From NCBI RefSeq assembly GCF_028401385.1, contig NZ_JAQOMR010000001.1:3516501-3580500 (forward strand): a stretch of DNA of 64,000 nt, given 5' to 3'. Of this stretch, positions 1 through 64,000 are shown piece by piece. How positions within the stretch are numbered: position 1 is the first letter of the stretch; each line of letters opens with the position of its first letter. The notes under the pieces are model-generated. The model was given only the letters and a program-made list of their open reading frames with translations. It was not told the origin of the DNA and ran no database searches. A program made the position numbers and the translations under genes. Source of the stretch: Marinicella algicola. Its GTDB lineage: Bacteria > Pseudomonadota > Gammaproteobacteria > Xanthomonadales > Marinicellaceae.

Positions 1-273
1 AAAAATATTTTCAAAAAGGCCTTATAATTTACGAAATAATGAATACATATCTACTAGTTGTCGGCTAGACCCGACCAACCTAAATTACCTTTAGTAAATA
101 TTATTTCCGCCCTCGCTTCATGGCTTGAAGCGATGATGGCGCTGCTTCATCCGAAAGAGCGGCATTTTTCCGAGCGCATGGCAAGACATGGGCGCGGACT
201 TGCGTCAGGGCAGCAGCGAGGCACTGCAGCCGTCCAACACATAAATCGATCAAAATCGAGAGGAAACGGCATT

Positions 274-666
274 ATGGCAGTAGAACCAAACGGAAATCCG
301 TCCATCGGCCAGCGATGGGCAGCCTACCACCCGGCGAAATCGACGCTCGTATGGGCATGCATCCTGACCGCGGTGGTCACGATGATCGCCGGCTTTACCT
401 GGGGTGGCTGGGTCACCGGCGGCACGTCGAGGGACCTCGCGGCAGAAGCCGGCGATCTCTCTCGCTCCGAACTGGCAACGGTCATCTGTTTAGAACGGTT
501 CCGGTCCGCGCCGGATTCGGCAGAGCAAATGACCAGCCTGAAGGCCATCGGCAGTTCCTACAACCAGCGCCAGTTCATCGAGGCCGGCGGATGGGCAACG
601 ATGCCGGGTGAAACCACCGCCAACCGTTCTGCAGCTTCGGCCTGTGCCAACGCGCTGGTGAGTTGA
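274..666 (+). CDS. Conserved hypothetical single-pass membrane protein
   Basis: This is a 130-residue protein with one hydrophobic segment at about residues 23-41, just after a short basic N-terminus (AKSTLVW...). It is followed by a GGWVTGG turn and a soluble tail containing two cysteines. I recall similar small proteins of unknown function in many Rhizobiales, but I assign no role. The start at ATG 274 is chosen because GAGAGGA lies at 258-264, a suitable distance upstream. The frame is open back to a TTG at 58, but that stretch has no ribosome binding site and its translation looks random. The likely location is the inner membrane with the tail in the periplasm. The reading frame is intact. 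Confidence 0.6.
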   Translation: MAVEPNGNPSIGQRWAAYHPAKSTLVWACILTAVVTMIAGFTWGGWVTGGTSRDLAAEAGDLSRSELATVICLERFRSAPDSAEQMTSLKAIGSSYNQRQFIEAGGWATMPGETTANRSAASACANALVS

Positions 667-798
667 TCGACCGTCTACCTCCGGCCTCACACGTAAGGGC
701 CGGGGTTGGTCCAGTTGCCGCAGACACTACCCGGGGTCTCCAACCAAGACGACCGGTCAGCCGTTTGAGGCGTAATCTTTTCCTGAATGGAGTTCCCA

Positions 799-943
799 AT
801 GGCCAAGAGCCAGAAGCGAAGCAGTCGCGAAATCAGAAAGCCCAAAAAGAAAAACCGTTGCCGCCCCTGTGGCACCCACTCTCGGCTCTCAGGTCAGGGA
901 GGCTGGAAACGGCATCAAGCCCCGCGGCAAGCCAAAAGGCTGA
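799..943 (+). CDS. Small basic conserved protein, frameshifted twice in this sequence
   Basis: The ATG at 799 opens a lysine/arginine-rich N-terminus (MAKSQKRSSREIRKPKK), a type I recognise from small (about 50-60 aa) rhizobial proteins of unknown function. The expected continuation (EKPLPP) is in the next frame from about 845, and the expected C-terminus (APTLGSQVREAG, then KPRGKPKG and a TGA stop at 941) is in the third frame. Restoring one base in the A-run near 845 and one in the C-run near 868 gives a continuous product of about 48 codons. The span is 145 bases (3n+1), consistent with two lost bases. The function is unknown, and the reconstruction rests on remembered family resemblance. 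Confidence 0.4.
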
Positions 944-987
944 CGCCAGCCGGCGCACCTGCCCTCTTTTCAAGGATGTATCCGATC

Positions 988-1242
988 ATGGCACTCGACT
1001 TCCCCAATCAAAGCCGCAGCTACGACGAACACGGTCACCGCATCCGCTTCACCGGCCATGACGGCATGTTCGAAGTAATGTTCTTTATCAGGGCAGATGC
1101 GCTCAAATATCCTGCAGATGGCGAAGCGAACTACCTCGCCGCCTTCGACGCGGCACGGTCGACGATCTACGCCACCGCCCGCAAACTCTACGCCAAGGGC
1201 CGCAAGGCCATGTACGTAATGACGGCGGCTGACTTCGCCTGA
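988..1242 (+). CDS. DUF1488 family protein
   Basis: This is an 84-residue protein of the pattern LxFPNxSRSYD...IRFTGHDG..EVMFFI..DAL, with a central AAFDAAR block and a C-terminal TAADF. That pattern matches the DUF1488 family, whose small members are common in rhizobia. No catalytic motif is visible and no function is known. ATG 988 was chosen over the in-frame ATG 976 because AAGG at 972-975 is at a usable distance only from 988. The frame is intact and the gene stands alone, with ndvB starting 137 bases downstream on the same strand. Confidence 0.6.
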   Translation: MALDFPNQSRSYDEHGHRIRFTGHDGMFEVMFFIRADALKYPADGEANYLAAFDAARSTIYATARKLYAKGRKAMYVMTAADFA

Positions 1243-1378
1243 TCTGCAAGGGCGACAGAAGCGCGTTCAGTCACATGCTTATCGAAGCTGTCGCCAAGCC
1301 GCATCATTCCGTCAAGTCTGAGCTTTCGAAATAGGATGACGCGGGCGGCGCGCTGGCGACGAAACATAAGCACGCCGC

Positions 1379-4300
1379 ATGAACGCCATTCGCGTTGGGC
1401 CGGAAAGGCACGCATTGAAAATCAACCTCAATTTCAGAGGCGCCCGCTTTGCCTCCCCGCTCTGGAACGACCGTTCTCCCGTCAGACAGGAGCTTTTCAG
1501 CACCGAACGGCTGGAACAGCACGCGATCAGCCTTGCCGCAGCCCAGCCGGTGTCAGGCAAAGCACCCCGCGTCACGTCCCTGCACAAAAGGCTCAGCGAC
1601 AATGCCGTTGTCCTGCTGTCTGCATACCGGGCGAGCATCGCCGAACTGAAGAACGGGCGGGAAGTGGTACCGGCGGCGGAATGGCTTCTCGACAACTATC
1701 ATCTGGTTGAAAAGCAGATCCAGGAAATCAGGGATGACCTGCCACCCGGTTATTATCGCCAATTGCCAAAACTGGCAGATGGTCCGTTTGCCGGCTATCC
1801 AAGGGTCTTGGAACTGGCCTGGGCTTTTGTCGCGCATACCGACAGCCTGTTCGACCGTGACAAGCTGAAACGTTTTCTGATGGCTTATCAACAGGTCCAA
1901 CACCTGACCATCGGCGAATTATGGGCTGTGGCGATCACGTTGCGATTTGTGCTCGTTGAAAATCTTCGGCGGCTGGCCGACCAGATCTCCGCAGGTGGCG
2001 CGGCGCGGGCCGAAGCATCTGCGCTGAGCAAGAAGCTCCTTGATCAGGAGACCGAAGAGGCCGCCTTCGCTGTCAGCATTGCCGCGCGCCCGCAGGCTCC
2101 CTTCCCGAGCTCTTTGCCGCGCATCTGGCCAAGCAGCTGCGAAACCGGGACCCCTCGACGACACCTGCGCTCGCATGGCTGGAAAAAACTGGCACAGCAA
2201 GGTTCGTCGATTGACGAGGTTGTCCAGCACTCCCAGCAAAGACAGGGTGCCTCAAATGTCACCGTGCGCAACATCATCACAAGCATAAGGCTGATTTCCG
2301 ATATCGACTGGACGGAAATGTTCGAAAGCGTCAGTCCGGTCGACGCGCGGATGCGCCAGGCCAGCCCTTTCGAGGATATGGACTTTCCGACCCGCGATCT
2401 CTACCGAACGGCGATCGAGCAGCTTGCGCGCGGATCGTCGCTGACCGAGCTGGAGGTCACAGAACAAGCCCTTGATGCGGCTCGTGAAACAGCTTCGGGT
2501 CAAAGCGACGCGATCGAGATCGCACGCTCCTCCGATCCTGGCTACCACCTTATTTCCGAAGGCCGGCCCGCGCTTGAGCGCGCAATCGGTTTTCGCCCGC
2601 CCGCGCGCCTCTGGCTCGCTCGCCTCAACCTCCGGCTCGGAATTGCCGGCTATATTGGATCCAGCCTGATCGTCACGGCACTGCTAATGGCCCTGTCACT
2701 ATTGTTGTTGTCGCGGACGGGCCTTGAGGCTGGCTGGCTGGCCATGTTCGCGGTGCTCGGATTTCTGCCTGCATGCGAGGTGGCGACCGCCGTCGTAAAC
2801 CGGGCGATGAGCTGGTGTTTTGGTGCCACCATTCTGCCCGGTCTCTCGCTCAGGCAGGGCGTGCCGCCGTCTCTGCGCACGCTCGTCGCCATACCCACGC
2901 TTCTGACCAGCGAAGCGGACATTCTTGAACAGATCGAACGCCTTGAAATCCATCATCTCTCCGGCATTGGCGGCGATATCGTCTTCGCGCTTGTAACGGA
3001 CGGAAGCGACGCTGATCAGGAGAATATCGATTCAGACAAACGGTTGCTATCCGTGGCGTCCGATGCCATCGCCCGATTGAACAAACACCATGAACCGGTC
3101 AATGGCACAAACCGTTTCCTGCTCCTCCACCGCCGCCGCCTGTTCAATGCCAAAGAGGGCAAATGGATGGGCTGGGAACGCAAGCGTGGCAAGCTTCACG
3201 AACTCAACCGCCTGCTGCGCGGAGCCGATGACACAAGCTTCACGCCGATCGCGGGATCGCCGATCCAGGTGCCCGCAGATGTACGCTATGTCATCACACT
3301 CGATGCCGATACGCGACTTCCGCGCGATGCAGCGCACCGTCTCATCGGCAAGATGGCGCATCCGCTCAACCGCCCGCGCTTCAGCGAAGCGGAACAGCGG
3401 ATCGTCGATGGATATGGCATTTTGCAGCCGCGCGTAACACCCTCGCTGCCGGTTGGCCACGAAGGCTCGCTGTATCAGCGCGCCTTTTCCGCACCGGGCG
3501 GCATTGACCCCTATGCGGCAGCGGCCTCGAATGTGTATCAGGATCTCTTCGGTGTGGGCGCTTATACCGGTAAGGGCATCTATGATATCGATGCTTTCGA
3601 AAGCACGCTGTCCGGCCGCGTGGCTGACAATGCGATGCTCAGCCACGATCTTTTCGAGGGCGCTTTTGCGCGCGCCGGTCTGGCATCCGATGTCGAGGTC
3701 ATCGAGGAGTTCCCTGCCCGTTATGATGTCGACGCCAGGCGCCAGCACCGTTGGACGCGCGGCGACTGGCAGCTTCTGCCATGGCTGACCGGACAAGAGA
3801 GGAAACACGGCACCGTTCCCGCCGTCGGCCGCGGCATGATGCTTGACAACCTCAAGCGCTCGCTGGCAGCACCGCTGACGGTGCTGGCCTTCGGTCTCGC
3901 CTGGCTGATGCCGCTGCCCGCTGCGCTGATGGCGACCGCGCTGCTGCTTGCCGCCATGGCGATCCCCGCCTTTCTCCCAATCCTCTTCAACGTCATACCA
4001 CAAAACCGCGGCATTCATGTCGGCAGCCATCTTGCCACGCTTGGCGCGGACCTGCGCCTTGCGGCATTGCGGACGGGCCTCGATATCGTTTTCCTGCCCG
4101 ATCGGGCGTGGCGGATGACGGATGCTATCGCAAGAACACTGGCGCGGCTCTACCTGACCCGCCGCCACCTTCTCGAATGGACCACATCCGCCCAGTCACA
4201 GGGAAGCCCGCGTCTGGATGCTTCCGGCTTCTATCGTCGCATGGCGCCAGGCACTTTGATCGGCCTCGCCATTGCCCTTGCGGCAGGTCTGCTGAATCCG

Positions 4301-7300
4301 TCGTCCTTCCTGCTCGTTCTCCCGTTCGCGGTTCTATGGCTCTCAGCGCCCGCAATTGCTCTTTGGATCAGCCGGCCCCCGGCAGAAGGGGCTGGCCCCG
4401 CCATCTCTGATCAGCAGGCAGACGAGCTGCGGCTGATCGCCCGCCGAACCTGGCGCTTCTTCGAGACCTTCGTAACGCACCAAAGCAACATGTTGCCGCC
4501 CGACAACTTTCAGGAGGATCCCAGGCCGGTCATCGCCAGACGGACATCTCCGACCAATATCGGGCTCTATCTCCTCTCCGCCGTCGCGGCCCACGATTTC
4601 GGCTGGGCCGGAAAGGTCGAGACGGTCGAAAGGCTTGAGGCCACACTGAAGACGATGACGGCACTCTCAAAACACCGAGGCCACTTTTTCAACTGGTATG
4701 CGACAGATGACATGCGCGTCCTCGATCCCGCCTATGTCTCGTCGGTCGACAGCGGCAATCTAGCCGGCCACCTGATCGCCCTCGCCAATGCCTGTGAGGC
4801 GTGGGCTGAGGCAGATGACGTGTCGAATGTCCGGACAGGCATGAAAGACAGCTTGGCACTCGCTCGGGAGGCGCTGGACGCAATCGCCGGAAGCGGTCAG
4901 CAGGCTGACGAGCAACTTACACCTGTGCTTGACGACATCGAGGCCCGGCTCAACGGTTCGCAGACCTTTGAAACGTTTGCACCCATGCTGATGCGGCTTG
5001 CCGAAAAGGCCGCCACCATAGCGCGGGAGATGGTACCGAGAATCCGGGAGAATGCATGTGCCGACCTCATCTTCTGGCTTGAGGCATTGAAGAAACGGAT
5101 TGCCGAGGATAGGCGCGATCGCCTGGAGGATAACGGTCTGGAACTTCGCCTTGGGGTGGTTGCTTCCGAAGCGCGGGCGATGGCGATGGCGATGGACTTC
5201 GCTTTCCTTCTCGATCCCGAGCGCAAACTCCTGTCGATCGGTTACTCGCTCGCCGACAACAACCTTGATGCGAACTGTTACGACCTTCTCGCATCGGAAG
5301 CACGGCTTGCAAGCCTGTTCGCAATCGCCAAGGGCGATATCGAGACCCGGCACTGGTTCCTTCTCGGGCGCTCGGCAACGCCGATTTCCGGCGCTTCGGC
5401 ACTGATTTCATGGTCGGGCTCGATGTTTGAATATCTGATGCCCTCCTTGTCATGCGTGCCCCCGAAGGCAGCCTGCTCGCGCAGACCAACGGACTGGTGG
5501 TCAGGCGCCAGCAAGCCTATGCGGACGCACTCGGCACGCCATGGGGCATTTCTGAATCCGCCTACAACGCCCGCGACACGGAGCTGACCTACCAGTATTC
5601 GAATTTCGGCGTTCCTGGCCTCGGCCTGAAACGCGGCCTCTCCGAAAATGCCGTGATCGCACCCTATGCAACGGGTCTTGCCTCGATGGTCGATCCGGCC
5701 GGCGCCTGCGCAAACTACAACCGACTTTCCGCTCTGGGCGCGCTTGGCCATTATGGTTTTTACGAAGCGCTGGATTTCACCCGTAACCGGCTTTCCGAAA
5801 AGGACAAGTTCGCAATCGTGCGGACGAGTATGGCCCACCATCAGGGCATGACGATTGTGGCGATCACCAACACGCTCCATGACGGGATCATGCGCACGCG
5901 TTTCCATCGCGAACCGATGATCATGGCGTGTGAGCTGTTGCTGCAGGAACGCACGCCGCGCACTGTGGCGACTGATCATCAAAGGGTCGGGGAAGCGCCT
6001 GTCTCACCCGTCCAATCCTCACTCGGCCCTGATACGTCGCGCCGGATTTCAGCGCCTGTGGCCGGTTCCCCGGTGACGCATCTGCTTTCCAATGGCCGCT
6101 ATGCGGTGATGCTGACGGCCAACGGGGCTGGCTACAGCCGCTGGCGCGGCCTTGCCATCACACGCTGGCACGAAGACGTCACGCGTGACAGCGACGGTTC
6201 ACCCATCTTTCTGCGCGATGTCCATAGCGGCGCCTTCTGGTCCGCCGGCGCCCGGCCCCTGAGTGAACACGGCGAAAACGGCACTGTCGTCTTCGATGAG
6301 GATCGTGCTCGTTTCTTATCTGTTCAGAGCGGGCTGACCACGACAATGGATGTCATGGTTTCGGGAGAGGACGACTGCGAGGTCCGCCGCGTTTCCATAT
6401 CCAACAGCGGCAGGCGCACGCGCGAGATCGAGATCACCTCCTATGCCGAGCTGGTTCTCGCCCCGGCTTCCGCGGACACCGCGCATCCGGCATTTTCGAA
6501 AATGTTCGTCCAGACCGAATACGCCGCCGAATACGGCGCGCTGATCGCGACCCGCCGCCCGCGCACGCCGGGCGAAACCGGCATATGGGCCGCCCATTTC
6601 GCAGTGGTCGAAGGAAAGATCACTGCCGATCCGCAATTTGAAACCGACAGGGCCAGATTTATCGGGCGCGGCCGCACGGTCGCCACCGCTGCCGCCATGG
6701 AGACCGAGACGCCGCTTTCAAACACGGTCGGCACGGTGCTCGATCCGGTTTTTGCGATCCGGCAACGCGTGGCCATTGCACCCGGCAAGATCGCCCGCAT
6801 TGCCTACTGGACGATCGTCGCGTCGTCCCGGGCAGAGCTCATCGACCTGATAGACCGGCATCTCGACCGCAGCGCATTCGAACGCGCCCGGACGCTGGCA
6901 TGGACCCAGGCGCAGGTTCAGCTCCGCCACATCGATGTCAGATCCGGCGAGGCGGCGGATTTTCAGCGACTGGCGGCCCCGATCATCTATACTGACCCGC
7001 GTTTCCGCGCATCCGACACCGAAATCGCGCAAGGGGCCGGGCCACAATCCGGCTTGTGGCATCTGGGCATCTCCGGTGATTTCCCCATCGTGCTGCTCAG
7101 CATTGACGACCCGCAGGATATGGCACATGTTCATCAACTGTTGAGAGCGCATGAATACTGGCGGATGAAGAGTCTGGCCGTCGATCTCGTCATCATCAAT
7201 GCACGTGCCTCCTCCTATACTCAGGATCTGCAGAACGCCATCGAAGCGGCCCATCGCAGCAGCCAGTCGCGGCCGCGCCCTGGAATTGAACTGGCGCAGG

Positions 7301-9904
7301 GCTCGGTTTTCGTGCTTCGTGCGGACCTGATGAGCGCTGAGGCACACGCCCAGCTTCAGTCGGTCGCCCGCGTGAAACTGAATGCCCGGCGCGGCCCGAT
7401 CGCGGAGCAATATCCGGAACTGCCGGCATCACCACCGGTGCCAGTAAACCCATCAACACCAAAGCGGACACCGGCATCGGATACGGCGCCTTATCAACGT
7501 CCCGACCTCGAGTTCTTCAACGGACTTGGCGGTTTCGACAAGGATGGCCGGGAATATGTGACCATTCTCGAGGCGGGCGCGGTCACGCCTGCGCCCTGGA
7601 TCAACGTGATTGCCAATTCCGGTTTCGGCTTTCAGGTGTCAGCCGAAGGAAACGGCTACACATGGGCCGAAAACAGCCGTGAGAATCAGCTGACGCCGTG
7701 GTCGAACGATCCCGTCATCGACCCTGCCAGCGAAACGCTCTATATCCAAGACGCGGATACGGGCGAGCTGTTTTGCCCGACCGCGCAGCCGATCCGGCGC
7801 AACGGCACTTATGTCGCCCGCCACGGCTTCGGCTATAGCCGGTTCGAACACGCGGAAAGCGGGATTTCGGCTGATCTTCTTCAATATGTACCCCTTGCCG
7901 ATCCGATCAAGATTTCGCGCCTGACGCTCAGCAACACCTCCGCCCGGCCACGCCGTTTGACAGTGACAAGCTATGCCGAGCTTGTGCTCGGCGGCGCGCG
8001 CAGCACCACCGCGCCGTTCCTGATCACCGGGATCGACCCGGAAACCGGCGCCCTGTTCGCACGCAATCCATGGAGCGCGGGTTTTCCCGGTCGTATCGCC
8101 TTTGCCGATCTCGGCGGCAAACAGACGTCATGGACGGCAGATCGGAGCGAATTCCTCGGGCGCCACGGTGACCTGTCCGCGCCGCAGGCACTCAGCCCGG
8201 GCATGCCGCTTTCAGGTACCGTCGGTGCAGGCCTCGACCCCTGCGCCGCATTGCAGCGGACGATCGTGATAAACCCCGGCGAAACAATCGAAATCGTTTC
8301 GTTCCTTGGCGAGAGCGGTACCGCGGACGACGCCCGCAACCTTCTATCGCTCTATCGCGAAATCGATCTCGACGCGGTCCTGCAGGACGTCACCGACCAC
8401 TGGAGCGACCTGTTGCAGACCGTTCAGGTCAGGACGCCGGACCGGGCCATGGATATCATGCTGAACGGCTGGCTGCTCTACCAGACCGTCGCCTGCCGTA
8501 TCCGCGCGCGCTCCGCTTTCTATCAGGCGAGCGGCGCCTATGGCTTCCGCGACCAGCTTCAGGATGGCATGGCCTTGACCCTTGCCCGGCCCGAAGAGGC
8601 CCGGCACCATCTTTGCGCGCTGCTTCCCGGCAGTTTGCCGAGGGCGACGTCCAGCATTGGTGGCTGCCACAGTCCGGCCAGGGGTCAGAACCCGCATTTC
8701 CGATGACCGGGTCTGGCTCGCATTCGTGGCCGCAACCTATGTCAAAACAACCGGTGACGAGGCCGTGCTTGACGTTGTCGTGCCCTTTCTTGAAGGCCCG
8801 CCACTGGAACCCGGCCAGCACGATGCCTTCTTTCATCCAACGATCGCTGCCGAAACGGGCTCGCTTTTCGAACACATGGCCCGCGGCCTCGACCAGTGTA
8901 TTGAACTGACCGGCGCGCATGGCCTGCCACTGATGGGCACCGGCGACTGGAACGACGGCATGAACCGTGTCGGTGAAGACGGCAAAGGCGAAAGCGTCTG
9001 GCTCGGCTGGCTGCTGCTGGCCGCCATCGATCTCTGTGCTCCGCTCGCCGAACACCGCGATCCGCAACGTAGCGATCGCTGGCGCGCCCATGCAGAAGCG
9101 CTGCGCGAGGCGATCGAAACGCATGCCTGGGATGGCGAGTGGTATGCCCGTGCGACCTTCGATGACGGCACATGGCTCGGTACCAGCGACAATCAGGAGT
9201 GCCGGATTGATTCCATCGCGCAGTCCTGGTCCGTCCTGTCCGGCGCCGGCGATCCGACGCGCGCTTCCACCGCCCTGGCCTCGCTTGAACGGCATCTCAT
9301 CCGCCGCGAGGACAAGCTGGCGCTGCTGTTCACGCCGCCCTTCGACGATGGCCCGCGCGATCCCGGCTATATCAAGGGCTATCCTCCGGGCTTGCGCGAA
9401 AACGGCGGGCAGTACAGCCATGCGGCCATGTGGGCGATCATGGCTTTCGCCAAATCCGGCGCCGGCGGCAAGGCGCATGAGTTGTTCGCACTTCTGAACC
9501 CGATCAACCATGCCCTGACCGCCGCAGACACCGAGCGCTACAAGGTCGAACCCTATGTCGTTGCTGCCGACGTCTATTCCGTCGCACCGCATGTCGGCAG
9601 GGGCGGGTGGACCTGGTACACAGGCTCCGGCGGCTGGATGTATCGCGCGGGCATTGAAGGCATTCTCGGAATCCGGCGCGAGGGCAGTTTCCTGGTTATC
9701 GCCCCTTCCATTCCGGTTGAATGGCCGGACTTCGAGGCCGTCGTGACAGTCGATAAAACCCGGTTCAGCATCCGGGTGGATAACACAAGGCAACCGGGTT
9801 CGGGCGCTTGGAACGCCGTTCTGGATGGCAATGTGCATATACCCTCAGCGGGGTCTGTGCGCGCACCTGTCGACGGAGTGGACCATATCCTGCTTCTTGG
9901 ATAA
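1379..9904 (+). CDS. ndvB: Cyclic beta-1,2-glucan synthase (NdvB/ChvB type), frameshifted in this sequence
   Basis: The full span is 2,842 codons, almost exactly the usual size of NdvB/ChvB. The enzyme sits in the inner membrane, builds beta-1,2-glucan from UDP-glucose and cyclises it; the product is periplasmic and supports osmoadaptation and host infection. The N-terminus carries the family block ELFSTERLEQHA...PAAEWLLDN. Membrane segments lie near 2640-2800 and 3860-4000. The glycosyltransferase core has a DxD-type motif (TLDADT, about 3299-3315) and Q-x-x-R-W (RQHRW, near 3740). The C-terminal GH94 phosphorylase-like domain contains GTGDWNDGMN (near 8940), which holds the expected catalytic Asp. 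The frame breaks at about 2090, 2188, 5449, 8612 and 8688; the 5449, 8612 and 8688 breaks each equal one lost base, and the first two cancel each other. I read these as sequence errors. Confidence 0.9.
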
Positions 9905-10191
9905 GCCAATGTGGAACCACCTCCCGCCGTGTTCATTGTCACTATCCCCGGACGATTGCAGAGCGGCCCTGTGCGGGCGAACGAAACCATGATGATGTTT
10001 ATGTTCGGACGTTCGCGAAGGTGAAAGGCAATGCCAGACTGCTGTCGAACGCCTGCCCCATGGATACACGCGCCGGAGCCGTCTCGAAAACGGCCGCGGC
10101 GACAGGCTCGAGGAGGCCAGACAACGAGCCGAAGCAAGAGCGAACACTCGGCTACCGAAAGCCACCGCATGAAATATCTTCAGACTAAGCC

Positions 10192-10249
10192 TTTGAAATT
10201 ATTGGAGCGGGTAGCGGGAATCGAACCCGCGCGTTCAGCTTGGGAAGCT
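10192..10249 (-). repeat. Left attachment-site-like repeat (tRNA-Gly 3' fragment)
   Basis: On the minus strand this reads as the second half of tRNA-Gly(CCC): the anticodon arm (AGCTTCCCAAGCT), an intact T-arm with GCGGG/CCCGC pairing, the acceptor strand, an encoded CCA and about 9 bases beyond. The D-arm and 5' acceptor half are absent, so it cannot make a tRNA. It repeats 40756-40812, and looser similarity extends another 10-12 bases to the left. Confidence 0.8.
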
Positions 10250-10340
10250 ATCGAATTTACGAGCAAAATTAATGCTTCGTTTCAAGTCCAACGTCGCCCG
10301 CTCCGATCCGTTTTCCTCGTATTCACAATGCCTGTACGGT

Positions 10341-10925
10341 AGAACTCGCGGCACGGGCATCGGCTCCGGTCTGATTGCCGATGGGCACCTCTACCATGGT
10401 GCCAAAGGCGCGTCCGGTGATATCGGTCACATCCAGCTCAACCGGGAAAAGGTCCCGCTTTGCCGTTGCGGCAAGGTTGGCTGTCTTGAGGCCCATGCCG
10501 CCGGATGGGCGATTGCACGCGAATTGCGCGCAAACGGCTTCGAGGCAGAGGATGCGCACGATGTCGTCCGCCTGATCGATCAACACGTTCCGGAAGCGAT
10601 CGGCCTTCTGCGGGAAGCCGGACGCGCAATCGGCGAGGTGGTTGCCGGTGTCGTGTGCATTCTCAGTCCCAGAACGATCAGGGTCGGCGGCACGCTGGCC
10701 GCAGAACAGGAATATCTGGTCGCGGTACTGCGCGAGCGGGTTTATCAACGCTGTCTGCCGCTGGCGACCAACAACCTGATCATCGAAGCCACGTCGACGA
10801 GTGAAATCGGGTGCCTGACGGGCGCCGCCATTCTGCTGAAGCAGAAAATGTTCACAAGAGATGGCTCCGTACTCCTGCTGAAGCGATATCAGGAATGGCG
10901 TTTGGAAGATTTCGACAAAAAATAG
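10341..10925 (+). pseudogene. ROK family protein, C-terminal fragment
   Basis: Only the second half of a ROK (repressor/ORF/sugar kinase) protein is present. It begins at about GTGIGSGLIADG, followed by GAKGASGDIGHIQL and the ROK zinc-type cluster C-R-CGKVGCLEA, then an intact C-terminus ending at a TAG. ROK regulators and kinases run about 300-400 residues, so roughly 100-200 N-terminal residues are missing, including the nucleotide-binding motif and any helix-turn-helix. The frame runs open upstream into non-homologous DNA and the tRNA fragment. The truncation lies about 90 bases inside the left island boundary, so it was probably cut by integration or later deletion. It is unlikely to be functional. 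Confidence 0.65.
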
Positions 10926-10943
10926 CCACTAGAATCCAGCAAA

Positions 10944-10975
10944 CCGAATAACCCCGGCAGGGCGGGGTCATTCGG
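10944..10975. terminator. Hairpin between convergent genes (probable bidirectional terminator)
   Basis: CCGAAT-A-ACCCCG is followed by a 6-base loop and then CGGGGT-C-ATTCGG. This gives a 13-bp stem with one mismatch between the ROK fragment (plus strand) and tctA (minus strand). A TTT lies just past the stem on the minus strand, and there is no long T-run on either side. Confidence 0.5.
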
Positions 10976-11037
10976 CTCGCCTTGATGGACATCCCCATTC
11001 AAGCCTAGTTATTTGCTCAAACTCTGCTTATTGGGGG

Positions 11038-12521
11038 TCATCCCCTAAACCGAAGCAGGGAACGGATCAGCGGAACCGCCAGCGTCAATATGGCCGCCGT
11101 CAGCAGTACAACGGTGATTGGACGCGTGTAGAGGAAGTCATAGCTGCCGCCTGAAAGCGAGAGCGCCCGGCGAAAGTTCGCTTCGGCCATAGGTCCCATG
11201 ATCAACGCTAGAACAATCGGCGAGGCAGGGAACCCCCATTTCTGCATGAAATATCCGACCACGCCCGCAGCAAGCATGATGTAGACGTCAAACATCGAAT
11301 TATTCAGGGCATAGGTGCCCACGATGCAGAGCGCCAGTATCGCCGGCGTCAGGATGGAGCGCGGAACCTGGAGCACGCGACCGAGAATGCGCATGGCACC
11401 GAAGGACATAAACACCATGACGGCGTAGCAGAAGAGCATGCCGACAAAGAGAGTAAAGACCAGATTTGCGTGTTCCTGGAACAGCAGAGGGCCGGGCTGC
11501 AGTCCTTGCAGGGTAAGGGCACCGAGCATGATCGCCGTCACGGCATCCCCTGGAATGCCCAGCGTCAGCATGGTCAGAAGCGCACCACCTGTACAGCCGT
11601 TTGCGCCAGCCTCACAGGCGGCCACGGCCGTGATCTCACCCTTTCCGTAATTCTCCGGTGTTTTTGAGAACCGGCGAGCCTCATTATAGGCTACATAGGC
11701 AGCGATGTCCGATCCGGCGCCGGGGATCATACCGATCATGGTACCCATGCCGGCTGAACGGAAAACTGTCGGCAATAGCCCCCGATATACCGTCCATGGC
11801 GGCAGCAGCCGCCCCAGAGCCGCTTTTGTCTTCAGGCTCACAGCGGTTTTCTCCAGTGTGGAGAATGCCTCGGCAGCCGCAAACAACCCGATCATGACTG
11901 GAATGAAAGGCACCTGGTAAAGTTCGGTAAAGCCGCCGGTGAAGCGAGGAAATCCCCCATTGGATCCATGCCGACGGTTGCAATAAGCAGGCCGAGAAAG
12001 CCGGCGATCAATCCCTTGATTGGCGAGCGCCCGGAAATTCCCGAGATGATCGAGAGTCCGAAAACCGCAAGCCCGAAGGATTCCGCCGCGCTGAAATTCA
12101 GCGCGAAGCGCGCAATGATCGGCCCGAGAAAGATCAGGACGATGATACTGCCTGTACCGCCGATAAACGCTGAGATGGCTGCGGTTCCAAGCGCCAGGCC
12201 AGCCTTGCCCTTCTTGGTGAGTTCATAACCGTCAAGTGCTGTGGCGGCGGCTGCCGGCGTACCGGGGATACGCAGCAGGATCGCAGTTGCCGTCCCGCCA
12301 TGGACAGCGCCGAAAAACACACCACAGATCATCAGGAGACCGGAGATCGGATCCATTCCGAAAGTGAAAGGTAGCATGATGGCGACACCCATGGCCGCTG
12401 TCAGGCCAGGCATTGCACCGATGATGATGCCGAGCGCTACGCCGCAGACAGCGAGCACAAGCGCAAACGGATTGGCGGCCAGATTGGCAACGCCCTGCAT
12501 GAGCATATCGAGCTGATACAT
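11038..12521 (-). CDS. tctA: Tripartite tricarboxylate transporter large membrane subunit TctA, one frameshift
   Basis: The span is 495 codons after repair, the normal TctA length. TctA is the 12-segment channel of secondary transporters that take organic acids from a periplasmic binding protein. Family blocks seen are GAMPGLTAAMGVAIMLPFTF near the N-terminus, GGTATAILLRIPGTPAAAATA, and in the second half GMIPGAGSDIAAYVAYNEAR and GIPGDAVTAIMLGAL. The frame breaks at the GGGGG run near 11961; adding one G gives the continuous GGFPRFTGGFTELYQVPFIP. The start at 12521 has AAGGA upstream. It is last in a tctC-tctB-tctA order, 27 bases after tctB. The linked dgo genes suggest a sugar-acid substrate, which is inference. 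Confidence 0.88.
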
Positions 12522-12547
12522 ATTGTTTTTCCTTCTTCAGGCTCGGC

Positions 12548-13053
12548 TTATTCGAAGAAGCTGCCCATCGGCAGCGGCACCATCAAACCGCGCGCGAAGG
12601 CGACATAGATTACGGCAGTCAACCCAATCGCGATGAGGGCATTGACGAAGACGTTGCGGCGCCCCATCAGCCACATCAGCGAGAAAAGTAGGATCGCAGC
12701 GGAATCGGATAGCCGATGAAGTTAATCGCCGCCACGCAGATGCAGGTGATCGCCACGCCGAGCGCAACATTGGCGTATTGCGGCTTCTCCTCTTCAAGCG
12801 CAGCCGCTACCAATTCGGCGCGAAAGGCCTGAATAGCCATGGTGACGCAGAGTGCGATCAGCACGGTTGCGAAGATGACGGGAAAGCGTCCAGGGCCGAC
12901 ATCAGCGCTGAGGCGGATCTGTGGGAAGTTTCGCGTTTCGAGGATGGCGAGAACAGAGGCGATGCTCAAGACAATCGCGATAACGACAATGGCAACCCTC
13001 TCGCCATGCGTTATGGTTTGACGTGTTGGGGTAGGTTGGTTTGGTTCAGTCAC
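12548..13053 (-). CDS. tctB: Tripartite tricarboxylate transporter small membrane subunit TctB, one frameshift
   Basis: This is a small four-helix membrane protein of about 168 codons. The first helix is IVVIAIVLSIASVLAI, and the C-terminal helices include LLFSLMWLMGRRN and a final hydrophobic segment ending FARGLMVPLPMGSFFE. TctB proteins pair with TctA in tripartite tricarboxylate transporters and are poorly conserved, so the call leans on position and topology. Translation probably starts at GTG 13053, which has GGGAGG seven bases upstream. The frame breaks near 12705, in the CGATTCCGCTGCG stretch; the span of 506 bases (3n+2) means one base is missing. The gene lies between tctC and tctA on the same strand. 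Confidence 0.78.
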
Positions 13054-13115
13054 TGCCGTTCCTCCCGGCTGCTGGTAGACCCGGCGCGAAGGCGCCGGGT
13101 CCATAAAACAGTTTA

Positions 13116-14076
13116 TCAGTTCTGGGTGAGGCCAATACGCGGCACGAGGTCGGCGAAGAAGGCATCGTCACGCTGGATGGCTTCTTCGAACTCCGGTGCG
13201 TCGAGATAGGCGAATGTCATCTTCATGACCTTCATCTGCTCCTGGAAGGACTCTTCCTCGACGACAGTCTTGACCAGTTCACGCAGCGTGTTGACGACGT
13301 CTTCCGGCGTTCCCTTCGGTGCGAAGAGGCCGCGCCATGTACCGACATTGACGTCATAACCGAGTTCCGCAAGCGTCGGGACGTCCGGATAGAGTGTCGA
13401 ACGATGGTCATCCATTACGGCAAGGATACGCAGCTGCCCGGCATCGACATAGTTCGAGACTTCCGCAGGCGAGACCGTGACGGCCTCGATATGCCCGCCA
13501 AGCAGAGCCGTGACGGCGGGATTGGCACCGTCAAAGGGCACGTTGTTGAACTCGACGCCAGCAGCTTCACCAAACGCGGCGGCGGCCAGATGGTAGATCG
13601 CGCCCGTGCCGGAATTGCCGACGCGGAGCTTGCCGGACTCTTCCTTGGCCGAGGCCAGGAATTCCTCAAGCGACTGCCAGGGCGAGATCCGCGCGCACCG
13701 TGACGGCCGCCGGTTCGGCGTTCAGCCGTGCGATCGGCTGGAAGGAATCGGCCTTGAAAGCGGCAAGGCCGAGATGCGGCAGCGTGGTGATTTCAACAAA
13801 GCCCATGGCAATGGTGTATCCATTGGGTCGTGCAGCCATCAGCTGGGTCAGGCCGACGGCACCACCACCACCGGCTTTGTTGACGACACCCAGAGCCTTA
13901 GGGAACACCTTGTTGGCATGGTCGGCGAACGCGCGGGTCAGCAGATCTGTACCGCCGCCGGCAGCCGTCGGCACAATAACCTCCACAGGCCGCGAGGGAT
14001 AGTCTGCCGCAGGTGCGGCTGTGACAAGCGAAGCTACGCCAAGAAGCGCGCCGGCGAATGCAGGAAGAAATTTCAA
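13116..14076 (-). CDS. tctC: Tripartite tricarboxylate transporter periplasmic binding protein TctC, frameshifted
   Basis: This is a Bug/TctC-type solute-binding protein of about 320 codons with an N-terminal signal peptide (MKFLPAFAGALLGVASLVTA, cleavage near AAPA). The mature N-terminus DYPSRPVEVIVPTAAGGGTD is the classic Bug-fold entry, and VGNSGTGAIYHLA and NNVPFDGANPAVTALLGG follow. It should deliver a carboxylate ligand to TctAB. The start is TTG 14074-14076 with GGGAGG five bases upstream. The frame is lost near 13680 (GATCTCGCCCTGGCAG); the length of 961 (3n+1) fits two lost bases. The ligand cannot be read from sequence; the neighbouring dgoK and IclR genes make an aldonate or uronate plausible. 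Confidence 0.83.
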
Positions 14077-14226
14077 TTGAACCTCCCAAGGTTACTTTTC
14101 TAGATACGCCCAGACGGGCGCGGGGTTGCGAAAGTCAGAAAGGCTTTCGCGGTTGAAGCGATCGGCGCCGGATTGTCGGAAAAGGCGACAGTATCGCCGG
14201 CGCGGTTCACCGGGTTTCGCTTCACT

Positions 14227-15209
14227 TCAGCCCGACGTGTGGGCCAGAGAAGTGGATGGAAACAGTCCAAGTGCCTCGGCGAAGCGATGAAGTCCCGCGG
14301 GGGCGGTATTTCCGAGAAGGATTGGTTCGCAATCGCAGGCAACCCTGATCCCTTCGACATAACGAGCACAGAGATCACCATCACCGATAACGGGAAACGA
14401 CACGCTTTCCGTTATCCGCGTGCCAAATCGGCTGCGGGCAGAGACAAGCTCGTGACCGATGACGATGCCGGAGAGATAGTCGGCAAGCGCGACATGCTCG
14501 ATGCGACCGAAAAGACCGAGCGTGCGGGCCGAGAATATCTGATGGGCAAGATCGCCGGGACCGCTTTCCAGCGCCAGTTTTACGCCTTTGGCGAATGCCT
14601 CGGCAGCAACATCCGGGGCAGGCTTTTCACCGTCAGGCATCAGCCGCCCCAGGATCGTGGCGCGCCTGAGCGCGCTGAAAAGCTCGCCGGTCATGTAGCT
14701 GTGAAAGGCCTCGATGCTGCCGCCCCTCACTTCCACCCATTTGGAATGGGTGCCGGGCAACACGATCAGGCGCTCAGAATCGGTATCGGCATCATCGCCG
14801 AGCGCACCGGCGATCTGGATTTCTTCACCGCGCATGACATCGGGACGGCCATTCACCGGATCATAGCTCAGGCCCGGCGCGATCATGATCTCGACGCCGA
14901 GGGGGCCTTCACGCTGACAGCTTTCGAAGCGAGGCTGTGTGTGTCGGCAGGACATGGCACATAGGGCGCCTCGCGCCAGCCTTGCGCGCTGCCAACCATG
15001 CCGCAGGCGACCGCAGCCTGAATCTGAAGCCGTTCAACCCATTCACCGCACATAGAGACGAAGGCCTGTTCAAAACCCTCTCTACCGGAAGCCGGCAAGT
15101 TCTGAATTCCATGCCGACTGGCACGGGTCTCCAGCACCTTGCCGTCCTGATCCATGAGAAAGCCCCTCAGGCTGGACGTACCCCAATCGAGCGCTATCAG
15201 CGCAGCCAT
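14227..15209 (-). CDS. dgoK: 2-dehydro-3-deoxygalactonokinase (first copy), one frameshift
   Basis: DgoK phosphorylates 2-keto-3-deoxy-D-galactonate with ATP, the second step of D-galactonate breakdown. The N-terminus LIALDWGTSSLRGFLMD is the phosphate-binding entry of the family, and GMVGSAQGWREAPYVPCPA, PGTHSKWV and YMTGELFSALR follow, all characteristic of DgoK. After repair it is 328 codons; one base is missing near 14905. ATG 15207-15209 has the ribosome site AAAGGAG, which overlaps the stop of the upstream IclR gene, so the two are likely coupled. A second, divergent dgoK lies at 20162-21135. This copy sits between the regulator and the tct transporter. Confidence 0.87.
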
Positions 15210-15214
15210 TCCTG

Positions 15215-16027
15215 TTACTCCTTTGGTTTCCAGCCAAGTTCGGCGGAAATCGCGTCTGCCGTTGCTCGAACCACTGGCCCCAGTGAACGCATACGTTCCT
15301 CCGGCATATACGGCACGGCACTCGCGATACTTACGCCAGCCACAGCTTCACCACGGACATCGAGAATCGGTGCTCCGACACAACGGATACCCAGTTCGTT
15401 TTCCTCGAAATCGAGTGAGAAGCCGTCTGCCACATAGGCATCCATGCCCTGTTCGAACTCGCTCCACGGCGCCAACTGCGGTCGCTCGTCGCTCTGAGCG
15501 CTGAAGGCGCAAGCCTGTTCGTAGAGGCCCTTCCAGGTCGATTTGGGCAGACCGAGCATCAGCCCCTTGCCGACACCGGTCGATGCGGCAGGCATGCGCT
15601 TTCCGATACGCGAACGCATTTCGAGGCCACGGCGACCGGGGATCTTGGCGAGATAGAACAGCGTTGCCCCATCAAGTTCGGCAAGATGGACTGTGTCGTT
15701 GGTCTTGCGCGCCAGCGCTTCGAGATGCGGCTTTGCCAGTGCGACCAGCGGGCGCTGTTCCAACCCCGCCATACCGAGCCGGATGAGCTTGGGCCCAATC
15801 AGATAACCGCTATACGGCACATGATGAAGATACCCCTCGGCGACCAGATTCCCGAGCATGCGGTGAACAGTGCTGCGGGGCTTCCCGATTGCTGCGGAAA
15901 TTCCCTTCACGTCGGAAATCCCGTCCGCCACGCATTCGAGAATGGCGAGGCCGCGGCTCAGCGTCTGCGTGCCGGCAGGAGCGCTTTTCGGGCCATCAAT
16001 CGGGTCTTTGTCTTCGGTTGTCGTCAT
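15215..16027 (-). CDS. IclR family transcriptional regulator (first copy)
   Basis: This is a 270-residue IclR-type regulator. The N-terminal winged helix-turn-helix (TLSRGLAILECVADG, then KPRSTVHRMLGNLVAEGYL) is followed by the ligand-binding domain with RIGKRMPAASTGVGKGLML and a conserved ELGIRCVGAPI block. IclR proteins often sense small acids and act as repressors or activators. The start is placed at ATG 16027 (MTTTEDKD), which has AAAGG nine bases upstream; the frame extends eleven codons further but without support. It heads a likely transcript with dgoK and possibly tctCBA. A 13-bp motif in its own promoter recurs in front of dgoD, so it probably controls both transcripts. The frame is intact. 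Confidence 0.88.
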   Translation of the reverse strand: MTTTEDKDPIDGPKSAPAGTQTLSRGLAILECVADGISDVKGISAAIGKPRSTVHRMLGNLVAEGYLHHVPYSGYLIGPKLIRLGMAGLEQRPLVALAKPHLEALARKTNDTVHLAELDGATLFYLAKIPGRRGLEMRSRIGKRMPAASTGVGKGLMLGLPKSTWKGLYEQACAFSAQSDERPQLAPWSEFEQGMDAYVADGFSLDFEENELGIRCVGAPILDVRGEAVAGVSIASAVPYMPEERMRSLGPVVRATADAISAELGWKPKE

Positions 16028-16090
16028 TGGTTTGTACCTTTGCTTCTTTCCTACTGCCACATAAAATTTGTGTCAAATAAAATATTACCT

Positions 16091-16108
16091 GTTCATTATA
16101 TGAGACAA
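16091..16108. promoter_or_regulatory. Candidate operator upstream of the IclR gene
   Basis: This imperfect inverted repeat, TGTTCATTATATGAGACA, contains the 13-base core TCATTATATGAGA (16094-16106). The same core is at 19225-19237 on the other strand inside a perfect palindrome in front of dgoD. It lies 64 bases upstream of the chosen IclR start in AT-rich DNA. The likely ligand is the IclR protein encoded next to it, which is inference. Confidence 0.5.
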
Positions 16109-16214
16109 TAGAGCGAAAGGAAAGAGAGAAAATGCAACCTTCGCCCCCCGGCGCGAAGATAAGGTTCAAGCAATTCTGTCTGAGACAACCGTTTTGAACC
16201 GACCAGACGCCCGG

Positions 16215-17152
16215 TTACTGCGGCACCCTGGCCGGAACCGACCGACCGGCGAAATGGGCCGCCAGGTTTTCAGCAAAGAGATCGGACATCGCCTTGCGCG
16301 TTTCGTTGGTGGCGCTTGCCATATGCGGCGTCAGCACGACGTTATCCAACGCCTTAAGCGCCTCTGGTACGTGCGGTTCATTCTCGAATACATCGAGCCC
16401 CGCGCCCGCGATTGTTCCATTCCGAAGCGCTGCGATCAGCGCGGTTTCGTCAACGACAGTTCCGCGGGCAACGTTGATCAGATAGCCTTCGGGGCCGAGG
16501 GCCGAAAGAACCTTTGCGCCGATGAGACCACGGGTCGACGGGCCGCCATAGGTGGTCGCAACGAGAAAATCGACGTTGGCCGCCAGCTCTTCCGGTGTCT
16601 CCTGAAAGCGATAGGACACGCCGTCCACCGGGGCGCGATCAGTATAGGCGATATCCATGGAAAACGCTTCAGCGCGTCTGGCGATGGCTGTGCCAATCCG
16701 TCCGAGGCCGACAATACCGAGTCGGGAACCGCTGACTTTTTCGTAAACGGGAAGCCGCCATCGACCCATTTGCCTTTGCGAACAAAACGGTCGGCAACGG
16801 GCGTACGCCTGGCAACCGACAGCATCAGGCCGATGGCATGGTCGGAAACGTCATCCGTCAAAACGCCGGGCGTGTGGGTCACGATAACCCCATGCTTATG
16901 CGCCGCGGCGACATCGACGCCGTCATAGCCAACGCCGAAAACCGACAGGATTTCGAGATTGGGAAATTGAGCAATAAAGTCGGCGGTGACGTTCGATTCG
17001 CCATTGGCGGCGAGCGCACGGATGCGGGGAATAAGCGCCTCCAAGTCACCGCGCGCCACGACCTCGTCGTAACGGTGATAGGCGTAGGCTTCCTCCATCT
17101 GGCGGTCGAGCCTGGGCGGCAGCGGCGCGACGGAAAGCACATCGATAGACAT
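16215..17152 (-). CDS. D-isomer-specific 2-hydroxyacid dehydrogenase, one frameshift
   Basis: This is a 313-codon NAD(P)-dependent dehydrogenase of the GhrB/hydroxypyruvate reductase type. The N-terminal substrate domain includes LEILSVFGVGYDGVD and HTPGVLTDDVSDHAI. The nucleotide-binding motif is LGIVGLGRIGTAIARR, and the catalytic triad appears as Arg in LINVARGTVVDE, Glu in DVFENEPHVP and His in LTPHMASAT. Such enzymes reduce glyoxylate, hydroxypyruvate or 2-keto-gluconate; the substrate here is not clear. The start ATG 17152 has GAGG eight bases upstream. One base is missing in the A-run near 16740, and restoring it joins FPFTKK to VSGSRLG. It follows dgoA in the dgoD-dgoA operon, so it may process a keto-acid or aldehyde from that route. 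Confidence 0.87.
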
Positions 17153-17291
17153 TCTGATTTCCTCATTTGGCAAGGCTTCGCCGTCCGGACCGGGAGACAT
17201 CTCCGAGCCCGTTTCCAGCGACGATATTGATGGAGAGCGCTTCGCCGCCTGCCGTGGCATTGCAGAAGCGCTTGCTTTGATGCGCCGGACT

Positions 17292-17941
17292 TTAACCCGA
17301 GGCGCCCGTAATCCGGCGATACTCGGCCACCAGCGCCTGGGCTGAAGCAAAGATATCCTCGACGGACTTTCCGGACTTGTAGAGCGTCGAGCCGAAACCG
17401 AAGCCGGCCGCCCCTTTTCCATGAAGGCCGCCATGTTGGTGACGTCGACCCCACCGACGGGTAGAAGCCTTGTGCCCTTGGGAAGCACGGCCTTGATATC
17501 CGGCAGATAGTCAGGCCCCATTCGGCCCGCAGGGAAGATCTTCACTGCGCTCGCACCGGCCTTCAGCGCCCGGAAGCATTCCGTCGGCGTCAGCGCACCG
17601 GGCATGGTCGCCATTCCGTAGGAGACGGCCTTGCCGATGACGGCGGGATCGACATTGGGCGAAACCATCAGCGTACCGCCGGCCTCATGCAGCCGGTCGA
17701 CATCGGCAACATCGAGCACCGTACCGGCGCCAACAAGGACATCTTCCGGCAGCCGTGCCGAAAGCCTTACGATGGAGGTGAACGGATCCGGCGAGTTCAG
17801 TGGCACTTCGATGAAGCGGAAGCCGGCTGCAATCACCGCATCGGCGACAGCATCGACTTCTTCGACCGTAACCCCGCGCAGAATGGCGACCAGCGGCATG
17901 GCCGCAAATGCGTCGTCCAGAATATCGAGACCTTTTACCAT
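17292..17941 (-). CDS. dgoA: 2-dehydro-3-deoxy-6-phosphogalactonate aldolase, one frameshift
   Basis: This is a class I KDPG/KDPGal-type aldolase of about 217 codons. It cleaves 2-keto-3-deoxy-6-phosphogalactonate to pyruvate and glyceraldehyde 3-phosphate. It shows MPLVAILRGV, the catalytic Glu in FIEVPLNSP (residue 45), the phosphate-binding GAGTVL, and the Schiff-base Lys in AVKIFPAGR (residue 134). The frame breaks at the GGGG after AFMEKG (near 17420); with one G restored the end reads AAGFGFGSTLYKSG and runs to the TAA at 17292. The start overlaps the dgoD stop (ATGGTAA), indicating coupled translation. Placement between dgoD and dgoK genes favours the galactonate isomer over KDPG. Confidence 0.88.
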
Positions 17942-19082
17942 TCTGCGATGCTCCCATCTTCGTGCCGCCAGATCGGGTTGCGCCAGCGATGCCCTTCCTG
18001 CGAACGTTCGATAATTTTCTCTTCGTCGATGCTGACGCCGAGGCCTGGCTGGTCGAGAACGGGTAGATAACCGTTCTCGATCTTCAACGGCGTGGGGTCG
18101 GTCACATAATCGAGGACGTCATTGCCCTTGTTGTAATGAATGCCCATCGATTGTTCCTGGATGAAGGCATTGGGGAAATGAAGTCGAGCTGCAGCGAGGC
18201 GGCAAGCGCGATCGGTCCGAGCGGGCAATGCGGCGCAAGCGCGACATCATAGGTTTCCGCCAGCGTCGCGATCTTCATACCCTCGGTGATGCCACCGCAA
18301 TGGCAGAGGTCAGGCTGGACGATATCGACCATACGGGCTTCCATGATGGCGCGGAAATCATAACGGGTGAACATGCGTTCGCCGGTGGCAATCGGATAGG
18401 AAAGTCCGGAGGCGATCTGCGGTAGGCAATGGAGCTGCTCGGTAAGCACCGGCTCTTCGACAAACAGCGGATGGATCGGCTCCAGTTCGCGCAGCAGCGT
18501 CTTTGCCATCGGGCGATGGACGCGACCATGGAAATCAATCGCGATGCCGACATCGGGACCGACGGCTTCGCGAGCCTCAGCGGCACGAGCGACCGCTTCG
18601 TCCACCTTGCGGTGGCTGTCAACGATCTGCATTTCCGGGGTGCCGTTCATCTTGAAGGCAGTAAAACCCTTGGCGACGACTTCCTTCGCCTGACGGCCGA
18701 TATCGCCGGGACGATCACCGCCAATCCAGCAATACATGCGCATCTTGTCGCGCACCGCTCCGCCGAGCAACTGGTGCACAGGCACGCCGAGCGCCTTGCC
18801 CTTGATGTCCCAGAGCGCCTGATCGATGCCGGCAATGGCGCTCATCAGGATCGGGCCGCCGCGGTAAAAACCGCCACGGTAAAGCATCTGCCAGATGTCC
18901 TGGATATTGCGCGGGTCCTTGCCGATCACATAGTCGGAGAGTTCTTCGATGGCGGCCTGCACGGTGGCGGCACGGCCTTCGATAACAGGCTCGCCCCACC
19001 CGACAATACCTTCATCTGTCTCGATCTTGAGGAACATCCAGCGCGGGGGCACCTGCCAGGTTTTGAGTGCGGTGATCTTCAT
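17935..19082 (-). CDS. dgoD: D-galactonate dehydratase, one frameshift
   Basis: This enolase-superfamily enzyme of about 383 codons is very close to E. coli DgoD (382 aa) along its whole length. It dehydrates D-galactonate to 2-keto-3-deoxygalactonate. It shows [40 protein letters not shown], the metal ligand and catalytic His region AIDFHGRVH, the Glu ligands in FVEEPV and TGERMF, and the second His in [13 protein letters not shown]. The C-terminus [12 protein letters not shown] to [11 protein letters not shown] is in another frame; one base is missing near 18180. ATG 19082 is preferred over an upstream GTG because AAGGA lies seven bases before it. It is first in the dgoD-dgoA-dehydrogenase operon and has a strong palindrome upstream. 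Confidence 0.93.
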
Positions 19083-19221
19083 GTCCACGTCCTTTTATTC
19101 GCACGATGCCGGCCTGACCGGTGCGCGGGATATCAAAGGACACATGCCTTGCACCCCGGACGCCATCAGGTCGCAGGCGCTGTTGTAAGCGCAGGCAAGA
19201 AGTATGTCAAATAATGATTTT

Positions 19222-19242
19222 ATATCTCATATAATGAGATAT
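19222..19242. promoter_or_regulatory. Perfect palindromic operator candidate between dgoD and the isomerase-like gene
   Basis: ATATCTCAT-ATA-ATGAGATAT is a perfect 9-bp inverted repeat with a 3-base spacer, in AT-rich DNA 140 bases upstream of dgoD. Its core (19225-19237, minus strand TCATTATATGAGA) equals the core at 16094-16106 upstream of the first IclR gene. Confidence 0.6.
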
Positions 19243-19324
19243 TTATTGCGTTTACCAGATGAAACTCGTGTCAGAACCAAACATCTGCGCGACGCCTTAC
19301 GCGCCCTATCGCCAGAGGCCGGCG

Positions 19325-20116
19325 TCAGAGTGCGGCAAGGCTTCTTGCGAAATCTGCGCGCATGCCAGCCAGAGACCCGTGACTGGTCGTCGTGGGTTTG
19401 AACTCGAAACCGACGCGTCCTGCGTAATGATTGTCGAGCAACCACCGGAGCCGACGGACAAGGTCGACCTTACCGCTGCCCGGTTCGTGCCTTCCCGGAT
19501 GATCCGCGACATGCACGTGAACGATCTTGTCGACATGTCCAAAAAGCGTCTCCTCGAATGGCTCGCCCATGACAGCAGAGTGATAGAGATCATAGACGAC
19601 GCCGACTTCTGCCCGCCCGACCTTCTCAACCACCGCGAACGCCTCAGAGGTCGAATCGAGGAAATGGCCGGGGTGGTCGACACGCGTATTGAGCGGCTCG
19701 AGACCAAGGCGCACGCCGGACCCGGAAAGAATGTCGGCGGCCTGCCGGAGAGCGAGGATAAGCGCCTCCCCTTGCGCCCGCCGGCCGGCTCCCTCTATCG
19801 CATTCCCGGCCTGGGCTATGAGGACCGGCGCGCCAAACCGTTCAGCAACCGCCATCGATTGCTCAAGACCCGCCAACCATCGCGCGTGGTTTGCCGGATC
19901 GGTCAGCGGGATCAGAGGCTCGGCCACGCAGCCGGCAACCGCTATGTCATGTTCTTCGGCCACTCGGCAGATCGCATCGATGTCCTTGTTCGACCACAGC
20001 CAGAACTCGAAAGCATCGAAACCCGCTTTTGCCGCGTGGGCGATACGGTTGGCAAAAACATCGGAGGGCTCGGCAAAAAGCCATTCGAGGCAGGCAGAAA
20101 ACTCAGGTTGCGACAT
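19325..20116 (-). CDS. Sugar phosphate isomerase/epimerase family (hydroxypyruvate isomerase-like TIM barrel)
   Basis: This is a 263-residue TIM-barrel protein of the xylose isomerase-like/AP endonuclease 2 superfamily. It starts SACLEWLFAE and has AAKAGFDAFEFW; the metal-binding acidic residues appear as Glu in LGLEPLN, Asp in VYDLYHS and His in HVHVADHPGRHEPGSG, and it ends with GFEFKP. The HPGRxEPGxG pattern is typical of hydroxypyruvate isomerase (Hyi) relatives, which interconvert hydroxypyruvate and tartronate semialdehyde, but the substrate is not certain. ATG 20116 has GAGGA just upstream; the frame extends four codons further without support. It is last in the ABC-enolase-aldolase-kinase operon, 45 bases after the second dgoK. 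The frame is intact. Confidence 0.8.
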   Translation of the reverse strand: MSQPEFSACLEWLFAEPSDVFANRIAHAAKAGFDAFEFWLWSNKDIDAICRVAEEHDIAVAGCVAEPLIPLTDPANHARWLAGLEQSMAVAERFGAPVLIAQAGNAIEGAGRRAQGEALILALRQAADILSGSGVRLGLEPLNTRVDHPGHFLDSTSEAFAVVEKVGRAEVGVVYDLYHSAVMGEPFEETLFGHVDKIVHVHVADHPGRHEPGSGKVDLVRRLRWLLDNHYAGRVGFEFKPTTTSHGSLAGMRADFARSLAAL

Positions 20117-20161
20117 GACGGTCCTCATTTGGTGTGGCGCGGGCTGCTATCGGTATGGCAT

Positions 20162-21135
20162 TCAGCCGGATAGTGAAGCGGCTTTGAGAAGTCCTGCTTT
20201 GCCGGCAACCAGATAGAGCCCGGAGGAGGATGCGTCGTCGACATATTCGGCGGGTGGACAATCAAGGATCCGCAAGGCGTCCTGATAACGTCTGCAAAGC
20301 GCTTGCTCACCAATCAATATCAATGGAGCGTCCGCATCTGCCCGCCGCTCCAGACTTGCCGCCATTTCGTTGCCGATCAGCAATCCGGAAAGGTATTCTC
20401 TGAGGACATTGCCGGCCAAATCGCCGGTCAGCCCGCGCGTTCGCACCCCGAACAGGAGGTGCTGAAGGCGATCCGGTTCTGCCGCCGAGGCCGCCACGCC
20501 CTCTGCAAATGCCGCAGCCGCGGCGTTCCATTCCGCCGGCGTTTCAGACATCAGACGCCCCAGTATCGAATGGCGCGCAAGCACCGAAAACAGCTCACCG
20601 GTCATATAGGTGGTGAAGTCGACAACCTTGCCTTTCGAAACCCGGACCCATTTTGAGTGTGTGCCTGGCAAGAGAAACTCGGCGTTGACGCCAAACTTGG
20701 GGTGTTGCGCAAGAGCGCCTGCGATCTGGATCTCCTCCCCCGCATGACATCCGGCTGCCCATGGTCGGGGCGATAGATCATGCCGGGCGCGATCAAAACA
20801 TCGTCTCCGGTCTCGGTTGTGACGTGGACCGAAGCATCCGCCAACTGGGCAAAGTCAACCGGGCAGGAAATGTATGGCGCCTCCTTCCAACCCTGAGCAC
20901 TGCCGACCATGCCGCCGGCAATCACCGGGAGACCCTCCGGCCAGCCTGCGCGGATCTCCGCGAACGCCTTTTCAAAACCGGCATGGCCCGGCTGCGCCAG
21001 GTTCTGAATGCCGCGATCGCTCGATCTCGTGTCCAGAACCACGCCATCAACATCCATAAGATAGGCACGAAGGGCAGACGTGCCCCAGTCGAGTGCGATC
21101 AGCGAAGCGGCCTCTCCTATCGCGTTGTCGGTCAT
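20162..21135 (-). CDS. dgoK: 2-dehydro-3-deoxygalactonokinase (second copy), one frameshift
   Basis: This second DgoK homologue, 325 codons after repair, clearly diverges from the copy at 14227-15209. The shared signatures are LIALDWGTSALRAYLMD, GGMVGSAQGWKEAPYISCP, IAPGMIY, LPGTHSKWVRV and YMTGELFSVLARHSILGRL. One base is missing in the GGGGG run near 20742, after DVMRG. The ATG overlaps the stop of the ABC ATPase gene (ATGA), so the two are coupled. Its operon holds an enolase-family dehydratase and a DapA-like aldolase but no KDPGal aldolase, so a phosphorylated product would need dgoA from the neighbouring operon. It may act on a 2-keto-3-deoxy acid other than KDGal. Confidence 0.85.
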
Positions 21136-22193
21136 GGTCGAATACGCTCCCCGTTCGCCGGTTCGAAAAAGTAAAGCTGATCCTCCGGCAGGTTGATCCG
21201 GATCTTTTCGCCAATCGCGGCCCTAATGCGTTCATGGAGCACGATCGCCATGCTCTGCCCTGCGACAGAAACAACCAGATGCGTATCTGCGCCCATGGGC
21301 TCCACAGCTTCGACCTGCGCAGGCAGGCCGTCCGTTTCGATGCGTACCTGTTCAGGCCTGATACCAACCGTCACCGGTCCGGCATGGGTCCTCGACATGG
21401 CTGCCGGAAAGCTAAGCTCATCGTCTATTGAGACCCGTCCCGACGCCGGATCCACCGATCGCGCTTCCAGGAAATTCATCGATGGCGATCCGAGGAAACC
21501 GGCAACAAAGCGATTATTGGGATCATCATAAAGATCGAGCGGCGAACCCATCTGCTCGATCACGCCATCGCGCATGACGACGATCTTGTCGGCCATGGTC
21601 ATCGCTTCGACCTGGTCATGGGTGACGTAGATCGTGGTGGTTTTCAGCCGCTCGTGCAGCGCCTTGATCTCGATGCGCATCTGCACGCGGAGTTTGGCAT
21701 CAAGGTTCGACAGCGGTTCATCGAACAGAAAGACTGAAGGGTCGCGGACGATCGCACGCCCCATGGCAACGCGCTGCCGTTGGCCGCCCGAAAGTTGCCC
21801 AGGATAGCGTTCCAGAAAATCGTTCAGTCCCAGAATGTCGGCGGCGCGGTTGACCTTCTCATCGAATTCCGCCTTCCCGGCTTTTCGCAGGCGCAGCGAA
21901 AACCCCATGTTCTGGGCCACTGTCATGTGCGGATAAAGCGCGTAGTTCTGGAACACCATCGCGATGTCGCGTTCCTTGGGCGCAAGGTCATTCAAGACCT
22001 TGCCGCCGGATAAAAGCTGGCCGCCGGAAATCGATTCCAGGCCGGCAATCATACGCAACAGCGTCGATTTCCCGCAACCGGACGGCCCGACCAAGGTCAC
22101 GAACTCGCCGTCCTTAATGTCGATGGACACGCCATGCAGAACCTCGTGGGCTCCGTATGACTTGCGAACCTTGTCGATCGTGATTGAAGCCAT
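21132..22193 (-). CDS. ugpC: Sugar ABC transporter ATP-binding protein (UgpC/MalK type), first system
   Basis: This is a 353-residue CUT1-family ATPase. It has Walker [10 protein letters not shown] at residues 36-44, the Q-loop in [13 protein letters not shown], signature [10 protein letters not shown] at 134-143 and Walker B VFLFDEP at 154-160, followed by the switch His in [11 protein letters not shown]-terminal regulatory OB-type domain contains FVAGFLGSPSMNF and GIRPEQVRI. It powers the permease pair at 24709-26488. ATG 22193 is chosen because GGGAGG is nine bases upstream; an earlier in-frame ATG overlaps that site. Separation from the permeases by the enolase and aldolase genes is typical of sugar-acid operons. 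The gene symbol is the generic family name. Confidence 0.92.
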   Translation of the reverse strand: MASITIDKVRKSYGAHEVLHGVSIDIKDGEFVTLVGPSGCGKSTLLRMIAGLESISGGQLLSGGKVLNDLAPKERDIAMVFQNYALYPHMTVAQNMGFSLRLRKAGKAEFDEKVNRAADILGLNDFLERYPGQLSGGQRQRVAMGRAIVRDPSVFLFDEPLSNLDAKLRVQMRIEIKALHERLKTTTIYVTHDQVEAMTMADKIVVMRDGVIEQMGSPLDLYDDPNNRFVAGFLGSPSMNFLEARSVDPASGRVSIDDELSFPAAMSRTHAGPVTVGIRPEQVRIETDGLPAQVEAVEPMGADTHLVVSVAGQSMAIVLHERIRAAIGEKIRINLPEDQLYFFEPANGERIRP

Positions 22194-22355
22194 GATTTTT
22201 CGACCTCCCATAAGCGGAGCGGTGTCAAAACCGCCGGGCGCTCATTGTCCTTCAATGCACCGGCGAAACCGTTTCAACCGGAACAGCTCCTGAGTTAATT
22301 TTCAGCCGGGCAGCGGAGCAGCGCTCCTTGCACCCCTGCCGCCCCATTCTTGGCC

Positions 22356-23639
22356 CTATTCCGGCCAGCGATCGTCCGGCCGCCAGAAGGCGAGCTTCGG
22401 CGTGTTCCACTGATCGGTCGGCAGGAAGGCGGTGCCGGGCGTCCTGAGATTTTCCTCGATCGCCTCGTAGTTCAGATCAACACCCAGACCCGGCTTCTCC
22501 GGAACCTTCACGAAACCGCCGTCCATGTAGTCGTCGTCGAGACCGGTCACGAGAGATGTCCAGAATGGCAGGTCCAACCCGTGATGCTCGAGCGCAAGGA
22601 AGCTGGAAATCGCCGTCGCGCAATGGACATTGGCCATGAACGCAATCGGCGAGCCGGCGAAATGCAGGGCTGTCGGAATGCCCGCTTCCTCTGCGTCGTC
22701 GGCAATGCGCTTGGTCTCGAGCATACCACCGGATGTGAGGAGATCGGGATGAATGATATCGAAGGCGCGCATTTCGATCGCTTCCTTGAAGCCGGCACGC
22801 AGGAACAATTCCTCTCCGGCTGCAATCGGGGTCAGGAGCGCATCGGCGACACGCTTGTGCGCGGCCATGTCGAAAAAGGGAACCGGGTCCTCGATCCAGA
22901 CAAGATCGTAGGGTTCAAGCGCCTTGCCGAAGCGGATTGCCTCGTCGGTCATCATGTACCCCTGGCCGAAATGGTCGACGCAGAGCTGAATGTCGGGGCC
23001 AACAGCCTTACGAACAGCAGCCACCACTTCAACGGCGTTCTGGATGCTCTTTTCCGTCAACTTGACGCCGCGACCCGCCCCCGGCGCCTTGAAGATGCTG
23101 GCCGGCCAGAAGTCGTAGTCATAGGGTGCGTCATGACCGATAAGGATCTTCTCGTCGCGCTCGAACAGGCTCGGACGCAGATCGAACTTGATGAAGGTAA
23201 GGCCCATGTCACGGCGGCTCTCGACGGCCTTGACAAAATCCTCGACGCTCGGATTATCCGGTGTCGGCGTGTCGCCATAAAGGCGAACGCGGTCGCGGTA
23301 CTTGCCGCCAAGGAACTGGTAGCAGGGCACGCCGTAGATCTTGCCAATAAGATCCCAAAGCGCGATCTCGATGCCGGAAACGCCGCCGCCCTCGCGGCCC
23401 CAGCTACCGAACTTTTTCATCACATTGAACAGCATGTCGACATTGCAGGGATTCTGGCCGATCAGCATGCTCTTGAACTGCAGCGCATTCTCGACATGGC
23501 CAGCGTCGCGGACCTCGCCGATGCCATAGACGCCCTGATTGGTGTCAATGCGAAGGATCGGATAGTCGTAATTCGATGCGACCACCGCCAGCCGCATGTC
23601 GGTGATCCTGATGTCGGTGGGCCGCGAATGGGTGTTCAC
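22356..23639 (-). CDS. Mandelate racemase/muconate lactonizing (enolase superfamily) acid-sugar dehydratase, substrate unknown
   Basis: This is a 427-residue enolase-superfamily protein with an N-terminal capping domain (YPILRIDTNQGVYGIGEVR) and a barrel. The likely metal ligands are Asp in LCVDHFGQG, Glu in VWIEDPVPFF and Glu in IAAGEELFLR. Further active-site candidates are HPDLLTSGGM and the His in ALHFAGSPIAF. It is longer than DgoD and distinct from it, with an insert after KFDLRPSLFERDE, so galactonate is unlikely to be its substrate. The family dehydrates aldonates and aldarates to 2-keto-3-deoxy acids. It probably starts at GTG 23639, with GAGGA five bases upstream. It lies between the ABC ATPase and a DapA-like aldolase, which would take its product. 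The frame is intact. Confidence 0.82.
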   Translation of the reverse strand: MNTHSRPTDIRITDMRLAVVASNYDYPILRIDTNQGVYGIGEVRDAGHVENALQFKSMLIGQNPCNVDMLFNVMKKFGSWGREGGGVSGIEIALWDLIGKIYGVPCYQFLGGKYRDRVRLYGDTPTPDNPSVEDFVKAVESRRDMGLTFIKFDLRPSLFERDEKILIGHDAPYDYDFWPASIFKAPGAGRGVKLTEKSIQNAVEVVAAVRKAVGPDIQLCVDHFGQGYMMTDEAIRFGKALEPYDLVWIEDPVPFFDMAAHKRVADALLTPIAAGEELFLRAGFKEAIEMRAFDIIHPDLLTSGGMLETKRIADDAEEAGIPTALHFAGSPIAFMANVHCATAISSFLALEHHGLDLPFWTSLVTGLDDDYMDGGFVKVPEKPGLGVDLNYEAIEENLRTPGTAFLPTDQWNTPKLAFWRPDDRWPE

Positions 23640-23742
23640 GGCGTCCTCGACGCGGCCGATTTCTTCGTTTTCCTCGTATTTGCAGACATGTCTGACCTCT
23701 TGAATGTTCGGGATGCGTGTTATCGTTGCTTCGTCTCGGCCG

Positions 23743-24669
23743 TCAGGCCGGGCGATGCGGATATTTCGGATTCATGTATTCGGTGGCACCGTCCAGGAGC
23801 GTCAGCATTTCCGCACGGGCATGATCGTCGAGCGTCCGGTAGCCGGTTTGGCGCCAGTGAGAGCCGGCGATGATGCCGCGTGCCTTCTCGACCTCCTTGC
23901 AGAGCGGAATGCCGTAGCTCGCCTCGAAATCGAGGAGCGGCAGCAGGCAGCGGAAGATCGTCCGGGCGAGCACCATGTCCTCAGCCTCGATAGCGTTCCA
24001 CAGCGCCACATGCACATCCGCGAATTCGCAGGCCGGCATGGTGCCGCAGATGCCATGCGGCAGTTCCTCCATCAGCGTTTTGCCGGCGCGGCCGCCCATG
24101 ACACCGATCAGCCGTTCGCCGGCAAGCGCCCTGATGTCGCCGGTCATCTGCGCAGGGTAGGCCGTCTCTTCCTTGATGAATCGGGCGTTCGGCAGTTCGT
24201 TGACGAGGTCGGCGAGCAGTTCGGCGCTCATCACCGTGGCGCCGAGGCCGATCGCGTTCTGGAGCACCAGCGGCAGGTCGCTTGCCGCGCTGATTGCCTG
24301 GTAATGCGCCTTGATTTCCGTCCGGGTGGCCGGATGAAAGGTCGGCGGCATGGCCATGATTGCATCGGCGCCGATCATGGTCGCATGCTCGGCGAAGGCT
24401 GCCGACATGCGCCAGTGATTGGCCGATACGCCGACGACGGTCTGGACCCTGCCTTTGGCTTCTTTCACAACGATTTCGGCCACCCGCCTGCGCTCGGCAT
24501 CCGAGAGATAGCCGACCTCGCTGGCATTAGCGGTGGACACGACGCCTTGGACGCCGCAGTCGAGGCAGAACCTGAGCGTTCGACGCAGTCCATCCTCATC
24601 AATGGCAAGGTCTTCGGTAAAGGGCGTCGTGACGATGACGAAGATGCCCCGATACGTATTGCGATCCAT
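23743..24669 (-). CDS. DapA/KDG-aldolase superfamily protein (class I aldolase or dehydratase)
   Basis: This is a 308-residue protein of the dihydrodipicolinate synthase/N-acetylneuraminate lyase superfamily. It begins YRGIFVIVTTPFTEDLAID, has STANASEVGYLSDAER in place of the usual GTTGE block, and carries the Schiff-base Lys in ARFIKEET (residue 166). The Tyr expected about 30 residues earlier is replaced (LPLVLQNAIG, usually YN.P), so true DapA activity is unlikely. The likely job is retro-aldol cleavage or dehydration of a 2-keto-3-deoxy sugar acid made by the adjacent enolase-family enzyme. It lies between the permease genes and that dehydratase on one strand. The frame is intact. Confidence 0.83.
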   Translation of the reverse strand: MDRNTYRGIFVIVTTPFTEDLAIDEDGLRRTLRFCLDCGVQGVVSTANASEVGYLSDAERRRVAEIVVKEAKGRVQTVVGVSANHWRMSAAFAEHATMIGADAIMAMPPTFHPATRTEIKAHYQAISAASDLPLVLQNAIGLGATVMSAELLADLVNELPNARFIKEETAYPAQMTGDIRALAGERLIGVMGGRAGKTLMEELPHGICGTMPACEFADVHVALWNAIEAEDMVLARTIFRCLLPLLDFEASYGIPLCKEVEKARGIIAGSHWRQTGYRTLDDHARAEMLTLLDGATEYMNPKYPHRPA

Positions 24670-24708
24670 CTTAATGTCTCTGTGTTTCGTTGGTTTCCAG
24701 CTGCGGCC

Positions 24709-25539
24709 TCACGAGGCCGAAAGCGCACCCTTGGTCATGCCGCTGACCAGGAAAGGTTCGAGCAGGATGAACAGGATGATGGCCGGCACGACGGAGAGCG
24801 TTCCAGCCGCCATCAGCAATTGCCAGTCCACTGACTGCTCACCCACGAATGACTGCATACCGACAGTCAGCACCTGCTTTTCGGGCGAGGAGATCAGCGT
24901 GCGCGCGAAGATGAATTCCGACCAACTCGTGAGGATCAGATAGACGCCCGAAGCCGCAAGCCCAGGCTTTGTCAGTGGCAGGATGACAATCCTCAGCGCC
25001 TGAAGCTGGCTGGCGCCGTCAATCATCGCGGCCTGTTCCAGCTCTCTGGGGATGCGGTCGAAAAAGCCCTTCATCAGCCAGGTCGCGAGCGGGATACCGA
25101 CGGTCATGTTGGCGAAGATCAGGCCGATATAGGTGTCGAATAGCCCGATATTGTTGTAGATGATGAACAGCGGAATGAGGATCAGCGTCGCCGGAATGAG
25201 CTTGCTGATGAGCAGACTGGCGCCGAGCGCCTGCTGCGGACGGCTGGTAAATCGTGACAGCGAATAACCAGCGAGCGTTGCGAGCACCAGGCTGATGGCC
25301 GAACTTCCGATTGATACGATCAGGCTGTTGATCGTCCAGCTGAGAAATGGCCTAGCACGGAAGACTTCCGCGAAGGCTGCAAAGCTGACCTGTGAAAAGT
25401 CCGGCAACAGCGACGGGTTGCGCGACAGGATGGCATCGGTCGGCATGATCGCCGTCATCACCATCCAATAGAACGGAAACAGCGTCACGATCGCGACAAG
25501 CACGAGAATGGCCCAACTGATGAAGCGTCTCAAGGTCAT
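24709..25539 (-). CDS. Sugar ABC transporter permease, MalG type, first system
   Basis: This is a 276-residue CUT1 inner-membrane permease with six predicted helices. The first is WAILVLVAIVTLFPFYWMVM. The cytoplasmic EAA loop that docks the ATPase reads EQAAMIDGASQLQALRIVIL and is followed by LPLTKPGL. The C-terminus GMTKGALS resembles the usual GLTAGAVK end of MalG. The start at ATG 25539 follows the MalF-type stop by about ten bases, with GGAG between. It belongs to the operon SBP, MalF, MalG, aldolase, dehydratase, ATPase, kinase, isomerase. The frame is intact. Confidence 0.92.
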   Translation of the reverse strand: MTLRRFISWAILVLVAIVTLFPFYWMVMTAIMPTDAILSRNPSLLPDFSQVSFAAFAEVFRARPFLSWTINSLIVSIGSSAISLVLATLAGYSLSRFTSRPQQALGASLLISKLIPATLILIPLFIIYNNIGLFDTYIGLIFANMTVGIPLATWLMKGFFDRIPRELEQAAMIDGASQLQALRIVILPLTKPGLAASGVYLILTSWSEFIFARTLISSPEKQVLTVGMQSFVGEQSVDWQLLMAAGTLSVVPAIILFILLEPFLVSGMTKGALSAS

Positions 25540-25550
25540 CACTGCATCTC

Positions 25551-26488
25551 CTATTTGAATTTCGAGCGCTGCGCGAAGATGGTGAAGATGGCGCCGATCA
25601 TCAGCGCAACGATGATCATCACCGTGCCGACCGCCGTGGCCGTGCCCATACGGAAATAATTGAAAGCTTCACGGTAGACGTAGAGCGACATGGTTTCCGT
25701 CGCATGGGCCGGTCCGCCGCCCGTGGTGCCGAAGACAATGTCGACGTCGCGGAAAATCCCGAGCGCGCTGATCATCAGCACCAGCATCGACGGCCCGCGG
25801 ATACCCGCCCAGGTGATGAAGCGGAACTTCTGGATATGGGTGGCGCCGTCGACATTCGCCGCTTCATAGAGCTCGCGCGGGATCGACTGCAGCGCTGCGA
25901 GCACGGTGAGCGTGATCATCGGATAGGATTTCCAGATCGTGGGCACCATGACCGAGATCAGCGCCGTGCGCCGGTCGACGAACCACGGGAAGTCAGCCGA
26001 CAGAATACCGAGATCACGCAGCATGGCGTTGAACACGCCGTAGGAAGAATCAAGGATCCAGAGGAACATGATGCCGAGCACGATACCGGGCACAGCCCAG
26101 GGGATAAGCACGATAGTACGCAGGATCCGGTTCCCCGGCAGGCGCTCGTTCAAAGAAGCGCGATCCCAAGCCCGATGGCGTAGGCGATCGCGATACTGCC
26201 GCCGACATAGACCACCGAGACGAAGACGCTGTTCCAGAACTGCGGATCCGACAGCACTCTGACGTAATTTCCGAAGCCCAGAGGCAAATCGTGAATGCGC
26301 GCGAAATTCATCACGCGGCCCTCGCGCAGCGAGATGTCGACGACCTGGTAAAGCGGATAGAGAATGAGCGTCAGCACGCCGAGCGCTGCCGGCAGGATAA
26401 GGGAGTAGGATAGGATTTGCTGCCGGCGATAGAAGTTCAAGCGCGTTCCGGCATGGCTGGCGTGCTCGGCATCCGACGACATGGACAT
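25551..26488 (-). CDS. Sugar ABC transporter permease, MalF type, first system, one frameshift
   Basis: This CUT1 permease has about 313 codons. The N-terminal part (YSLILPAALGVLTLILYPLY, NYVRVLSDPQFWNS) is in one frame and the remainder (TIVLIPWAVPGIVLGIMFLW, EAA loop ELYEAANVDGATHIQKFRFI, GTTGGGPAHATETMS) in another. The junction is near 26155 after GLGIALL, and the length of 938 (3n+2) points to one missing base. It forms the heterodimeric channel with the MalG-type protein at 24709-25539 and receives substrate from the binding protein encoded just upstream. Confidence 0.9.
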
Positions 26489-26569
26489 GAGCTTTCCCCG
26501 AATTGAAGGTTGGATATCAGTCCGCAGGCCGCAGCGGGAGAGAATGCGGCGGCCTGCGAAAGGTCAGCG

Positions 26570-27814
26570 TCAGTTGAGCGGGATCGCCCGTTCGAGCTGA
26601 CCTTGAGCATCCGCCATGATGTCCTCTGTCGGATCTTTCGTGGAAAGCAGACGCAGCGCCGCCTCCATCAGGACCGAGGAATACTCGGTGAAGTTCATCT
26701 GGATCGGCTGTTCCTTGGGAAACAGCGGCACAGCGTCCAGAGCCGAGGCGCTGGCGATTGCCAGATTGGGATGAGCTTCCTCGTCTTCCGGTGTCAGAAC
26801 GTTTGCGGCGCGGCCGGGCGGTTGACCGGTGGTCAGCAGATACTCGCGCTGCCATTCTTCCGAATTGGCAAAGGCGATGAATTTCCAGGCTGCATCCTCG
26901 ACCTCTTCATCAAGCCCCTCTGAGATGTTCATGATCAGACCACCGGGAGCGAGCTGCGGATCGAAAGGCAGCCGGCCCATGACAAGCTTCGGACGCATTT
27001 CCGGCGTCGCCCGCTCGAGCCAGGACCAAACCCAGGGCCCGTCGATCAGCATGGAGGTCCTGCCGTCGATGAAGAGCTGACGCGCGACAGACGAGTTGTT
27101 GCCGAGAGGGGCATTTTGCCCAACGGTTTCACGATAGGCATTCATCGCGTCGATGACTTCGGGAGACGTCAGATTGTACTGCCCGTCCTCGATTAGGTTC
27201 GCTCCGGCCCAGATGGCGTAGCGATGCACGTCTTCCACGGCGGTCGGATGCTCGGTGGTCACTGCCGACAGACCGAAAATGCCAGCATCGCGATCTGTCA
27301 TTTCAGCTGCGGTTTCCTTGAAGCTTTCCCAGCTGTCGGGAACCGGCAGCCCCGCCCCGGCCAGCATGTCCTTGTTATAGAAGAACTGGTAGGCGTTGTT
27401 GGACAGGAGAACACCGCGGGTCGCACCGTCCCATGTCAGAGCCTTTTGCGGCGCAGCCCAGTCGGTCGCGATATCCGTGCCTTCAATCCGGTCGTCAAGC
27501 GGCGCCAGCCAGCCCTGGGCGGCAAACGAGCCGAACAACTGCTCGTTGAGCTGCATGACGGCAGGCGCACGGCCGGAAGCAAAGCGGATCGTCATTTGCG
27601 GAAGATAGTCGGCGAAGGGAATGTAGATCTCCTCGATGGAAATATCCGGGTTCTCCTCCTCGAACGCGTCAATCACCGCATTCCACCAGTCCGCATTCCC
27701 CGGCTCCTGAAACTGCCAGGATGCGAAGGTAAGATTGACCTGCGCAGTCGCGAGTCCCGGAGCGGCCACAACACCGAGTCCGAAGACCGCTGAAAGCAAG
27801 AGCTTATTCAGCAT
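26570..27814 (-). CDS. Sugar ABC transporter substrate-binding protein, first system
   Basis: This is a 414-residue periplasmic binding protein of extracellular family 1. The signal peptide covers residues 1-24 (MLNKLLLSAVFGLGVVAAPG, ending ATA before Q). The mature part begins NLTFASWQFQEPGNADWW and has the family pattern of a central YNKDMLAGAGLPVPDSW hinge and DGRTSMLIDGPWVWSW. An AGGGAGGA site precedes the start by four bases. It leads the operon that also encodes permeases, dehydratase, aldolase, kinase and ATPase, so the ligand is likely an aldonate, uronate or oligouronide; sequence does not say which. The frame is intact. Confidence 0.92.
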   Translation of the reverse strand: MLNKLLLSAVFGLGVVAAPGLATAQVNLTFASWQFQEPGNADWWNAVIDAFEEENPDISIEEIYIPFADYLPQMTIRFASGRAPAVMQLNEQLFGSFAAQGWLAPLDDRIEGTDIATDWAAPQKALTWDGATRGVLLSNNAYQFFYNKDMLAGAGLPVPDSWESFKETAAEMTDRDAGIFGLSAVTTEHPTAVEDVHRYAIWAGANLIEDGQYNLTSPEVIDAMNAYRETVGQNAPLGNNSSVARQLFIDGRTSMLIDGPWVWSWLERATPEMRPKLVMGRLPFDPQLAPGGLIMNISEGLDEEVEDAAWKFIAFANSEEWQREYLLTTGQPPGRAANVLTPEDEEAHPNLAIASASALDAVPLFPKEQPIQMNFTEYSSVLMEAALRLLSTKDPTEDIMADAQGQLERAIPLN

Positions 27815-27945
27815 TCATTCCTCCCTGATTCTTTTCGGGGCCGCGTCTGACGACGCCAACAACCCGCTCCTCAAAAACGCGAAACCGATAAGCAAGCGAT
27901 CAGAAGCACGCTTTACGTCCATCGATTTCGCGATGGAACGTGCAT

Positions 27946-27977
27946 TATCGTATCAAACATGTCAATATCGTATCAAA
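27946..27977. promoter_or_regulatory. Two 12-bp direct repeats, candidate regulator sites
   Basis: TATCGTATCAAA occurs at 27946-27957 and again at 27966-27977, exactly 20 bases (two helical turns) apart, in the AT-rich gap between the divergent SBP operon and the GntR gene. A weaker AATATCATATG follows at about 27983. The rest of the 326-base gap shows no gene. Confidence 0.5.
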
Positions 27978-28140
27978 TAAATAAATATCATATGCAATCA
28001 TCCTTGAGCCGATGACCAAACTTGGCGTAAAGGATGCAACTCGTGCATTGTCCCATCAGGTGCGATAAAAGCATCCGATTGGGGAGCCTGACCGCGTTGC
28101 GCCGATCGGCCGGTCGCGGAATTTCGCCAGGGTGGATGAA

Positions 28141-28858
28141 ATGAGAAATTCGCGCTTGACCAACGGTCCAGAACTCAGCTTTTCGGGCGATAGCGAAACG
28201 GTCGAAACAAGCTATATGCGTGTTACGAAGCAGCTGAGAGAGGCAATTATCGCAGGGAGCTCCCGCAGGACAGCCGTCTCCCAATGGCGGCTCTGGCAGA
28301 GCAGTACGGCGTCAGTGTGCAGCCCGTGCGGGAAGCCTTGCAGCAGCTGGAGGGGAAGGCCTGGTCCGGATCGTTCCTAACCAGGGTGCCCGGGTTTCGG
28401 CGATTGATCGAAACCGCCTAATCTATGCACATGAGATCGGTCAGGCATTGGAAGGGTTTCTCGCAGCTCAGTTTGCCGAGGAGGCCTCGCTCTCAGCAAT
28501 CCGGACGCTGGAATCCATTCAGGTTGATCATGATCGGGCGGCGAATGAGCGGGACTGGCAAGCGATGGATGACGCCAATACCCTGTTTCACAACCTGATC
28601 AATTCCTACGGGGGCAATATCGAAGCCGCCCAGCTCTTGCGCCGCTATTATTGGCTGAGCCTCGGCTTAATGAATCAAAGCGGACGCAGCGCCGACTTCG
28701 CCGAACGTGTCACCTCCGAACACCACATTATGATTGACGCCTTCCACAAACGTGATGCCTCCATAGCGCGGCAGGTCGCTGAAGAACATGTCAAGGCAAC
28801 GCTTCATGACGTGCTTTCTGCTTTCGAAAAGCTTCAGAAAGAACGCCAACGAAAGTGA
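28141..28858 (+). CDS. GntR family (FadR-type) transcriptional regulator, frameshifted
   Basis: Pieces in three frames join to a GntR regulator of about 240 codons. The N-terminus is YMRVTKQLREAIIAG; then in the next frame SRLPMAALAEQYGVSVQPVR and EALQQLEG form the winged helix; then GLVRIVPNQGARVSAIDRN begins the wing. The C-terminal FCD-type all-helical domain (EGFLAAQFAEEASLSAIR, LFHNLINSYGG, HHIMIDAFHKRD) contains the His/Asp residues that bind metal and acid ligands. Breaks lie at about 28260 and 28358 in G-runs; the length is 3n+1, fitting two lost bases. It is divergent from the SBP operon, with paired repeats between them, and most likely regulates that operon. An in-frame GTG at 28132 is an alternative start. 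Confidence 0.8.
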
Positions 28859-28948
28859 GATTCCGCTAGCCCAGCAGCCACACGAGATTTTATGGGCCTT
28901 GGCCGGGACTGACCTACGCTCACAACCCAAGGCACTTGCGCACAGAAT

Positions 28949-30094
28949 TCAGTTGGCAGTTACGACGGTCGCAACTGAGTTGCCACCACCAGCCGACGGA
29001 TCAGTGTCCCGCTGAAGCATAACCGCTCTGCCCTTGTCATCGAAGAGATGCAAGCGGTCTCGATCGAAGCTGAAAAGCCCGTCCTTGCCGCGCTGAATCC
29101 GCAAATCACCATCGCCTTCCACGATGATTTGGCATTCGTCATATTCACCATAGACATAGGTGGTACCGCCAAGTTCCTCCACGACATCGCAATGCAACAT
29201 GACCTCGAAATCGCCACCCTTTCCAACGATGAAATGCTCGGGGCGAATGCCAAGCTCCAGCATTTCGCCGCTTGCAGGCAGCCGGCCAGGCGCGGAGAGC
29301 GATATGTCCTGACCATCCGGCAACGTGATTGTGAAGCTGTCACTTCCGACCGACTTTACACGCACAGGCAGGAAATTCATCTTGGGAGAGCCGATGAAAC
29401 CGGCAACAAAACGGTTTTCCGGCCGGTGATAAAGCGTAAGCGGGGTGCCGACCTGCTCGACCGCGCCATCACGCAGGACAACGATCGTGTCGGCCATGGT
29501 CATGGCTTCGACCTGATCGTGGGTGACATAGATCATCGTGTTGCCGAGCCGTTCATGCAGCCTGGTGATCTCGATGCGCATCTGTACCCGCAACTCGGCA
29601 TCGAGATTGGAAAGCGGTTCATCAAACAGGAACACCTTGGGCTGGCGCACAATGGTGCGGCCGATGGCAACACGCTGACGCTGGCCGCCGGAAAGCTGGC
29701 GCGGCTTGCGGTCCAGCAGCTCGCCGAGCTTGAGGATTTCAGCCGCTTCGCTGACGCGCGCCGCAATCACCTCCTTCGGTTCGCCGGCAACCTCCAGGCC
29801 GAAACTCATATTTTCCCGCACCGTCATATGCGGATAAAGCGCGTAGGACTGGAACACCATGCCAATTCCACGCGCACTCGCTTTCGCTTCTGTCACGCAT
29901 TTGCCGCCAATGTAGACATCACCTTCGGTGACCTCCTCCAGCCCAGCAATCATCCGCAAGAGCGTCGATTTCCCGCAGCCGGAGGGGCCGACAAAAACGA
30001 CGAAGGAACCGCCTTCAATATTGAGATTAACACCGTGGATGGTCTCCAGTTCTCCGAAGCGCTTGACCACGCGATCGAGTTTCACATCGGTCAT
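28949..30094 (-). CDS. ugpC: Sugar ABC transporter ATP-binding protein (UgpC/MalK type), second system
   Basis: This is a 381-residue CUT1 ATPase. Walker [10 protein letters not shown] is at residues 36-44, followed by [41 protein letters not shown] and [14 protein letters not shown]. The C-terminal regulatory domain contains FVAGFIGSPKMNFLPV and LGIRPEHFIVG, and an unusually long tail after HLFDDKGRAV. GGGAGG precedes the start. It is the last gene of the FAD oxidoreductase-SBP-permease-IclR group and energises the permeases at 30837-32609. The frame is intact. The symbol is the generic family name. Confidence 0.92.
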   Translation of the reverse strand: MTDVKLDRVVKRFGELETIHGVNLNIEGGSFVVFVGPSGCGKSTLLRMIAGLEEVTEGDVYIGGKCVTEAKASARGIGMVFQSYALYPHMTVRENMSFGLEVAGEPKEVIAARVSEAAEILKLGELLDRKPRQLSGGQRQRVAIGRTIVRQPKVFLFDEPLSNLDAELRVQMRIEITRLHERLGNTMIYVTHDQVEAMTMADTIVVLRDGAVEQVGTPLTLYHRPENRFVAGFIGSPKMNFLPVRVKSVGSDSFTITLPDGQDISLSAPGRLPASGEMLELGIRPEHFIVGKGGDFEVMLHCDVVEELGGTTYVYGEYDECQIIVEGDGDLRIQRGKDGLFSFDRDRLHLFDDKGRAVMLQRDTDPSAGGGNSVATVVTAN

Positions 30095-30117
30095 GATTTT
30101 CCTCCCGGTTCTGCCTT

Positions 30118-30840
30118 TCAGGCGTAGCTTTCAATTTCGCGGATCAGCGTCTTCAATTCGCCGACATAGCTCTCAAGAGCGCTGTCTTCGGTGGCGATAT
30201 CGGTAAACGCGATGCCGGCTTTTGCGCCGCCAACCGAAAAGGTGGCGGCGATATTGTTGATGCGGCCGGCCGCATCGCGCTGGCAGGCATAGCCGTTGCG
30301 CCTTATCGCGGCGATGGTGTCGGCAAGCCCCGCTCTTGCGTCCTCCGACCAGTCGGCGATGCAGAGCGCCAGCGCGTCGTCATCCATCTCGGCCAGAAGC
30401 GCCTTGCCGATCGAAGACTGCGAGGCGTGGTAGAGATGGTAGCCACCAAGGCCTTCGGCCGGGTTCTGATGGGCAAGTGAGTGATACATATAGACCACCG
30501 CATCCTTCCACAGAATGCCGATCGCCAGCGTCCGGTCATCGTATGCATGGCTGATCGCCACATGGGTCGCAGCGCGAAACAACGCGGAGGAATGAAAGCT
30601 CTGCGCCGCCAGAACATGCACCACCGGGCCGGGCAGATATTTCTTCTGCTGGTTCTGCTCGGCCATGCCGATGGCTTTCAGCGTCCTGAGCAGCCGGTTC
30701 ACCTTGATCATGTTGATGCCCAGCCGCTCGGCAAGTTCCTTGGTGCCAAGCGGATGATCGCTGGTCGTCAGTTCCTGAAAACAGCGGATACCATCGACAA
30801 GGCTCTGGTTGGGCTGGGATGTCTGGGGTTTGTCGCTCAT
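30118..30840 (-). CDS. IclR family transcriptional regulator (second copy)
   Basis: This is a 240-residue IclR-type regulator. The N-terminal winged helix reads QSLVDGIRCFQELTTSDHPL, then KELAERLGINMIKVNRLLRT. The effector domain carries the family segment YHLYHASQSSIGKALLAEMD and a C-terminal TFSVGGAKAGIAF. ATG 30840 overlaps the stop of the upstream permease (ATGA), so it is made from the transporter transcript, and the regulator probably senses the transported compound. The large palindrome at 36181-36212 in front of this operon is a plausible binding site. The frame is intact; an upstream extension of 36 codons overlaps the permease gene and is rejected. Confidence 0.87.
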   Translation of the reverse strand: MSDKPQTSQPNQSLVDGIRCFQELTTSDHPLGTKELAERLGINMIKVNRLLRTLKAIGMAEQNQQKKYLPGPVVHVLAAQSFHSSALFRAATHVAISHAYDDRTLAIGILWKDAVVYMYHSLAHQNPAEGLGGYHLYHASQSSIGKALLAEMDDDALALCIADWSEDARAGLADTIAAIRRNGYACQRDAAGRINNIAATFSVGGAKAGIAFTDIATEDSALESYVGELKTLIREIESYA

Positions 30841-31673
30841 TTCACCGCTCCCGAGGTCACGCCGCCGATGAATTGCTTCTGCAGCACGGAAAAGACAAGG
30901 ATAACCGGCGCGGCGACGATAAATGAGGCCGCCATGGCCCCGCCCCAATCGGCATTGTTTTCGTTGATATAGCGTAACAGAAGGCCGGGACCGACGGTGC
31001 GCTTGTCATCAGAGGTGATCAGCGTCATCGAATAGAGCAGATCATTCCACGACCACATGAAAGCATAAAGCGCAACGGTGATGAAGGCAGGCAGCGAGAT
31101 CGGCATGACGATGCGCCGGAAGATCTTCATATTGCTAGCGCCATCCACTTTGGCCGCCTCAATCAGCTCGTTCGGCACCTGCTTGAAATAGCTGTACATC
31201 ATATAGGTCGAGACCGGCAGCGCGAAGACGATATAGGAAACCGTCAGTCCGATACGGGTGTCGAGCAGGCCCACCGATTGCAACATTGGGTAGATGCTGA
31301 TCAACAGAACGCCAAATGGAAACATCTGCGCCGACAGGATCAGCAGCATCAGTGGGCGTTTCACCGGATAGTCGAATTTGGCGAAGCTGTAGCCGGCCAG
31401 CGCTGCCAGAACCGCGTTCAAAAGCGCCGAAGCGGTAGACGTGACAAGGCTGTTGCCAAGCTGGAGGATCAACGGACCCTGCGTGATGGCATTGATGAAA
31501 TGGCCGAGATAAGGCCGGTGCGGCACGAAGGTCGGGTCTGAAAGGTATAGCTCGGCGTTGGCCTTGAAGGCGCTCGACAGCGCCCAGTAAACAGGGAAGA
31601 ATAGAAAGAAGGCGATGACGGCGAGAATGACGATAAAGCCGGCCTTTTCCCGCCAGGTGCGCAGTTCAAGCAT
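30837..31673 (-). CDS. Sugar ABC transporter permease, MalG type, second system
   Basis: This is a 278-residue CUT1 permease with six helices. The first helix is FIVILAVIAFFLFFPVYWAL. The EAA loop is ELIEAAKVDGASNMKIFRRI and is followed by VMPISLPAF. The C-terminus is QKQFIGGVTSGAVK, the standard MalG ending. It starts three bases after the MalF-type stop and overlaps the IclR start by four bases. The frame is intact. Confidence 0.93.
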   Translation of the reverse strand: MLELRTWREKAGFIVILAVIAFFLFFPVYWALSSAFKANAELYLSDPTFVPHRPYLGHFINAITQGPLILQLGNSLVTSTASALLNAVLAALAGYSFAKFDYPVKRPLMLLILSAQMFPFGVLLISIYPMLQSVGLLDTRIGLTVSYIVFALPVSTYMMYSYFKQVPNELIEAAKVDGASNMKIFRRIVMPISLPAFITVALYAFMWSWNDLLYSMTLITSDDKRTVGPGLLLRYINENNADWGGAMAASFIVAAPVILVFSVLQKQFIGGVTSGAVK

Positions 31674-31676
31674 GGC

Positions 31677-32609
31677 TCAATCCTCCCTGAACAGGCTTCT
31701 AAGATAGAAGATGACGATCGGCATCAGCGTGAAGACCCAAAGCACTCCGATGGCAGACGCCATGCCGAGATTCCAGTTCTGGAAGGCCTGTTTGTAGACT
31801 TCGATCGACAGGACCGAGGTTGCCCGCACCGGTCCGCCGCCGGTCAGCGCGAAAATGATGTCGAACTGCTGCAGATTGCCGATCATGCCAAGCGCACCGG
31901 TGACGAGGAAGACGGGTTTGAGATGCGGCAGGATCAGGCGCCGCACAATCTTCAGATTACCGGCGCCATCGATGCGCGCCGCCTCTATTTGCTGGAAGTC
32001 CATGCTTTGCAGACCTGCCAGAAAGAAGGACATGAACAGCGGAATGGAAATCCAGGTTCGCGTCAGGATGACGGCCATCATAGCCCCGACATCGTTGGAG
32101 AGAAACTGTATTGGAGCGTTGACGGCCCCGATATCCATCAACAGCATATTGACGATGCCGTAGCGCCCGTTCAGCATCCAGGCCCAGATGAAGGCGCTCA
32201 CCGTTGACGGCAGGATCCATGGCAGCAACGTCATGGTGCGGAAGACCGCACGGCCCCGAAAATCCTGATACATCAGCAGCGCCCAGGAAAGGCCGAGAAA
32301 CATGGTCAGAAGCGTCGTGCCGGCGACAAAGATCGCCGTCGTCACCCAGGATCCAAGCACGTAAGGATCGGTGAGGATGGTTCTGAAATTCTCGAAACCA
32401 ATGAAGATCGGCTCCGTATCATAGATCGTGTACTGGTAGAGGGCCATGGACATGGCATCCAAAAAGGGCCAGGCCACCATGACCAGAAACGCAATCATCG
32501 CCGGGGCGAGGATCAGATAGGCAAAACGCCTGTCTGAACGTCTCAGATAGCCGGGCTTTCGCCGGGCCGGGCTTGTCGACCCCAGCTGGCGCGTGGTCGC
32601 CATGTCCAT
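31677..32609 (-). CDS. Sugar ABC transporter permease, MalF type, second system
   Basis: This is a 310-residue CUT1 permease. A basic N-terminus precedes the first helix (YLILAPAMIAFLVMVAWPFL). TMTLLPWILPSTVSAFIWAW, the EAA loop QIEAARIDGAGNLKIVRRLI and FALTGGGPVRATSVLSIEVY are typical of the family. GAGGA lies seven bases before ATG 32609. It sits ten bases after the binding-protein gene. The frame is intact. Confidence 0.93.
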   Translation of the reverse strand: MDMATTRQLGSTSPARRKPGYLRRSDRRFAYLILAPAMIAFLVMVAWPFLDAMSMALYQYTIYDTEPIFIGFENFRTILTDPYVLGSWVTTAIFVAGTTLLTMFLGLSWALLMYQDFRGRAVFRTMTLLPWILPSTVSAFIWAWMLNGRYGIVNMLLMDIGAVNAPIQFLSNDVGAMMAVILTRTWISIPLFMSFFLAGLQSMDFQQIEAARIDGAGNLKIVRRLILPHLKPVFLVTGALGMIGNLQQFDIIFALTGGGPVRATSVLSIEVYKQAFQNWNLGMASAIGVLWVFTLMPIVIFYLRSLFRED

Positions 32610-32619
32610 GTCACCGTCC

Positions 32620-33884
32620 TCAGTTCATCAGTTTTTCGATACGGCTCTGCATGTCGGCCGCAGCCGTTGCAGCATCTTTCTTGCCCAGCACGGCGGATTG
32701 AACCTCCTCCGAAACAATGGCGACATAATTGGCGCTATCCTTGAGAGAAGCGAGTTCGTTGAGCTTCGGCATGCCAAGAGAGACATTCCAGTCGACAATA
32801 TACTGGTCGGAGGTAACGATGTCGCTCGCCCTCGCCGACTTGGTGACCGGGATTGCGCCCAGCTTCTGGAAGTATTCGAGCTGGATCTCGTCATTCATTG
32901 TCAGGCCCGAAATCAGCTTTGCAGAGGGGCTCTCGGCTGAAAGGCCGCCGTCCACCATGCCTTCTTGTGTCTCGCGCATCACCAGAAGATGCCCCCATTC
33001 CATGGAATGCGGCGTCATGCCGGCCTCGGCCACCGGCATGGGGACCGGATAGACATATTTGACGAACGCTTCGCCCTCACCGGAGAAATCTTCCGCAAAG
33101 CCCTTTGCGACCGGCGCATCGAAATAGTAGGCACTCTCGCCTTGTCCGAACATGCGCCGTGCAGCCCCGCGATCGACATCAAGAGCGGAAAGTCCGCGAT
33201 CGACCAGATCCTTCATGAAGTCCAGGGTCTGGACCGTGGCTTCAGAATTGACGACCGGCTGGCCGTTCTCGTCGAAGATCGAGCCGCCAAAGGCCCAGAG
33301 CCAGAGCTGGAAATCGCTTGATACCAGATCGTCACCTTTGGTCATCATCGCATAAGGTGTGCTGTTCGGGTGGGCCTCCTTGACCTTTTCAAGATCGACG
33401 ACGAAGTCGTCGATCGTCGCCGGCGGCTCGTTAACCCCGGACGACTCCAGCACGTTGCGGTTGGAGACGAGGCTGATCGAGCCGATATTCCACGGCATAC
33501 CAACCTGCTTGCCTTTGACCTGACCCGCGGCCAACACTTCCGGCGGGAACATCGCCGCGAGCTTCTCCTCGCCGTAGAGTTCGTTGAAATCGACCACGTC
33601 GGGCATCTGGGCAAAGGTCGGTAGCCAGCGTTCCTGTGCCTGGTAAACATCAAGCGGCTGGCCGGTCCGGATCCTCAAAAAGACCGTCTTCTGCATATCC
33701 CCCAGGCGCTCGACAGCACATCAACCGATACGCCGGTTTCTTCGATCAGCTGGGTCATGACCGGCGCATTGCTGGGCTCGGCCGTGATCCAGTTCAGGAA
33801 TGTCACCTTGCCATCGGCGGCATGAGCGCCAAACGCACTCACCGAAAGCGCCAGCGTTGCAACGCCCGCTTTGAAAGCCATCAT
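32620..33884 (-). CDS. Sugar ABC transporter substrate-binding protein, second system, one frameshift
   Basis: This is a periplasmic binding protein (extracellular family 1) of about 422 codons. The signal peptide is MMAFKAGVATLALSVSAFGA with cleavage near AHA, and the mature start is DGKVTFLNWITAEPSNAPVM. One base is missing in the GGGG run near 33697; after it the frame continues DVYQAQERWLPTFAQMPDVV, then QVGMPWNIGSISLVSNRNVL, and ends SRIEKLMN. GGAGGAG stands before the start. The preceding gene in the transcript is an FAD-dependent oxidoreductase, so the ligand may be oxidised by it or be its product. The ligand is unknown. Confidence 0.9.
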
Positions 33885-33906
33885 CGTTTCTCCTCCAGTT
33901 ATCTGT

Positions 33907-36169
33907 TTATTCTACACGCAGTCCAAGCAGTGACACGGCGTGGCCCTGTCTGTTGGCCAGCCGCAGGCTCAGGCTGTCGATCTGTCTTTCCTCCGAAAGA
34001 TCGACAGCAAGGACAGGATTGCGATTGTCTCGATCTCGGCCACGACGCGGCCATTGGCGCTGATCGTGGCGTCATGAACAAGAAGCGGCATAACCCGGTC
34101 ATGGTGGCGGTATTGCACGCTTTCCAGCGGATGATCGTAATCGCAATCAAGATAGAGAATGAGTTTTGGGCGAGGATCGGCGTCTCGAAGCTGAGTTTCA
34201 CTTCAGGCGCCGTGTCCTCACGATCGGCCATCCAGGCATTGGGGGCGGACGTCGGCCTGAGCGGTCCGAATGTCAGGTTGGTGGCATCGAAGACATGCAG
34301 GGGATGGTCCGCGTCAAAGGCGATATTGGCGCCCCGGGCCGACGCTCGGGCACCCAGAAATCGAAGTTGTCGACGCCAAGCTCGCTTGGCGCTTCCTGTC
34401 GAGCCGTGGTCGAAACCTTGTCGAGGCCGCCTTTCTTGACCGCGACAAGACCGGTGATGCACTCGCTCGAAAGCCCGATCTCGACATCCGGGTTTTCCAT
34501 AAAACAGACAAAGACATATTGTGCCCGCGCAAGTTTCGGCAGTGGGATCGCGACCGTCTGTTCGCCAGCATCAAGCGGCAGCGAAACCGCGCTGACCAGT
34601 GTCTCCGGCGTATGGTTTTCAGGCTTCTCGGCAATCTTCAGTTCAACGTTGATCTCCGCCTGCCGCGCCGCGCGTACTGGCACATGAATCGTATTGTCGA
34701 TGTCGGTGCGTCCCGGCAAAAGCTGGGCGTAGCTGGCCGTCAGCTGCTTGTAGCCGTGATCATGGGCGAGGCCGGAGAATGCGAAAGTCGAGGATACGGC
34801 AATTTCCGCCGCACGCGCCAAGTTGCCGTCTGCCAAGGCATCGTAATGGGGCACATAATGGCCGGCACGAGATAACGCCCGCTTCAGGGCGGGAAGATAT
34901 TCCGGCCTCGCCACATCGCGCGGGAAAATTCCAGCCTTGACGCAAAGGGCTGCAGCCGTGCCGATCGCCTGGCCAACGGTCGACGAGGTGGCCATCACCC
35001 GCGACGAGCCGAAAGCGACATGAGAAGCGGACAGGAGCCTGCCATTGGTAAAGAGATTTTCGATATTGCGGCTGTACATGCAGCGAAAGGGAATGCCGTA
35101 GACGCCCTTGGCATGAAACTGATTGCAGCCATCGGCATCGCCATAAACGCCGTCGGCGGGATGTAGGTCGATTGACCAACCGCCATGGCAGACATCGTCT
35201 TCATGGACGATCTGGCGGACAATGTCCTTCTGTTTCAGTATATAGTCGCCTTCCGCCCGCCGGCTTTCGCGCTTGCCCGGAATGGTGCCGACCCATTCGA
35301 GCGCCAGATTGGCAGCTTCCGGAAATTCCCGGAATTCTTGATGTAGTTCCAGACGCCATAGACGATCTTCTGCAGCTCGACCTTGATCTCTTCCGACTGA
35401 TGGATCGTGTCCAGCCTGCCGCCCCATTCGATCCACCACAGCGAGCAACCCTGTTCGGTGGTGCGGAACCGGCGGTAGCGCGGAATGAGGCTAGGCACGT
35501 CTTTCAGCGCGAAATCGGGCGCGACATAATCGACGGGATGGCCGACATCCTTGGTGTAGAAATACATCGAATGGCCGAGCAGCTCGCCGTAATTATTGCC
35601 CGGCGCCATGGGTTCATCAAACTCGTCTGCCTTTTCCGCGCCCATGCGATAGGCCGCACCCGACATGTGAACGAGTATGCCGTCACCGCTCGAATCAGCA
35701 AAAAGGCGCCCAAAAGCCGGTACATGGTGCTGTTTTGAGAGTTAAAGGCATGGATCTCGCGAACGCGATTCTCCGTCGTCACCGCATGAAAAACCTGGGT
35801 GTTGACGAGCACGGTCAGGTTCTGCTCCCGGCTCACCCAATCCTGAACGATGCTGTCGAAGATGACGGGATTGCCGCCCGGATTGCGGAACTGATTTTCC
35901 AGCAGCAGCTCGTTGATGATCCCGCCCTCGCGGGCAAAGCGATTGTTGTTGCCGCCGTGGGAGGTGGCGCCCAGGATCCAGAGACGAACCTCGCTTGAGG
36001 CGTTGCCGCCCAGAACCGGCCGGTCCTGCACCAATGCGACCTCCAAGCCCTCCCGCGCCGCCGAAATTGCGGCGCAAACACCGGAAAGACCGCCTCCCAC
36101 AACGACCAGATCCGCCTCGATTTCAACGGTCGTCAGGTCACGCGGAGCACTGGCACTCTCAACAATCAT
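33907..36169 (-). CDS. FAD-dependent oxidoreductase (FAD_oxidored family), multiply frameshifted
   Basis: The full span is about 756 codons after repair. The N-terminus holds the dinucleotide motif LVVVGGGLSGVCAAISAARE (residues 21-40) and RPVLGGNASSEVRLWILGA, typical of the FAD_oxidored family found beside sugar transporters. The middle keeps FADSSGDGILVHM and HGGWSIDLHPADGVYGD, and the FAD C-terminal part NLFTNGRLLSASHVAFGSSR followed by MATSSTVGQAIGTAAALC. The last 200 residues resemble a separate beta-rich domain. I count five single-base losses (near 35700, 35340, 34350, 34160 and 34030); the length of 3n+1 agrees. The start ATG 36169 has GGGAGA upstream. The substrate is unknown; it probably oxidises an imported sugar or sugar acid. 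Confidence 0.8.
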
Positions 36170-36180
36170 GCGTTTCTCCC

Positions 36181-36212
36181 ATTTCAATAATAGAAATATC
36201 TATAATTGAAAT
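36181..36212. promoter_or_regulatory. Large imperfect palindrome upstream of the FAD oxidoreductase operon
   Basis: ATTTCAATAATAGA and TCTATAATTGAAAT form a 14-bp inverted repeat with one mismatch around an AATA spacer, centred about 27 bases upstream of the start codon at 36169. It is probably an operator for the IclR regulator at 30118-30840. Confidence 0.55.
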
Positions 36213-36728
36213 CATGATGTCAAGTCTGAATCAATGCATGCTACGGATGCCGCCGAGCAGCCCTTGCTTCTATCCGAGCTGTACCGCTGCCCGAACACCT
36301 CAAATCCAGCGCCAAATCAAAGTACTTATCCATATGCTCTAGAAAGCTCGAGATCCTCGTTCATCAGACTTTGTAATGCCATAACGTATATGACGCTTCA
36401 GGATATTGTTCATCGCGAGGTAACGGTTGTCATCAAGCCTAGATGCAGTGTTTCAGAGCTGCCTATCGAGCTTGAGACCAGATTCTGCATTGAATGACCT
36501 CCTATCTCCGCTGGAAGTCACCAAAAGAGGAAACTGCCAGCAATCCAATAGACGAGAACACCGCCATCGGCATGCAAGCCTGAGATCGCGGATTACCCTC
36601 GCGAAGCGCATGGCCCCAAAGGGCAAGTTGCCGAGGGCCTTGACAGTATTACCGCTCTGGAACGCCCAATAGGTTAAGCGGTCCGGCCCAAGTTGAGGTG
36701 ATCAGCCGCCGTTTCGCGCGGCTGACCC
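36213..36728. other. Stretch without a recognisable gene
   Basis: This lies between the palindrome and the IS3 element. An 87-codon reading frame starts near 36234, but its translation matches nothing I recognise and has no ribosome site. It may be the remains of an older gene near the insertion sequences. Confidence 0.4.
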
Positions 36729-37922
36729 GGTAATCCCCCGAAAAATAATGGGCTTCAAAAGTAGAATTTTCTCGGGTTTTATGACTGAGGAGATTTTGAT
36801 GAAAAAGACGAGATTTAGCGAAGCACAGATTATTGGCATTCTGCGTCAGGCAGAAGGTGGCGTTCCTGTGCCTGAACTTTGCCGGGAGCACGGGATGAGT
36901 TCAGCGAGTTTTTATAAATGGCGGGCCAAATATGGCGGCATGGATGCGTCGATGATCAGCCAGATGAAAGCGCTGGAAGACGAGAACCGCCGTCTGAAAA
37001 AGATGTATGCGGAGATGAGCATGCAAACCGAACTGCTGAAAGAGGCTTTGGGAAAAATGACGCGGCCATCTCTACGCCGGGAGGTGGCCGCGCAAGCCGT
37101 GGCGATACGTGGGGTGAGCATAGCACTTGCCTGCCGAACGTTCGGTGTCAGCGAAACTTGCTACCGATACAAAGGCAAACGCAATGATGAGAATGAACAG
37201 ATCGCCGATCTTCTGACCGGCTTGACGCAGGCAAAGAAGAACTGGGGCTTTGGCCTTTGTTTTCTCTATCTGCGGAACGTACAGGGACGGCGCTGGAATC
37301 ATAAGCGTGTTTATCGCATCTACCGCGCGCTTGAGCTGAACCTCAGGATCAAGCCACGCCGGCGGCTGAAACGGGAAAAACCGGATACACTCAATGTCCC
37401 GACAACGCCGAACGCGGTCTGGTCCATGGACTTTATGGCGGATCGGCTGGCCGATGGCCGGCAGTTTCGGCTTTTGAATGTTCTGGATGACTTTAACCGT
37501 GAGGGGCTTGGCATTGAGGTCGATTTCTCTCTACCTGCGGAGCGTGTCATCCGTAGCCTGAACCAGATCATTGAGTGGCGCGGCAAACCGCTGGCAATAC
37601 GTGTTGACAATGGCCCGGAATATGTCAGTGGAAGGCTTATGGACTGGGCTGAAAATCAGGGCATTGCGCTGAATTACATCCAGCCTGGAAAGCCGCAGCA
37701 GAACGCTTATGTCGAACGCTACAACCGGACAGTACGACACGAATGGCTTGACCAATACATCATCGAGAGTATCGAAGAGGCGCAGGCGTTCGCCACACAA
37801 TGGTTATGGAGCTATAACAACGAGCGACCCAATATGGGCATCGGCGGAATGACACCCGCACAGAAACTGAAAATGGCTGCGTGAATTCTACCAAAAAGCC
37901 CCGTTAAAAAGGGAGGATTACC
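36729..37922 (+). mobile_element. IS3-family insertion sequence
   Basis: The element is 1,194 bp. The left end is GGTAATCCCCCG and the right end, read inward on the other strand, is GGTAATCCTCCC; further matching (GGG.CTT...GTAGAATT) extends the imperfect inverted repeat. ACCC flanks both ends (36725-36728 and 37923-37926), a possible 4-bp target duplication. It contains one transposase gene. Confidence 0.8.
36799..37884 (+). CDS. IS3-family transposase, OrfA and OrfB fused in one frame
   Basis: The N-terminal part is an OrfA-type helix-turn-helix ([20 protein letters not shown], then [20 protein letters not shown]) with a leucine zipper ([20 protein letters not shown]). The C-terminal part is OrfB with HTH_21 and the rve integrase core. 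The DDE residues are Asp in WSMDFMAD, Asp in RVDNGPEY and Glu in [11 protein letters not shown]3 elements normally need a -1 ribosomal frameshift to join OrfA and OrfB; here they are continuous through LGKMTRPS (near 37055), where an A-run GGAAAAATGA lies. One missing A would create this fusion artificially. ATG 36799 has GAGGAG six bases upstream. Confidence 0.85.
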
Positions 37923-38212
37923 ACCCCATGTGAGCTCCGCGCATCTTTCACCCACGATTGAGGAACCTGGAGCAACCCATCGAACGGACGAATGTCAGGC
38001 TGGCTGTTCGGCGCGATGAGGATGATCCGCTGTCCGACAGGGCGCTCGCCCTGTTGCGCTTAGCGGCCATTAATTTCTAACTGTCAACGGCGGCGTAAAA
38101 ACCGGCCACGGGGCGGAGCAAAAGTCGGCCACCTCGGGCGCAGGTATGAGGCCCGCGGGAGGGCGTAGCCCGAGCGGGGCCTCATACCTGCGTAGCGATT
38201 TTCTGAAGGGTT

Positions 38213-38971
38213 TCAGCTGGCCTTTCGGGCACGGCTTTGGGCGAGACGATAGCTGTCGCCATTCATTTCGAGAATGTTGACATGGTGCGTGACGCGGTCG
38301 AGCAGAGCGCCGGTCAGGCGCTCGGATCCCATGATTTCGGTCCATTCATCAAAGGGCAAATTGCTGGTGATCAGGGTGGCGCCCCGCTCATAACGTTGCG
38401 AGATCAACTCGAACAGCAGTTCCGCGCCAGTCTTGGAGAGCGGCACGAAGCCGAGTTCGTCGATGATCAGCAACTTGTACCCTGCCATCTGCTTCTGGAA
38501 ACGCAAGAGGCGCCGCTCGTCACGGGCCTCCATCATCTCGCTGACCATGGCGGCGGCTGTGGTGAAGCCAACGGACAGGCCCTTCTGGCAGGCTGAAAGG
38601 CCGAGGGCGAGCGCTATGTGCGTCTTCCCGGTTCCGCTGGGGCCGAGAGCGATGACGTTCTCGCGACGCTCGATCCATTCGCAGCGGGCCAGCTCCAGCA
38701 CCTGCATCTTGTTGAGCTTCGGGATGGCGGCAAAGTCGAAACTGTCGAGGCTTTTGACGACCGGGAATTTGGCTGCCTTGATACGCCGCTCGACCTTGCG
38801 ACGATCCCGTTCGACCATTTCCCGCTCGGCAAGCCGGCTGAGGTACCCGATGTGGTCGACGCCCTCGGTGGCGCAAAGCCGGGCCAGTTTCTGATACTCC
38901 CGCTGGAAGGTCGGCAGCTTCAGGGTCTTGAGGTCGTGGGCAAGCAGAATCTCGGGTGCTTCGGTGCTCAT
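38213..38971 (-). CDS. istB: IS21 helper ATPase IstB
   Basis: This is a 252-residue AAA+ ATPase related to DnaC. IstB loads onto target DNA and stimulates the IstA transposase. Walker A is ALGPSGTGKTHIALALG, Walker B is LLIIDELGFVPL, and ITSNLPFDEWTEIMGSERLT is the family sensor region. The ATG at 38971 overlaps the istA stop (ATGA), standard for IS21. A longer in-frame extension upstream lies inside istA and is rejected. The frame is intact, so this half of the element could still be active. Confidence 0.92.
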   Translation of the reverse strand: MSTEAPEILLAHDLKTLKLPTFQREYQKLARLCATEGVDHIGYLSRLAEREMVERDRRKVERRIKAAKFPVVKSLDSFDFAAIPKLNKMQVLELARCEWIERRENVIALGPSGTGKTHIALALGLSACQKGLSVGFTTAAAMVSEMMEARDERRLLRFQKQMAGYKLLIIDELGFVPLSKTGAELLFELISQRYERGATLITSNLPFDEWTEIMGSERLTGALLDRVTHHVNILEMNGDSYRLAQSRARKAS

Positions 38972-40560
38972 GCCGCTTCTCCCTTCCCCGATGACAAGAG
39001 GCCCATGTACGCCTTCGCCGATGTCGTCTCGACGGTTGCTCTCGGCAGGTAGGGATAGATCGACAGATCCAGTCGCGGCGGCCGGCGCTCCACCCGGCAA
39101 AGAATCAGATGTTTGACGGCGTCGAAGCCAATCGCGCCGAGTTGCAGGGCTTGCTTGATCGCCGCATGCAGGTCAGCCATATCGAAGCTTTCCAGCAGTC
39201 GAAGAACCTGCACGTATTCTCGCCGGCCATGCTTTGCCATGCGGCCTTCCATCAGCCGGCACAGTGTCGCAAACTCCTCCGGCAGAGCCCAGCCCTGCAG
39301 AGGGCCGCCTGATCCAGCGCATTGATCTTCTGTTCGATCAGCGGCAGGTAATGAACAGGGTCGAAGATGACATCTTCCCGATCCCAGCTCCTGGGATGGC
39401 GGGCGATGATCTCGCCGCGGCAACCAATCACCACCTTGTCGACATAGCCTCGAACCCAAACGTCCTGATGACCGTAGGCGACAGGCACGGAATAGTCACC
39501 GGATCGCCGTGCGCTCTTTGCGCACGCGACGATCCGGCACTTTGAATATGCGCATCGTTCCGAACGGAAATCGTTCCCGATCTCCTGGCCGATGCGCGGG
39601 TTTTGTAGCGAACGAGAGACTGGGCCGTCACCCTGGCGCTGGCTTGGTCGCAGGCGTCAAATGGCGACGCTGGCAAGGACTGCATGGCAGCCAGATCGCG
39701 CTGCAGCCGTTCACCGATCGTCTCGCTCTCACCGCGCAGCCTGTCACATTGGCGCTTCCGGCACTGTTCTTCCAGAAAGGCATTGAACGCATCCCAGGTC
39801 GCAAACTGCGGGATGGGGACCATGAAGTTACGCCGGGCATAACCGACAAGGCCCTCGACGTTACCCTTGTCATTGCCCTTTCCGGGCCGGCCATAGCGAT
39901 CCCGGATCAGGTAGTGGGACAGGAACCCGCTGAACAGTGTTGCCCGCTTACGCGTGCCGTCAGGCAGGATCCTCGCCACAAGGCAGCGATCATTGTCATA
40001 GACGATCGATTGCGGCACGGCCCCGAAGAAGGCGAACGCATGGACGTGGCCATCAATCCAGGCCTCGGCCACCGCCGCCGGATAAGCCCGCACGTAGCAG
40101 CCGTCGCTATGCGGAAGGTCGAGCACGAAAACCGGGCTTTCTGCTCGACACCGCCGATCACCACCGTCGCCTCACCGAAATCCGCCTGCGCATGGCCGGG
40201 CGGATGAGAAAGCGGCACGAACACTTCCTGACGGCGCTGTTCCCGCTCCCGGATATAGTCCTTGATAATCGTATAGCCGCCGGTGAACCCGCACTCATCA
40301 CAAAGCCGGTCGAAAACACGCTTGGCCGTATGGCGCTGTTTGCGCGGCACGTGTCTGTCTTCATCCAACCAGTGGTCGATCGTCGAAACGAACGCGTCCA
40401 GCTTCGGCCGCCGGACTGGTGATTGTCGCTGATAGCCAGGTGGCGTCGAATACGACAGCATCTTCGCTACGCTGTCGCGGGATATGTTGAAGTGTTTGGC
40501 TGCCTGACGCCGGCTCATCCCTTCCGAGACGGCCAGACGAACCTTCAGATAAAGATCCAC
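38968..40560 (-). pseudogene. istA: IS21 transposase IstA, interrupted and frameshifted
   Basis: IstA fragments occur in three frames. The N-terminal helix-turn-helix is LAVSEGMSRRQAAKHFNISR and is followed by IIKDYIREREQRRQEVF. The rve core begins GHAQADFGEATVVIGG and continues, after a break near 40120, with YDNDRCLVARILPDG and GNDKGNVEGLVGYARRNF. A foreign stretch of about 104 bp at 39499-39602 separates LVRYKT from DYSVPVAYGHQDVW. Another break near 39300 precedes the C-terminus (WALPEEFATLCRLMEG to KAYMGLLSSG). The single-base breaks match the window-wide pattern, but the inserted block is a real disruption, so I call it a pseudogene. Confidence 0.75.
39499..39602. repeat. RIME-like palindromic repeat inserted in istA
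   Basis: This stretch of about 104 bp interrupts the istA coding sequence. It starts with a strong hairpin (GGATCGCCGTGCGC, a 5-base loop, then GCGCACGCGACGATCC) followed by GGCACTTTGAATATGCGCAT and a second weaker palindrome around TTCCGAACGGAA. The layout (GTGCGC hairpin, then CACTTTG, then GCGCAT) resembles, from memory, the roughly 108-bp RIME1 elements of rhizobia. Confidence 0.5.
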
Positions 40561-40694
40561 GGTGTAAATCCTCTGTCCCTCCTGCGCTCATTGCAGAAGG
40601 AAGATAGGTGGCCGGATTTTACTCCGCCCGCGGACGAGATTATTCCGCCGCTTTCGTGGCCGACTTTTGCACCGCCGTTCTCAAGCGAACATTC

Positions 40695-40711
40695 GGCGGC
40701 CAAAAGCCGCC
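40695..40711 (-). terminator. Hairpin downstream of tRNA-Gly
   Basis: GGCGGC-CAAAA-GCCGCC is a perfect 6-bp stem with a 5-base loop, about 60 bases past the tRNA 3' end in its direction of transcription. No T-run follows, so it may only be a processing or pausing hairpin. Confidence 0.3.
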
Positions 40712-40755
40712 AAGTGAAACGCAGTATAACGAGTGAAACGTTTTCAGACTAACTA

Positions 40756-40812
40756 TTTGAAATTATTGGAGCGGGTAGCGGAATCGAACCCGCGCGTTCA
40801 GCTTGGGAAGCT
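40756..40812 (-). repeat. Right attachment-site-like repeat within tRNA-Gly
   Basis: This is the second copy of the repeat at 10192-10249, identical apart from one missing G near 40780. It covers the tRNA-Gly 3' half from the anticodon arm through the CCA end and about ten bases beyond. Confidence 0.8.
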
Positions 40813-40839
40813 GACAGGCTACCATTACATCATACCCGC
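40770..40839 (-). tRNA. tRNA-Gly (anticodon CCC)
   Basis: On the minus strand the acceptor strands GCGGGTA and TACCCGC pair, the anticodon arm is CAGCT-TCCCA-AGCTG with CCC at 40805-40807, and CCA is encoded at 40767-40769. The T-arm reads GCGGG-TTCGATT-CCGC, one base short; the fragment at 10192-10249 has the full CCCGC. The 70-base length is one or more below normal. I attribute this to a missing base in the sequence. The gene would serve as the island's integration site. Confidence 0.88.
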
Positions 40840-41446
40840 TGACGGACAAGTGCCGGATGGCGATCATTACCACCGGCCAGGGCCAAAGGACAAGACGAAA
40901 AAGCCGATCGTCACATCAATCGGCCGTCTTGAGACTGCCCGCAGCGCTCGGATGAGACGGTACGCACCCATTGCAGGTCGCGCGCACCAGCCTTCACGCT
41001 GATGAGATCGAGCATGTCTACACTCTGGCTGACACCGCGCGGACGTCAGGCACAACCCAGCTTATAACCGGTTTCGGGGTCTCTATTCTGCGAAACAACG
41101 GCCGCTCCGCGCTGTCGCTTTTGCCTTGGGGGTTGACGGCCTGCCCGCTGTGGCTAAACCTGTGGGCGCCGATCATAATCTTGAGGCAGTCGGCAATTCG
41201 GCTGTCCGCAAAAGCGCCTTCATGGGATTGCCCCGTATGCAAAGGGCGCGCGCAGGATGCAGACGGCGAACCCGGTACCGGGCCCCTCTGGCGAGAGTTT
41301 GACGGCGCTCTCGTGATGTCGGTACCGCCCGCAAATTAGCCGGCGGACATGTTTATCATGCTTCAGATCCATCTCGTCGGATCGCGTGCGCACAGCGCAT
41401 GTGTATCCACCCGCGTCCGCGTCTGCCTTTCGAAGGAGGCGCGATC
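40840..41446. other. Non-coding stretch right of the tRNA
   Basis: About 600 bases lie between tRNA-Gly and the DUF475 gene. Short reading frames exist in several frames but none has recognisable homology. The tRNA promoter should lie in the first 60 bases, and the DUF475 ribosome site GGAGG is at its right end. I see no further feature. Confidence 0.4.
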
Positions 41447-42487
41447 ATGAACTCCATACTTTCCTATTTCAAATGGGCTTTCATCGTCACAGCCGCCGGC
41501 CTGGTGAGCAGCACCGTTTACGGCTATTTCAGCTTCGGAATAAGCGGCGCGCTCACCTTTCTGTTCATCACTGCCGTGCTCGCTGTTCTCGAGATCTCGC
41601 TGTCCTTCGATAACGCGGTCGTCAATGCCAACAAGCTGAAGACGATGAGCCATGTGTGGCAGCGCCGCTTCCTCACCTGGGGCATATTGATCGCGGTGTT
41701 CGGCATGCGGCTGGTGTTTCCGCTGGTGATCGTGGCACTTGCCGCGAAAATCGGCCCCATCGCCGCGGTCCACCTCGCCTTTGCAGAGCCGCGCGCCTAT
41801 GCGGAGATCATGCACGATGCCCATCTGCCGATCGCCGCCTTCGGTGGCACCTTCCTGCTGATGGTCGGACTGACCTATTTCTTCGACCACGACAAGGACG
41901 TGCACTGGCTGCCCTGGCTGGAGGAACCGATGGCGCGTTCCGCCTCGATCAAAGGCATCGAGATCGGGATCGCGCTTATTCTCGTGCTTGTTTTTTCCGG
42001 CCTTGTGGCGGAGGAACGATCCGGCGATTTCCTCTATCCGGCGCTTTACGGCCTTATCACCTTTCTCGGCGTCGAGATCTTGAGCGGGTTTCTGGATGCC
42101 AGCCAGGCAAAGGCGGCGGCACAGGGCGGGCTTGGCGCTTTCATCTATCTGGAAGTGCTCGACGCGAGCTTCTCCTTCGACGGCGTGGTCGGCGCCTTCG
42201 CGCTGACAAAGAACCTGCTGGTGATCGCCACCGGGCTCGGCATCGGCGCCATGTATGTGCGCTCTCTGACGATCCTGCTGGTCGACCGCAAGGCGCTGTC
42301 GCAATTCCGCTTTCTTGAGCACGGCGCGTTTTACGCCATTCTGGTTCTGGCGGTGATCATGTTCGTCCAAACCCTTTTCCATATTCCAGAGGCCATCACC
42401 GGCCTTGTCGGCGCCGGACTGATCGGTCTTTCTCTGTGGTCGTCGCTGCGCTGGCGAAAACTGGAACGTTTAAGGCAGGCACTTTAG
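41447..42487 (+). CDS. DUF475 (TerC-like) integral membrane protein
   Basis: This is a 346-residue protein with about nine hydrophobic segments. It has two copies of the acidic membrane motif of the TerC/DUF475 group, LEISLSFDNAVVNAN near the N-terminus and LDASFSFDGVVGAFALT near the C-terminus. Relatives are thought to move or sense metal ions, but the substrate is not established. An extra loop rich in His and Asp (TYFFDHDKDVHWLPWLEEP) faces one side. ATG 41447 is chosen because GAAGGAGG lies eight bases upstream; the frame extends 16 codons earlier without support. It converges with the histidine kinase gene 28 bases downstream. The frame is intact. Confidence 0.85.
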   Translation: MNSILSYFKWAFIVTAAGLVSSTVYGYFSFGISGALTFLFITAVLAVLEISLSFDNAVVNANKLKTMSHVWQRRFLTWGILIAVFGMRLVFPLVIVALAAKIGPIAAVHLAFAEPRAYAEIMHDAHLPIAAFGGTFLLMVGLTYFFDHDKDVHWLPWLEEPMARSASIKGIEIGIALILVLVFSGLVAEERSGDFLYPALYGLITFLGVEILSGFLDASQAKAAAQGGLGAFIYLEVLDASFSFDGVVGAFALTKNLLVIATGLGIGAMYVRSLTILLVDRKALSQFRFLEHGAFYAILVLAVIMFVQTLFHIPEAITGLVGAGLIGLSLWSSLRWRKLERLRQAL

Positions 42488-42515
42488 CCTTTACGGCCAC
42501 AGGGAGGCGGCGGTT

Positions 42516-45500
42516 CTACTCGGCAGCCGCCTTGTGAAAAAGCGCAATCTGGTTGAGGAAGGCACGCAGCAGTGCAGGTTTCAGCGGCTTGTGCTGAACC
42601 ATGATATCCTCCTCCTCCGCCAGATCACGCACATCCTGCGTGCGGTCGGCGGTTAAAAGCAGCGCCGGGATATGCCGCTGGTAGTGCTCGCGCAGCGTGA
42701 CGACCGCCTGCACACCGCTTCCGCCATTATCCAGATGATAATCGGCGATGATGACATCCGGGACGACATTGACCGCGCCTGCAGCCTCGGCACTGCGGGC
42801 GACATGCACATCCGCCCCCACCCGCCGAGCAACACCCGCATGCCCTCCAGAATCGTGGTCTCGTTATCGATGCAGAGAACCTTGAGACCCGCTATGGCCT
42901 GGCCGGGAGGGCGGCTGGCGGATTTCGCGGCATGAGGTGCGGTTTCAATGCCGGCTTCGGCCAACGGCAACGTGAGCCGGAAGACCGTGCCCTCGCCCGG
43001 CGCTGACACCAGCGCAACTGGATGCTCGAGCATGCGGGCCAGCCGGTCGACGATCGAAAGACCAAGGCCAAGCCCCTGGGCAGCGCGCGCCCCTCGTCCA
43101 AACGGGTGAATTCCTTGAAGACGCTTTCAGCCTTGGAGGCTGGAATGCCGATCCCGGTATCATGCACCTCGATCACGGCCTGATTTCCCTGACGGCGCAC
43201 GCCAACCAGAACCTTGCCCGTGATCGTGTACTTGATTGCGTTCGAGACCAGGTTCTGCACCAGCCGCCTCAGCGCGTGCGCATCCGAGCGCACCTTCAGC
43301 GACGATGTGACGACCGTGAATTTCAGCCCGCGCTCGTCGGCAAGCGGCCGGAAGTCGGTTTCCACCCGCTTCAGCATATCGCCAAGGTTGACGGCGACAA
43401 AATGCGGTTTCATCGCGCCAGCATCAAGCCGCGAAATATCCAGAACGGCACCCAGAATATCCTCGACCGATTGCAAAGCCGAGTCGATCTTGTCTGAGAA
43501 TTCGCGATCCTCGCCATCGGCCGGCATGCGCTCGCCCAGCGCCGTCGCATAAAGCCGGGCGGCGTTGAGCGGTTGCAGAATGTCATGACCGGCGGCTGCG
43601 AAAAACCGGGTCTTGCCGATATTGGCTTCATCGGCGGCCGCACGCGCGATCCTCAGCGCCTTGTTGACCTCGGTGAGTTCCGCGGTGCGGGCGGCTACCC
43701 GCTGTTCCAGCGTTTCATTGGCCTGTTTGAGCGCGAGGTCGGCCTCCACCCTCTGCGTAATATCGGTAAAGGTGACGACCATACCGGCCTCGGGCATGGC
43801 GCGTGACTGCACCTCGATGATCCGCCGGCCTCTGTCGAGCACCATCGGAAAGGCACTTTCATGGGCACGCAGCCGTCTGAGCGCTTCATGCGCCTCATCG
43901 CCGGTCAGGTCCCCGCGCGACGATAGCCGGCCCATGATGTTGATCAACGGATAGCCAACCTGCCCAACCTCTTCCGGCAGGTCCAGCAATGCGCGGAAGC
44001 GTTTGTTCCAGACGGTGAGCCGGTTCGAGGCATCGAAAACAGCGATCCCCTGATCAATCTGGGCAAGCGCCGTCTGCAACAAGCCCTGATTATACTGCAG
44101 CGCTTCGCTGGCCTGATCGAGCAGGAAGGCGGCGTCACCCGAGGCTGCTTCCGCGCGCTGCAGCACCAGCGACAGCACAAGCCGCGCCGAGGACGAGCCG
44201 ATGGCGCTGCCGAGCAATTGCTCGGAGAAATGGATCAGCGCCATATCGGCCTGCTCGTCATCGCTCATGCGGCGACCGGCATTGCGCTCGAATGTGGCGA
44301 AGGAGCGTGCGGTGCGTTCCGTGCCGAGATAGCCATTGAGGGTTTCACGCAACATGCCGACGGAGACGCCTGTGCCGATGCCGCGCGCCGACGACTGCCA
44401 GCGAGCCTGGCGCTTGACGAAAATGCCCGACTGGATGCGCTCGAGCGGCCGCGCCTGCCGGCTGAGCGAGCCAAGCACAAGACCCGCAACATTGATCAGC
44501 AACGACAGACAGGTGACGTTCAGCAGAATATCGGAGCCGGGACCGGTGAACAGACCCGTCCCCGGGACAATGAAATTCATCACCTCGCCGGCAATCGCCG
44601 AATGATCGGGTCCGCCAAGGCTCGGCACAAACAGGAGGTAAACCCAGATGAGGAAGCCGAGCGAAAGGCCAATAATCGCACCGCGTGCATTGGCCGTGCG
44701 CCAGACGAGCCCGATGAACAGCGCCGGCGCCACTTGCGCAATCGCCGCAAATGCCAGAAGGCCGATGGAAAACAGGCCCCGTTCGCTGTCGATATGACGA
44801 TAATAGCCATAGCCCAGCAGCATGACTCCCAGAATCGAAGCGCGGCGAATGTTCAAAAGCAGCGAATAGAAATCCTGCCGGTGGGCCTGGCCGGCAATCA
44901 TCCGTCGCCGCAGCAGGATCGGGTTTACAATATCATTCGACAGCATGATCGCCAGCGCCACGGACGCGACGATGACCATCGCCGTTGCCGCCGAGAAGCC
45001 GCCAAGAAAGGTGACCAGCGAGATCAACGGCTGGCCTTGCGTCAGCGGTAATTGCAGCACGTAAAGATCGGGATCAACCTCCGGACCGAGCATCATCGCG
45101 CCGCCAATGGCGACCGGAAGCACCAGAAGGTTGATCGCAATCAGATAAGCGGGAAACAGGAAGCGTGCGAGGCTCAGTTCGCCCTCGCTGCGGTTTTCAA
45201 CCACCGTCACATGAAACTGGCGCGGCAGAAGCAGGATGGCAAAGGCCGAAAGCACGGTCAGCAGCACCCAGCGGCTGATCGGCGTCTTATAGGTGAGAGC
45301 CGCCGCCGCCGCGGCATTCTCCCGTGCGGCGGAAAGCAGGTCGACCGGACCGTCGAAAAGCACGAACAGCACGAACAGGCCGACAGAACCGAAGGCCACC
45401 AGCTTGACGACCGATTCCATGGCAATCGCCAGAATCAGCCCATCCTGATGCTCGGTCGCATCCGTATGGCGCGTACCGAACACGATGGCAAAGCTGGCCA

Positions 45501-46017
45501 GCGCCAGCGTGACGGCAAGCGGCAGGCCAACACCGAAGACCGCACCGACCGAGGAAAGGTCCAGCGCACCGCCGACCATGACCGAGACAGAATCCGAAAC
45601 AGCCTTCAACTGCAATGCGATATAAGGAATGGCGGCGGCAAGCGAGATCAGTGCCACCAGTCCTGCGACCATCGGGTTCTTGCCATAACGGGCGGCGAGA
45701 AAATCAGCCGCCGAGGTCAGCTTTTCCGATTTGGCCAGCGAGACGATGCGCCGGACCACCGGCATGCCAATGGTGAACACCAGTATCGGGCCGATATAGA
45801 TGCCGAGAAATTCCAGCCCGCGCGTTGCGGCAAGGCCAACGCCGCCGAAATAGGTCCAGGAGGTGCAGTAGACCGCCAGCGACAGCGCATAGACGAAGTT
45901 GCGGCCTGAACGTGGCGCAAGCTCGCGCTTTGCCCGCCGGTCGCCGTAGCTCGCCACGGCAAACAACAGCATGATGTAGAGCAGCGCTGCCAACAATATC
46001 AGCCAGCCCGGCAACAT
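42516..46017 (-). CDS. Sodium:solute symporter-like hybrid sensor histidine kinase with receiver domain, two frameshifts
   Basis: After repair this is about 1,168 codons. The N-terminal half is a symporter-family (SSS/PutP-like) membrane domain of about 13 helices (SLAVYCTSWTYFGGVGLAAT, then LTSAADFLAARYGKNPMVAG). A PAS domain (LDQASEALQYNQGLLQTALA to VVTFTDITQRVEADLAL), a coiled coil, HisKA with the phosphorylated His in FFAAAGHDILQPLNAARLY, and HATPase_c (NLVSNAIKYT, HDTGIGIP) follow. A C-terminal receiver holds its Asp in DVIIADYHLD. Breaks near 43085 and 42825 are single lost bases; the length is 3n+1. This architecture resembles the CbrA and NahK/ErcS' groups, where the transporter part may sense or carry the signal. 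The partner regulator is not in the window. Confidence 0.9.
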
Positions 46018-46180
46018 CGAACGCCTCCCTTCGGACCGGTTTCACCATAGGCTATCGTTTGCCGGTTTCAAATGCGACTGTCGCAGCAGATGCCATCACA
46101 AAAAACAATGATTTCGTGCAGGAATTTGATGGAATGAAGCACGGTCTCCGCATTACAACAGAGCGAGCACGGAGAACCGC

Positions 46181-47347
46181 ATGACACTGAACAAAAGCCT
46201 CAGCCGAAGGGCGACAGACGCACCGGAAAGCGGCATCGTCGAAATCATCAATTATGGTCGCGACCGTAACAATCTTCTGCCGCTGTGGGCTGGCGAAGGT
46301 GACCTGCCGACACCGCAATTCATCAGTGATGCAGCCAAGGCCGCGCTCGACAATGGTGAGACCTTCTACACCCACCAGCGCGGCATTCCGCCGCTGCGCA
46401 CGGCAATCGCCGACTATTATGCCCGCCATTTCGGCGCGAACCTGTCACCGGAACACATCTATGTCACCGGTTCCGGCATGCACGCGATCAAGATCATGGT
46501 CGAGGCAATGACAGAAGTCGGCGACGAGGCGATCTATTTCACACCCGCCTGGCCGAACATTGCCGCCGCACTGGGCGTTTCAGGCGCAAAACAGGTCGGT
46601 GTTCCGCTCGAATTTGCCGATGGGCGCTGGAACCTCGATCCAGCGCGGGTCGAGGCGGCGATCACCGAGAAAACACGGATGATCTTCGTCAACACGCCGG
46701 CCAATCCGACCGGCTGGACGGCGAGCCTTGAAGACCTTTCAGCGCTTCTTGAAATCGCGCGACGCCACGGCATCTGGATCCTGGCGGATGAAATCTACGC
46801 GCTTTATCATTTCGCAGGCGGCCGCGCCGCCTCCTTCCTCGACATCATGGAGGAGGGCGACCGGATCGTCTTCATCAACTCGTTTTCCAAGAACTGGTCG
46901 ATGACCGGCTGGCGCGTGGGCTGGCTGGTGGCACCGCCGGAAATCGGCGATACCATCGAAAACCTTGTGCAATACACCACCTCGGGCGTTGCTCAGTTCA
47001 TGCAGCAGGGCGCGCTTGCCGCGATCCGCGACGGCGATCATGTGATTGCGGAAAATTTCGAACGCGCGCGCGCCGGCCGCGACATCCTCTGTGACCGTCT
47101 GCTGGCCACCAACAGGGTGGAAACGCTGAAGCCCGATGGAGCGCTCTATGCCTTCCTGAAAGTAGACGGCCTGACCGACAGCCGCAGGGCCGCGCTCGAC
47201 ATCGTCGACAAGACCGGCGTCGGGCTCGCCCCTGGCTCCGCCTTCGGGCCGGGTGGCGAACCGTTCCTGCGCGCCTGTTTCCTGCGCAATGGTGGCCAGC
47301 TTGCCGATGCCGCCGAACGGCTGGCGGATTATATCGGCAAGCTTTGA
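46181..47347 (+). CDS. Pyridoxal phosphate-dependent aminotransferase, class I/II
   Basis: This is a 388-residue fold-type I aminotransferase of the aspartate aminotransferase group. It has VTGSGMHAI for cofactor phosphate binding, NTPANPTGW with the conserved Asn/Pro/Gly, and Asp in WILADEIYAL for the pyridine nitrogen. The Schiff-base Lys is residue 237 in NSFSKNWSMTGWRVGW, and the C-terminal carboxylate-binding Arg is near FLRACF. The amino donor and acceptor are not clear. ATG 46181 has GGAG upstream. It is divergent from the symporter-kinase gene and converges on galE, four bases away. The frame is intact. Confidence 0.9.
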   Translation: MTLNKSLSRRATDAPESGIVEIINYGRDRNNLLPLWAGEGDLPTPQFISDAAKAALDNGETFYTHQRGIPPLRTAIADYYARHFGANLSPEHIYVTGSGMHAIKIMVEAMTEVGDEAIYFTPAWPNIAAALGVSGAKQVGVPLEFADGRWNLDPARVEAAITEKTRMIFVNTPANPTGWTASLEDLSALLEIARRHGIWILADEIYALYHFAGGRAASFLDIMEEGDRIVFINSFSKNWSMTGWRVGWLVAPPEIGDTIENLVQYTTSGVAQFMQQGALAAIRDGDHVIAENFERARAGRDILCDRLLATNRVETLKPDGALYAFLKVDGLTDSRRAALDIVDKTGVGLAPGSAFGPGGEPFLRACFLRNGGQLADAAERLADYIGKL

Positions 47348-47351
47348 GCGA

Positions 47352-48344
47352 TCAGAGTTTGACGCAGCCGCTCACGAGCTGATCTTCCCAGGCCAGCGCA
47401 TGTTTGACGATGGTATCGAGATCGTCATATTTCGGCTCCCAGCCAAGGATTCCGCGCACCCGGGCGGAATCAGCCACCAGTGCCGGCGGGTCACCGGGGC
47501 GCCGCTCGGCCAGGTCCACGCGGAAATCAACGCCGGAAACGCGCTTGATGGCGTCAACCACCTCAAGCACCGAAAACCCGTGGCCATAGCCGCAATTGGC
47601 GACGAAGTTTTCGCCGCCGTTCAAAAGGTGCATCAGCGCTTTCACATGCGCGTCGATCAAATCAGTGACGTGGATATAGTCGCGCAGGCAGGTCCCGTCA
47701 GGCGTCGGGTAATCCGTGCCGAAGATCTGCATACGGTTGCGTCGTCCGGTCGCCGCCTGCGCGGCAATCTCGATCAGGTGGGTCGCATGTTCGCGGGTCT
47801 CGCCAGTGCGCCCTTCAGGATCGGCGCCGGCGACGTTGAAATAGCGCAATGCCGCATATTTCAACCCGTAGGCCGCCGCGCTGTCGCGCAACATCACCTC
47901 GGTCATCAGCTTGGACCAGCCATAAGGCGAGACCGGCTGCAGGTTCTGTTCCTCGTCGAGAAGATCGACCCCCGGCTCGCCGTAGACGGCCGCCGTGGAA
48001 GAAAACAGGAAGGCCTCGACCTTGGCAGCGACGGCGGTTTCAATCAGTGCGCGCGATTTGACCGTGTTGTTTTCGTAATAGGTCAGCGGATCGGAAACCG
48101 AATCCGAGACCACGATGGAACCGGCAAAATGGGCGATTGCTTTGATATTTTCATCCGCAATCAGCTTTGAGACCAGCTTGCTGTCGGCAATATCGCCTTC
48201 GACCAGCTTTGCCTTTTCGGGAATGAGCTCGGAGTGACCGGTCGACAGATCGTCGATCACCACGACCTCTTCGCCACGGTCGACCAGCGCATGCGCCATG
48301 TGGCTTCCGACATAGCCAGCGCCTCCGGTTACCAATATTGCCAT
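47352..48344 (-). CDS. galE: UDP-glucose 4-epimerase
   Basis: This is a 330-residue extended short-chain dehydrogenase that interconverts UDP-galactose and UDP-glucose, the last Leloir step. The NAD motif GGAGYVGSH is at residues 7-15, catalytic Ser/Thr in SSTAAVYGEPG, and the Tyr141-x-x-x-Lys145 pair in SPYGWSKLMTE. Substrate-binding RYFNVAGADPEGRTGE and GTCLRDYIHVTDL follow. GGAG lies before the start. It follows lacZ by about 40 bases in the galK-galT-lacZ-galE order, so it is probably co-transcribed. The frame is intact. Confidence 0.95.
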   Translation of the reverse strand: MAILVTGGAGYVGSHMAHALVDRGEEVVVIDDLSTGHSELIPEKAKLVEGDIADSKLVSKLIADENIKAIAHFAGSIVVSDSVSDPLTYYENNTVKSRALIETAVAAKVEAFLFSSTAAVYGEPGVDLLDEEQNLQPVSPYGWSKLMTEVMLRDSAAAYGLKYAALRYFNVAGADPEGRTGETREHATHLIEIAAQAATGRRNRMQIFGTDYPTPDGTCLRDYIHVTDLIDAHVKALMHLLNGGENFVANCGYGHGFSVLEVVDAIKRVSGVDFRVDLAERRPGDPPALVADSARVRGILGWEPKYDDLDTIVKHALAWEDQLVSGCVKL

Positions 48345-48386
48345 TTCATCAATCTCCTTTCGGCACCCACACGTGCCCTAAAATCG

Positions 48387-51300
48387 TTACTTGCCCTTCA
48401 GGCCAACAGGCGCGACAGAGAATGCAAGAGAAAGCGGCTGATTGGAAGGCACACGATAAGGTTCGTGCACCGGCGAGCCCCAGCTGTCATCCCCGCCTAC
48501 CCCCATCTGCCGCGCTGCAATCGTCACCACCGTTTTCGTCACCGGCGGCAGGTGTTCCGGGCGTTCTGCCGTCTCAAGCTCCATCGTGCCATAGTGCAGC
48601 GCGTTGAATTCGAACGGCACGCCCTCGGCTGTAAAGCGCAGCCCCTGCCCTTCTCATCGATCACTTCGGCAAAACGCGTCCCCATCCGGTTCCCACATTC
48701 CTGGGGGACGGAATAGGGTGAGAGATTGCCGGCAACGGTGCGCTCGAAAATGCCAAGTCGAGCACCGCAAACGCGATCGGCATAATTTTCCTCTGGACCG
48801 AGACCGTAATAGCGGAAGCGATCGAAGGCCGAACCGAGCGTGAACTGCAGTCCGAAGATCGGCAAGTCCGGCAGGTCTTCGCCGCCCGGAAAATCGGCTG
48901 TAACATGAATGAGACCATCGCCCCCGACCCGATAAGTCACCTCCGGCATCACGGACAGGCCGGGCAGCGGGAAACGGTAGCGCACCACCGGCTGATCTCC
49001 CCGAGGTCGAATGCGACAGGACCGCGTTTGGAATAGAGGCTTGCCGTCTGCCAGACGGCATGATCGAAACCATGATTGCGACCCCGATCATTGTCGGTCA
49101 TCGCCCGCCAGAAGGTCAGGCGCGGCGGTCGATGCATGAATTCGATGCCGCCGGTTTTCAACGACGTCATGCCGCCGAAGGCCTCTGAAAACAATGCAAA
49201 GAAATCCGGCGTTTCGACGCCGAGATGGAGATCGCCGCGCGTCAGCTTCAGCCCCACCGGTGCGGCAATGTCAGGTTCAACGTCGATCCCGAAGACATGT
49301 TCCCCGAAGGCGATCTCGTGGCCGACTTCGGCCCAGAGCGACGGCTGTTTCAGGCAGAGCGATGCCTGCACGGCATATTCGCCGGGCGCAAGCCTCGACG
49401 GCAGCGCGAGCGGCAGCGTCACCGTTTCACCTGCGGCAACCTCCGGGGCCATCGTGGCCGAAAACACATGCTGGCCATCTTTCAGCAGATGGACATTGAG
49501 CGAGAACGCCGCGGCAGAGACGAACAGGTTCTTGTTGCGGATCGTGATCGCATCGGGGGCGGGCGTGATGTCGAAGGGCTGATAAAGCGCGCGGACTTCC
49601 TGAACCTTGGGCGTTTCCTCCGCCACGCGGTCACAATGCCATCCGTACAAAAAGTATAGTCGGAGGGACGGTCATCGAAATCACCGCCAAGGCCGAGCCG
49701 CCGGTCAAGCGCCCCATCACCGAGCGCCAGCGCCTGATCGATATAGTCCCAGATGAAACCACCCTGATAGAACGGATATTTGTCGGCAAGGTCGGTGTAA
49801 AGATGCATGCCACCGCAGGAATTGCCCATGGCATGGGTGTATTCGCAGAGAATGAACGGCTTTTGCGGATCGTCCTTCAACCAGTCCTCGACATCCTGCG
49901 GCAGGGCATACATTCGGCTTTCCATGTCGGATGTGCCGTTGAAACGCCGGTCGTGGAAAATGCCCTCATAATGCACCAGACGAGAGGGATCGCGGTCGCG
50001 GAACCAGTTCGACATGTCGAAGATGACACTGCCGCCGAAGCTTTCATTGCCACAGGACCAGATCAGGATCGAGGCATGGTTCTTGTCGCGCTCAAGCATG
50101 GAGCGGGCGCGGTCCAGCACACATGCGCGCCAATCCGGCCGGTCGCCGGGCACCACCCAGCTCGGCTCGACAGCGCCGTCCTTCTGCCAGGAACCGTGGC
50201 TTTCCAGATTGGCCTCGTCGATGACATAGAGCCCGTATTCATCGCAGAGCCGATAGAAGGCAGACTGGTTGGGATAATGGCTGGTGCGCACCGCGTTGAT
50301 ATTGTTGCGCTTGAAGAATTTCACATCGAAGAGCATGTCCTCATAGGTCACAGCCCGGCCCCGGACCGGGTTGAACTCATGCCGGTTGATGCCGTTGAAG
50401 AGGATGCGCGCGCCGTTCAGATGCATGATACTGTCGATCATCTCGAAACGGCGAAAACCGACGCGCTCGGGGATGAACGCCGTGATTTTTCCATCTGCAT
50501 CGACAAGGGTAATGGCAAGATCATAGAGATTGGGATTTTCAGCGCTCCAGAGACTCGGCGACGCAACATCGAAAGCGATGTCCATCTCCTGCGCTGCGGC
50601 AAAGCGCTGCGGTGCAACCACCGCCGCACCGCCAATTCCGTTGAGCGCGACCTCGACCATGGCGCCGGGATTATCAAGCGCCAGCTTCATCCGCAACCTG
50701 AGCTTTGCCGACGCGAAATCATCGGAAAGCTCGGTGGTGACGAACAGGTCTTCGAGATGGAGTGTGGGCTGTTTTCCAGCCAGACCTCGCGGAAAATCCC
50801 GGTCAGACGCCAGAAATCCTGATCCTCGATCCAGCTTGCGGACGAGCGCTGGAACACCTGCACCGCCAGCCGGTTTTCGCCATCCTTGATCACACCGGTG
50901 ACATCGAAGCGCGATGGCGTGAAACTGTCCTCGCCATAGCCGATGAAAACGCCGTTCAGCCAGACGAAAAACGCCGTCTCGACACCATCGAATGTCAGCA
51001 CGACCCGACCGGTTCCGGCTGTCTCTTCGAAGGTGAAATCGCGTAAGTACGAGCCAACGAGATTGGCTTCCGGCACTTCGGGCGGTCGCAATTCCTCGAT
51101 ACCGTCCCAGGGATATTGCGTGTTCACATACTGGTTCGGCGCAAAACCCTGAAGCTGGATATAGCCGGGCACTTCGATCTCGTCCCAGCCAGAACAGTTA
51201 AAACCGCGCGCATGAAAATCTTCCGGCCGCGCGCTGACGGTCTCCGCCAGACTGAACGCCCAACGACCCGACAGGTTCTGGCGAAGCGAATTATCCCCGC

Positions 51301-51415
51301 CCTCGGTCGCAGCATCGGCGCTCGGCCAGGCAGTGTGATCGGAAACGGGATCGAGACGGTTGACCGCAAAGATTTCGGGATCGGAAAGCCAGACAATGTT
51401 CGGCTCTGAGGGCAT
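48387..51415 (-). CDS. lacZ: Beta-galactosidase, glycoside hydrolase family 2, four frameshifts
   Basis: The span is about 1,010 codons, close to E. coli LacZ (1,024). N-terminal sugar-binding domain: SGRWAFSLAETV, GWDEIEVPGYIQLQG, YVNTQYPWDG. The barrel holds the acid/base Glu in LIWSCGNESFGGS and the nucleophile Glu in FILCEYTHAMGNS, plus GFIWDYIDQ. The small-chain domain ends RYYGLGPEENYADR and GGDDSWGSPVHEPY. Breaks lie near 50757, 49632, 48988 and 48655; the length of 3n+2 is what four lost bases would give. No signal peptide, so it acts in the cytoplasm on imported galactosides. Downstream of galT in the same direction. Function should be intact once corrected. Confidence 0.93.
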
Positions 51416-51498
51416 TTTCAGTCTTTCTCAATTCTCGCGCGGCATCACCGGCGGCAGCGAGAGCCGCCAGTCTGGCATCCTCGGGCTCTGCCGCTCGT

Positions 51499-52534
51499 TC
51501 AGTCGGCGAGATAGTGGGTCTCGGGAAGATCACGCAGCCGGTCAGCTGCCTGTTCCGGGGTCAGGTCGCGCTGCGGCGAGCCGAGCAGTTCGAAGCCGAC
51601 CATGAATTTCCTGACTGTCGCCGAGCGTAGCAGCGGCGGTAGAAAATGTGCATGCATCACCCATTCATCGTGATCGTGGCCATCGGTCGGGCGCTGGTGG
51701 AAACCCATGGAGTAAGGGAAGGATGTCTTGAACAGATTGTCATAGCGTATCGTGACCTTAGACAGCGCTTCGGCAAGGTGGTCGCGCTCACCTTCCGTCA
51801 TTTCCTCCATCGAGCGGATATGGCGCTTCGGCAGCACCATGGTCTCGAACGGCCAGACCGCCCAATAGGGCACCAAAACGACGAAGCCATCATTTTCAAA
51901 CAGAATGCGTTCGCCAAGCGCCAGTTCCTGCTCCAGATAGGCCAGCAGCAACGGGCGCCCGTGCTTTCATAATAGGCGCGCTGGTTCTCGGTTTCCTTTG
52001 CCGGCTCGTTCGGCAGGCTGCGGCTCGCCCAGATCTGGCCGTGGGGATGGGGTTGGAGCACCCCATCATCGCACCGCGATTTTCGAAAATCTGGACATGG
52101 GATATGTCGGGATGGATGCCGAGTTCCTCGTATTGTGCAACCCAGGCATCAACCACTTTGGCAATGTCGGCCACCGGCATCCGGGCCAGGGTGAGATCAT
52201 GGCGCGGCGAAAAGCAGATGACCCGGCAAATACCGCTTTCGCCCTCGGCCAACAGCAGCCCGTCTTCGAAGCGCTCCTTCGGCGCGTCCTCGGTGAGCGC
52301 GGCAAAATCATTTTCGAAAACAAAGGTACCGGTATAATCCGGGTTGATCTCGCCATTGATGCGGGTATTGCGGGCGCAGAGATAGCACTCGGGGTCATGG
52401 GCCAGCATATCCGGCACCACCGCATCCTCGACCTGGCCCTGCCATGGCCGCTTTGAACGGTGCGGCGAAACCAGAACCCATTCACCGACAAGCGGATTGT
52501 AACGCCGGTGCGGGTGATCTGAAAACATGTTCAT
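51499..52534 (-). CDS. galT: Galactose-1-phosphate uridylyltransferase, two frameshifts
   Basis: This HIT-superfamily enzyme of about 346 codons exchanges UMP between UDP-glucose and galactose 1-phosphate. It shows [18 protein letters not shown], zinc-site Cys residues in [10 protein letters not shown], and the nucleophile His in the [11 protein letters not shown] segment (near 52040). The C-terminal part is [18 protein letters not shown] and [11 protein letters not shown]. Breaks near 52058 and 51955 are each one lost base; the length is 3n+1. It lies between galK and lacZ, 31 bases after galK. ATG 52534 has AGAGGA nine bases upstream. Confidence 0.93.
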
Positions 52535-52565
52535 CGGTTCAAGTCCTCTCGTTCATCCGGCCAGT

Positions 52566-53722
52566 TTATCCGGCAAGCGGGCCGGCGCCATCCTGCGGTG
52601 CGCAGGCAAAAACATCGGAGGTGTGGCCCGTGGCCTCACGATAAGCAACGCGCACTGCGTCGATGAAACCATCGACGGCATCGGCGGCAACAAGGCTGAC
52701 CACGCAGCCGCCGAAACCGCCGCCGGTCATGCGCGCGCCGAAAACGCCCGGCTGGCGCTGTGCGGTTGCGACCAGCGTATCGACCTCGGCGCAGGAGATT
52801 TCATAGTCATCACGCATCGAGGCGTGGGAGGCGTTCATCAACTGCCCGAAGGCTTCGAGATCGCCACGCTCCAGCACATCGGCAGCCGCCAGCACACGCT
52901 CGTTTTCGGTCACGATATGGCGGCAGCGGCGATAGGTGAGATCCGGCAGGAAATCGCGGTTTTCTTCCAACGCATCGAAGCTGACGTCACGCAGTGCCGT
53001 GATATCACCAAGCGCAGGTTTAAGCAGACGCACGCCTTCTTCGCAGGACTGGCGGCGCTTGTTGTATTCGCCATCGGCGAGCGCATGATGCACCATGGAA
53101 TTGGCCACCACGATCCGCGCCTTGGGATCGATCGGCACCGGCTTGCGGTCCAGCGAGCGGCAATCGATCATCAGTGCGTGGTCATGCACGCCGTTGCAGG
53201 AAATGAACTGGTCCATGATGCCGCAGCGCATGCCGACATAATCGTTCTCCGCCTTCTGGCAGATCTTCGCCAGCTCGACGGTATCCACATCATGGCCCGA
53301 AAGCGAAAGCAGCGCATAACCGACAACCACTTCAAGCGCTGCCGACGATGAAAGGCCGGAGCCGACGGGAACGGTCGATGACACCAGAATATCGGCGCCT
53401 TTGAGCGGCTTGCCTGCCGCCTCGGTCATGACCGCGACGCCGAAGGCATAATCCGTCCAGTCGCCACGCGGCGTATGCGTTTCGGCGGAAAGATCGATCT
53501 CGGCGCTCTTGCCGTTGTTCAGCGAATGGATGCGGATGAGGCGGTCTTCGCGTGCGGCGGCGGCGGCCTGAGCCTCAAACTCGAGGGCGGCCGGCATAAC
53601 GAAACCGTCGTTATAATCGGTATGTTCGCCAATCAGATTCACCCGCCCGGGCGCGCGGAAAAGCTGCGGGGCCCATCGAACCGTTCGGCAAAAGCCTCGC
53701 GCAGTAAAACGATGTCGGACAT
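52566..53722 (-). CDS. galK: Galactokinase, one frameshift
   Basis: This GHMP kinase of 386 codons phosphorylates galactose, the entry to the Leloir pathway. The signature FRAPGRVNLIGEHTDYNDG recognises galactose, PVGSGLSSSAALEV is the ATP-binding motif 2, and TGGGFGGCVVSL is motif 3. The true N-terminus is MSDIVLLREAFAERFDGP from ATG 53722, with GGGAGGGG upstream. It joins the main frame near 53672 in a GGGCCCC run with one base missing. The alternative upstream start in the main frame has no support. A hairpin and about 165 bases separate it from the SBP gene upstream, so it may have its own promoter or rely on read-through. Confidence 0.94.
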
Positions 53723-53843
53723 GTTCCCCTCCCTCAAATAAGACGCGCGCATGTGATGATGAAAGAGCGGTATCGTCAACCTGAGTTATCACGAAGACCG
53801 CGTTTTTGAGCAGGACTGCCCAAAAAGGAAACGTAATGGATGA

Positions 53844-53875
53844 TGCGCGCCCCGGCACCAAAACCGGAGCGCGCA
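53844..53875 (-). terminator. Strong hairpin between the SBP gene and galK
   Basis: TGCGCGC-C-CCGG, an 8-base loop, then CCGG-A-GCGCGCA form an 11-bp stem with one mismatch directly after the SBP stop. No clear T-run follows on the minus strand. It may be a partial terminator or an mRNA-protecting stem that keeps SBP levels above downstream genes. Confidence 0.5.
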
Positions 53876-53890
53876 TTTCGAAAGGCTGAA

Positions 53891-55150
53891 TTACTTGTTC
53901 AGGACCTGCTGAACACCTTCATCCATCTCCTTTAGACCATCCTTGACCGAGATATTGTCGGTCATGATGTTGTCATGGGCCCGATTGAGAACAACCTCGA
54001 TATCGGCTGCCTTCAGGTTGACCGGCATTTCGAGGTAGCTCTGAACCGTCTTCAGCGCGCCCTTGCTGGTTTCGTCTGTCGGGAACCCCTCCTTGGAGGT
54101 GATAGTAGCCAGAACCTCATCCGTCATCAGCGCCGGGAACGTACCGGTTTCGGCAATCACCTTGGCGCCTTCGGGACCGGCGATGAAGTTGGCGAACTTC
54201 ATGGCGGCATCCTTGTGTTCGGAATTGGCCGACACGCCGATCGAGGTGACTGTCGCAGCCGTTGTGCCGGCTTCAATGCCATCCATATGCGGATAGCGCG
54301 CTATGCCCCATTCGGTGGCGAGCGATTCGCCGGATTCGACCTTCTGGATCTGCGTGCCGATGAACCAGCTGCCCATCGGCAGCATGGCAACCGCACCGTT
54401 ATAGAACGGACCGGAATAATGCGTGCCAGAAGTCTTCAACTGGGCATAAGAGGGAACAGCACCATCCTCCTGAAGGCCCAGAACCATCTCGTAACAAGGC
54501 GTCAGAAACTCATAGCTGCCGCCGTCAAGCGTGTGCTCGCCGTCCATGATGCAGGGCAGTTGCACGGTCGAACGCCATGTGTGGAACAACCCGCCATAGG
54601 TCTTGCTGGCGCCGAAGCCTGACGTCAGGGCGCGGGCTTTTTCGCCGAACTCATCCCAGGTCATGTCGTTGGTCGGGTATTCGACACCGGCTTCGTCGAA
54701 CAGACCCTTGTTATAGTAGAGGATCCAGACGTCCGAACGGAACGGCAGGGCATAGACGTTGCCGTCAACCGTCAGCGCCTCGATCAGGCCGCCATAGGCT
54801 TTTGTGTCGATGCCGTTTTCGGCGATATCGTCGTTGAGCGAGGCCAGAAGGTTGGCCTTGACCAGATTGGCATAGCCCGGAATGTCCTTCACCTGAACCA
54901 CATCAAGGTCGGAACCGCCACCGGAAAGCTGGGTCATCAGCATGGTGGAAAAGTCGGCCGAGCCGAGGTCGGTGTGTTCGACGGTGATGTCGGGGTATTT
55001 GGCCTCGAAGGCGTCGATGATCGGCTGGTAATAGGCCGTTGCATCCCAGTCCCAGAGCGCCCAGTTGATCGTCGTCTTGTCCTGCGCCTGTGCAGCAAGC
55101 GGCATCAGGCCGACCGTTGCCAGCAGGGTCATCTTGAGTAGGTTCTTCAT
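53891..55150 (-). CDS. Sugar ABC transporter substrate-binding protein, third system
   Basis: This is a 419-residue periplasmic binding protein (extracellular family 1). The signal peptide is residues 1-22 (MKNLLKMTLLATVGLMPLAA, cleavage after AQA). The mature start KTTINWALWDWDATAYYQP is typical; LPFRSDVWILYYNKGLFDEA and GAVAMLPMGSWFIGTQ are family blocks. GGAGGAGT precedes ATG 55150. It is encoded with permeases (58311-60101), an ATPase and a GH88 hydrolase, so the ligand is probably an acidic oligosaccharide. The frame is intact. Confidence 0.93.
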   Translation of the reverse strand: MKNLLKMTLLATVGLMPLAAQAQDKTTINWALWDWDATAYYQPIIDAFEAKYPDITVEHTDLGSADFSTMLMTQLSGGGSDLDVVQVKDIPGYANLVKANLLASLNDDIAENGIDTKAYGGLIEALTVDGNVYALPFRSDVWILYYNKGLFDEAGVEYPTNDMTWDEFGEKARALTSGFGASKTYGGLFHTWRSTVQLPCIMDGEHTLDGGSYEFLTPCYEMVLGLQEDGAVPSYAQLKTSGTHYSGPFYNGAVAMLPMGSWFIGTQIQKVESGESLATEWGIARYPHMDGIEAGTTAATVTSIGVSANSEHKDAAMKFANFIAGPEGAKVIAETGTFPALMTDEVLATITSKEGFPTDETSKGALKTVQSYLEMPVNLKAADIEVVLNRAHDNIMTDNISVKDGLKEMDEGVQQVLNK

Positions 55151-55164
55151 TTTCACTCCTCCGT

Positions 55165-55899
55165 TTAAGCGCGCGTTTGCGCCGTTGCCGTGGTTTTCGC
55201 GTTCGGATTGTCCGTCCCATTGATGCGGGAAAACGCGAAACCGGTTGCCTTGTGCGCCGAAAATGCCAATGCCAGCGCGCCAAGGGAAAAGTTGAAGACC
55301 ACCGGGGTGAACACGGTGACCGGATAGAAGACGATGTGAACAAGCCAGAGCGCCAGTGTGAAGGCAAGACCGGCCAGAACCGGCAGCGGTCGGGCGATGG
55401 CTGCCAGCAGAGCGACCTGCAGCAATTTTGCGCCGGAAAGCGGAAACCGCGTCATCGCCGAAAACAGGCAGATCGCGACCATGGCCACCAAGGCGATGAC
55501 ACAGACGCCAATGGCGACCGGCAGCACATAGACAAGCGCATGCTGGGCAAGCTGCCCGTAAATATAGACTGCGTATCCGGCAAGTCCGAGGACCAGTGCG
55601 GCAAGCAGCCCCCATACCGTCGCCTTCACAAAATGGCGGGCAAACGCACGCCGGAAATCGCGCCAGAGCCAGACGTTTTCATCATCGATCATCACATTGG
55701 TAACGCTGATGCCGGCGGCAAGGGCCGCAGGTGCCGTGATCACGGGGATCGAGAACACCAGCATCAGGATGTTGAGCCTGAACAGGTCCCAGGCCTCACG
55801 GACGAGAATAAAGGCAAAAAGGGCAAGCCCTTTCTTCTTCGGCGCATTCTTGAGAATGCCCGGTCCTTCCTTCGTCATCCAGTTGGTCAGCCAGTTCAT
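55165..55899 (-). CDS. DUF624/YesL-like membrane protein
   Basis: This is a 244-residue membrane protein with about five hydrophobic segments, including NILMLVFSIPVITAPAALAA and, later, LVYVLPVAIGVCVIALVAMV. The N-terminal GPGILKNAPKKKGLALF and the block VWLWRDFRRAFARHFVKATV match the DUF624 (YesL) family, which is regularly found inside ABC sugar operons such as rhamnogalacturonan loci. Its role is not known; a transporter accessory role is suggested by context only. ATG 55899 has GGGAGGCG upstream; the frame extends 18 codons earlier into the repeat region. The frame is intact. Confidence 0.8.
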   Translation of the reverse strand: MNWLTNWMTKEGPGILKNAPKKKGLALFAFILVREAWDLFRLNILMLVFSIPVITAPAALAAGISVTNVMIDDENVWLWRDFRRAFARHFVKATVWGLLAALVLGLAGYAVYIYGQLAQHALVYVLPVAIGVCVIALVAMVAICLFSAMTRFPLSGAKLLQVALLAAIARPLPVLAGLAFTLALWLVHIVFYPVTVFTPVVFNFSLGALALAFSAHKATGFAFSRINGTDNPNAKTTATAQTRA

Positions 55900-55949
55900 A
55901 TCAAGACGCCTCCCGCGCCCCTCAAACCCGTTTTCTGTTGCCTCTTTGC

Positions 55950-55993
55950 GCAATTCCGGACGGAAAACCGGTTTCCACTTTTCTCGGAATTGC
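55950..55993. repeat. REP-like palindromic repeat
   Basis: GCAATTCC and GGAATTGC frame an inner palindrome GGAAAACCGGTTTCC within 44 bp. Elements of this consensus are, from memory, abundant between genes in Rhizobium and Agrobacterium. It lies between the ATPase stop and yesL inside the operon and may act as an RNA hairpin. Confidence 0.6.
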
Positions 55994-57101
55994 TAATAAA
56001 GAATCGATTGCTCCGTTTCCTTGTCGAAAAGATGCGGATTGACGAGATCGGCGATCAGATTGACGGTTTCGCCGTCTTTTGCCGTGCAGCGCGGGAAACG
56101 CGCGCAATCATGTCATGGCCATGCGCTTCCATATTGAGATGGATTTCTGCGCCCATCGGCTCGGCGAGGTCAACAAGTGCCGCAAACGGGCAGGTGACCT
56201 CCGGCGCAATGTCATGCGGCTGTGACTCGTGGAAATTCTCAGGGCGCAGGCCGAGAATGATTTCCTTGCCTTCATAAGGCGCGAGCCTGTCCGTTTTATC
56301 GCCGAGAGCCAGCGGAAACGCAGTCTCATGGAATCGGCCGATCCAGTTGTCGCCGTTTCGCTCGACGATGACCGGCAGCATGTTCATCTGCGGCGCGCCG
56401 ATGAAACCGGCGACGAACATGTTGACCGGGTGATCGTACAGCATCTGCGGCGTGTCGACCTGCTGGATATAGCCATCCTTCATGACCACGATGCGGTCAG
56501 CCATGGTCATGGCCTCCACCTGGTCGTGGGTCACATAGATGAATGTGCTGTCGAGCTGGCGATGCAGCTTGGTGATTGCCGTGCGCATCGATCCGCGCAA
56601 CTTTGCATCGAGGTTCGACAGCGGTTCATCCAGCAGGAACACTTCCGGATTGCGCACCATGGCGCGGCCGAGTGCCACGCGCTGGCGCTGACCGCCGGAA
56701 AGCGCCTTCGGCTTGCGATTCAGAAGATGCTCGATATCGAGAATTTTCGCCGTTTCGCGAACTTTCTGTTCGATCTCGGCTTCCGGCGCCTTTCGCAGTT
56801 GAAGGCCGAATGCCATGTTCTTGTAGACCGTCATATGCGGATAGAGCGCATAATTCTGGAACACCATGGCGATATCGCGTTCCTTCGACGGCACATCGTT
56901 GACGAGATCGTCGCCGATATAGAGTTCGCCGCCCGAAACCTCTTCCAGCCCGGCAATCATCCTCAGCGTGGTCGACTTGCCGCAGCCGGACGGCCCCACC
57001 AGAATGATGAATTCCTTGTCGGCGATTTCCAGGTCGATATCGTGGACGACCGTCAGCGCGCCGTATGTTTTTCTCAATTTTCTAAGCGAGATACCGGACA
57101 T
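55993..57101 (-). CDS. ugpC: Sugar ABC transporter ATP-binding protein (UgpC/MsmK type), third system, one frameshift
   Basis: This CUT1 ATPase has about 370 codons. Walker [10 protein letters not shown] is at residues 36-44, [13 protein letters not shown] at 134-146, Walker B VFLLDEP at 154-160, with [13 protein letters not shown] and [15 protein letters not shown]. Its regulatory domain shows [16 protein letters not shown] and [11 protein letters not shown]. The last 30 codons ([19 protein letters not shown] to the TAG at 55993) are in another frame; one base is missing near 56090. GAGGA precedes the start. It serves the permeases encoded upstream. The symbol is the generic family name. Confidence 0.92.
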
Positions 57102-57131
57102 AATCGTATCCTCTTCAAACCGCCTCGGGCG

Positions 57132-58307
57132 TTACCAGTATGAGGACCAGTTGCGCGAAAGCCGCGTCAACGCCTCGAGATAGTAGTAGTCGCCCCAGGA
57201 GACACACTCATCGACGCCTTCCGGCGTGCAGGTGTTGTAGGGGGTCTTTTTCGAATAGGTGCCGTGAAGCACGAGACCGTTTGAGACCGAAGGGTCTTTG
57301 ACAGCGTAGCCATCGGCCAGGCTTTTCACGAAGCACCGCGCGAGATCGCGGTATTGGACGGCCTCTTCGCCACCGACGATGTCGGCCATTTCAAGAAGGC
57401 CACAGGCGACGATCGCGGCAGACGAACTGTCGCGCGGTTCGTCATCGCCATCTGAAAAGATCATGTCCCAATAGGGCACCATGTCGGATGGCAGGCGCGT
57501 CATGAAGAAATCGAGCGCCTTTTTGAACATCGCCGCATATTCCGGCTTCGGATCGTAGCGATAGGAAAGCGCCAGCCCGTAGACAGACCACGCCTGCCCG
57601 CGCGCCCAGTCACTGTCATCGCGGTAACCCTGAACGGTCACGCCCTTCACCGGGCCGCCGGTTTCGGGATCCATGAAGAAGGTATGATAGGTCGAACCGT
57701 CCTCGCGAAACGAATTGGCCAGCGTCGTCGCCGCATGAATGCGGGCGATATCGCGATATTTTTCGTCACCCGTCTCGCGGCTTGCCCAATAGAGCAGCGG
57801 CAGGTTCAACAGGCAGTCGATGATATAGCGGTAATTCTCCCGCTCGCCCATTGCGCCCCAGGCCTGAATGAAACCGCCAACTTTATGGAAGCGGGCAATC
57901 AGTTGATCGGCGGCGAGAATTGCCGCCTTGCGGCCGTCCTCGTCACCCACCAGTTTCCAGGCGGCAACGCAGGTCGGCGAATACAGGAAGCCCATATCGT
58001 GATGATCGACCTCGATATGGTTTTCGATCCGGTGCAGAAAACTCTGCACCTGGATTTGCGCCGCATGCTGAAAGATCTTGTCGCCGCTCAGCTCAAAGGC
58101 AAGCCAGATTTCGCCCGGCCAGAACCCGCAGGTCCACTGGTCGTTGTCGATGGCCGGATAGAAATTGCTGACACTGGAATGGTTCTGCTGGCGATAGGTG
58201 AATGCCGGCAGGTTGTGGCGCACCTGTGCGACGGCGGCAGCGATCGCATCGGCAATTTCCGCATCCTTGATCGGCTGAACGGTGAAGCCATTTTGATGCA
58301 TAGTCAT
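57132..58307 (-). CDS. Unsaturated glucuronyl hydrolase, glycoside hydrolase family 88
   Basis: This is a 391-residue alpha6/alpha6-barrel hydrolase. GH88 enzymes hydrate the double bond that polysaccharide lyases leave on the non-reducing uronic acid, releasing a keto-uronate. The catalytic Asp pair is expected at Asp104 in DHHDMGFLYSPTC and Asp164 in IIDCLLNLPLLYWA. QWTCGFWPGEIWLAFELSG, DDSDWARGQAWSVYGLAL and DSSSAAIVACGLLEMA are family blocks. There is no signal peptide, so it acts in the cytoplasm. It lies between the MalG-type permease and the ATPase, three bases after the former. The partner lyase is probably the heparinase-like gene at 60407. The frame is intact. Confidence 0.9.
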   Translation of the reverse strand: MTMHQNGFTVQPIKDAEIADAIAAAVAQVRHNLPAFTYRQQNHSSVSNFYPAIDNDQWTCGFWPGEIWLAFELSGDKIFQHAAQIQVQSFLHRIENHIEVDHHDMGFLYSPTCVAAWKLVGDEDGRKAAILAADQLIARFHKVGGFIQAWGAMGERENYRYIIDCLLNLPLLYWASRETGDEKYRDIARIHAATTLANSFREDGSTYHTFFMDPETGGPVKGVTVQGYRDDSDWARGQAWSVYGLALSYRYDPKPEYAAMFKKALDFFMTRLPSDMVPYWDMIFSDGDDEPRDSSSAAIVACGLLEMADIVGGEEAVQYRDLARCFVKSLADGYAVKDPSVSNGLVLHGTYSKKTPYNTCTPEGVDECVSWGDYYYLEALTRLSRNWSSYW

Positions 58308-58310
58308 GCT

Positions 58311-59147
58311 TTACCCCTTGATCCCGGCATTGGCGACGCCTTCGACGAAGAAGCGCTGGAGTGCCAGAAACACCATGAGCACCGGGATGATGGCAACGAC
58401 CGAGGCCGCCATGATCAGCCCGTATTCGGCCGAATATTGCGAGATGAACATTCTGAGGCCGATCTGGATGGTCTTCAGGTCCGTCTTGGTCAGGTAGATC
58501 ATCGGACCGAGAAAGTCGTTCCAGGCAAAGACGAAGGTGAAGATCGTCAGCGTCGACAGCGCAGGCTTCGACAGCGGCAGCATGATCTTCCACCAGATCT
58601 GATATTCGTTCATACCGTCAACGCGGGCGGCCTCGCACAGTTCATCCGGGATCGACATGTAGAACTGCTTCATCAGGAACACGCCGAAGGCGGTGAAGGC
58701 CTGAAGCGCGATCAACGCCCAATGGGTATTGTAGAGCCCGAATTCCCGCATCAGGATGAACTGCGGCACCATGTAGACCTGCCAGGGCATGGCGATGGTG
58801 GCGATGTAGCCGAGGAACAATACGTCGCGATAGGGGAACTTCAGCTTGGCGAAGGCATAGGCTGCAAACGACGAGGTGAACAGCTGCAGCAGCGTCACCA
58901 TGATCGTGATCTTGGCGGTGTTGAACACGAACAGGCCGAGCGGGATCTTGGTCCAGATCTGCACATAGTTTTCCCAGCGCGGATTGTCCGGGATCCAGTG
59001 GATCGGGAACTCGAACACCTCGCGGTTGAACTTCAGCGAAGCCGACAGCATCCAGGCAAACGGCAGCAGCATGATGATCGTGATCACGATGATCAGCGCA
59101 TAAAGGCCGATGGTGGACAGTTTGATCTTGCGACCGAAAATTCTCAT
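58311..59147 (-). CDS. Sugar ABC transporter permease, MalG type, third system
   Basis: This is a 278-residue CUT1 permease. Helix 1 is GLYALIIVITIIMLLPFAWM. The EAA loop ELCEAARVDGMNEYQIWWKI is followed by MLPLSKPALST, and the C-terminus is QRFFVEGVANAGIKG. ATG 59147 (MRIFGRK) is chosen over a TTG seven codons earlier because GGGAGAGGG precedes it; it then begins 12 bases after the MalF-type stop. The frame is intact. Confidence 0.92.
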   Translation of the reverse strand: MRIFGRKIKLSTIGLYALIIVITIIMLLPFAWMLSASLKFNREVFEFPIHWIPDNPRWENYVQIWTKIPLGLFVFNTAKITIMVTLLQLFTSSFAAYAFAKLKFPYRDVLFLGYIATIAMPWQVYMVPQFILMREFGLYNTHWALIALQAFTAFGVFLMKQFYMSIPDELCEAARVDGMNEYQIWWKIMLPLSKPALSTLTIFTFVFAWNDFLGPMIYLTKTDLKTIQIGLRMFISQYSAEYGLIMAASVVAIIPVLMVFLALQRFFVEGVANAGIKG

Positions 59148-59160
59148 CTCACCCTCTCCC

Positions 59161-60101
59161 TCAATCAAGGCTGCGCGAATAGCGGAACTGAACCAGGGTC
59201 ACGGCCAGAACCAGGACGAAGAGAACGAGGGCAACCATGCTGGAATAACCGAGATCCCAGGAGATGAACGCCTCATTATAGATGTGATAGACCAGCACCA
59301 GCGTTGAGGTTCCCGGCCCGCCTTGCGTGATCATGTAGACCTGATCGAACACCTTGAACGAGTTGATGGTCAGCATCACCGAAACGAAGAAAGTTGTGGG
59401 CGCAAGCTGCGGCAGGGTAACGTTCCAGAACTTCTGCCATGAGTTGGCACCGTCAAGATCGGCGGCCTCATAAAGCTCGCGGTTTACACCCTGAAGCCCC
59501 GCCAGATAGATCACCATGAAATAGCCGGCCTGCTTCCAGATACCGAACAGGATGATGGTGACCATCGCCCAGTCCTTGTCGGCCGCCCAGCCGGGCAACG
59601 CCTTCGGATCGACCCCGAAGGTGTAGAGGATCATGTTGATTGGCCCCATCTCCGGGTTGAACAACATATTCCAGACAACGGCGGCGGCCACCAAAGAGGC
59701 CACATAGGAAAGAACATCGCCGCGCGGAAGAAATCCCGACCGAAGATCTTCTTGTTCAAAAGCAGGGCAAGACCGAGCGAGCAGGCCATGGTCAGCGGCA
59801 CGGAGAAAACCGTATAGATGATGGTGTTCCAGAATGCGGCCTGGAAAGCCCTGTCGCGGAAAAGCTCAAAGAAATTGGCCAGGCCGGCAAACTCGATCGG
59901 GTTTGAGCCGTCCCAGTGCATGAAGGCCAGCGCAAAGGCGAACATGATCGGCCCGAGCGTGAACACCGCAAACCCGAGGAAATTCGGCGCGATGAAAGAA
60001 TAGGCGACGAGGCTGGCCCGCCGATTCTGCTGACGCTTGGTCAGCACCCGGCGCTTCTTTCTCTTCTGCCCGGTCGCAATATCCAAGCCGGTTGCAGCCA
60101 C
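59161..60101 (-). CDS. Sugar ABC transporter permease, MalF type, third system, one frameshift
   Basis: This CUT1 permease has about 314 codons. A basic N-terminus (QKRKKRRVLTKRQQNRRA) precedes helix 1 (VAYSFIAPNFLGFAVFTLGP). The EAA loop is ELYEAADLDGANSWQKFWNV and MITQGGPGTSTLVLVYHIYN is conserved. One base is missing near 59710 where AAMFFP joins YVASLVAAAVVWNMLFNP; the length is 941 (3n+2). It is the first gene of the leftward cluster that runs to galE, and it diverges from the heparinase-like gene. Confidence 0.9.
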
Positions 60102-60204
60102 GTCTTCCTCCCATCCTACAGACCGCCACTTACGGGCAGTCCCGGAAAGCCTTTTACGGACGTCATGGCGGACAGTCCGTGATTTTGAGTGATCCTATCG
60201 CCGC

Positions 60205-60239
60205 AAAATACATAATACAAGTGGTCAAAAATGTATTTT
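60205..60239. promoter_or_regulatory. Inverted repeat in the divergent promoter region, candidate GntR site
   Basis: AAAATACAT and ATGTATTTT form a perfect 9-bp inverted repeat around 17 bases that include AATACAAGTGG. It lies in the 305-base gap between the permease operon (minus) and the heparinase-like gene (plus); the rest of the gap shows no gene. An AATACAA half-site also occurs, inverted, near 63027-63033 upstream of the GntR gene. Confidence 0.45.
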
Positions 60240-60406
60240 TATGGCTAAAACTTATCTGACATATATGTTAGTCCATAGAGAAACCCGCGCTCAGGTCACC
60301 TGCTTCTGCATTATCAGATGCGCTGTCATGCACGGAAAAAGAACAAGTTCATGCTGCCTCTGGACCCTGTTTTCAAACGGGTCCGGTCGGATACGGGAGG
60401 ACGAGA

Positions 60407-62161
60407 ATGTTTCGCGAGCGCCTTCGGGCACTGCCCGATACCTTCGCGCACTTCGCGCCGGCCTGGTCCTATGCCAGCCGCGACAAATGGTCATCCCTGC
60501 CGAGCGACTATGCCGACCGGCTGATCCGTGCTGCCGAAAACTGTCCCTCAGAATGGCCGGTGCTGACAGCAACCGGCTACCTTGCCTTCTCCCGCACAGG
60601 CGATCGCATCGGTTACGAAACGCCATACATGCAGCGTCGTCGCATGCTGAACGCGCTGGCGCTCGGCGAATGTGTTGCCGGCGACGGTCGCTATCTCGAC
60701 CGCATCATCGACGGCGCGACGCTGATCGCCGAGGAAAGCGGCTGGCAACTGCCCGCCCACAATGGCTATATCCGCGATGCAAAAACGCTGCCACTGCCCG
60801 ATCCCCGCCGTCCGGTGGTTGACCTGTTTGCCGCGGAAACCGGGGCTCAGCTCGCCGTCCTCGCAGCCGTTTTCGAAAGGCAAATGGACGCGGTCACGCC
60901 GATGATCATCGCCCGGCTCGATCATGAAATCAGCCGCCGCATCATACGGCCCTATCTCGAGGAGCATTTCTGGTGGATGGGCCGGGGCGACGAGCCGATG
61001 AACAACTGGACCGCCTGGTGCACCCAGAATGTTCTGCTAGCGGTTTTTCCCGCCCCTTCGACCGGCAGACGCGGCGAAGCGTGGTTGAGAAGCCGCCGCC
61101 AGCCTCGACTTTTTCCTGAAAGACTATGGTGATGACGGGGCCTGCGAGGAGGGCGTTCTTTATTATCGCCATGCCGGTCTCTGCCTGTTCAACGCTTTGA
61201 ATATCCTCGCGAAAGTGGCGCCGGATGCATTCGCTCCATTATGGCAGGACGAGAAGATCCGCAATATCGCGGAATTCATCGCTCATATGCACATCACAGA
61301 AGACCGCTATTTCAATTTCGCCGATTCCTCCGCCCGGGCAGGCTATTGCGGCGCACGCGAATACCTTTTCGGAAAAGCCGTTGGCTCGAAGCTTCTGACC
61401 GATTTCGCCGCCGCCGACTGGAAGGCATCACCCGAACCTGACGCGCCGGACGAAATCAATCTGTTCTACCGCCTGCAGGGCGTGATGACAGTTGCGAAAA
61501 TGGAAGCCCACGCCGCGCCGCGCCCGAAGGCCGCCGACCGTTTTTCCCGAGCATCGGCCTGATGGTGGCGCGCGATGAACGCCTGGCGCTTGCCGTCAAA
61601 GCCGGCGATAATGGCGACAGCCATAACCACAATGACACGGGCAGTTTCACGCTCTACAAGGACGGCAAGCCCTTCCTGATCGATGTCGGGGTCGAGAATT
61701 ATACCGCCAGGACCTTCTCCCCACGCCGCTACGAAATCTGGACCATGCAATCCGCCTTCCACAACCTGCCCAGCTTTGACGACATCATGCAGCAGGATGG
61801 CGAGGCCTTTGCCGCCAGCGACGTTGTCGTATTTCTTGAAGATGATACAGCACAGATCACGATGGAGCTGGCCGGCGCTTATCCGGCAGAAGCAAACGTG
61901 ACGAGCTATCGCCGGGCCGTGGTTTTCACCAAGGGCAAAGGCATTGAAATCACAGACACATGCCGGGGCGGACGATCAGCCACGCTTTCGCTGATGCTTG
62001 CCGAAAAACCGGTCTTGTCGGAACGGCGGATCACGCTTCCAGGCATTGGCGCAATCGCGGTGGACGGCGGCGGAAAGCTTCAGGTCGAAGCCATCACCAT
62101 CACCGATTCACGCCTCCGGGCAGCCTGGCCCGACACGCTCTACCGCATTTTCATCCCCTGA
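60407..62161 (+). CDS. Heparinase II/III-like polysaccharide lyase, three frameshifts
   Basis: The full span is about 586 codons. The N-terminal alpha/alpha toroid carries WPVLTATGYLAFSRTGDR and MNNWTAWCTQNVLLAVF; the C-terminal beta-sandwich begins with the family signature GDSHNHNDTGSFTLYKDGKP, then FLIDVGVENYTARTFSPRRY. Tyr and His residues for beta-elimination should lie in GVENYTAR and the HNHND block. Breaks are near 61060, 61093 and 61545, each one lost base, which restores 3n. No signal peptide is seen, so it would cleave imported oligosaccharides in the cytoplasm. The unsaturated products would feed the GH88 enzyme across the divergent promoter. The exact polymer is unknown. Confidence 0.85.
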
Positions 62162-62205
62162 GCGGCGAAACGCTCAGGCTGACAATCAACTGACGGGAGA
62201 CCCCC

Positions 62206-63080
62206 ATGGAGATCACGCTTTCCGTTGTCGACAAGACCGGACAGGTGCGCAGCAGCAAGACCGGCACCGAGGCCGTATCGCTGTTTTACCGACAGGCCTA
62301 TGAAGCCGGCGACCGGATCACCGTCGAGACCGACACGCCCGATCGTTTCGTGACACTCAGCATCGACAATGCGCTGGCCCCGGCCATTGTCTTGCTGAAG
62401 GACCGCAGCTTCAGCTTTCCCGTTCCCTTCGATGACGCAAAGACCGTTTATGCACCGACGGCCTTTTTCGGCGACAGTCACCGGATTTCGGCGCATGTCA
62501 CCGGCGAAGACGCGCTTTCCGGCATCCGCAATCTGGCGCTCAATCCGGCAGATCATGGCGGCAGCACTTCGGCCTTCCCACACGCATTCGCCAGCGTCGA
62601 AACGCGCGGCGAGGCCGCCTTTGCCGCCCGCAACGCGATTGACGGCGAGATTGCAGGCGATGACCACGGTTTCTGGCCCTATACAAGCTGGGGCATCAAC
62701 TGCGACCCGGAGGCGACCATGACCGTCGATTTCGGCCGCGTGGTCATCGCGCATTCGGTGGTGCTCTACACCCGCGCCGATTTTCCGCATGATGCCTGGT
62801 GGACATCGGCCCGCATCGCCTTCAGCGACGGCCACAGCATGGAGGTTCCGCTTGAAAAACCGGGGCCGGCCAGCGTCTTGCGTTCCCGGAACGCAAGACC
62901 GAATGGATCCGGCTCGAAAAGCTCATCAAGGCCGATGACCCCTCACCATTCCCCGCCCTGACCCAGATCGAGGTCTGGGGCGCGAAACCGGAGGCTGACG
63001 ACCACTCATCTTGTGTGGAAACAACGTTGTATTGCATTTCTGGACAACTTATCATACAATTTTTCCAGACTTATGCGTAA
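62206..63080 (+). CDS. Hypothetical protein with discoidin-like segment, one frameshift
   Basis: This reads as about 292 codons with one base missing near 62866 (after EVPLEK), continuing RLAFPERKTEWIRLEKLIKA, then QIEVWGAKPE. Residues about 140-235 look like a galactose-binding/discoidin fold: NAIDGEIAGDDHGFWPYTSW, then VDFGRVVIAHSVVLYTRAD. No signal peptide or catalytic motif is seen. I recall similar genes next to heparinase II/III genes in rhizobial sugar clusters but no proven role. It follows the lyase by 44 bases and is probably co-transcribed. The true stop may be slightly earlier, since the last 25 codons look random. Confidence 0.6.
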
Positions 63081-63158
63081 CGACTATTCGGCGGACCCGG
63101 CTTAGCACCGTAACCGGTTGCATTCCGAACACAAGCCTGACGTCAAAGGGGATGAATT

Positions 63159-63918
63159 TTGGCAACGCAAACCGCCGCCCGCAACGGAACTCTGGTCTAT
63201 AAGGTCAGCGAAGCGCTGCGGAAATCCATTCTGGACGGCGCGTATCTGCCAGGTGAAAAGCTGCCGAGCGAAGCCCAACTCACGCAGGAACACGGCGTTT
63301 CCCGCACGGTTGTTCGCGAGGCGGTGGCGGCACTCAGATCGGACGGGCTTGTAGAACCACGCCAGGGCGCTGGCGTTTTCGTGCTCGACCCGATCTCCTT
63401 TGCCTTCAAACGCACCAACCCGATGGTCGATCAGGACCGGATCTACACCTCACTGGAAATTCTGGAGGCCCGCACACCGCTTGAAATCGAGGCGGCCGGC
63501 CTTGCCGCACTCAGGCGCTCCCCGCGCAGGAAGAAGAGATTTTCGAAAAACATGCAGCCGGTATTGCCGGCCGCAATGACGGTAAAGCCTGGAGCGATGC
63601 CGATATCGGGCTTCATCTCGCCATCGCCAAGGCCACCAACAACCCGCTTTTCGCAACATTTCTCGAGCTGCAGGGCAAAGCGATCATCCCCAGACCGGCC
63701 AAGTCGTCGACACCGATGGCGGCGGAGAAGTCGCCTATCGCAGCCTGCTGATCAAAGAGCACGAGCGCATCATCTTCGCCATTTCCAATGGTGACGAACA
63801 GGGCGCGCGCGATGCCATGCGCGAACATTTGAAAGGCAGTCTCGGGCGCTATCGCAACCTGTTGCGCGATGAACGGGTGCGACACATGGCCCGGCTGCAG
63901 AAAGACAGCGAAGTCTGA
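63159..63918 (+). CDS. GntR family (FadR-type) transcriptional regulator, two frameshifts
   Basis: This is a FadR-type regulator of about 254 codons. The winged helix is KVSEALRKSILDGAYLPGEK, then LPSEAQLTQEHGVSRTVVRE and AVAALRSDGLVEPRQGAG. The ligand domain begins IYTSLEILEARTPLEIEAAG and, after breaks near 63525 and 63700, continues DADIGLHLAIAKATNNPLFA, then HERIIFAISNGDEQGARDAM, where Asp/His residues bind metal and acids. The length is 3n+1, consistent with two lost bases. The likely start is TTG 63159 with AAAGGGG upstream. It probably controls the adjacent acidic-oligosaccharide genes in response to a uronate. Confidence 0.85.
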
Positions 63919-64000
63919 GCAGGGCAGCGAAACAACAGCTCCTCGGAAGAGCCTGCACACCGGCCGCCAAAACTGAAGGGCCGGGCTTTAGATTTTCAGA

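Follow-up and report, generated by a model that had tools for sequence, protein, structure and literature searches.

The tDNA islands collected by Islander carry a 3' fragment of a tRNA gene on the same replicon as the full gene, downstream of it and in the same orientation; they are 2-200 kb long, have an integrase gene inside, and the fragment must not overlap a conserved protein domain (PMC4383910). In those of the anticodon-centred attachment class 'A' the tRNA lies at one end and its displaced 3' fragment, which begins in the anticodon arm, at the other (PMC4383910). Rhizobium phage RHph_TM34, Burkholderia phage Mica and Gordonia phage Kuwabara each have a 3' half of tRNA-Gly too, which is separated from an integrase gene by 38-177 bases. 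D-galactonate clusters with DGOK, KDPGal aldolase, IclR and Tct genes are carried on plasmids of Azospirillum.

The window analysed here is a stretch of 64,000 nucleotides, and the region within it that ends at tRNA-Gly(CCC) resembles the class 'A' islands: the tRNA is at one end, the displaced half is at the other, orientation and length are right and the fragment begins in the anticodon arm. It differs from them in that no integrase was found, the contents are mosaic and the tRNA as assembled is one base short. The region is probably what is left, in degenerate and composite form, of an integration that targeted tRNA-Gly(CCC) in Martelella.

The repeat pair and tRNA-Gly(CCC)

As had been claimed from the sequence, the 58 nt at 10192-10249 (minus strand) represent the 3' half of a tRNA-Gly(CCC) gene and are found again at 40756-40812 with one G fewer. 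The half starts in the anticodon stem and extends 11 nt beyond the CCA. The 33-nt inner part of the repeat occurs exactly twice in the window; in 100 dinucleotide shuffles the maximum was 0 matches, with up to three mismatches allowed. When the whole genome was searched by similarity, the half was found at two places only, 10192-10249 and the tRNA, the next match being a separate tRNA-Gly(UCC). This led us to reject a dispersed tRNA-derived repeat, the possibility that the original prediction had named against itself. The same search gave 40767-40839 as the only CCC-type tRNA-Gly gene in the genome.

This tRNA gene is on the minus strand with an encoded CCA (40770-40839 without it; Rfam, 52.4 bits) and its 3' end faces into the region. 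ARAGORN called no tRNA in the window, tRNA-Gly(CCC) included. The T-arm is one base shorter than in the tRNA of all six Martelella relatives, and it is the displaced half that keeps an intact T-arm. A complete tRNA had been predicted at the right; the position and inward polarity hold, the completeness does not. The missing base may be a sequencing error, because the assembly has frameshifts in many genes, both inside and outside the island. The sequence directly past the tRNA 3' end (40690-40766) is common to G002 (from 40690) and G001 (from 40723), and its final 37 nt or so are also present in G006. No listed ORF of at least 120 aa overlaps 10192-10249; the two ORFs just left of the half have no Pfam match and an ROK ORF starts to its right.

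The half is very probably an attachment-site scar, because its inner edge agrees, within one base, with that of the same gene half in phages RHph_TM34, Mica and Kuwabara, where annotated integrases lie 38, 177 and 122 bases away from it. This comparison was made against the full tRNA and concerns three of 30 phage records; by anticodon the halves in RHph_TM34 and Mica are of the UCC type, whereas the one here is of the CCC type. Of 20 phage records listed, five concern annotated tRNA-Gly genes and not attP. Among viral contigs, the pattern of the island's left end had three matches, none with an adjoining tRNA half, and a longer left-end pattern had none. The proposal of an att-type repeat, in the correct polarity at the 3' end of a tRNA, is supported. 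In a survey of 50 further relatives and this genome, half-only matches (81-84% identity) were seen in six other genomes; these may be scars or other tRNA-Gly genes.

The site in relatives and the extent of the insertion

The DUF475/TerC-family gene to the right of the tRNA (41399-42487, plus strand) is conserved beside it in all six Martelella relatives. The 3' half is also present in two of them, G001 and G002. The half and the adjacent island end (10250-10339) are the same in G000, G001 and G002, at 84-89% identity, and the outer flanks differ. In the other four relatives (G003-G006) the site is unoccupied: it has neither a second half nor any long colinear match to the cargo.

Comparison with the unoccupied sites places the true left neighbour 20.6 kb further left than the half. 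The insertion is therefore 51 kb, with ndvB inside it; the 30.6 kb originally given for the island is correct as the distance between the repeats only. Both lengths lie within the Islander range. The ndvB homologue (1403-9901, plus strand) is outside the repeat pair and has three frame changes here and an intact 2834-aa frame in G003. It had been expected that relatives would show ndvB joined through a single tRNA-Gly to the DUF475 gene. That empty site was rejected: in G003-G006 a gene other than ndvB adjoins the tRNA. ndvB is found elsewhere in G001, G003 and G005 and had no match at 1e-50 in G002, G004 and G006. At the outer left end of the full 51 kb, no tRNA half was detected.

In G001 the backbone is at C8:1516-7947 and the tRNA at C8:184 kb, and the left outer flank includes 147 kb in which four further tRNA genes lie. 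Because genes for tRNA-Arg, -Gln, -Leu and -Val are situated in between, a single 176-kb accretion was rejected for this genome in favour of a rearranged left flank, which is more likely. In G002, 12.6 kb separate the backbone from the half, and the half would join the tRNA across contigs, since the two are on separate ones.

Integrase and mobility genes

A six-frame search of the genome for PF00589 gave 11 matches, none of them in the region (C1:3506104-3557345). There was likewise none between the half and the tRNA in G001 and none on contigs C10 and C2 of G002, so a tyrosine-recombinase element that still functions is not supported. Since no integrase gene was found, the region does not pass the Islander integrase filter. 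With no tyrosine integrase, and with Pfam giving neither a relaxase nor a transfer family in the 30 ORFs scanned between the repeats, it does not show the marks of an integrative and conjugative element. The same 30 ORFs included no phage structural or replication genes. In base composition the region does not stand out from its flanks (57.6-61.0% GC, flanks 59.3-59.7%).

Gene content and mosaic structure

The cargo is mostly devoted to sugar-acid transport and catabolism, and on this point the gene families between the repeats bear out the prediction. Next to the left end lies the C-terminal half of an ROK-family gene (10350-10925, plus strand), which is intact (417 aa) in G002 and is truncated at an identical joint here and in G001. 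The following genes are on the minus strand: the tripartite tricarboxylate transporter TctA, TctB and TctC, frameshifted in the assembly (11008-14076); a first, frameshifted copy of 2-keto-3-deoxy-galactonokinase (DGOK, 14227-15209); an IclR-family regulator (15215-16060); a frameshifted 2-hydroxyacid dehydrogenase family protein (16218-17152), whose G001 orthologue is below every NCBIfam cut-off; 2-dehydro-3-deoxy-6-phosphogalactonate aldolase (17295-17941) and D-galactonate dehydratase (17938-19088), both frameshifted, with G001 orthologues scoring 272.7 bits (cut-off 207) and 662.7 bits (cut-off 311), respectively; a xylose-isomerase-like TIM barrel protein (19325-20128); a second, frameshifted DGOK copy (20162-21135); and a sugar ABC transporter (ATPase, two permeases and binding protein) with a second enolase-superfamily protein and a DHDPS-family protein (21132-27814). 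The final gene of this first module is a frameshifted GntR/FCD regulator (28132-28855, plus strand), whose 3' end adjoins module 2 in G006 too. In the Azospirillum clusters the gene kinds under the match are as here; these clusters are plasmid-borne and more distant, and the 12 records listed cover 23-42% of the query at 66-69% identity.

The two modules meet at 28868-28888: the G001 match stops at 28867, the G002 match starts at 28889 and the sequence is continuous in G006. Module 2 (28889-36404, minus strand) encodes a second ABC sugar transporter, an IclR-type HTH protein and an FAD-dependent oxidoreductase; of five genes compared in it, two are frameshifted. The tRNA-proximal end of the island is occupied by two insertion sequences, one IS3-type (36729-37922, plus strand; transposase 36748-37884; ends from a match in G006) and one IS21-type (38080-40683, minus strand; IstB 38213-39100; transposase ORFs 39428-40560, weak matches), with approximate ends for the latter, placed by partial matches to other genomes.

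The match of module 1 (D-galactonate catabolism, 10193-28867) to G001 extends over 18.3 kb at 89.2%, with third-position identity of 76% against 61-64% in the flanks. Module 2 matches G002 at 95% (third positions 88%, flanks 64-66%) and a contig of G006 at 94.5% (third positions 87.5%, flanks 48%); between G002 and G006 the third positions of module 2 are 88% identical and the flanks 46-48%. The stretch between half and tRNA in G001 has module 1 and not module 2, the G002 contig with the half has module 2 and little of module 1, and in G006 module 2 is located elsewhere. The 30.6 kb is thus a mosaic of separately inherited modules and not the single transferable unit that had been envisaged.

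Judged from these identities, module 2 has evidently moved between species, because the G006 match is at 94.5% though the chromosomal flanks of G006 are far more diverged. The 18.9-kb contig of G006 appears plasmid-like on the basis of 2.3 kb (Fic, DUF736), which is 92.7% identical to a Martelella plasmid and lies near conjugal-transfer genes there. None of the 2314 plasmid records with any match covered 80% of module 2. For module 1 the excess identity alone is only suggestive of transfer, because flank divergence itself varies by locus (third positions 70% and 84% within the pair G002-G003). Module 1 gave no long colinear match in G003-G006 among 40 candidates per genome. Among the matches listed, most pieces were one ABC ATPase segment (66-76% identity), G004 and G005 had a stretch like galactonate dehydratase (70%) and G006 had two short pieces of the GntR end (81% over 298 bases and 91% over 126). 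Vertically kept cargo was accordingly rejected, with the caveat that pieces of module 1 do find matches in these genomes.

Origin of the region

The simplest account would be one metabolic island that integrated once at tRNA-Gly, with all its cargo, by a tyrosine recombinase that was later lost. The fragment, its polarity and the size are correct for this, the left end is conserved in three species and the cargo is coherent. The mosaic has already weakened it, however: G001 has the first module without the second between half and tRNA, the G002 half contig shows nearly the reverse, G006 keeps module 2 at another place and the divergences of the modules differ. We regard this account as improbable. 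A tandem array of two tRNA islands, the outer with the ATP synthase operon and ndvB and the inner with the sugar-acid genes, partly overlaps the composite remnant that we favour. It would explain a 51-kb insertion with an internal half, the likeness of the sequence just outside the half to that of the right junction, and the 12.6 kb between backbone and half in G002. Against it, the outer left edge has no third tRNA half, no tyrosine integrase was found, and the divergence of ndvB from its relatives is about that of the left backbone, so ndvB may be a relocated native block. We consider such an array unlikely.

The half-tRNA could also be a product of duplication, or of recombination with some other segment, rearranged or bearing a tRNA, and not of site-specific integration, the repeat pair then being incidental to the cargo. 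The assembled parts of the three occupied loci have no PF00589 match, and their left outer flanks are rearranged (ndvB here, the 147 kb with four tRNA genes in G001), as this would have it. It is nevertheless highly improbable given the match of the inner edge to the integrase-adjacent phage halves, the same half and left end in three species and the expected polarity.

Taken together, the data favour a composite remnant. A tyrosine-integrase element would have recombined with the 3' half of tRNA-Gly(CCC), so that the tRNA was made whole at the right end and its displaced half stayed behind at the left; we infer this event from the scar geometry and the phage precedents. The integrase would have been lost later, and copies of IS3 and IS21 type would have come to fill the tRNA-proximal end as they now do. 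The locus may then have served as a landing pad at which catabolic modules were exchanged between species: the D-galactonate module is shared with G001, the transport/oxidoreductase module with G002 and the G006 contig of plasmid-like character. They would most likely have come by a mobile plasmid, with homologous or IS-assisted recombination as the next step. Two findings weigh against this account, a GC content close to that of the flanks and the absence of a tRNA half from the outer left edge. More tentatively, and with some doubt on our part, tRNA-Gly(CCC) of Martelella might be a hot spot that is refilled without an integrase of its own, the old scar and left end acting as the landing pad for modules traded with a Martelella plasmid family.

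In summary, the region is a degenerate composite tDNA island, a known and fairly ordinary kind of genomic island. The repeat-bounded stretch is not the unit that moved, and the repeat pair read alone gives a wrong left boundary and lets mosaic contents be mistaken for one element. The locus, unoccupied in four relatives and occupied in three genomes, is a case of genes for sugar-acid breakdown spreading within a genus.

A probable tRNA-Gly attachment scar in a 51 kb insertion

The original prediction placed a 58 nt repeat at 10192-10249, with a second copy lacking one G at 40756-40812; this was borne out and chance is excluded. The repeat runs through the 3' half of tRNA-Gly(CCC), from the anticodon stem to the encoded CCA, and for 11 bases further. 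A whole-genome similarity search located this half at the repeat pair only. The right-hand, complete tRNA (40767-40839, minus strand) was detected by Rfam (52.4 bits) and missed by ARAGORN, and one T-arm base is absent. An intact 74 nt tRNA-Gly(CCC) gene occupies the same position beside the DUF475/TerC-family gene in all six relatives. The similarity search of this genome gave no second CCC-type tRNA-Gly, the next match being tRNA-Gly(UCC), and the sole CCC type found is either misassembled or genuinely altered. A terC RNA motif (RF03067, 63.5 bits) lies at 41270-41331 on the plus strand, immediately 5' of the DUF475/TerC-family gene. Just outside the left half, 9908-9984 matches (78%) an ISL3-family transposase region on a Rhizobium plasmid.

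The window covers bases 3516501-3580500 of contig C1 (4,303,775 bases of a 4.67 Mb genome). By DUF475 protein the nearest named relatives are Martelella (six of the 80 loci kept, top-ranked, 81-88% identity), and the comparison is limited to these six genomes because the same-genus search contained this genome only: M. mediterranea USBA-857 (G001), M. radicis (G002), M. lutilitoris (G003), M. mediterranea IOP_24 (G004), M. limonii (G005) and M. mediterranea 175.2 (G006). Among the paper titles listed on Martelella, tRNA-Gly and galactonate islands and on anticodon-loop tyrosine recombinases, none describes this locus.

In G003 to G006 the backbone begins within about 110 bases of the tRNA and is colinear among the four, and no half-tRNA was found at E 0.001. 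The same backbone stops in this genome at C1:3506103 and the tRNA match starts at 3557265; the insertion is therefore 51 kb, comprising a left part of 20.6 kb and the 30.6 kb that the repeats enclose. The left part carries an ATP synthase operon, a Crp-type regulator, a transglutaminase-like protein and ndvB, so that ndvB, expected to be the left neighbour of the empty site, falls inside the insertion. It is at another place in G001, G003 and G005, and gave no match at 1e-50 in G002, G004 and G006. The outer left edge of the insertion showed no tRNA half. The ATP synthase operon is its first block, left of the window (C1:3506367-3513070; 9867-16570 of stretch L110); it matches beta, epsilon, a, OSCP-like, alpha and gamma subunits, in an order that may resemble the N-ATPase type. 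At the unoccupied site of G006 (L107, 1-300) about 37 bases past the tRNA are common with the right junction here, as either an old scar or ancestral sequence.

Probable attachment site

When the halves of this genome, G001 and G002 are aligned to the intact tRNA, the match starts at the same anticodon-stem point, give or take one base. Phages RHph_TM34, Mica and Kuwabara carry tRNA-Gly halves with the same inner edge, within one base, at 38, 177 and 122 bases, respectively, from an annotated integrase; two of the three are by their letters UCC type, not CCC. These phages were taken from the 20 listed of 30 phage records, and were chosen because the match is not annotated as a tRNA gene. Islander (PMC4383910) counts the anticodon loop among the usual crossover sites. 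Scanning six frames for PF00589 yielded 11 matches in this genome. All of them fall outside C1:3506104-3557345, and neither the stretch from half to tRNA in G001 nor the G002 contigs C10 and C2 contain a match. The interval from module 2 to the tRNA here holds one IS3-type and one IS21-type element. Matches confined to the tRNA-Gly 3' half (81-84%) occur in six further genomes of the order (G041, G044, G046, G048, G049 and G055) and are either scars or other tRNA-Gly genes.

Cargo and occupied sites

Module 1 (10193-28867) encodes TctABC, two 2-keto-3-deoxygalactonokinases, an IclR regulator, a 2-hydroxyacid dehydrogenase family protein, 2-dehydro-3-deoxy-6-phosphogalactonate aldolase, galactonate dehydratase, a second enolase-superfamily protein, a DHDPS-family protein and a sugar ABC transporter, a set consistent with the De Ley-Doudoroff route of D-galactonate breakdown. 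Module 2 (28889-36404) encodes a second sugar ABC transporter and an FAD-dependent oxidoreductase.

A 3' half in addition to the tRNA is present in G001, 28.9 kb from it, and in G002, where the half lies with backbone on contig C10 and the tRNA near the start of C2; we infer that the two join across these contigs. The three genomes share the island left end next to the half (about 145 bases, half included) but differ in the sequence outside. G001 is colinear with the window up to 28867 (367 alignment columns at 88.0% and 18,274 at 89.2%), beyond which it has other genes until its tRNA. In G002 the left end is followed by a different 6.4 kb that takes in an intact ROK gene's first half; the second half matches the window, and other genes and then module 2 (94.8%) follow. 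The joint at 10339/10350, where the first half of the ROK gene is lost, is common to this genome and G001. The 147 kb from backbone to tRNA half in G001 (C8:8000-155000) holds tRNA-Arg, -Gln, -Leu and -Val genes, so a rearrangement of the left flank is likely in G001 as well.

Interrupted genes

Counted against intact orthologues of at least 150 aa, interrupted genes number 10 of 17 in module 1 and two of five in module 2; off the island they number four of eight in the left backbone and, in the right flank, one of four against G003 and two of four against G001. ndvB has three frame changes. The interrupted genes are covered almost completely (0.97-1.00), and change is much heavier at third codon positions than at first and second. 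Frame-breaking indels in the coding alignment of the right flank with G003 number 10 in 7,012 columns (controls: G003-G001, 6 in 9,176; G003-G002, 2 in 10,371), and in the left backbone 57 in 8,912 (control, 9 in 4,249). Deletions make up 19 of the 24 in the two modules, and about half in the left backbone against G003 (29 deletions, 28 insertions). This pattern looks more like an indel-prone assembly, which is probably its cause, than decay, and the missing T-arm base fits with this.

Transfer between species

Identity at third codon positions between module 1 and G001 is 76% (flanks, 61 and 64%). For module 2 it is 88% with G002 (flanks, 64 and 66%) and 87.5% with G006 (flanks, 48%). Flank identity is itself variable (70 and 84% for the pair G002-G003), and for this reason the excess in module 1 is suggestive of transfer, and that in module 2 makes the firm case. 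In G006, module 2 and the end of the GntR gene are on an 18.9 kb contig separate from the tRNA contig. The 18.9 kb contig also has a UxuA/TRAP cluster and, at its edge, an IS3-type transposase. A further 2.3 kb of this contig, with Fic and DUF736 genes, is 92.7% identical to a 263 kb Martelella plasmid, on which the block lies near conjugal-transfer genes; Martelella account for five of the eight plasmid records listed. The DUF736 and Fic genes are at 15032-17446 of L122 (G006:C49), and a similar block on Martelella plasmids is accompanied by a VbhA-type antitoxin. Module 2 has thus crossed species lines, plausibly by plasmid. There is no contrast in GC content, as would be expected of donors from the same genus.

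The scar of the predicted island stands, while its boundaries and its single unit of transfer do not. The locus is a degenerate, composite tDNA island.
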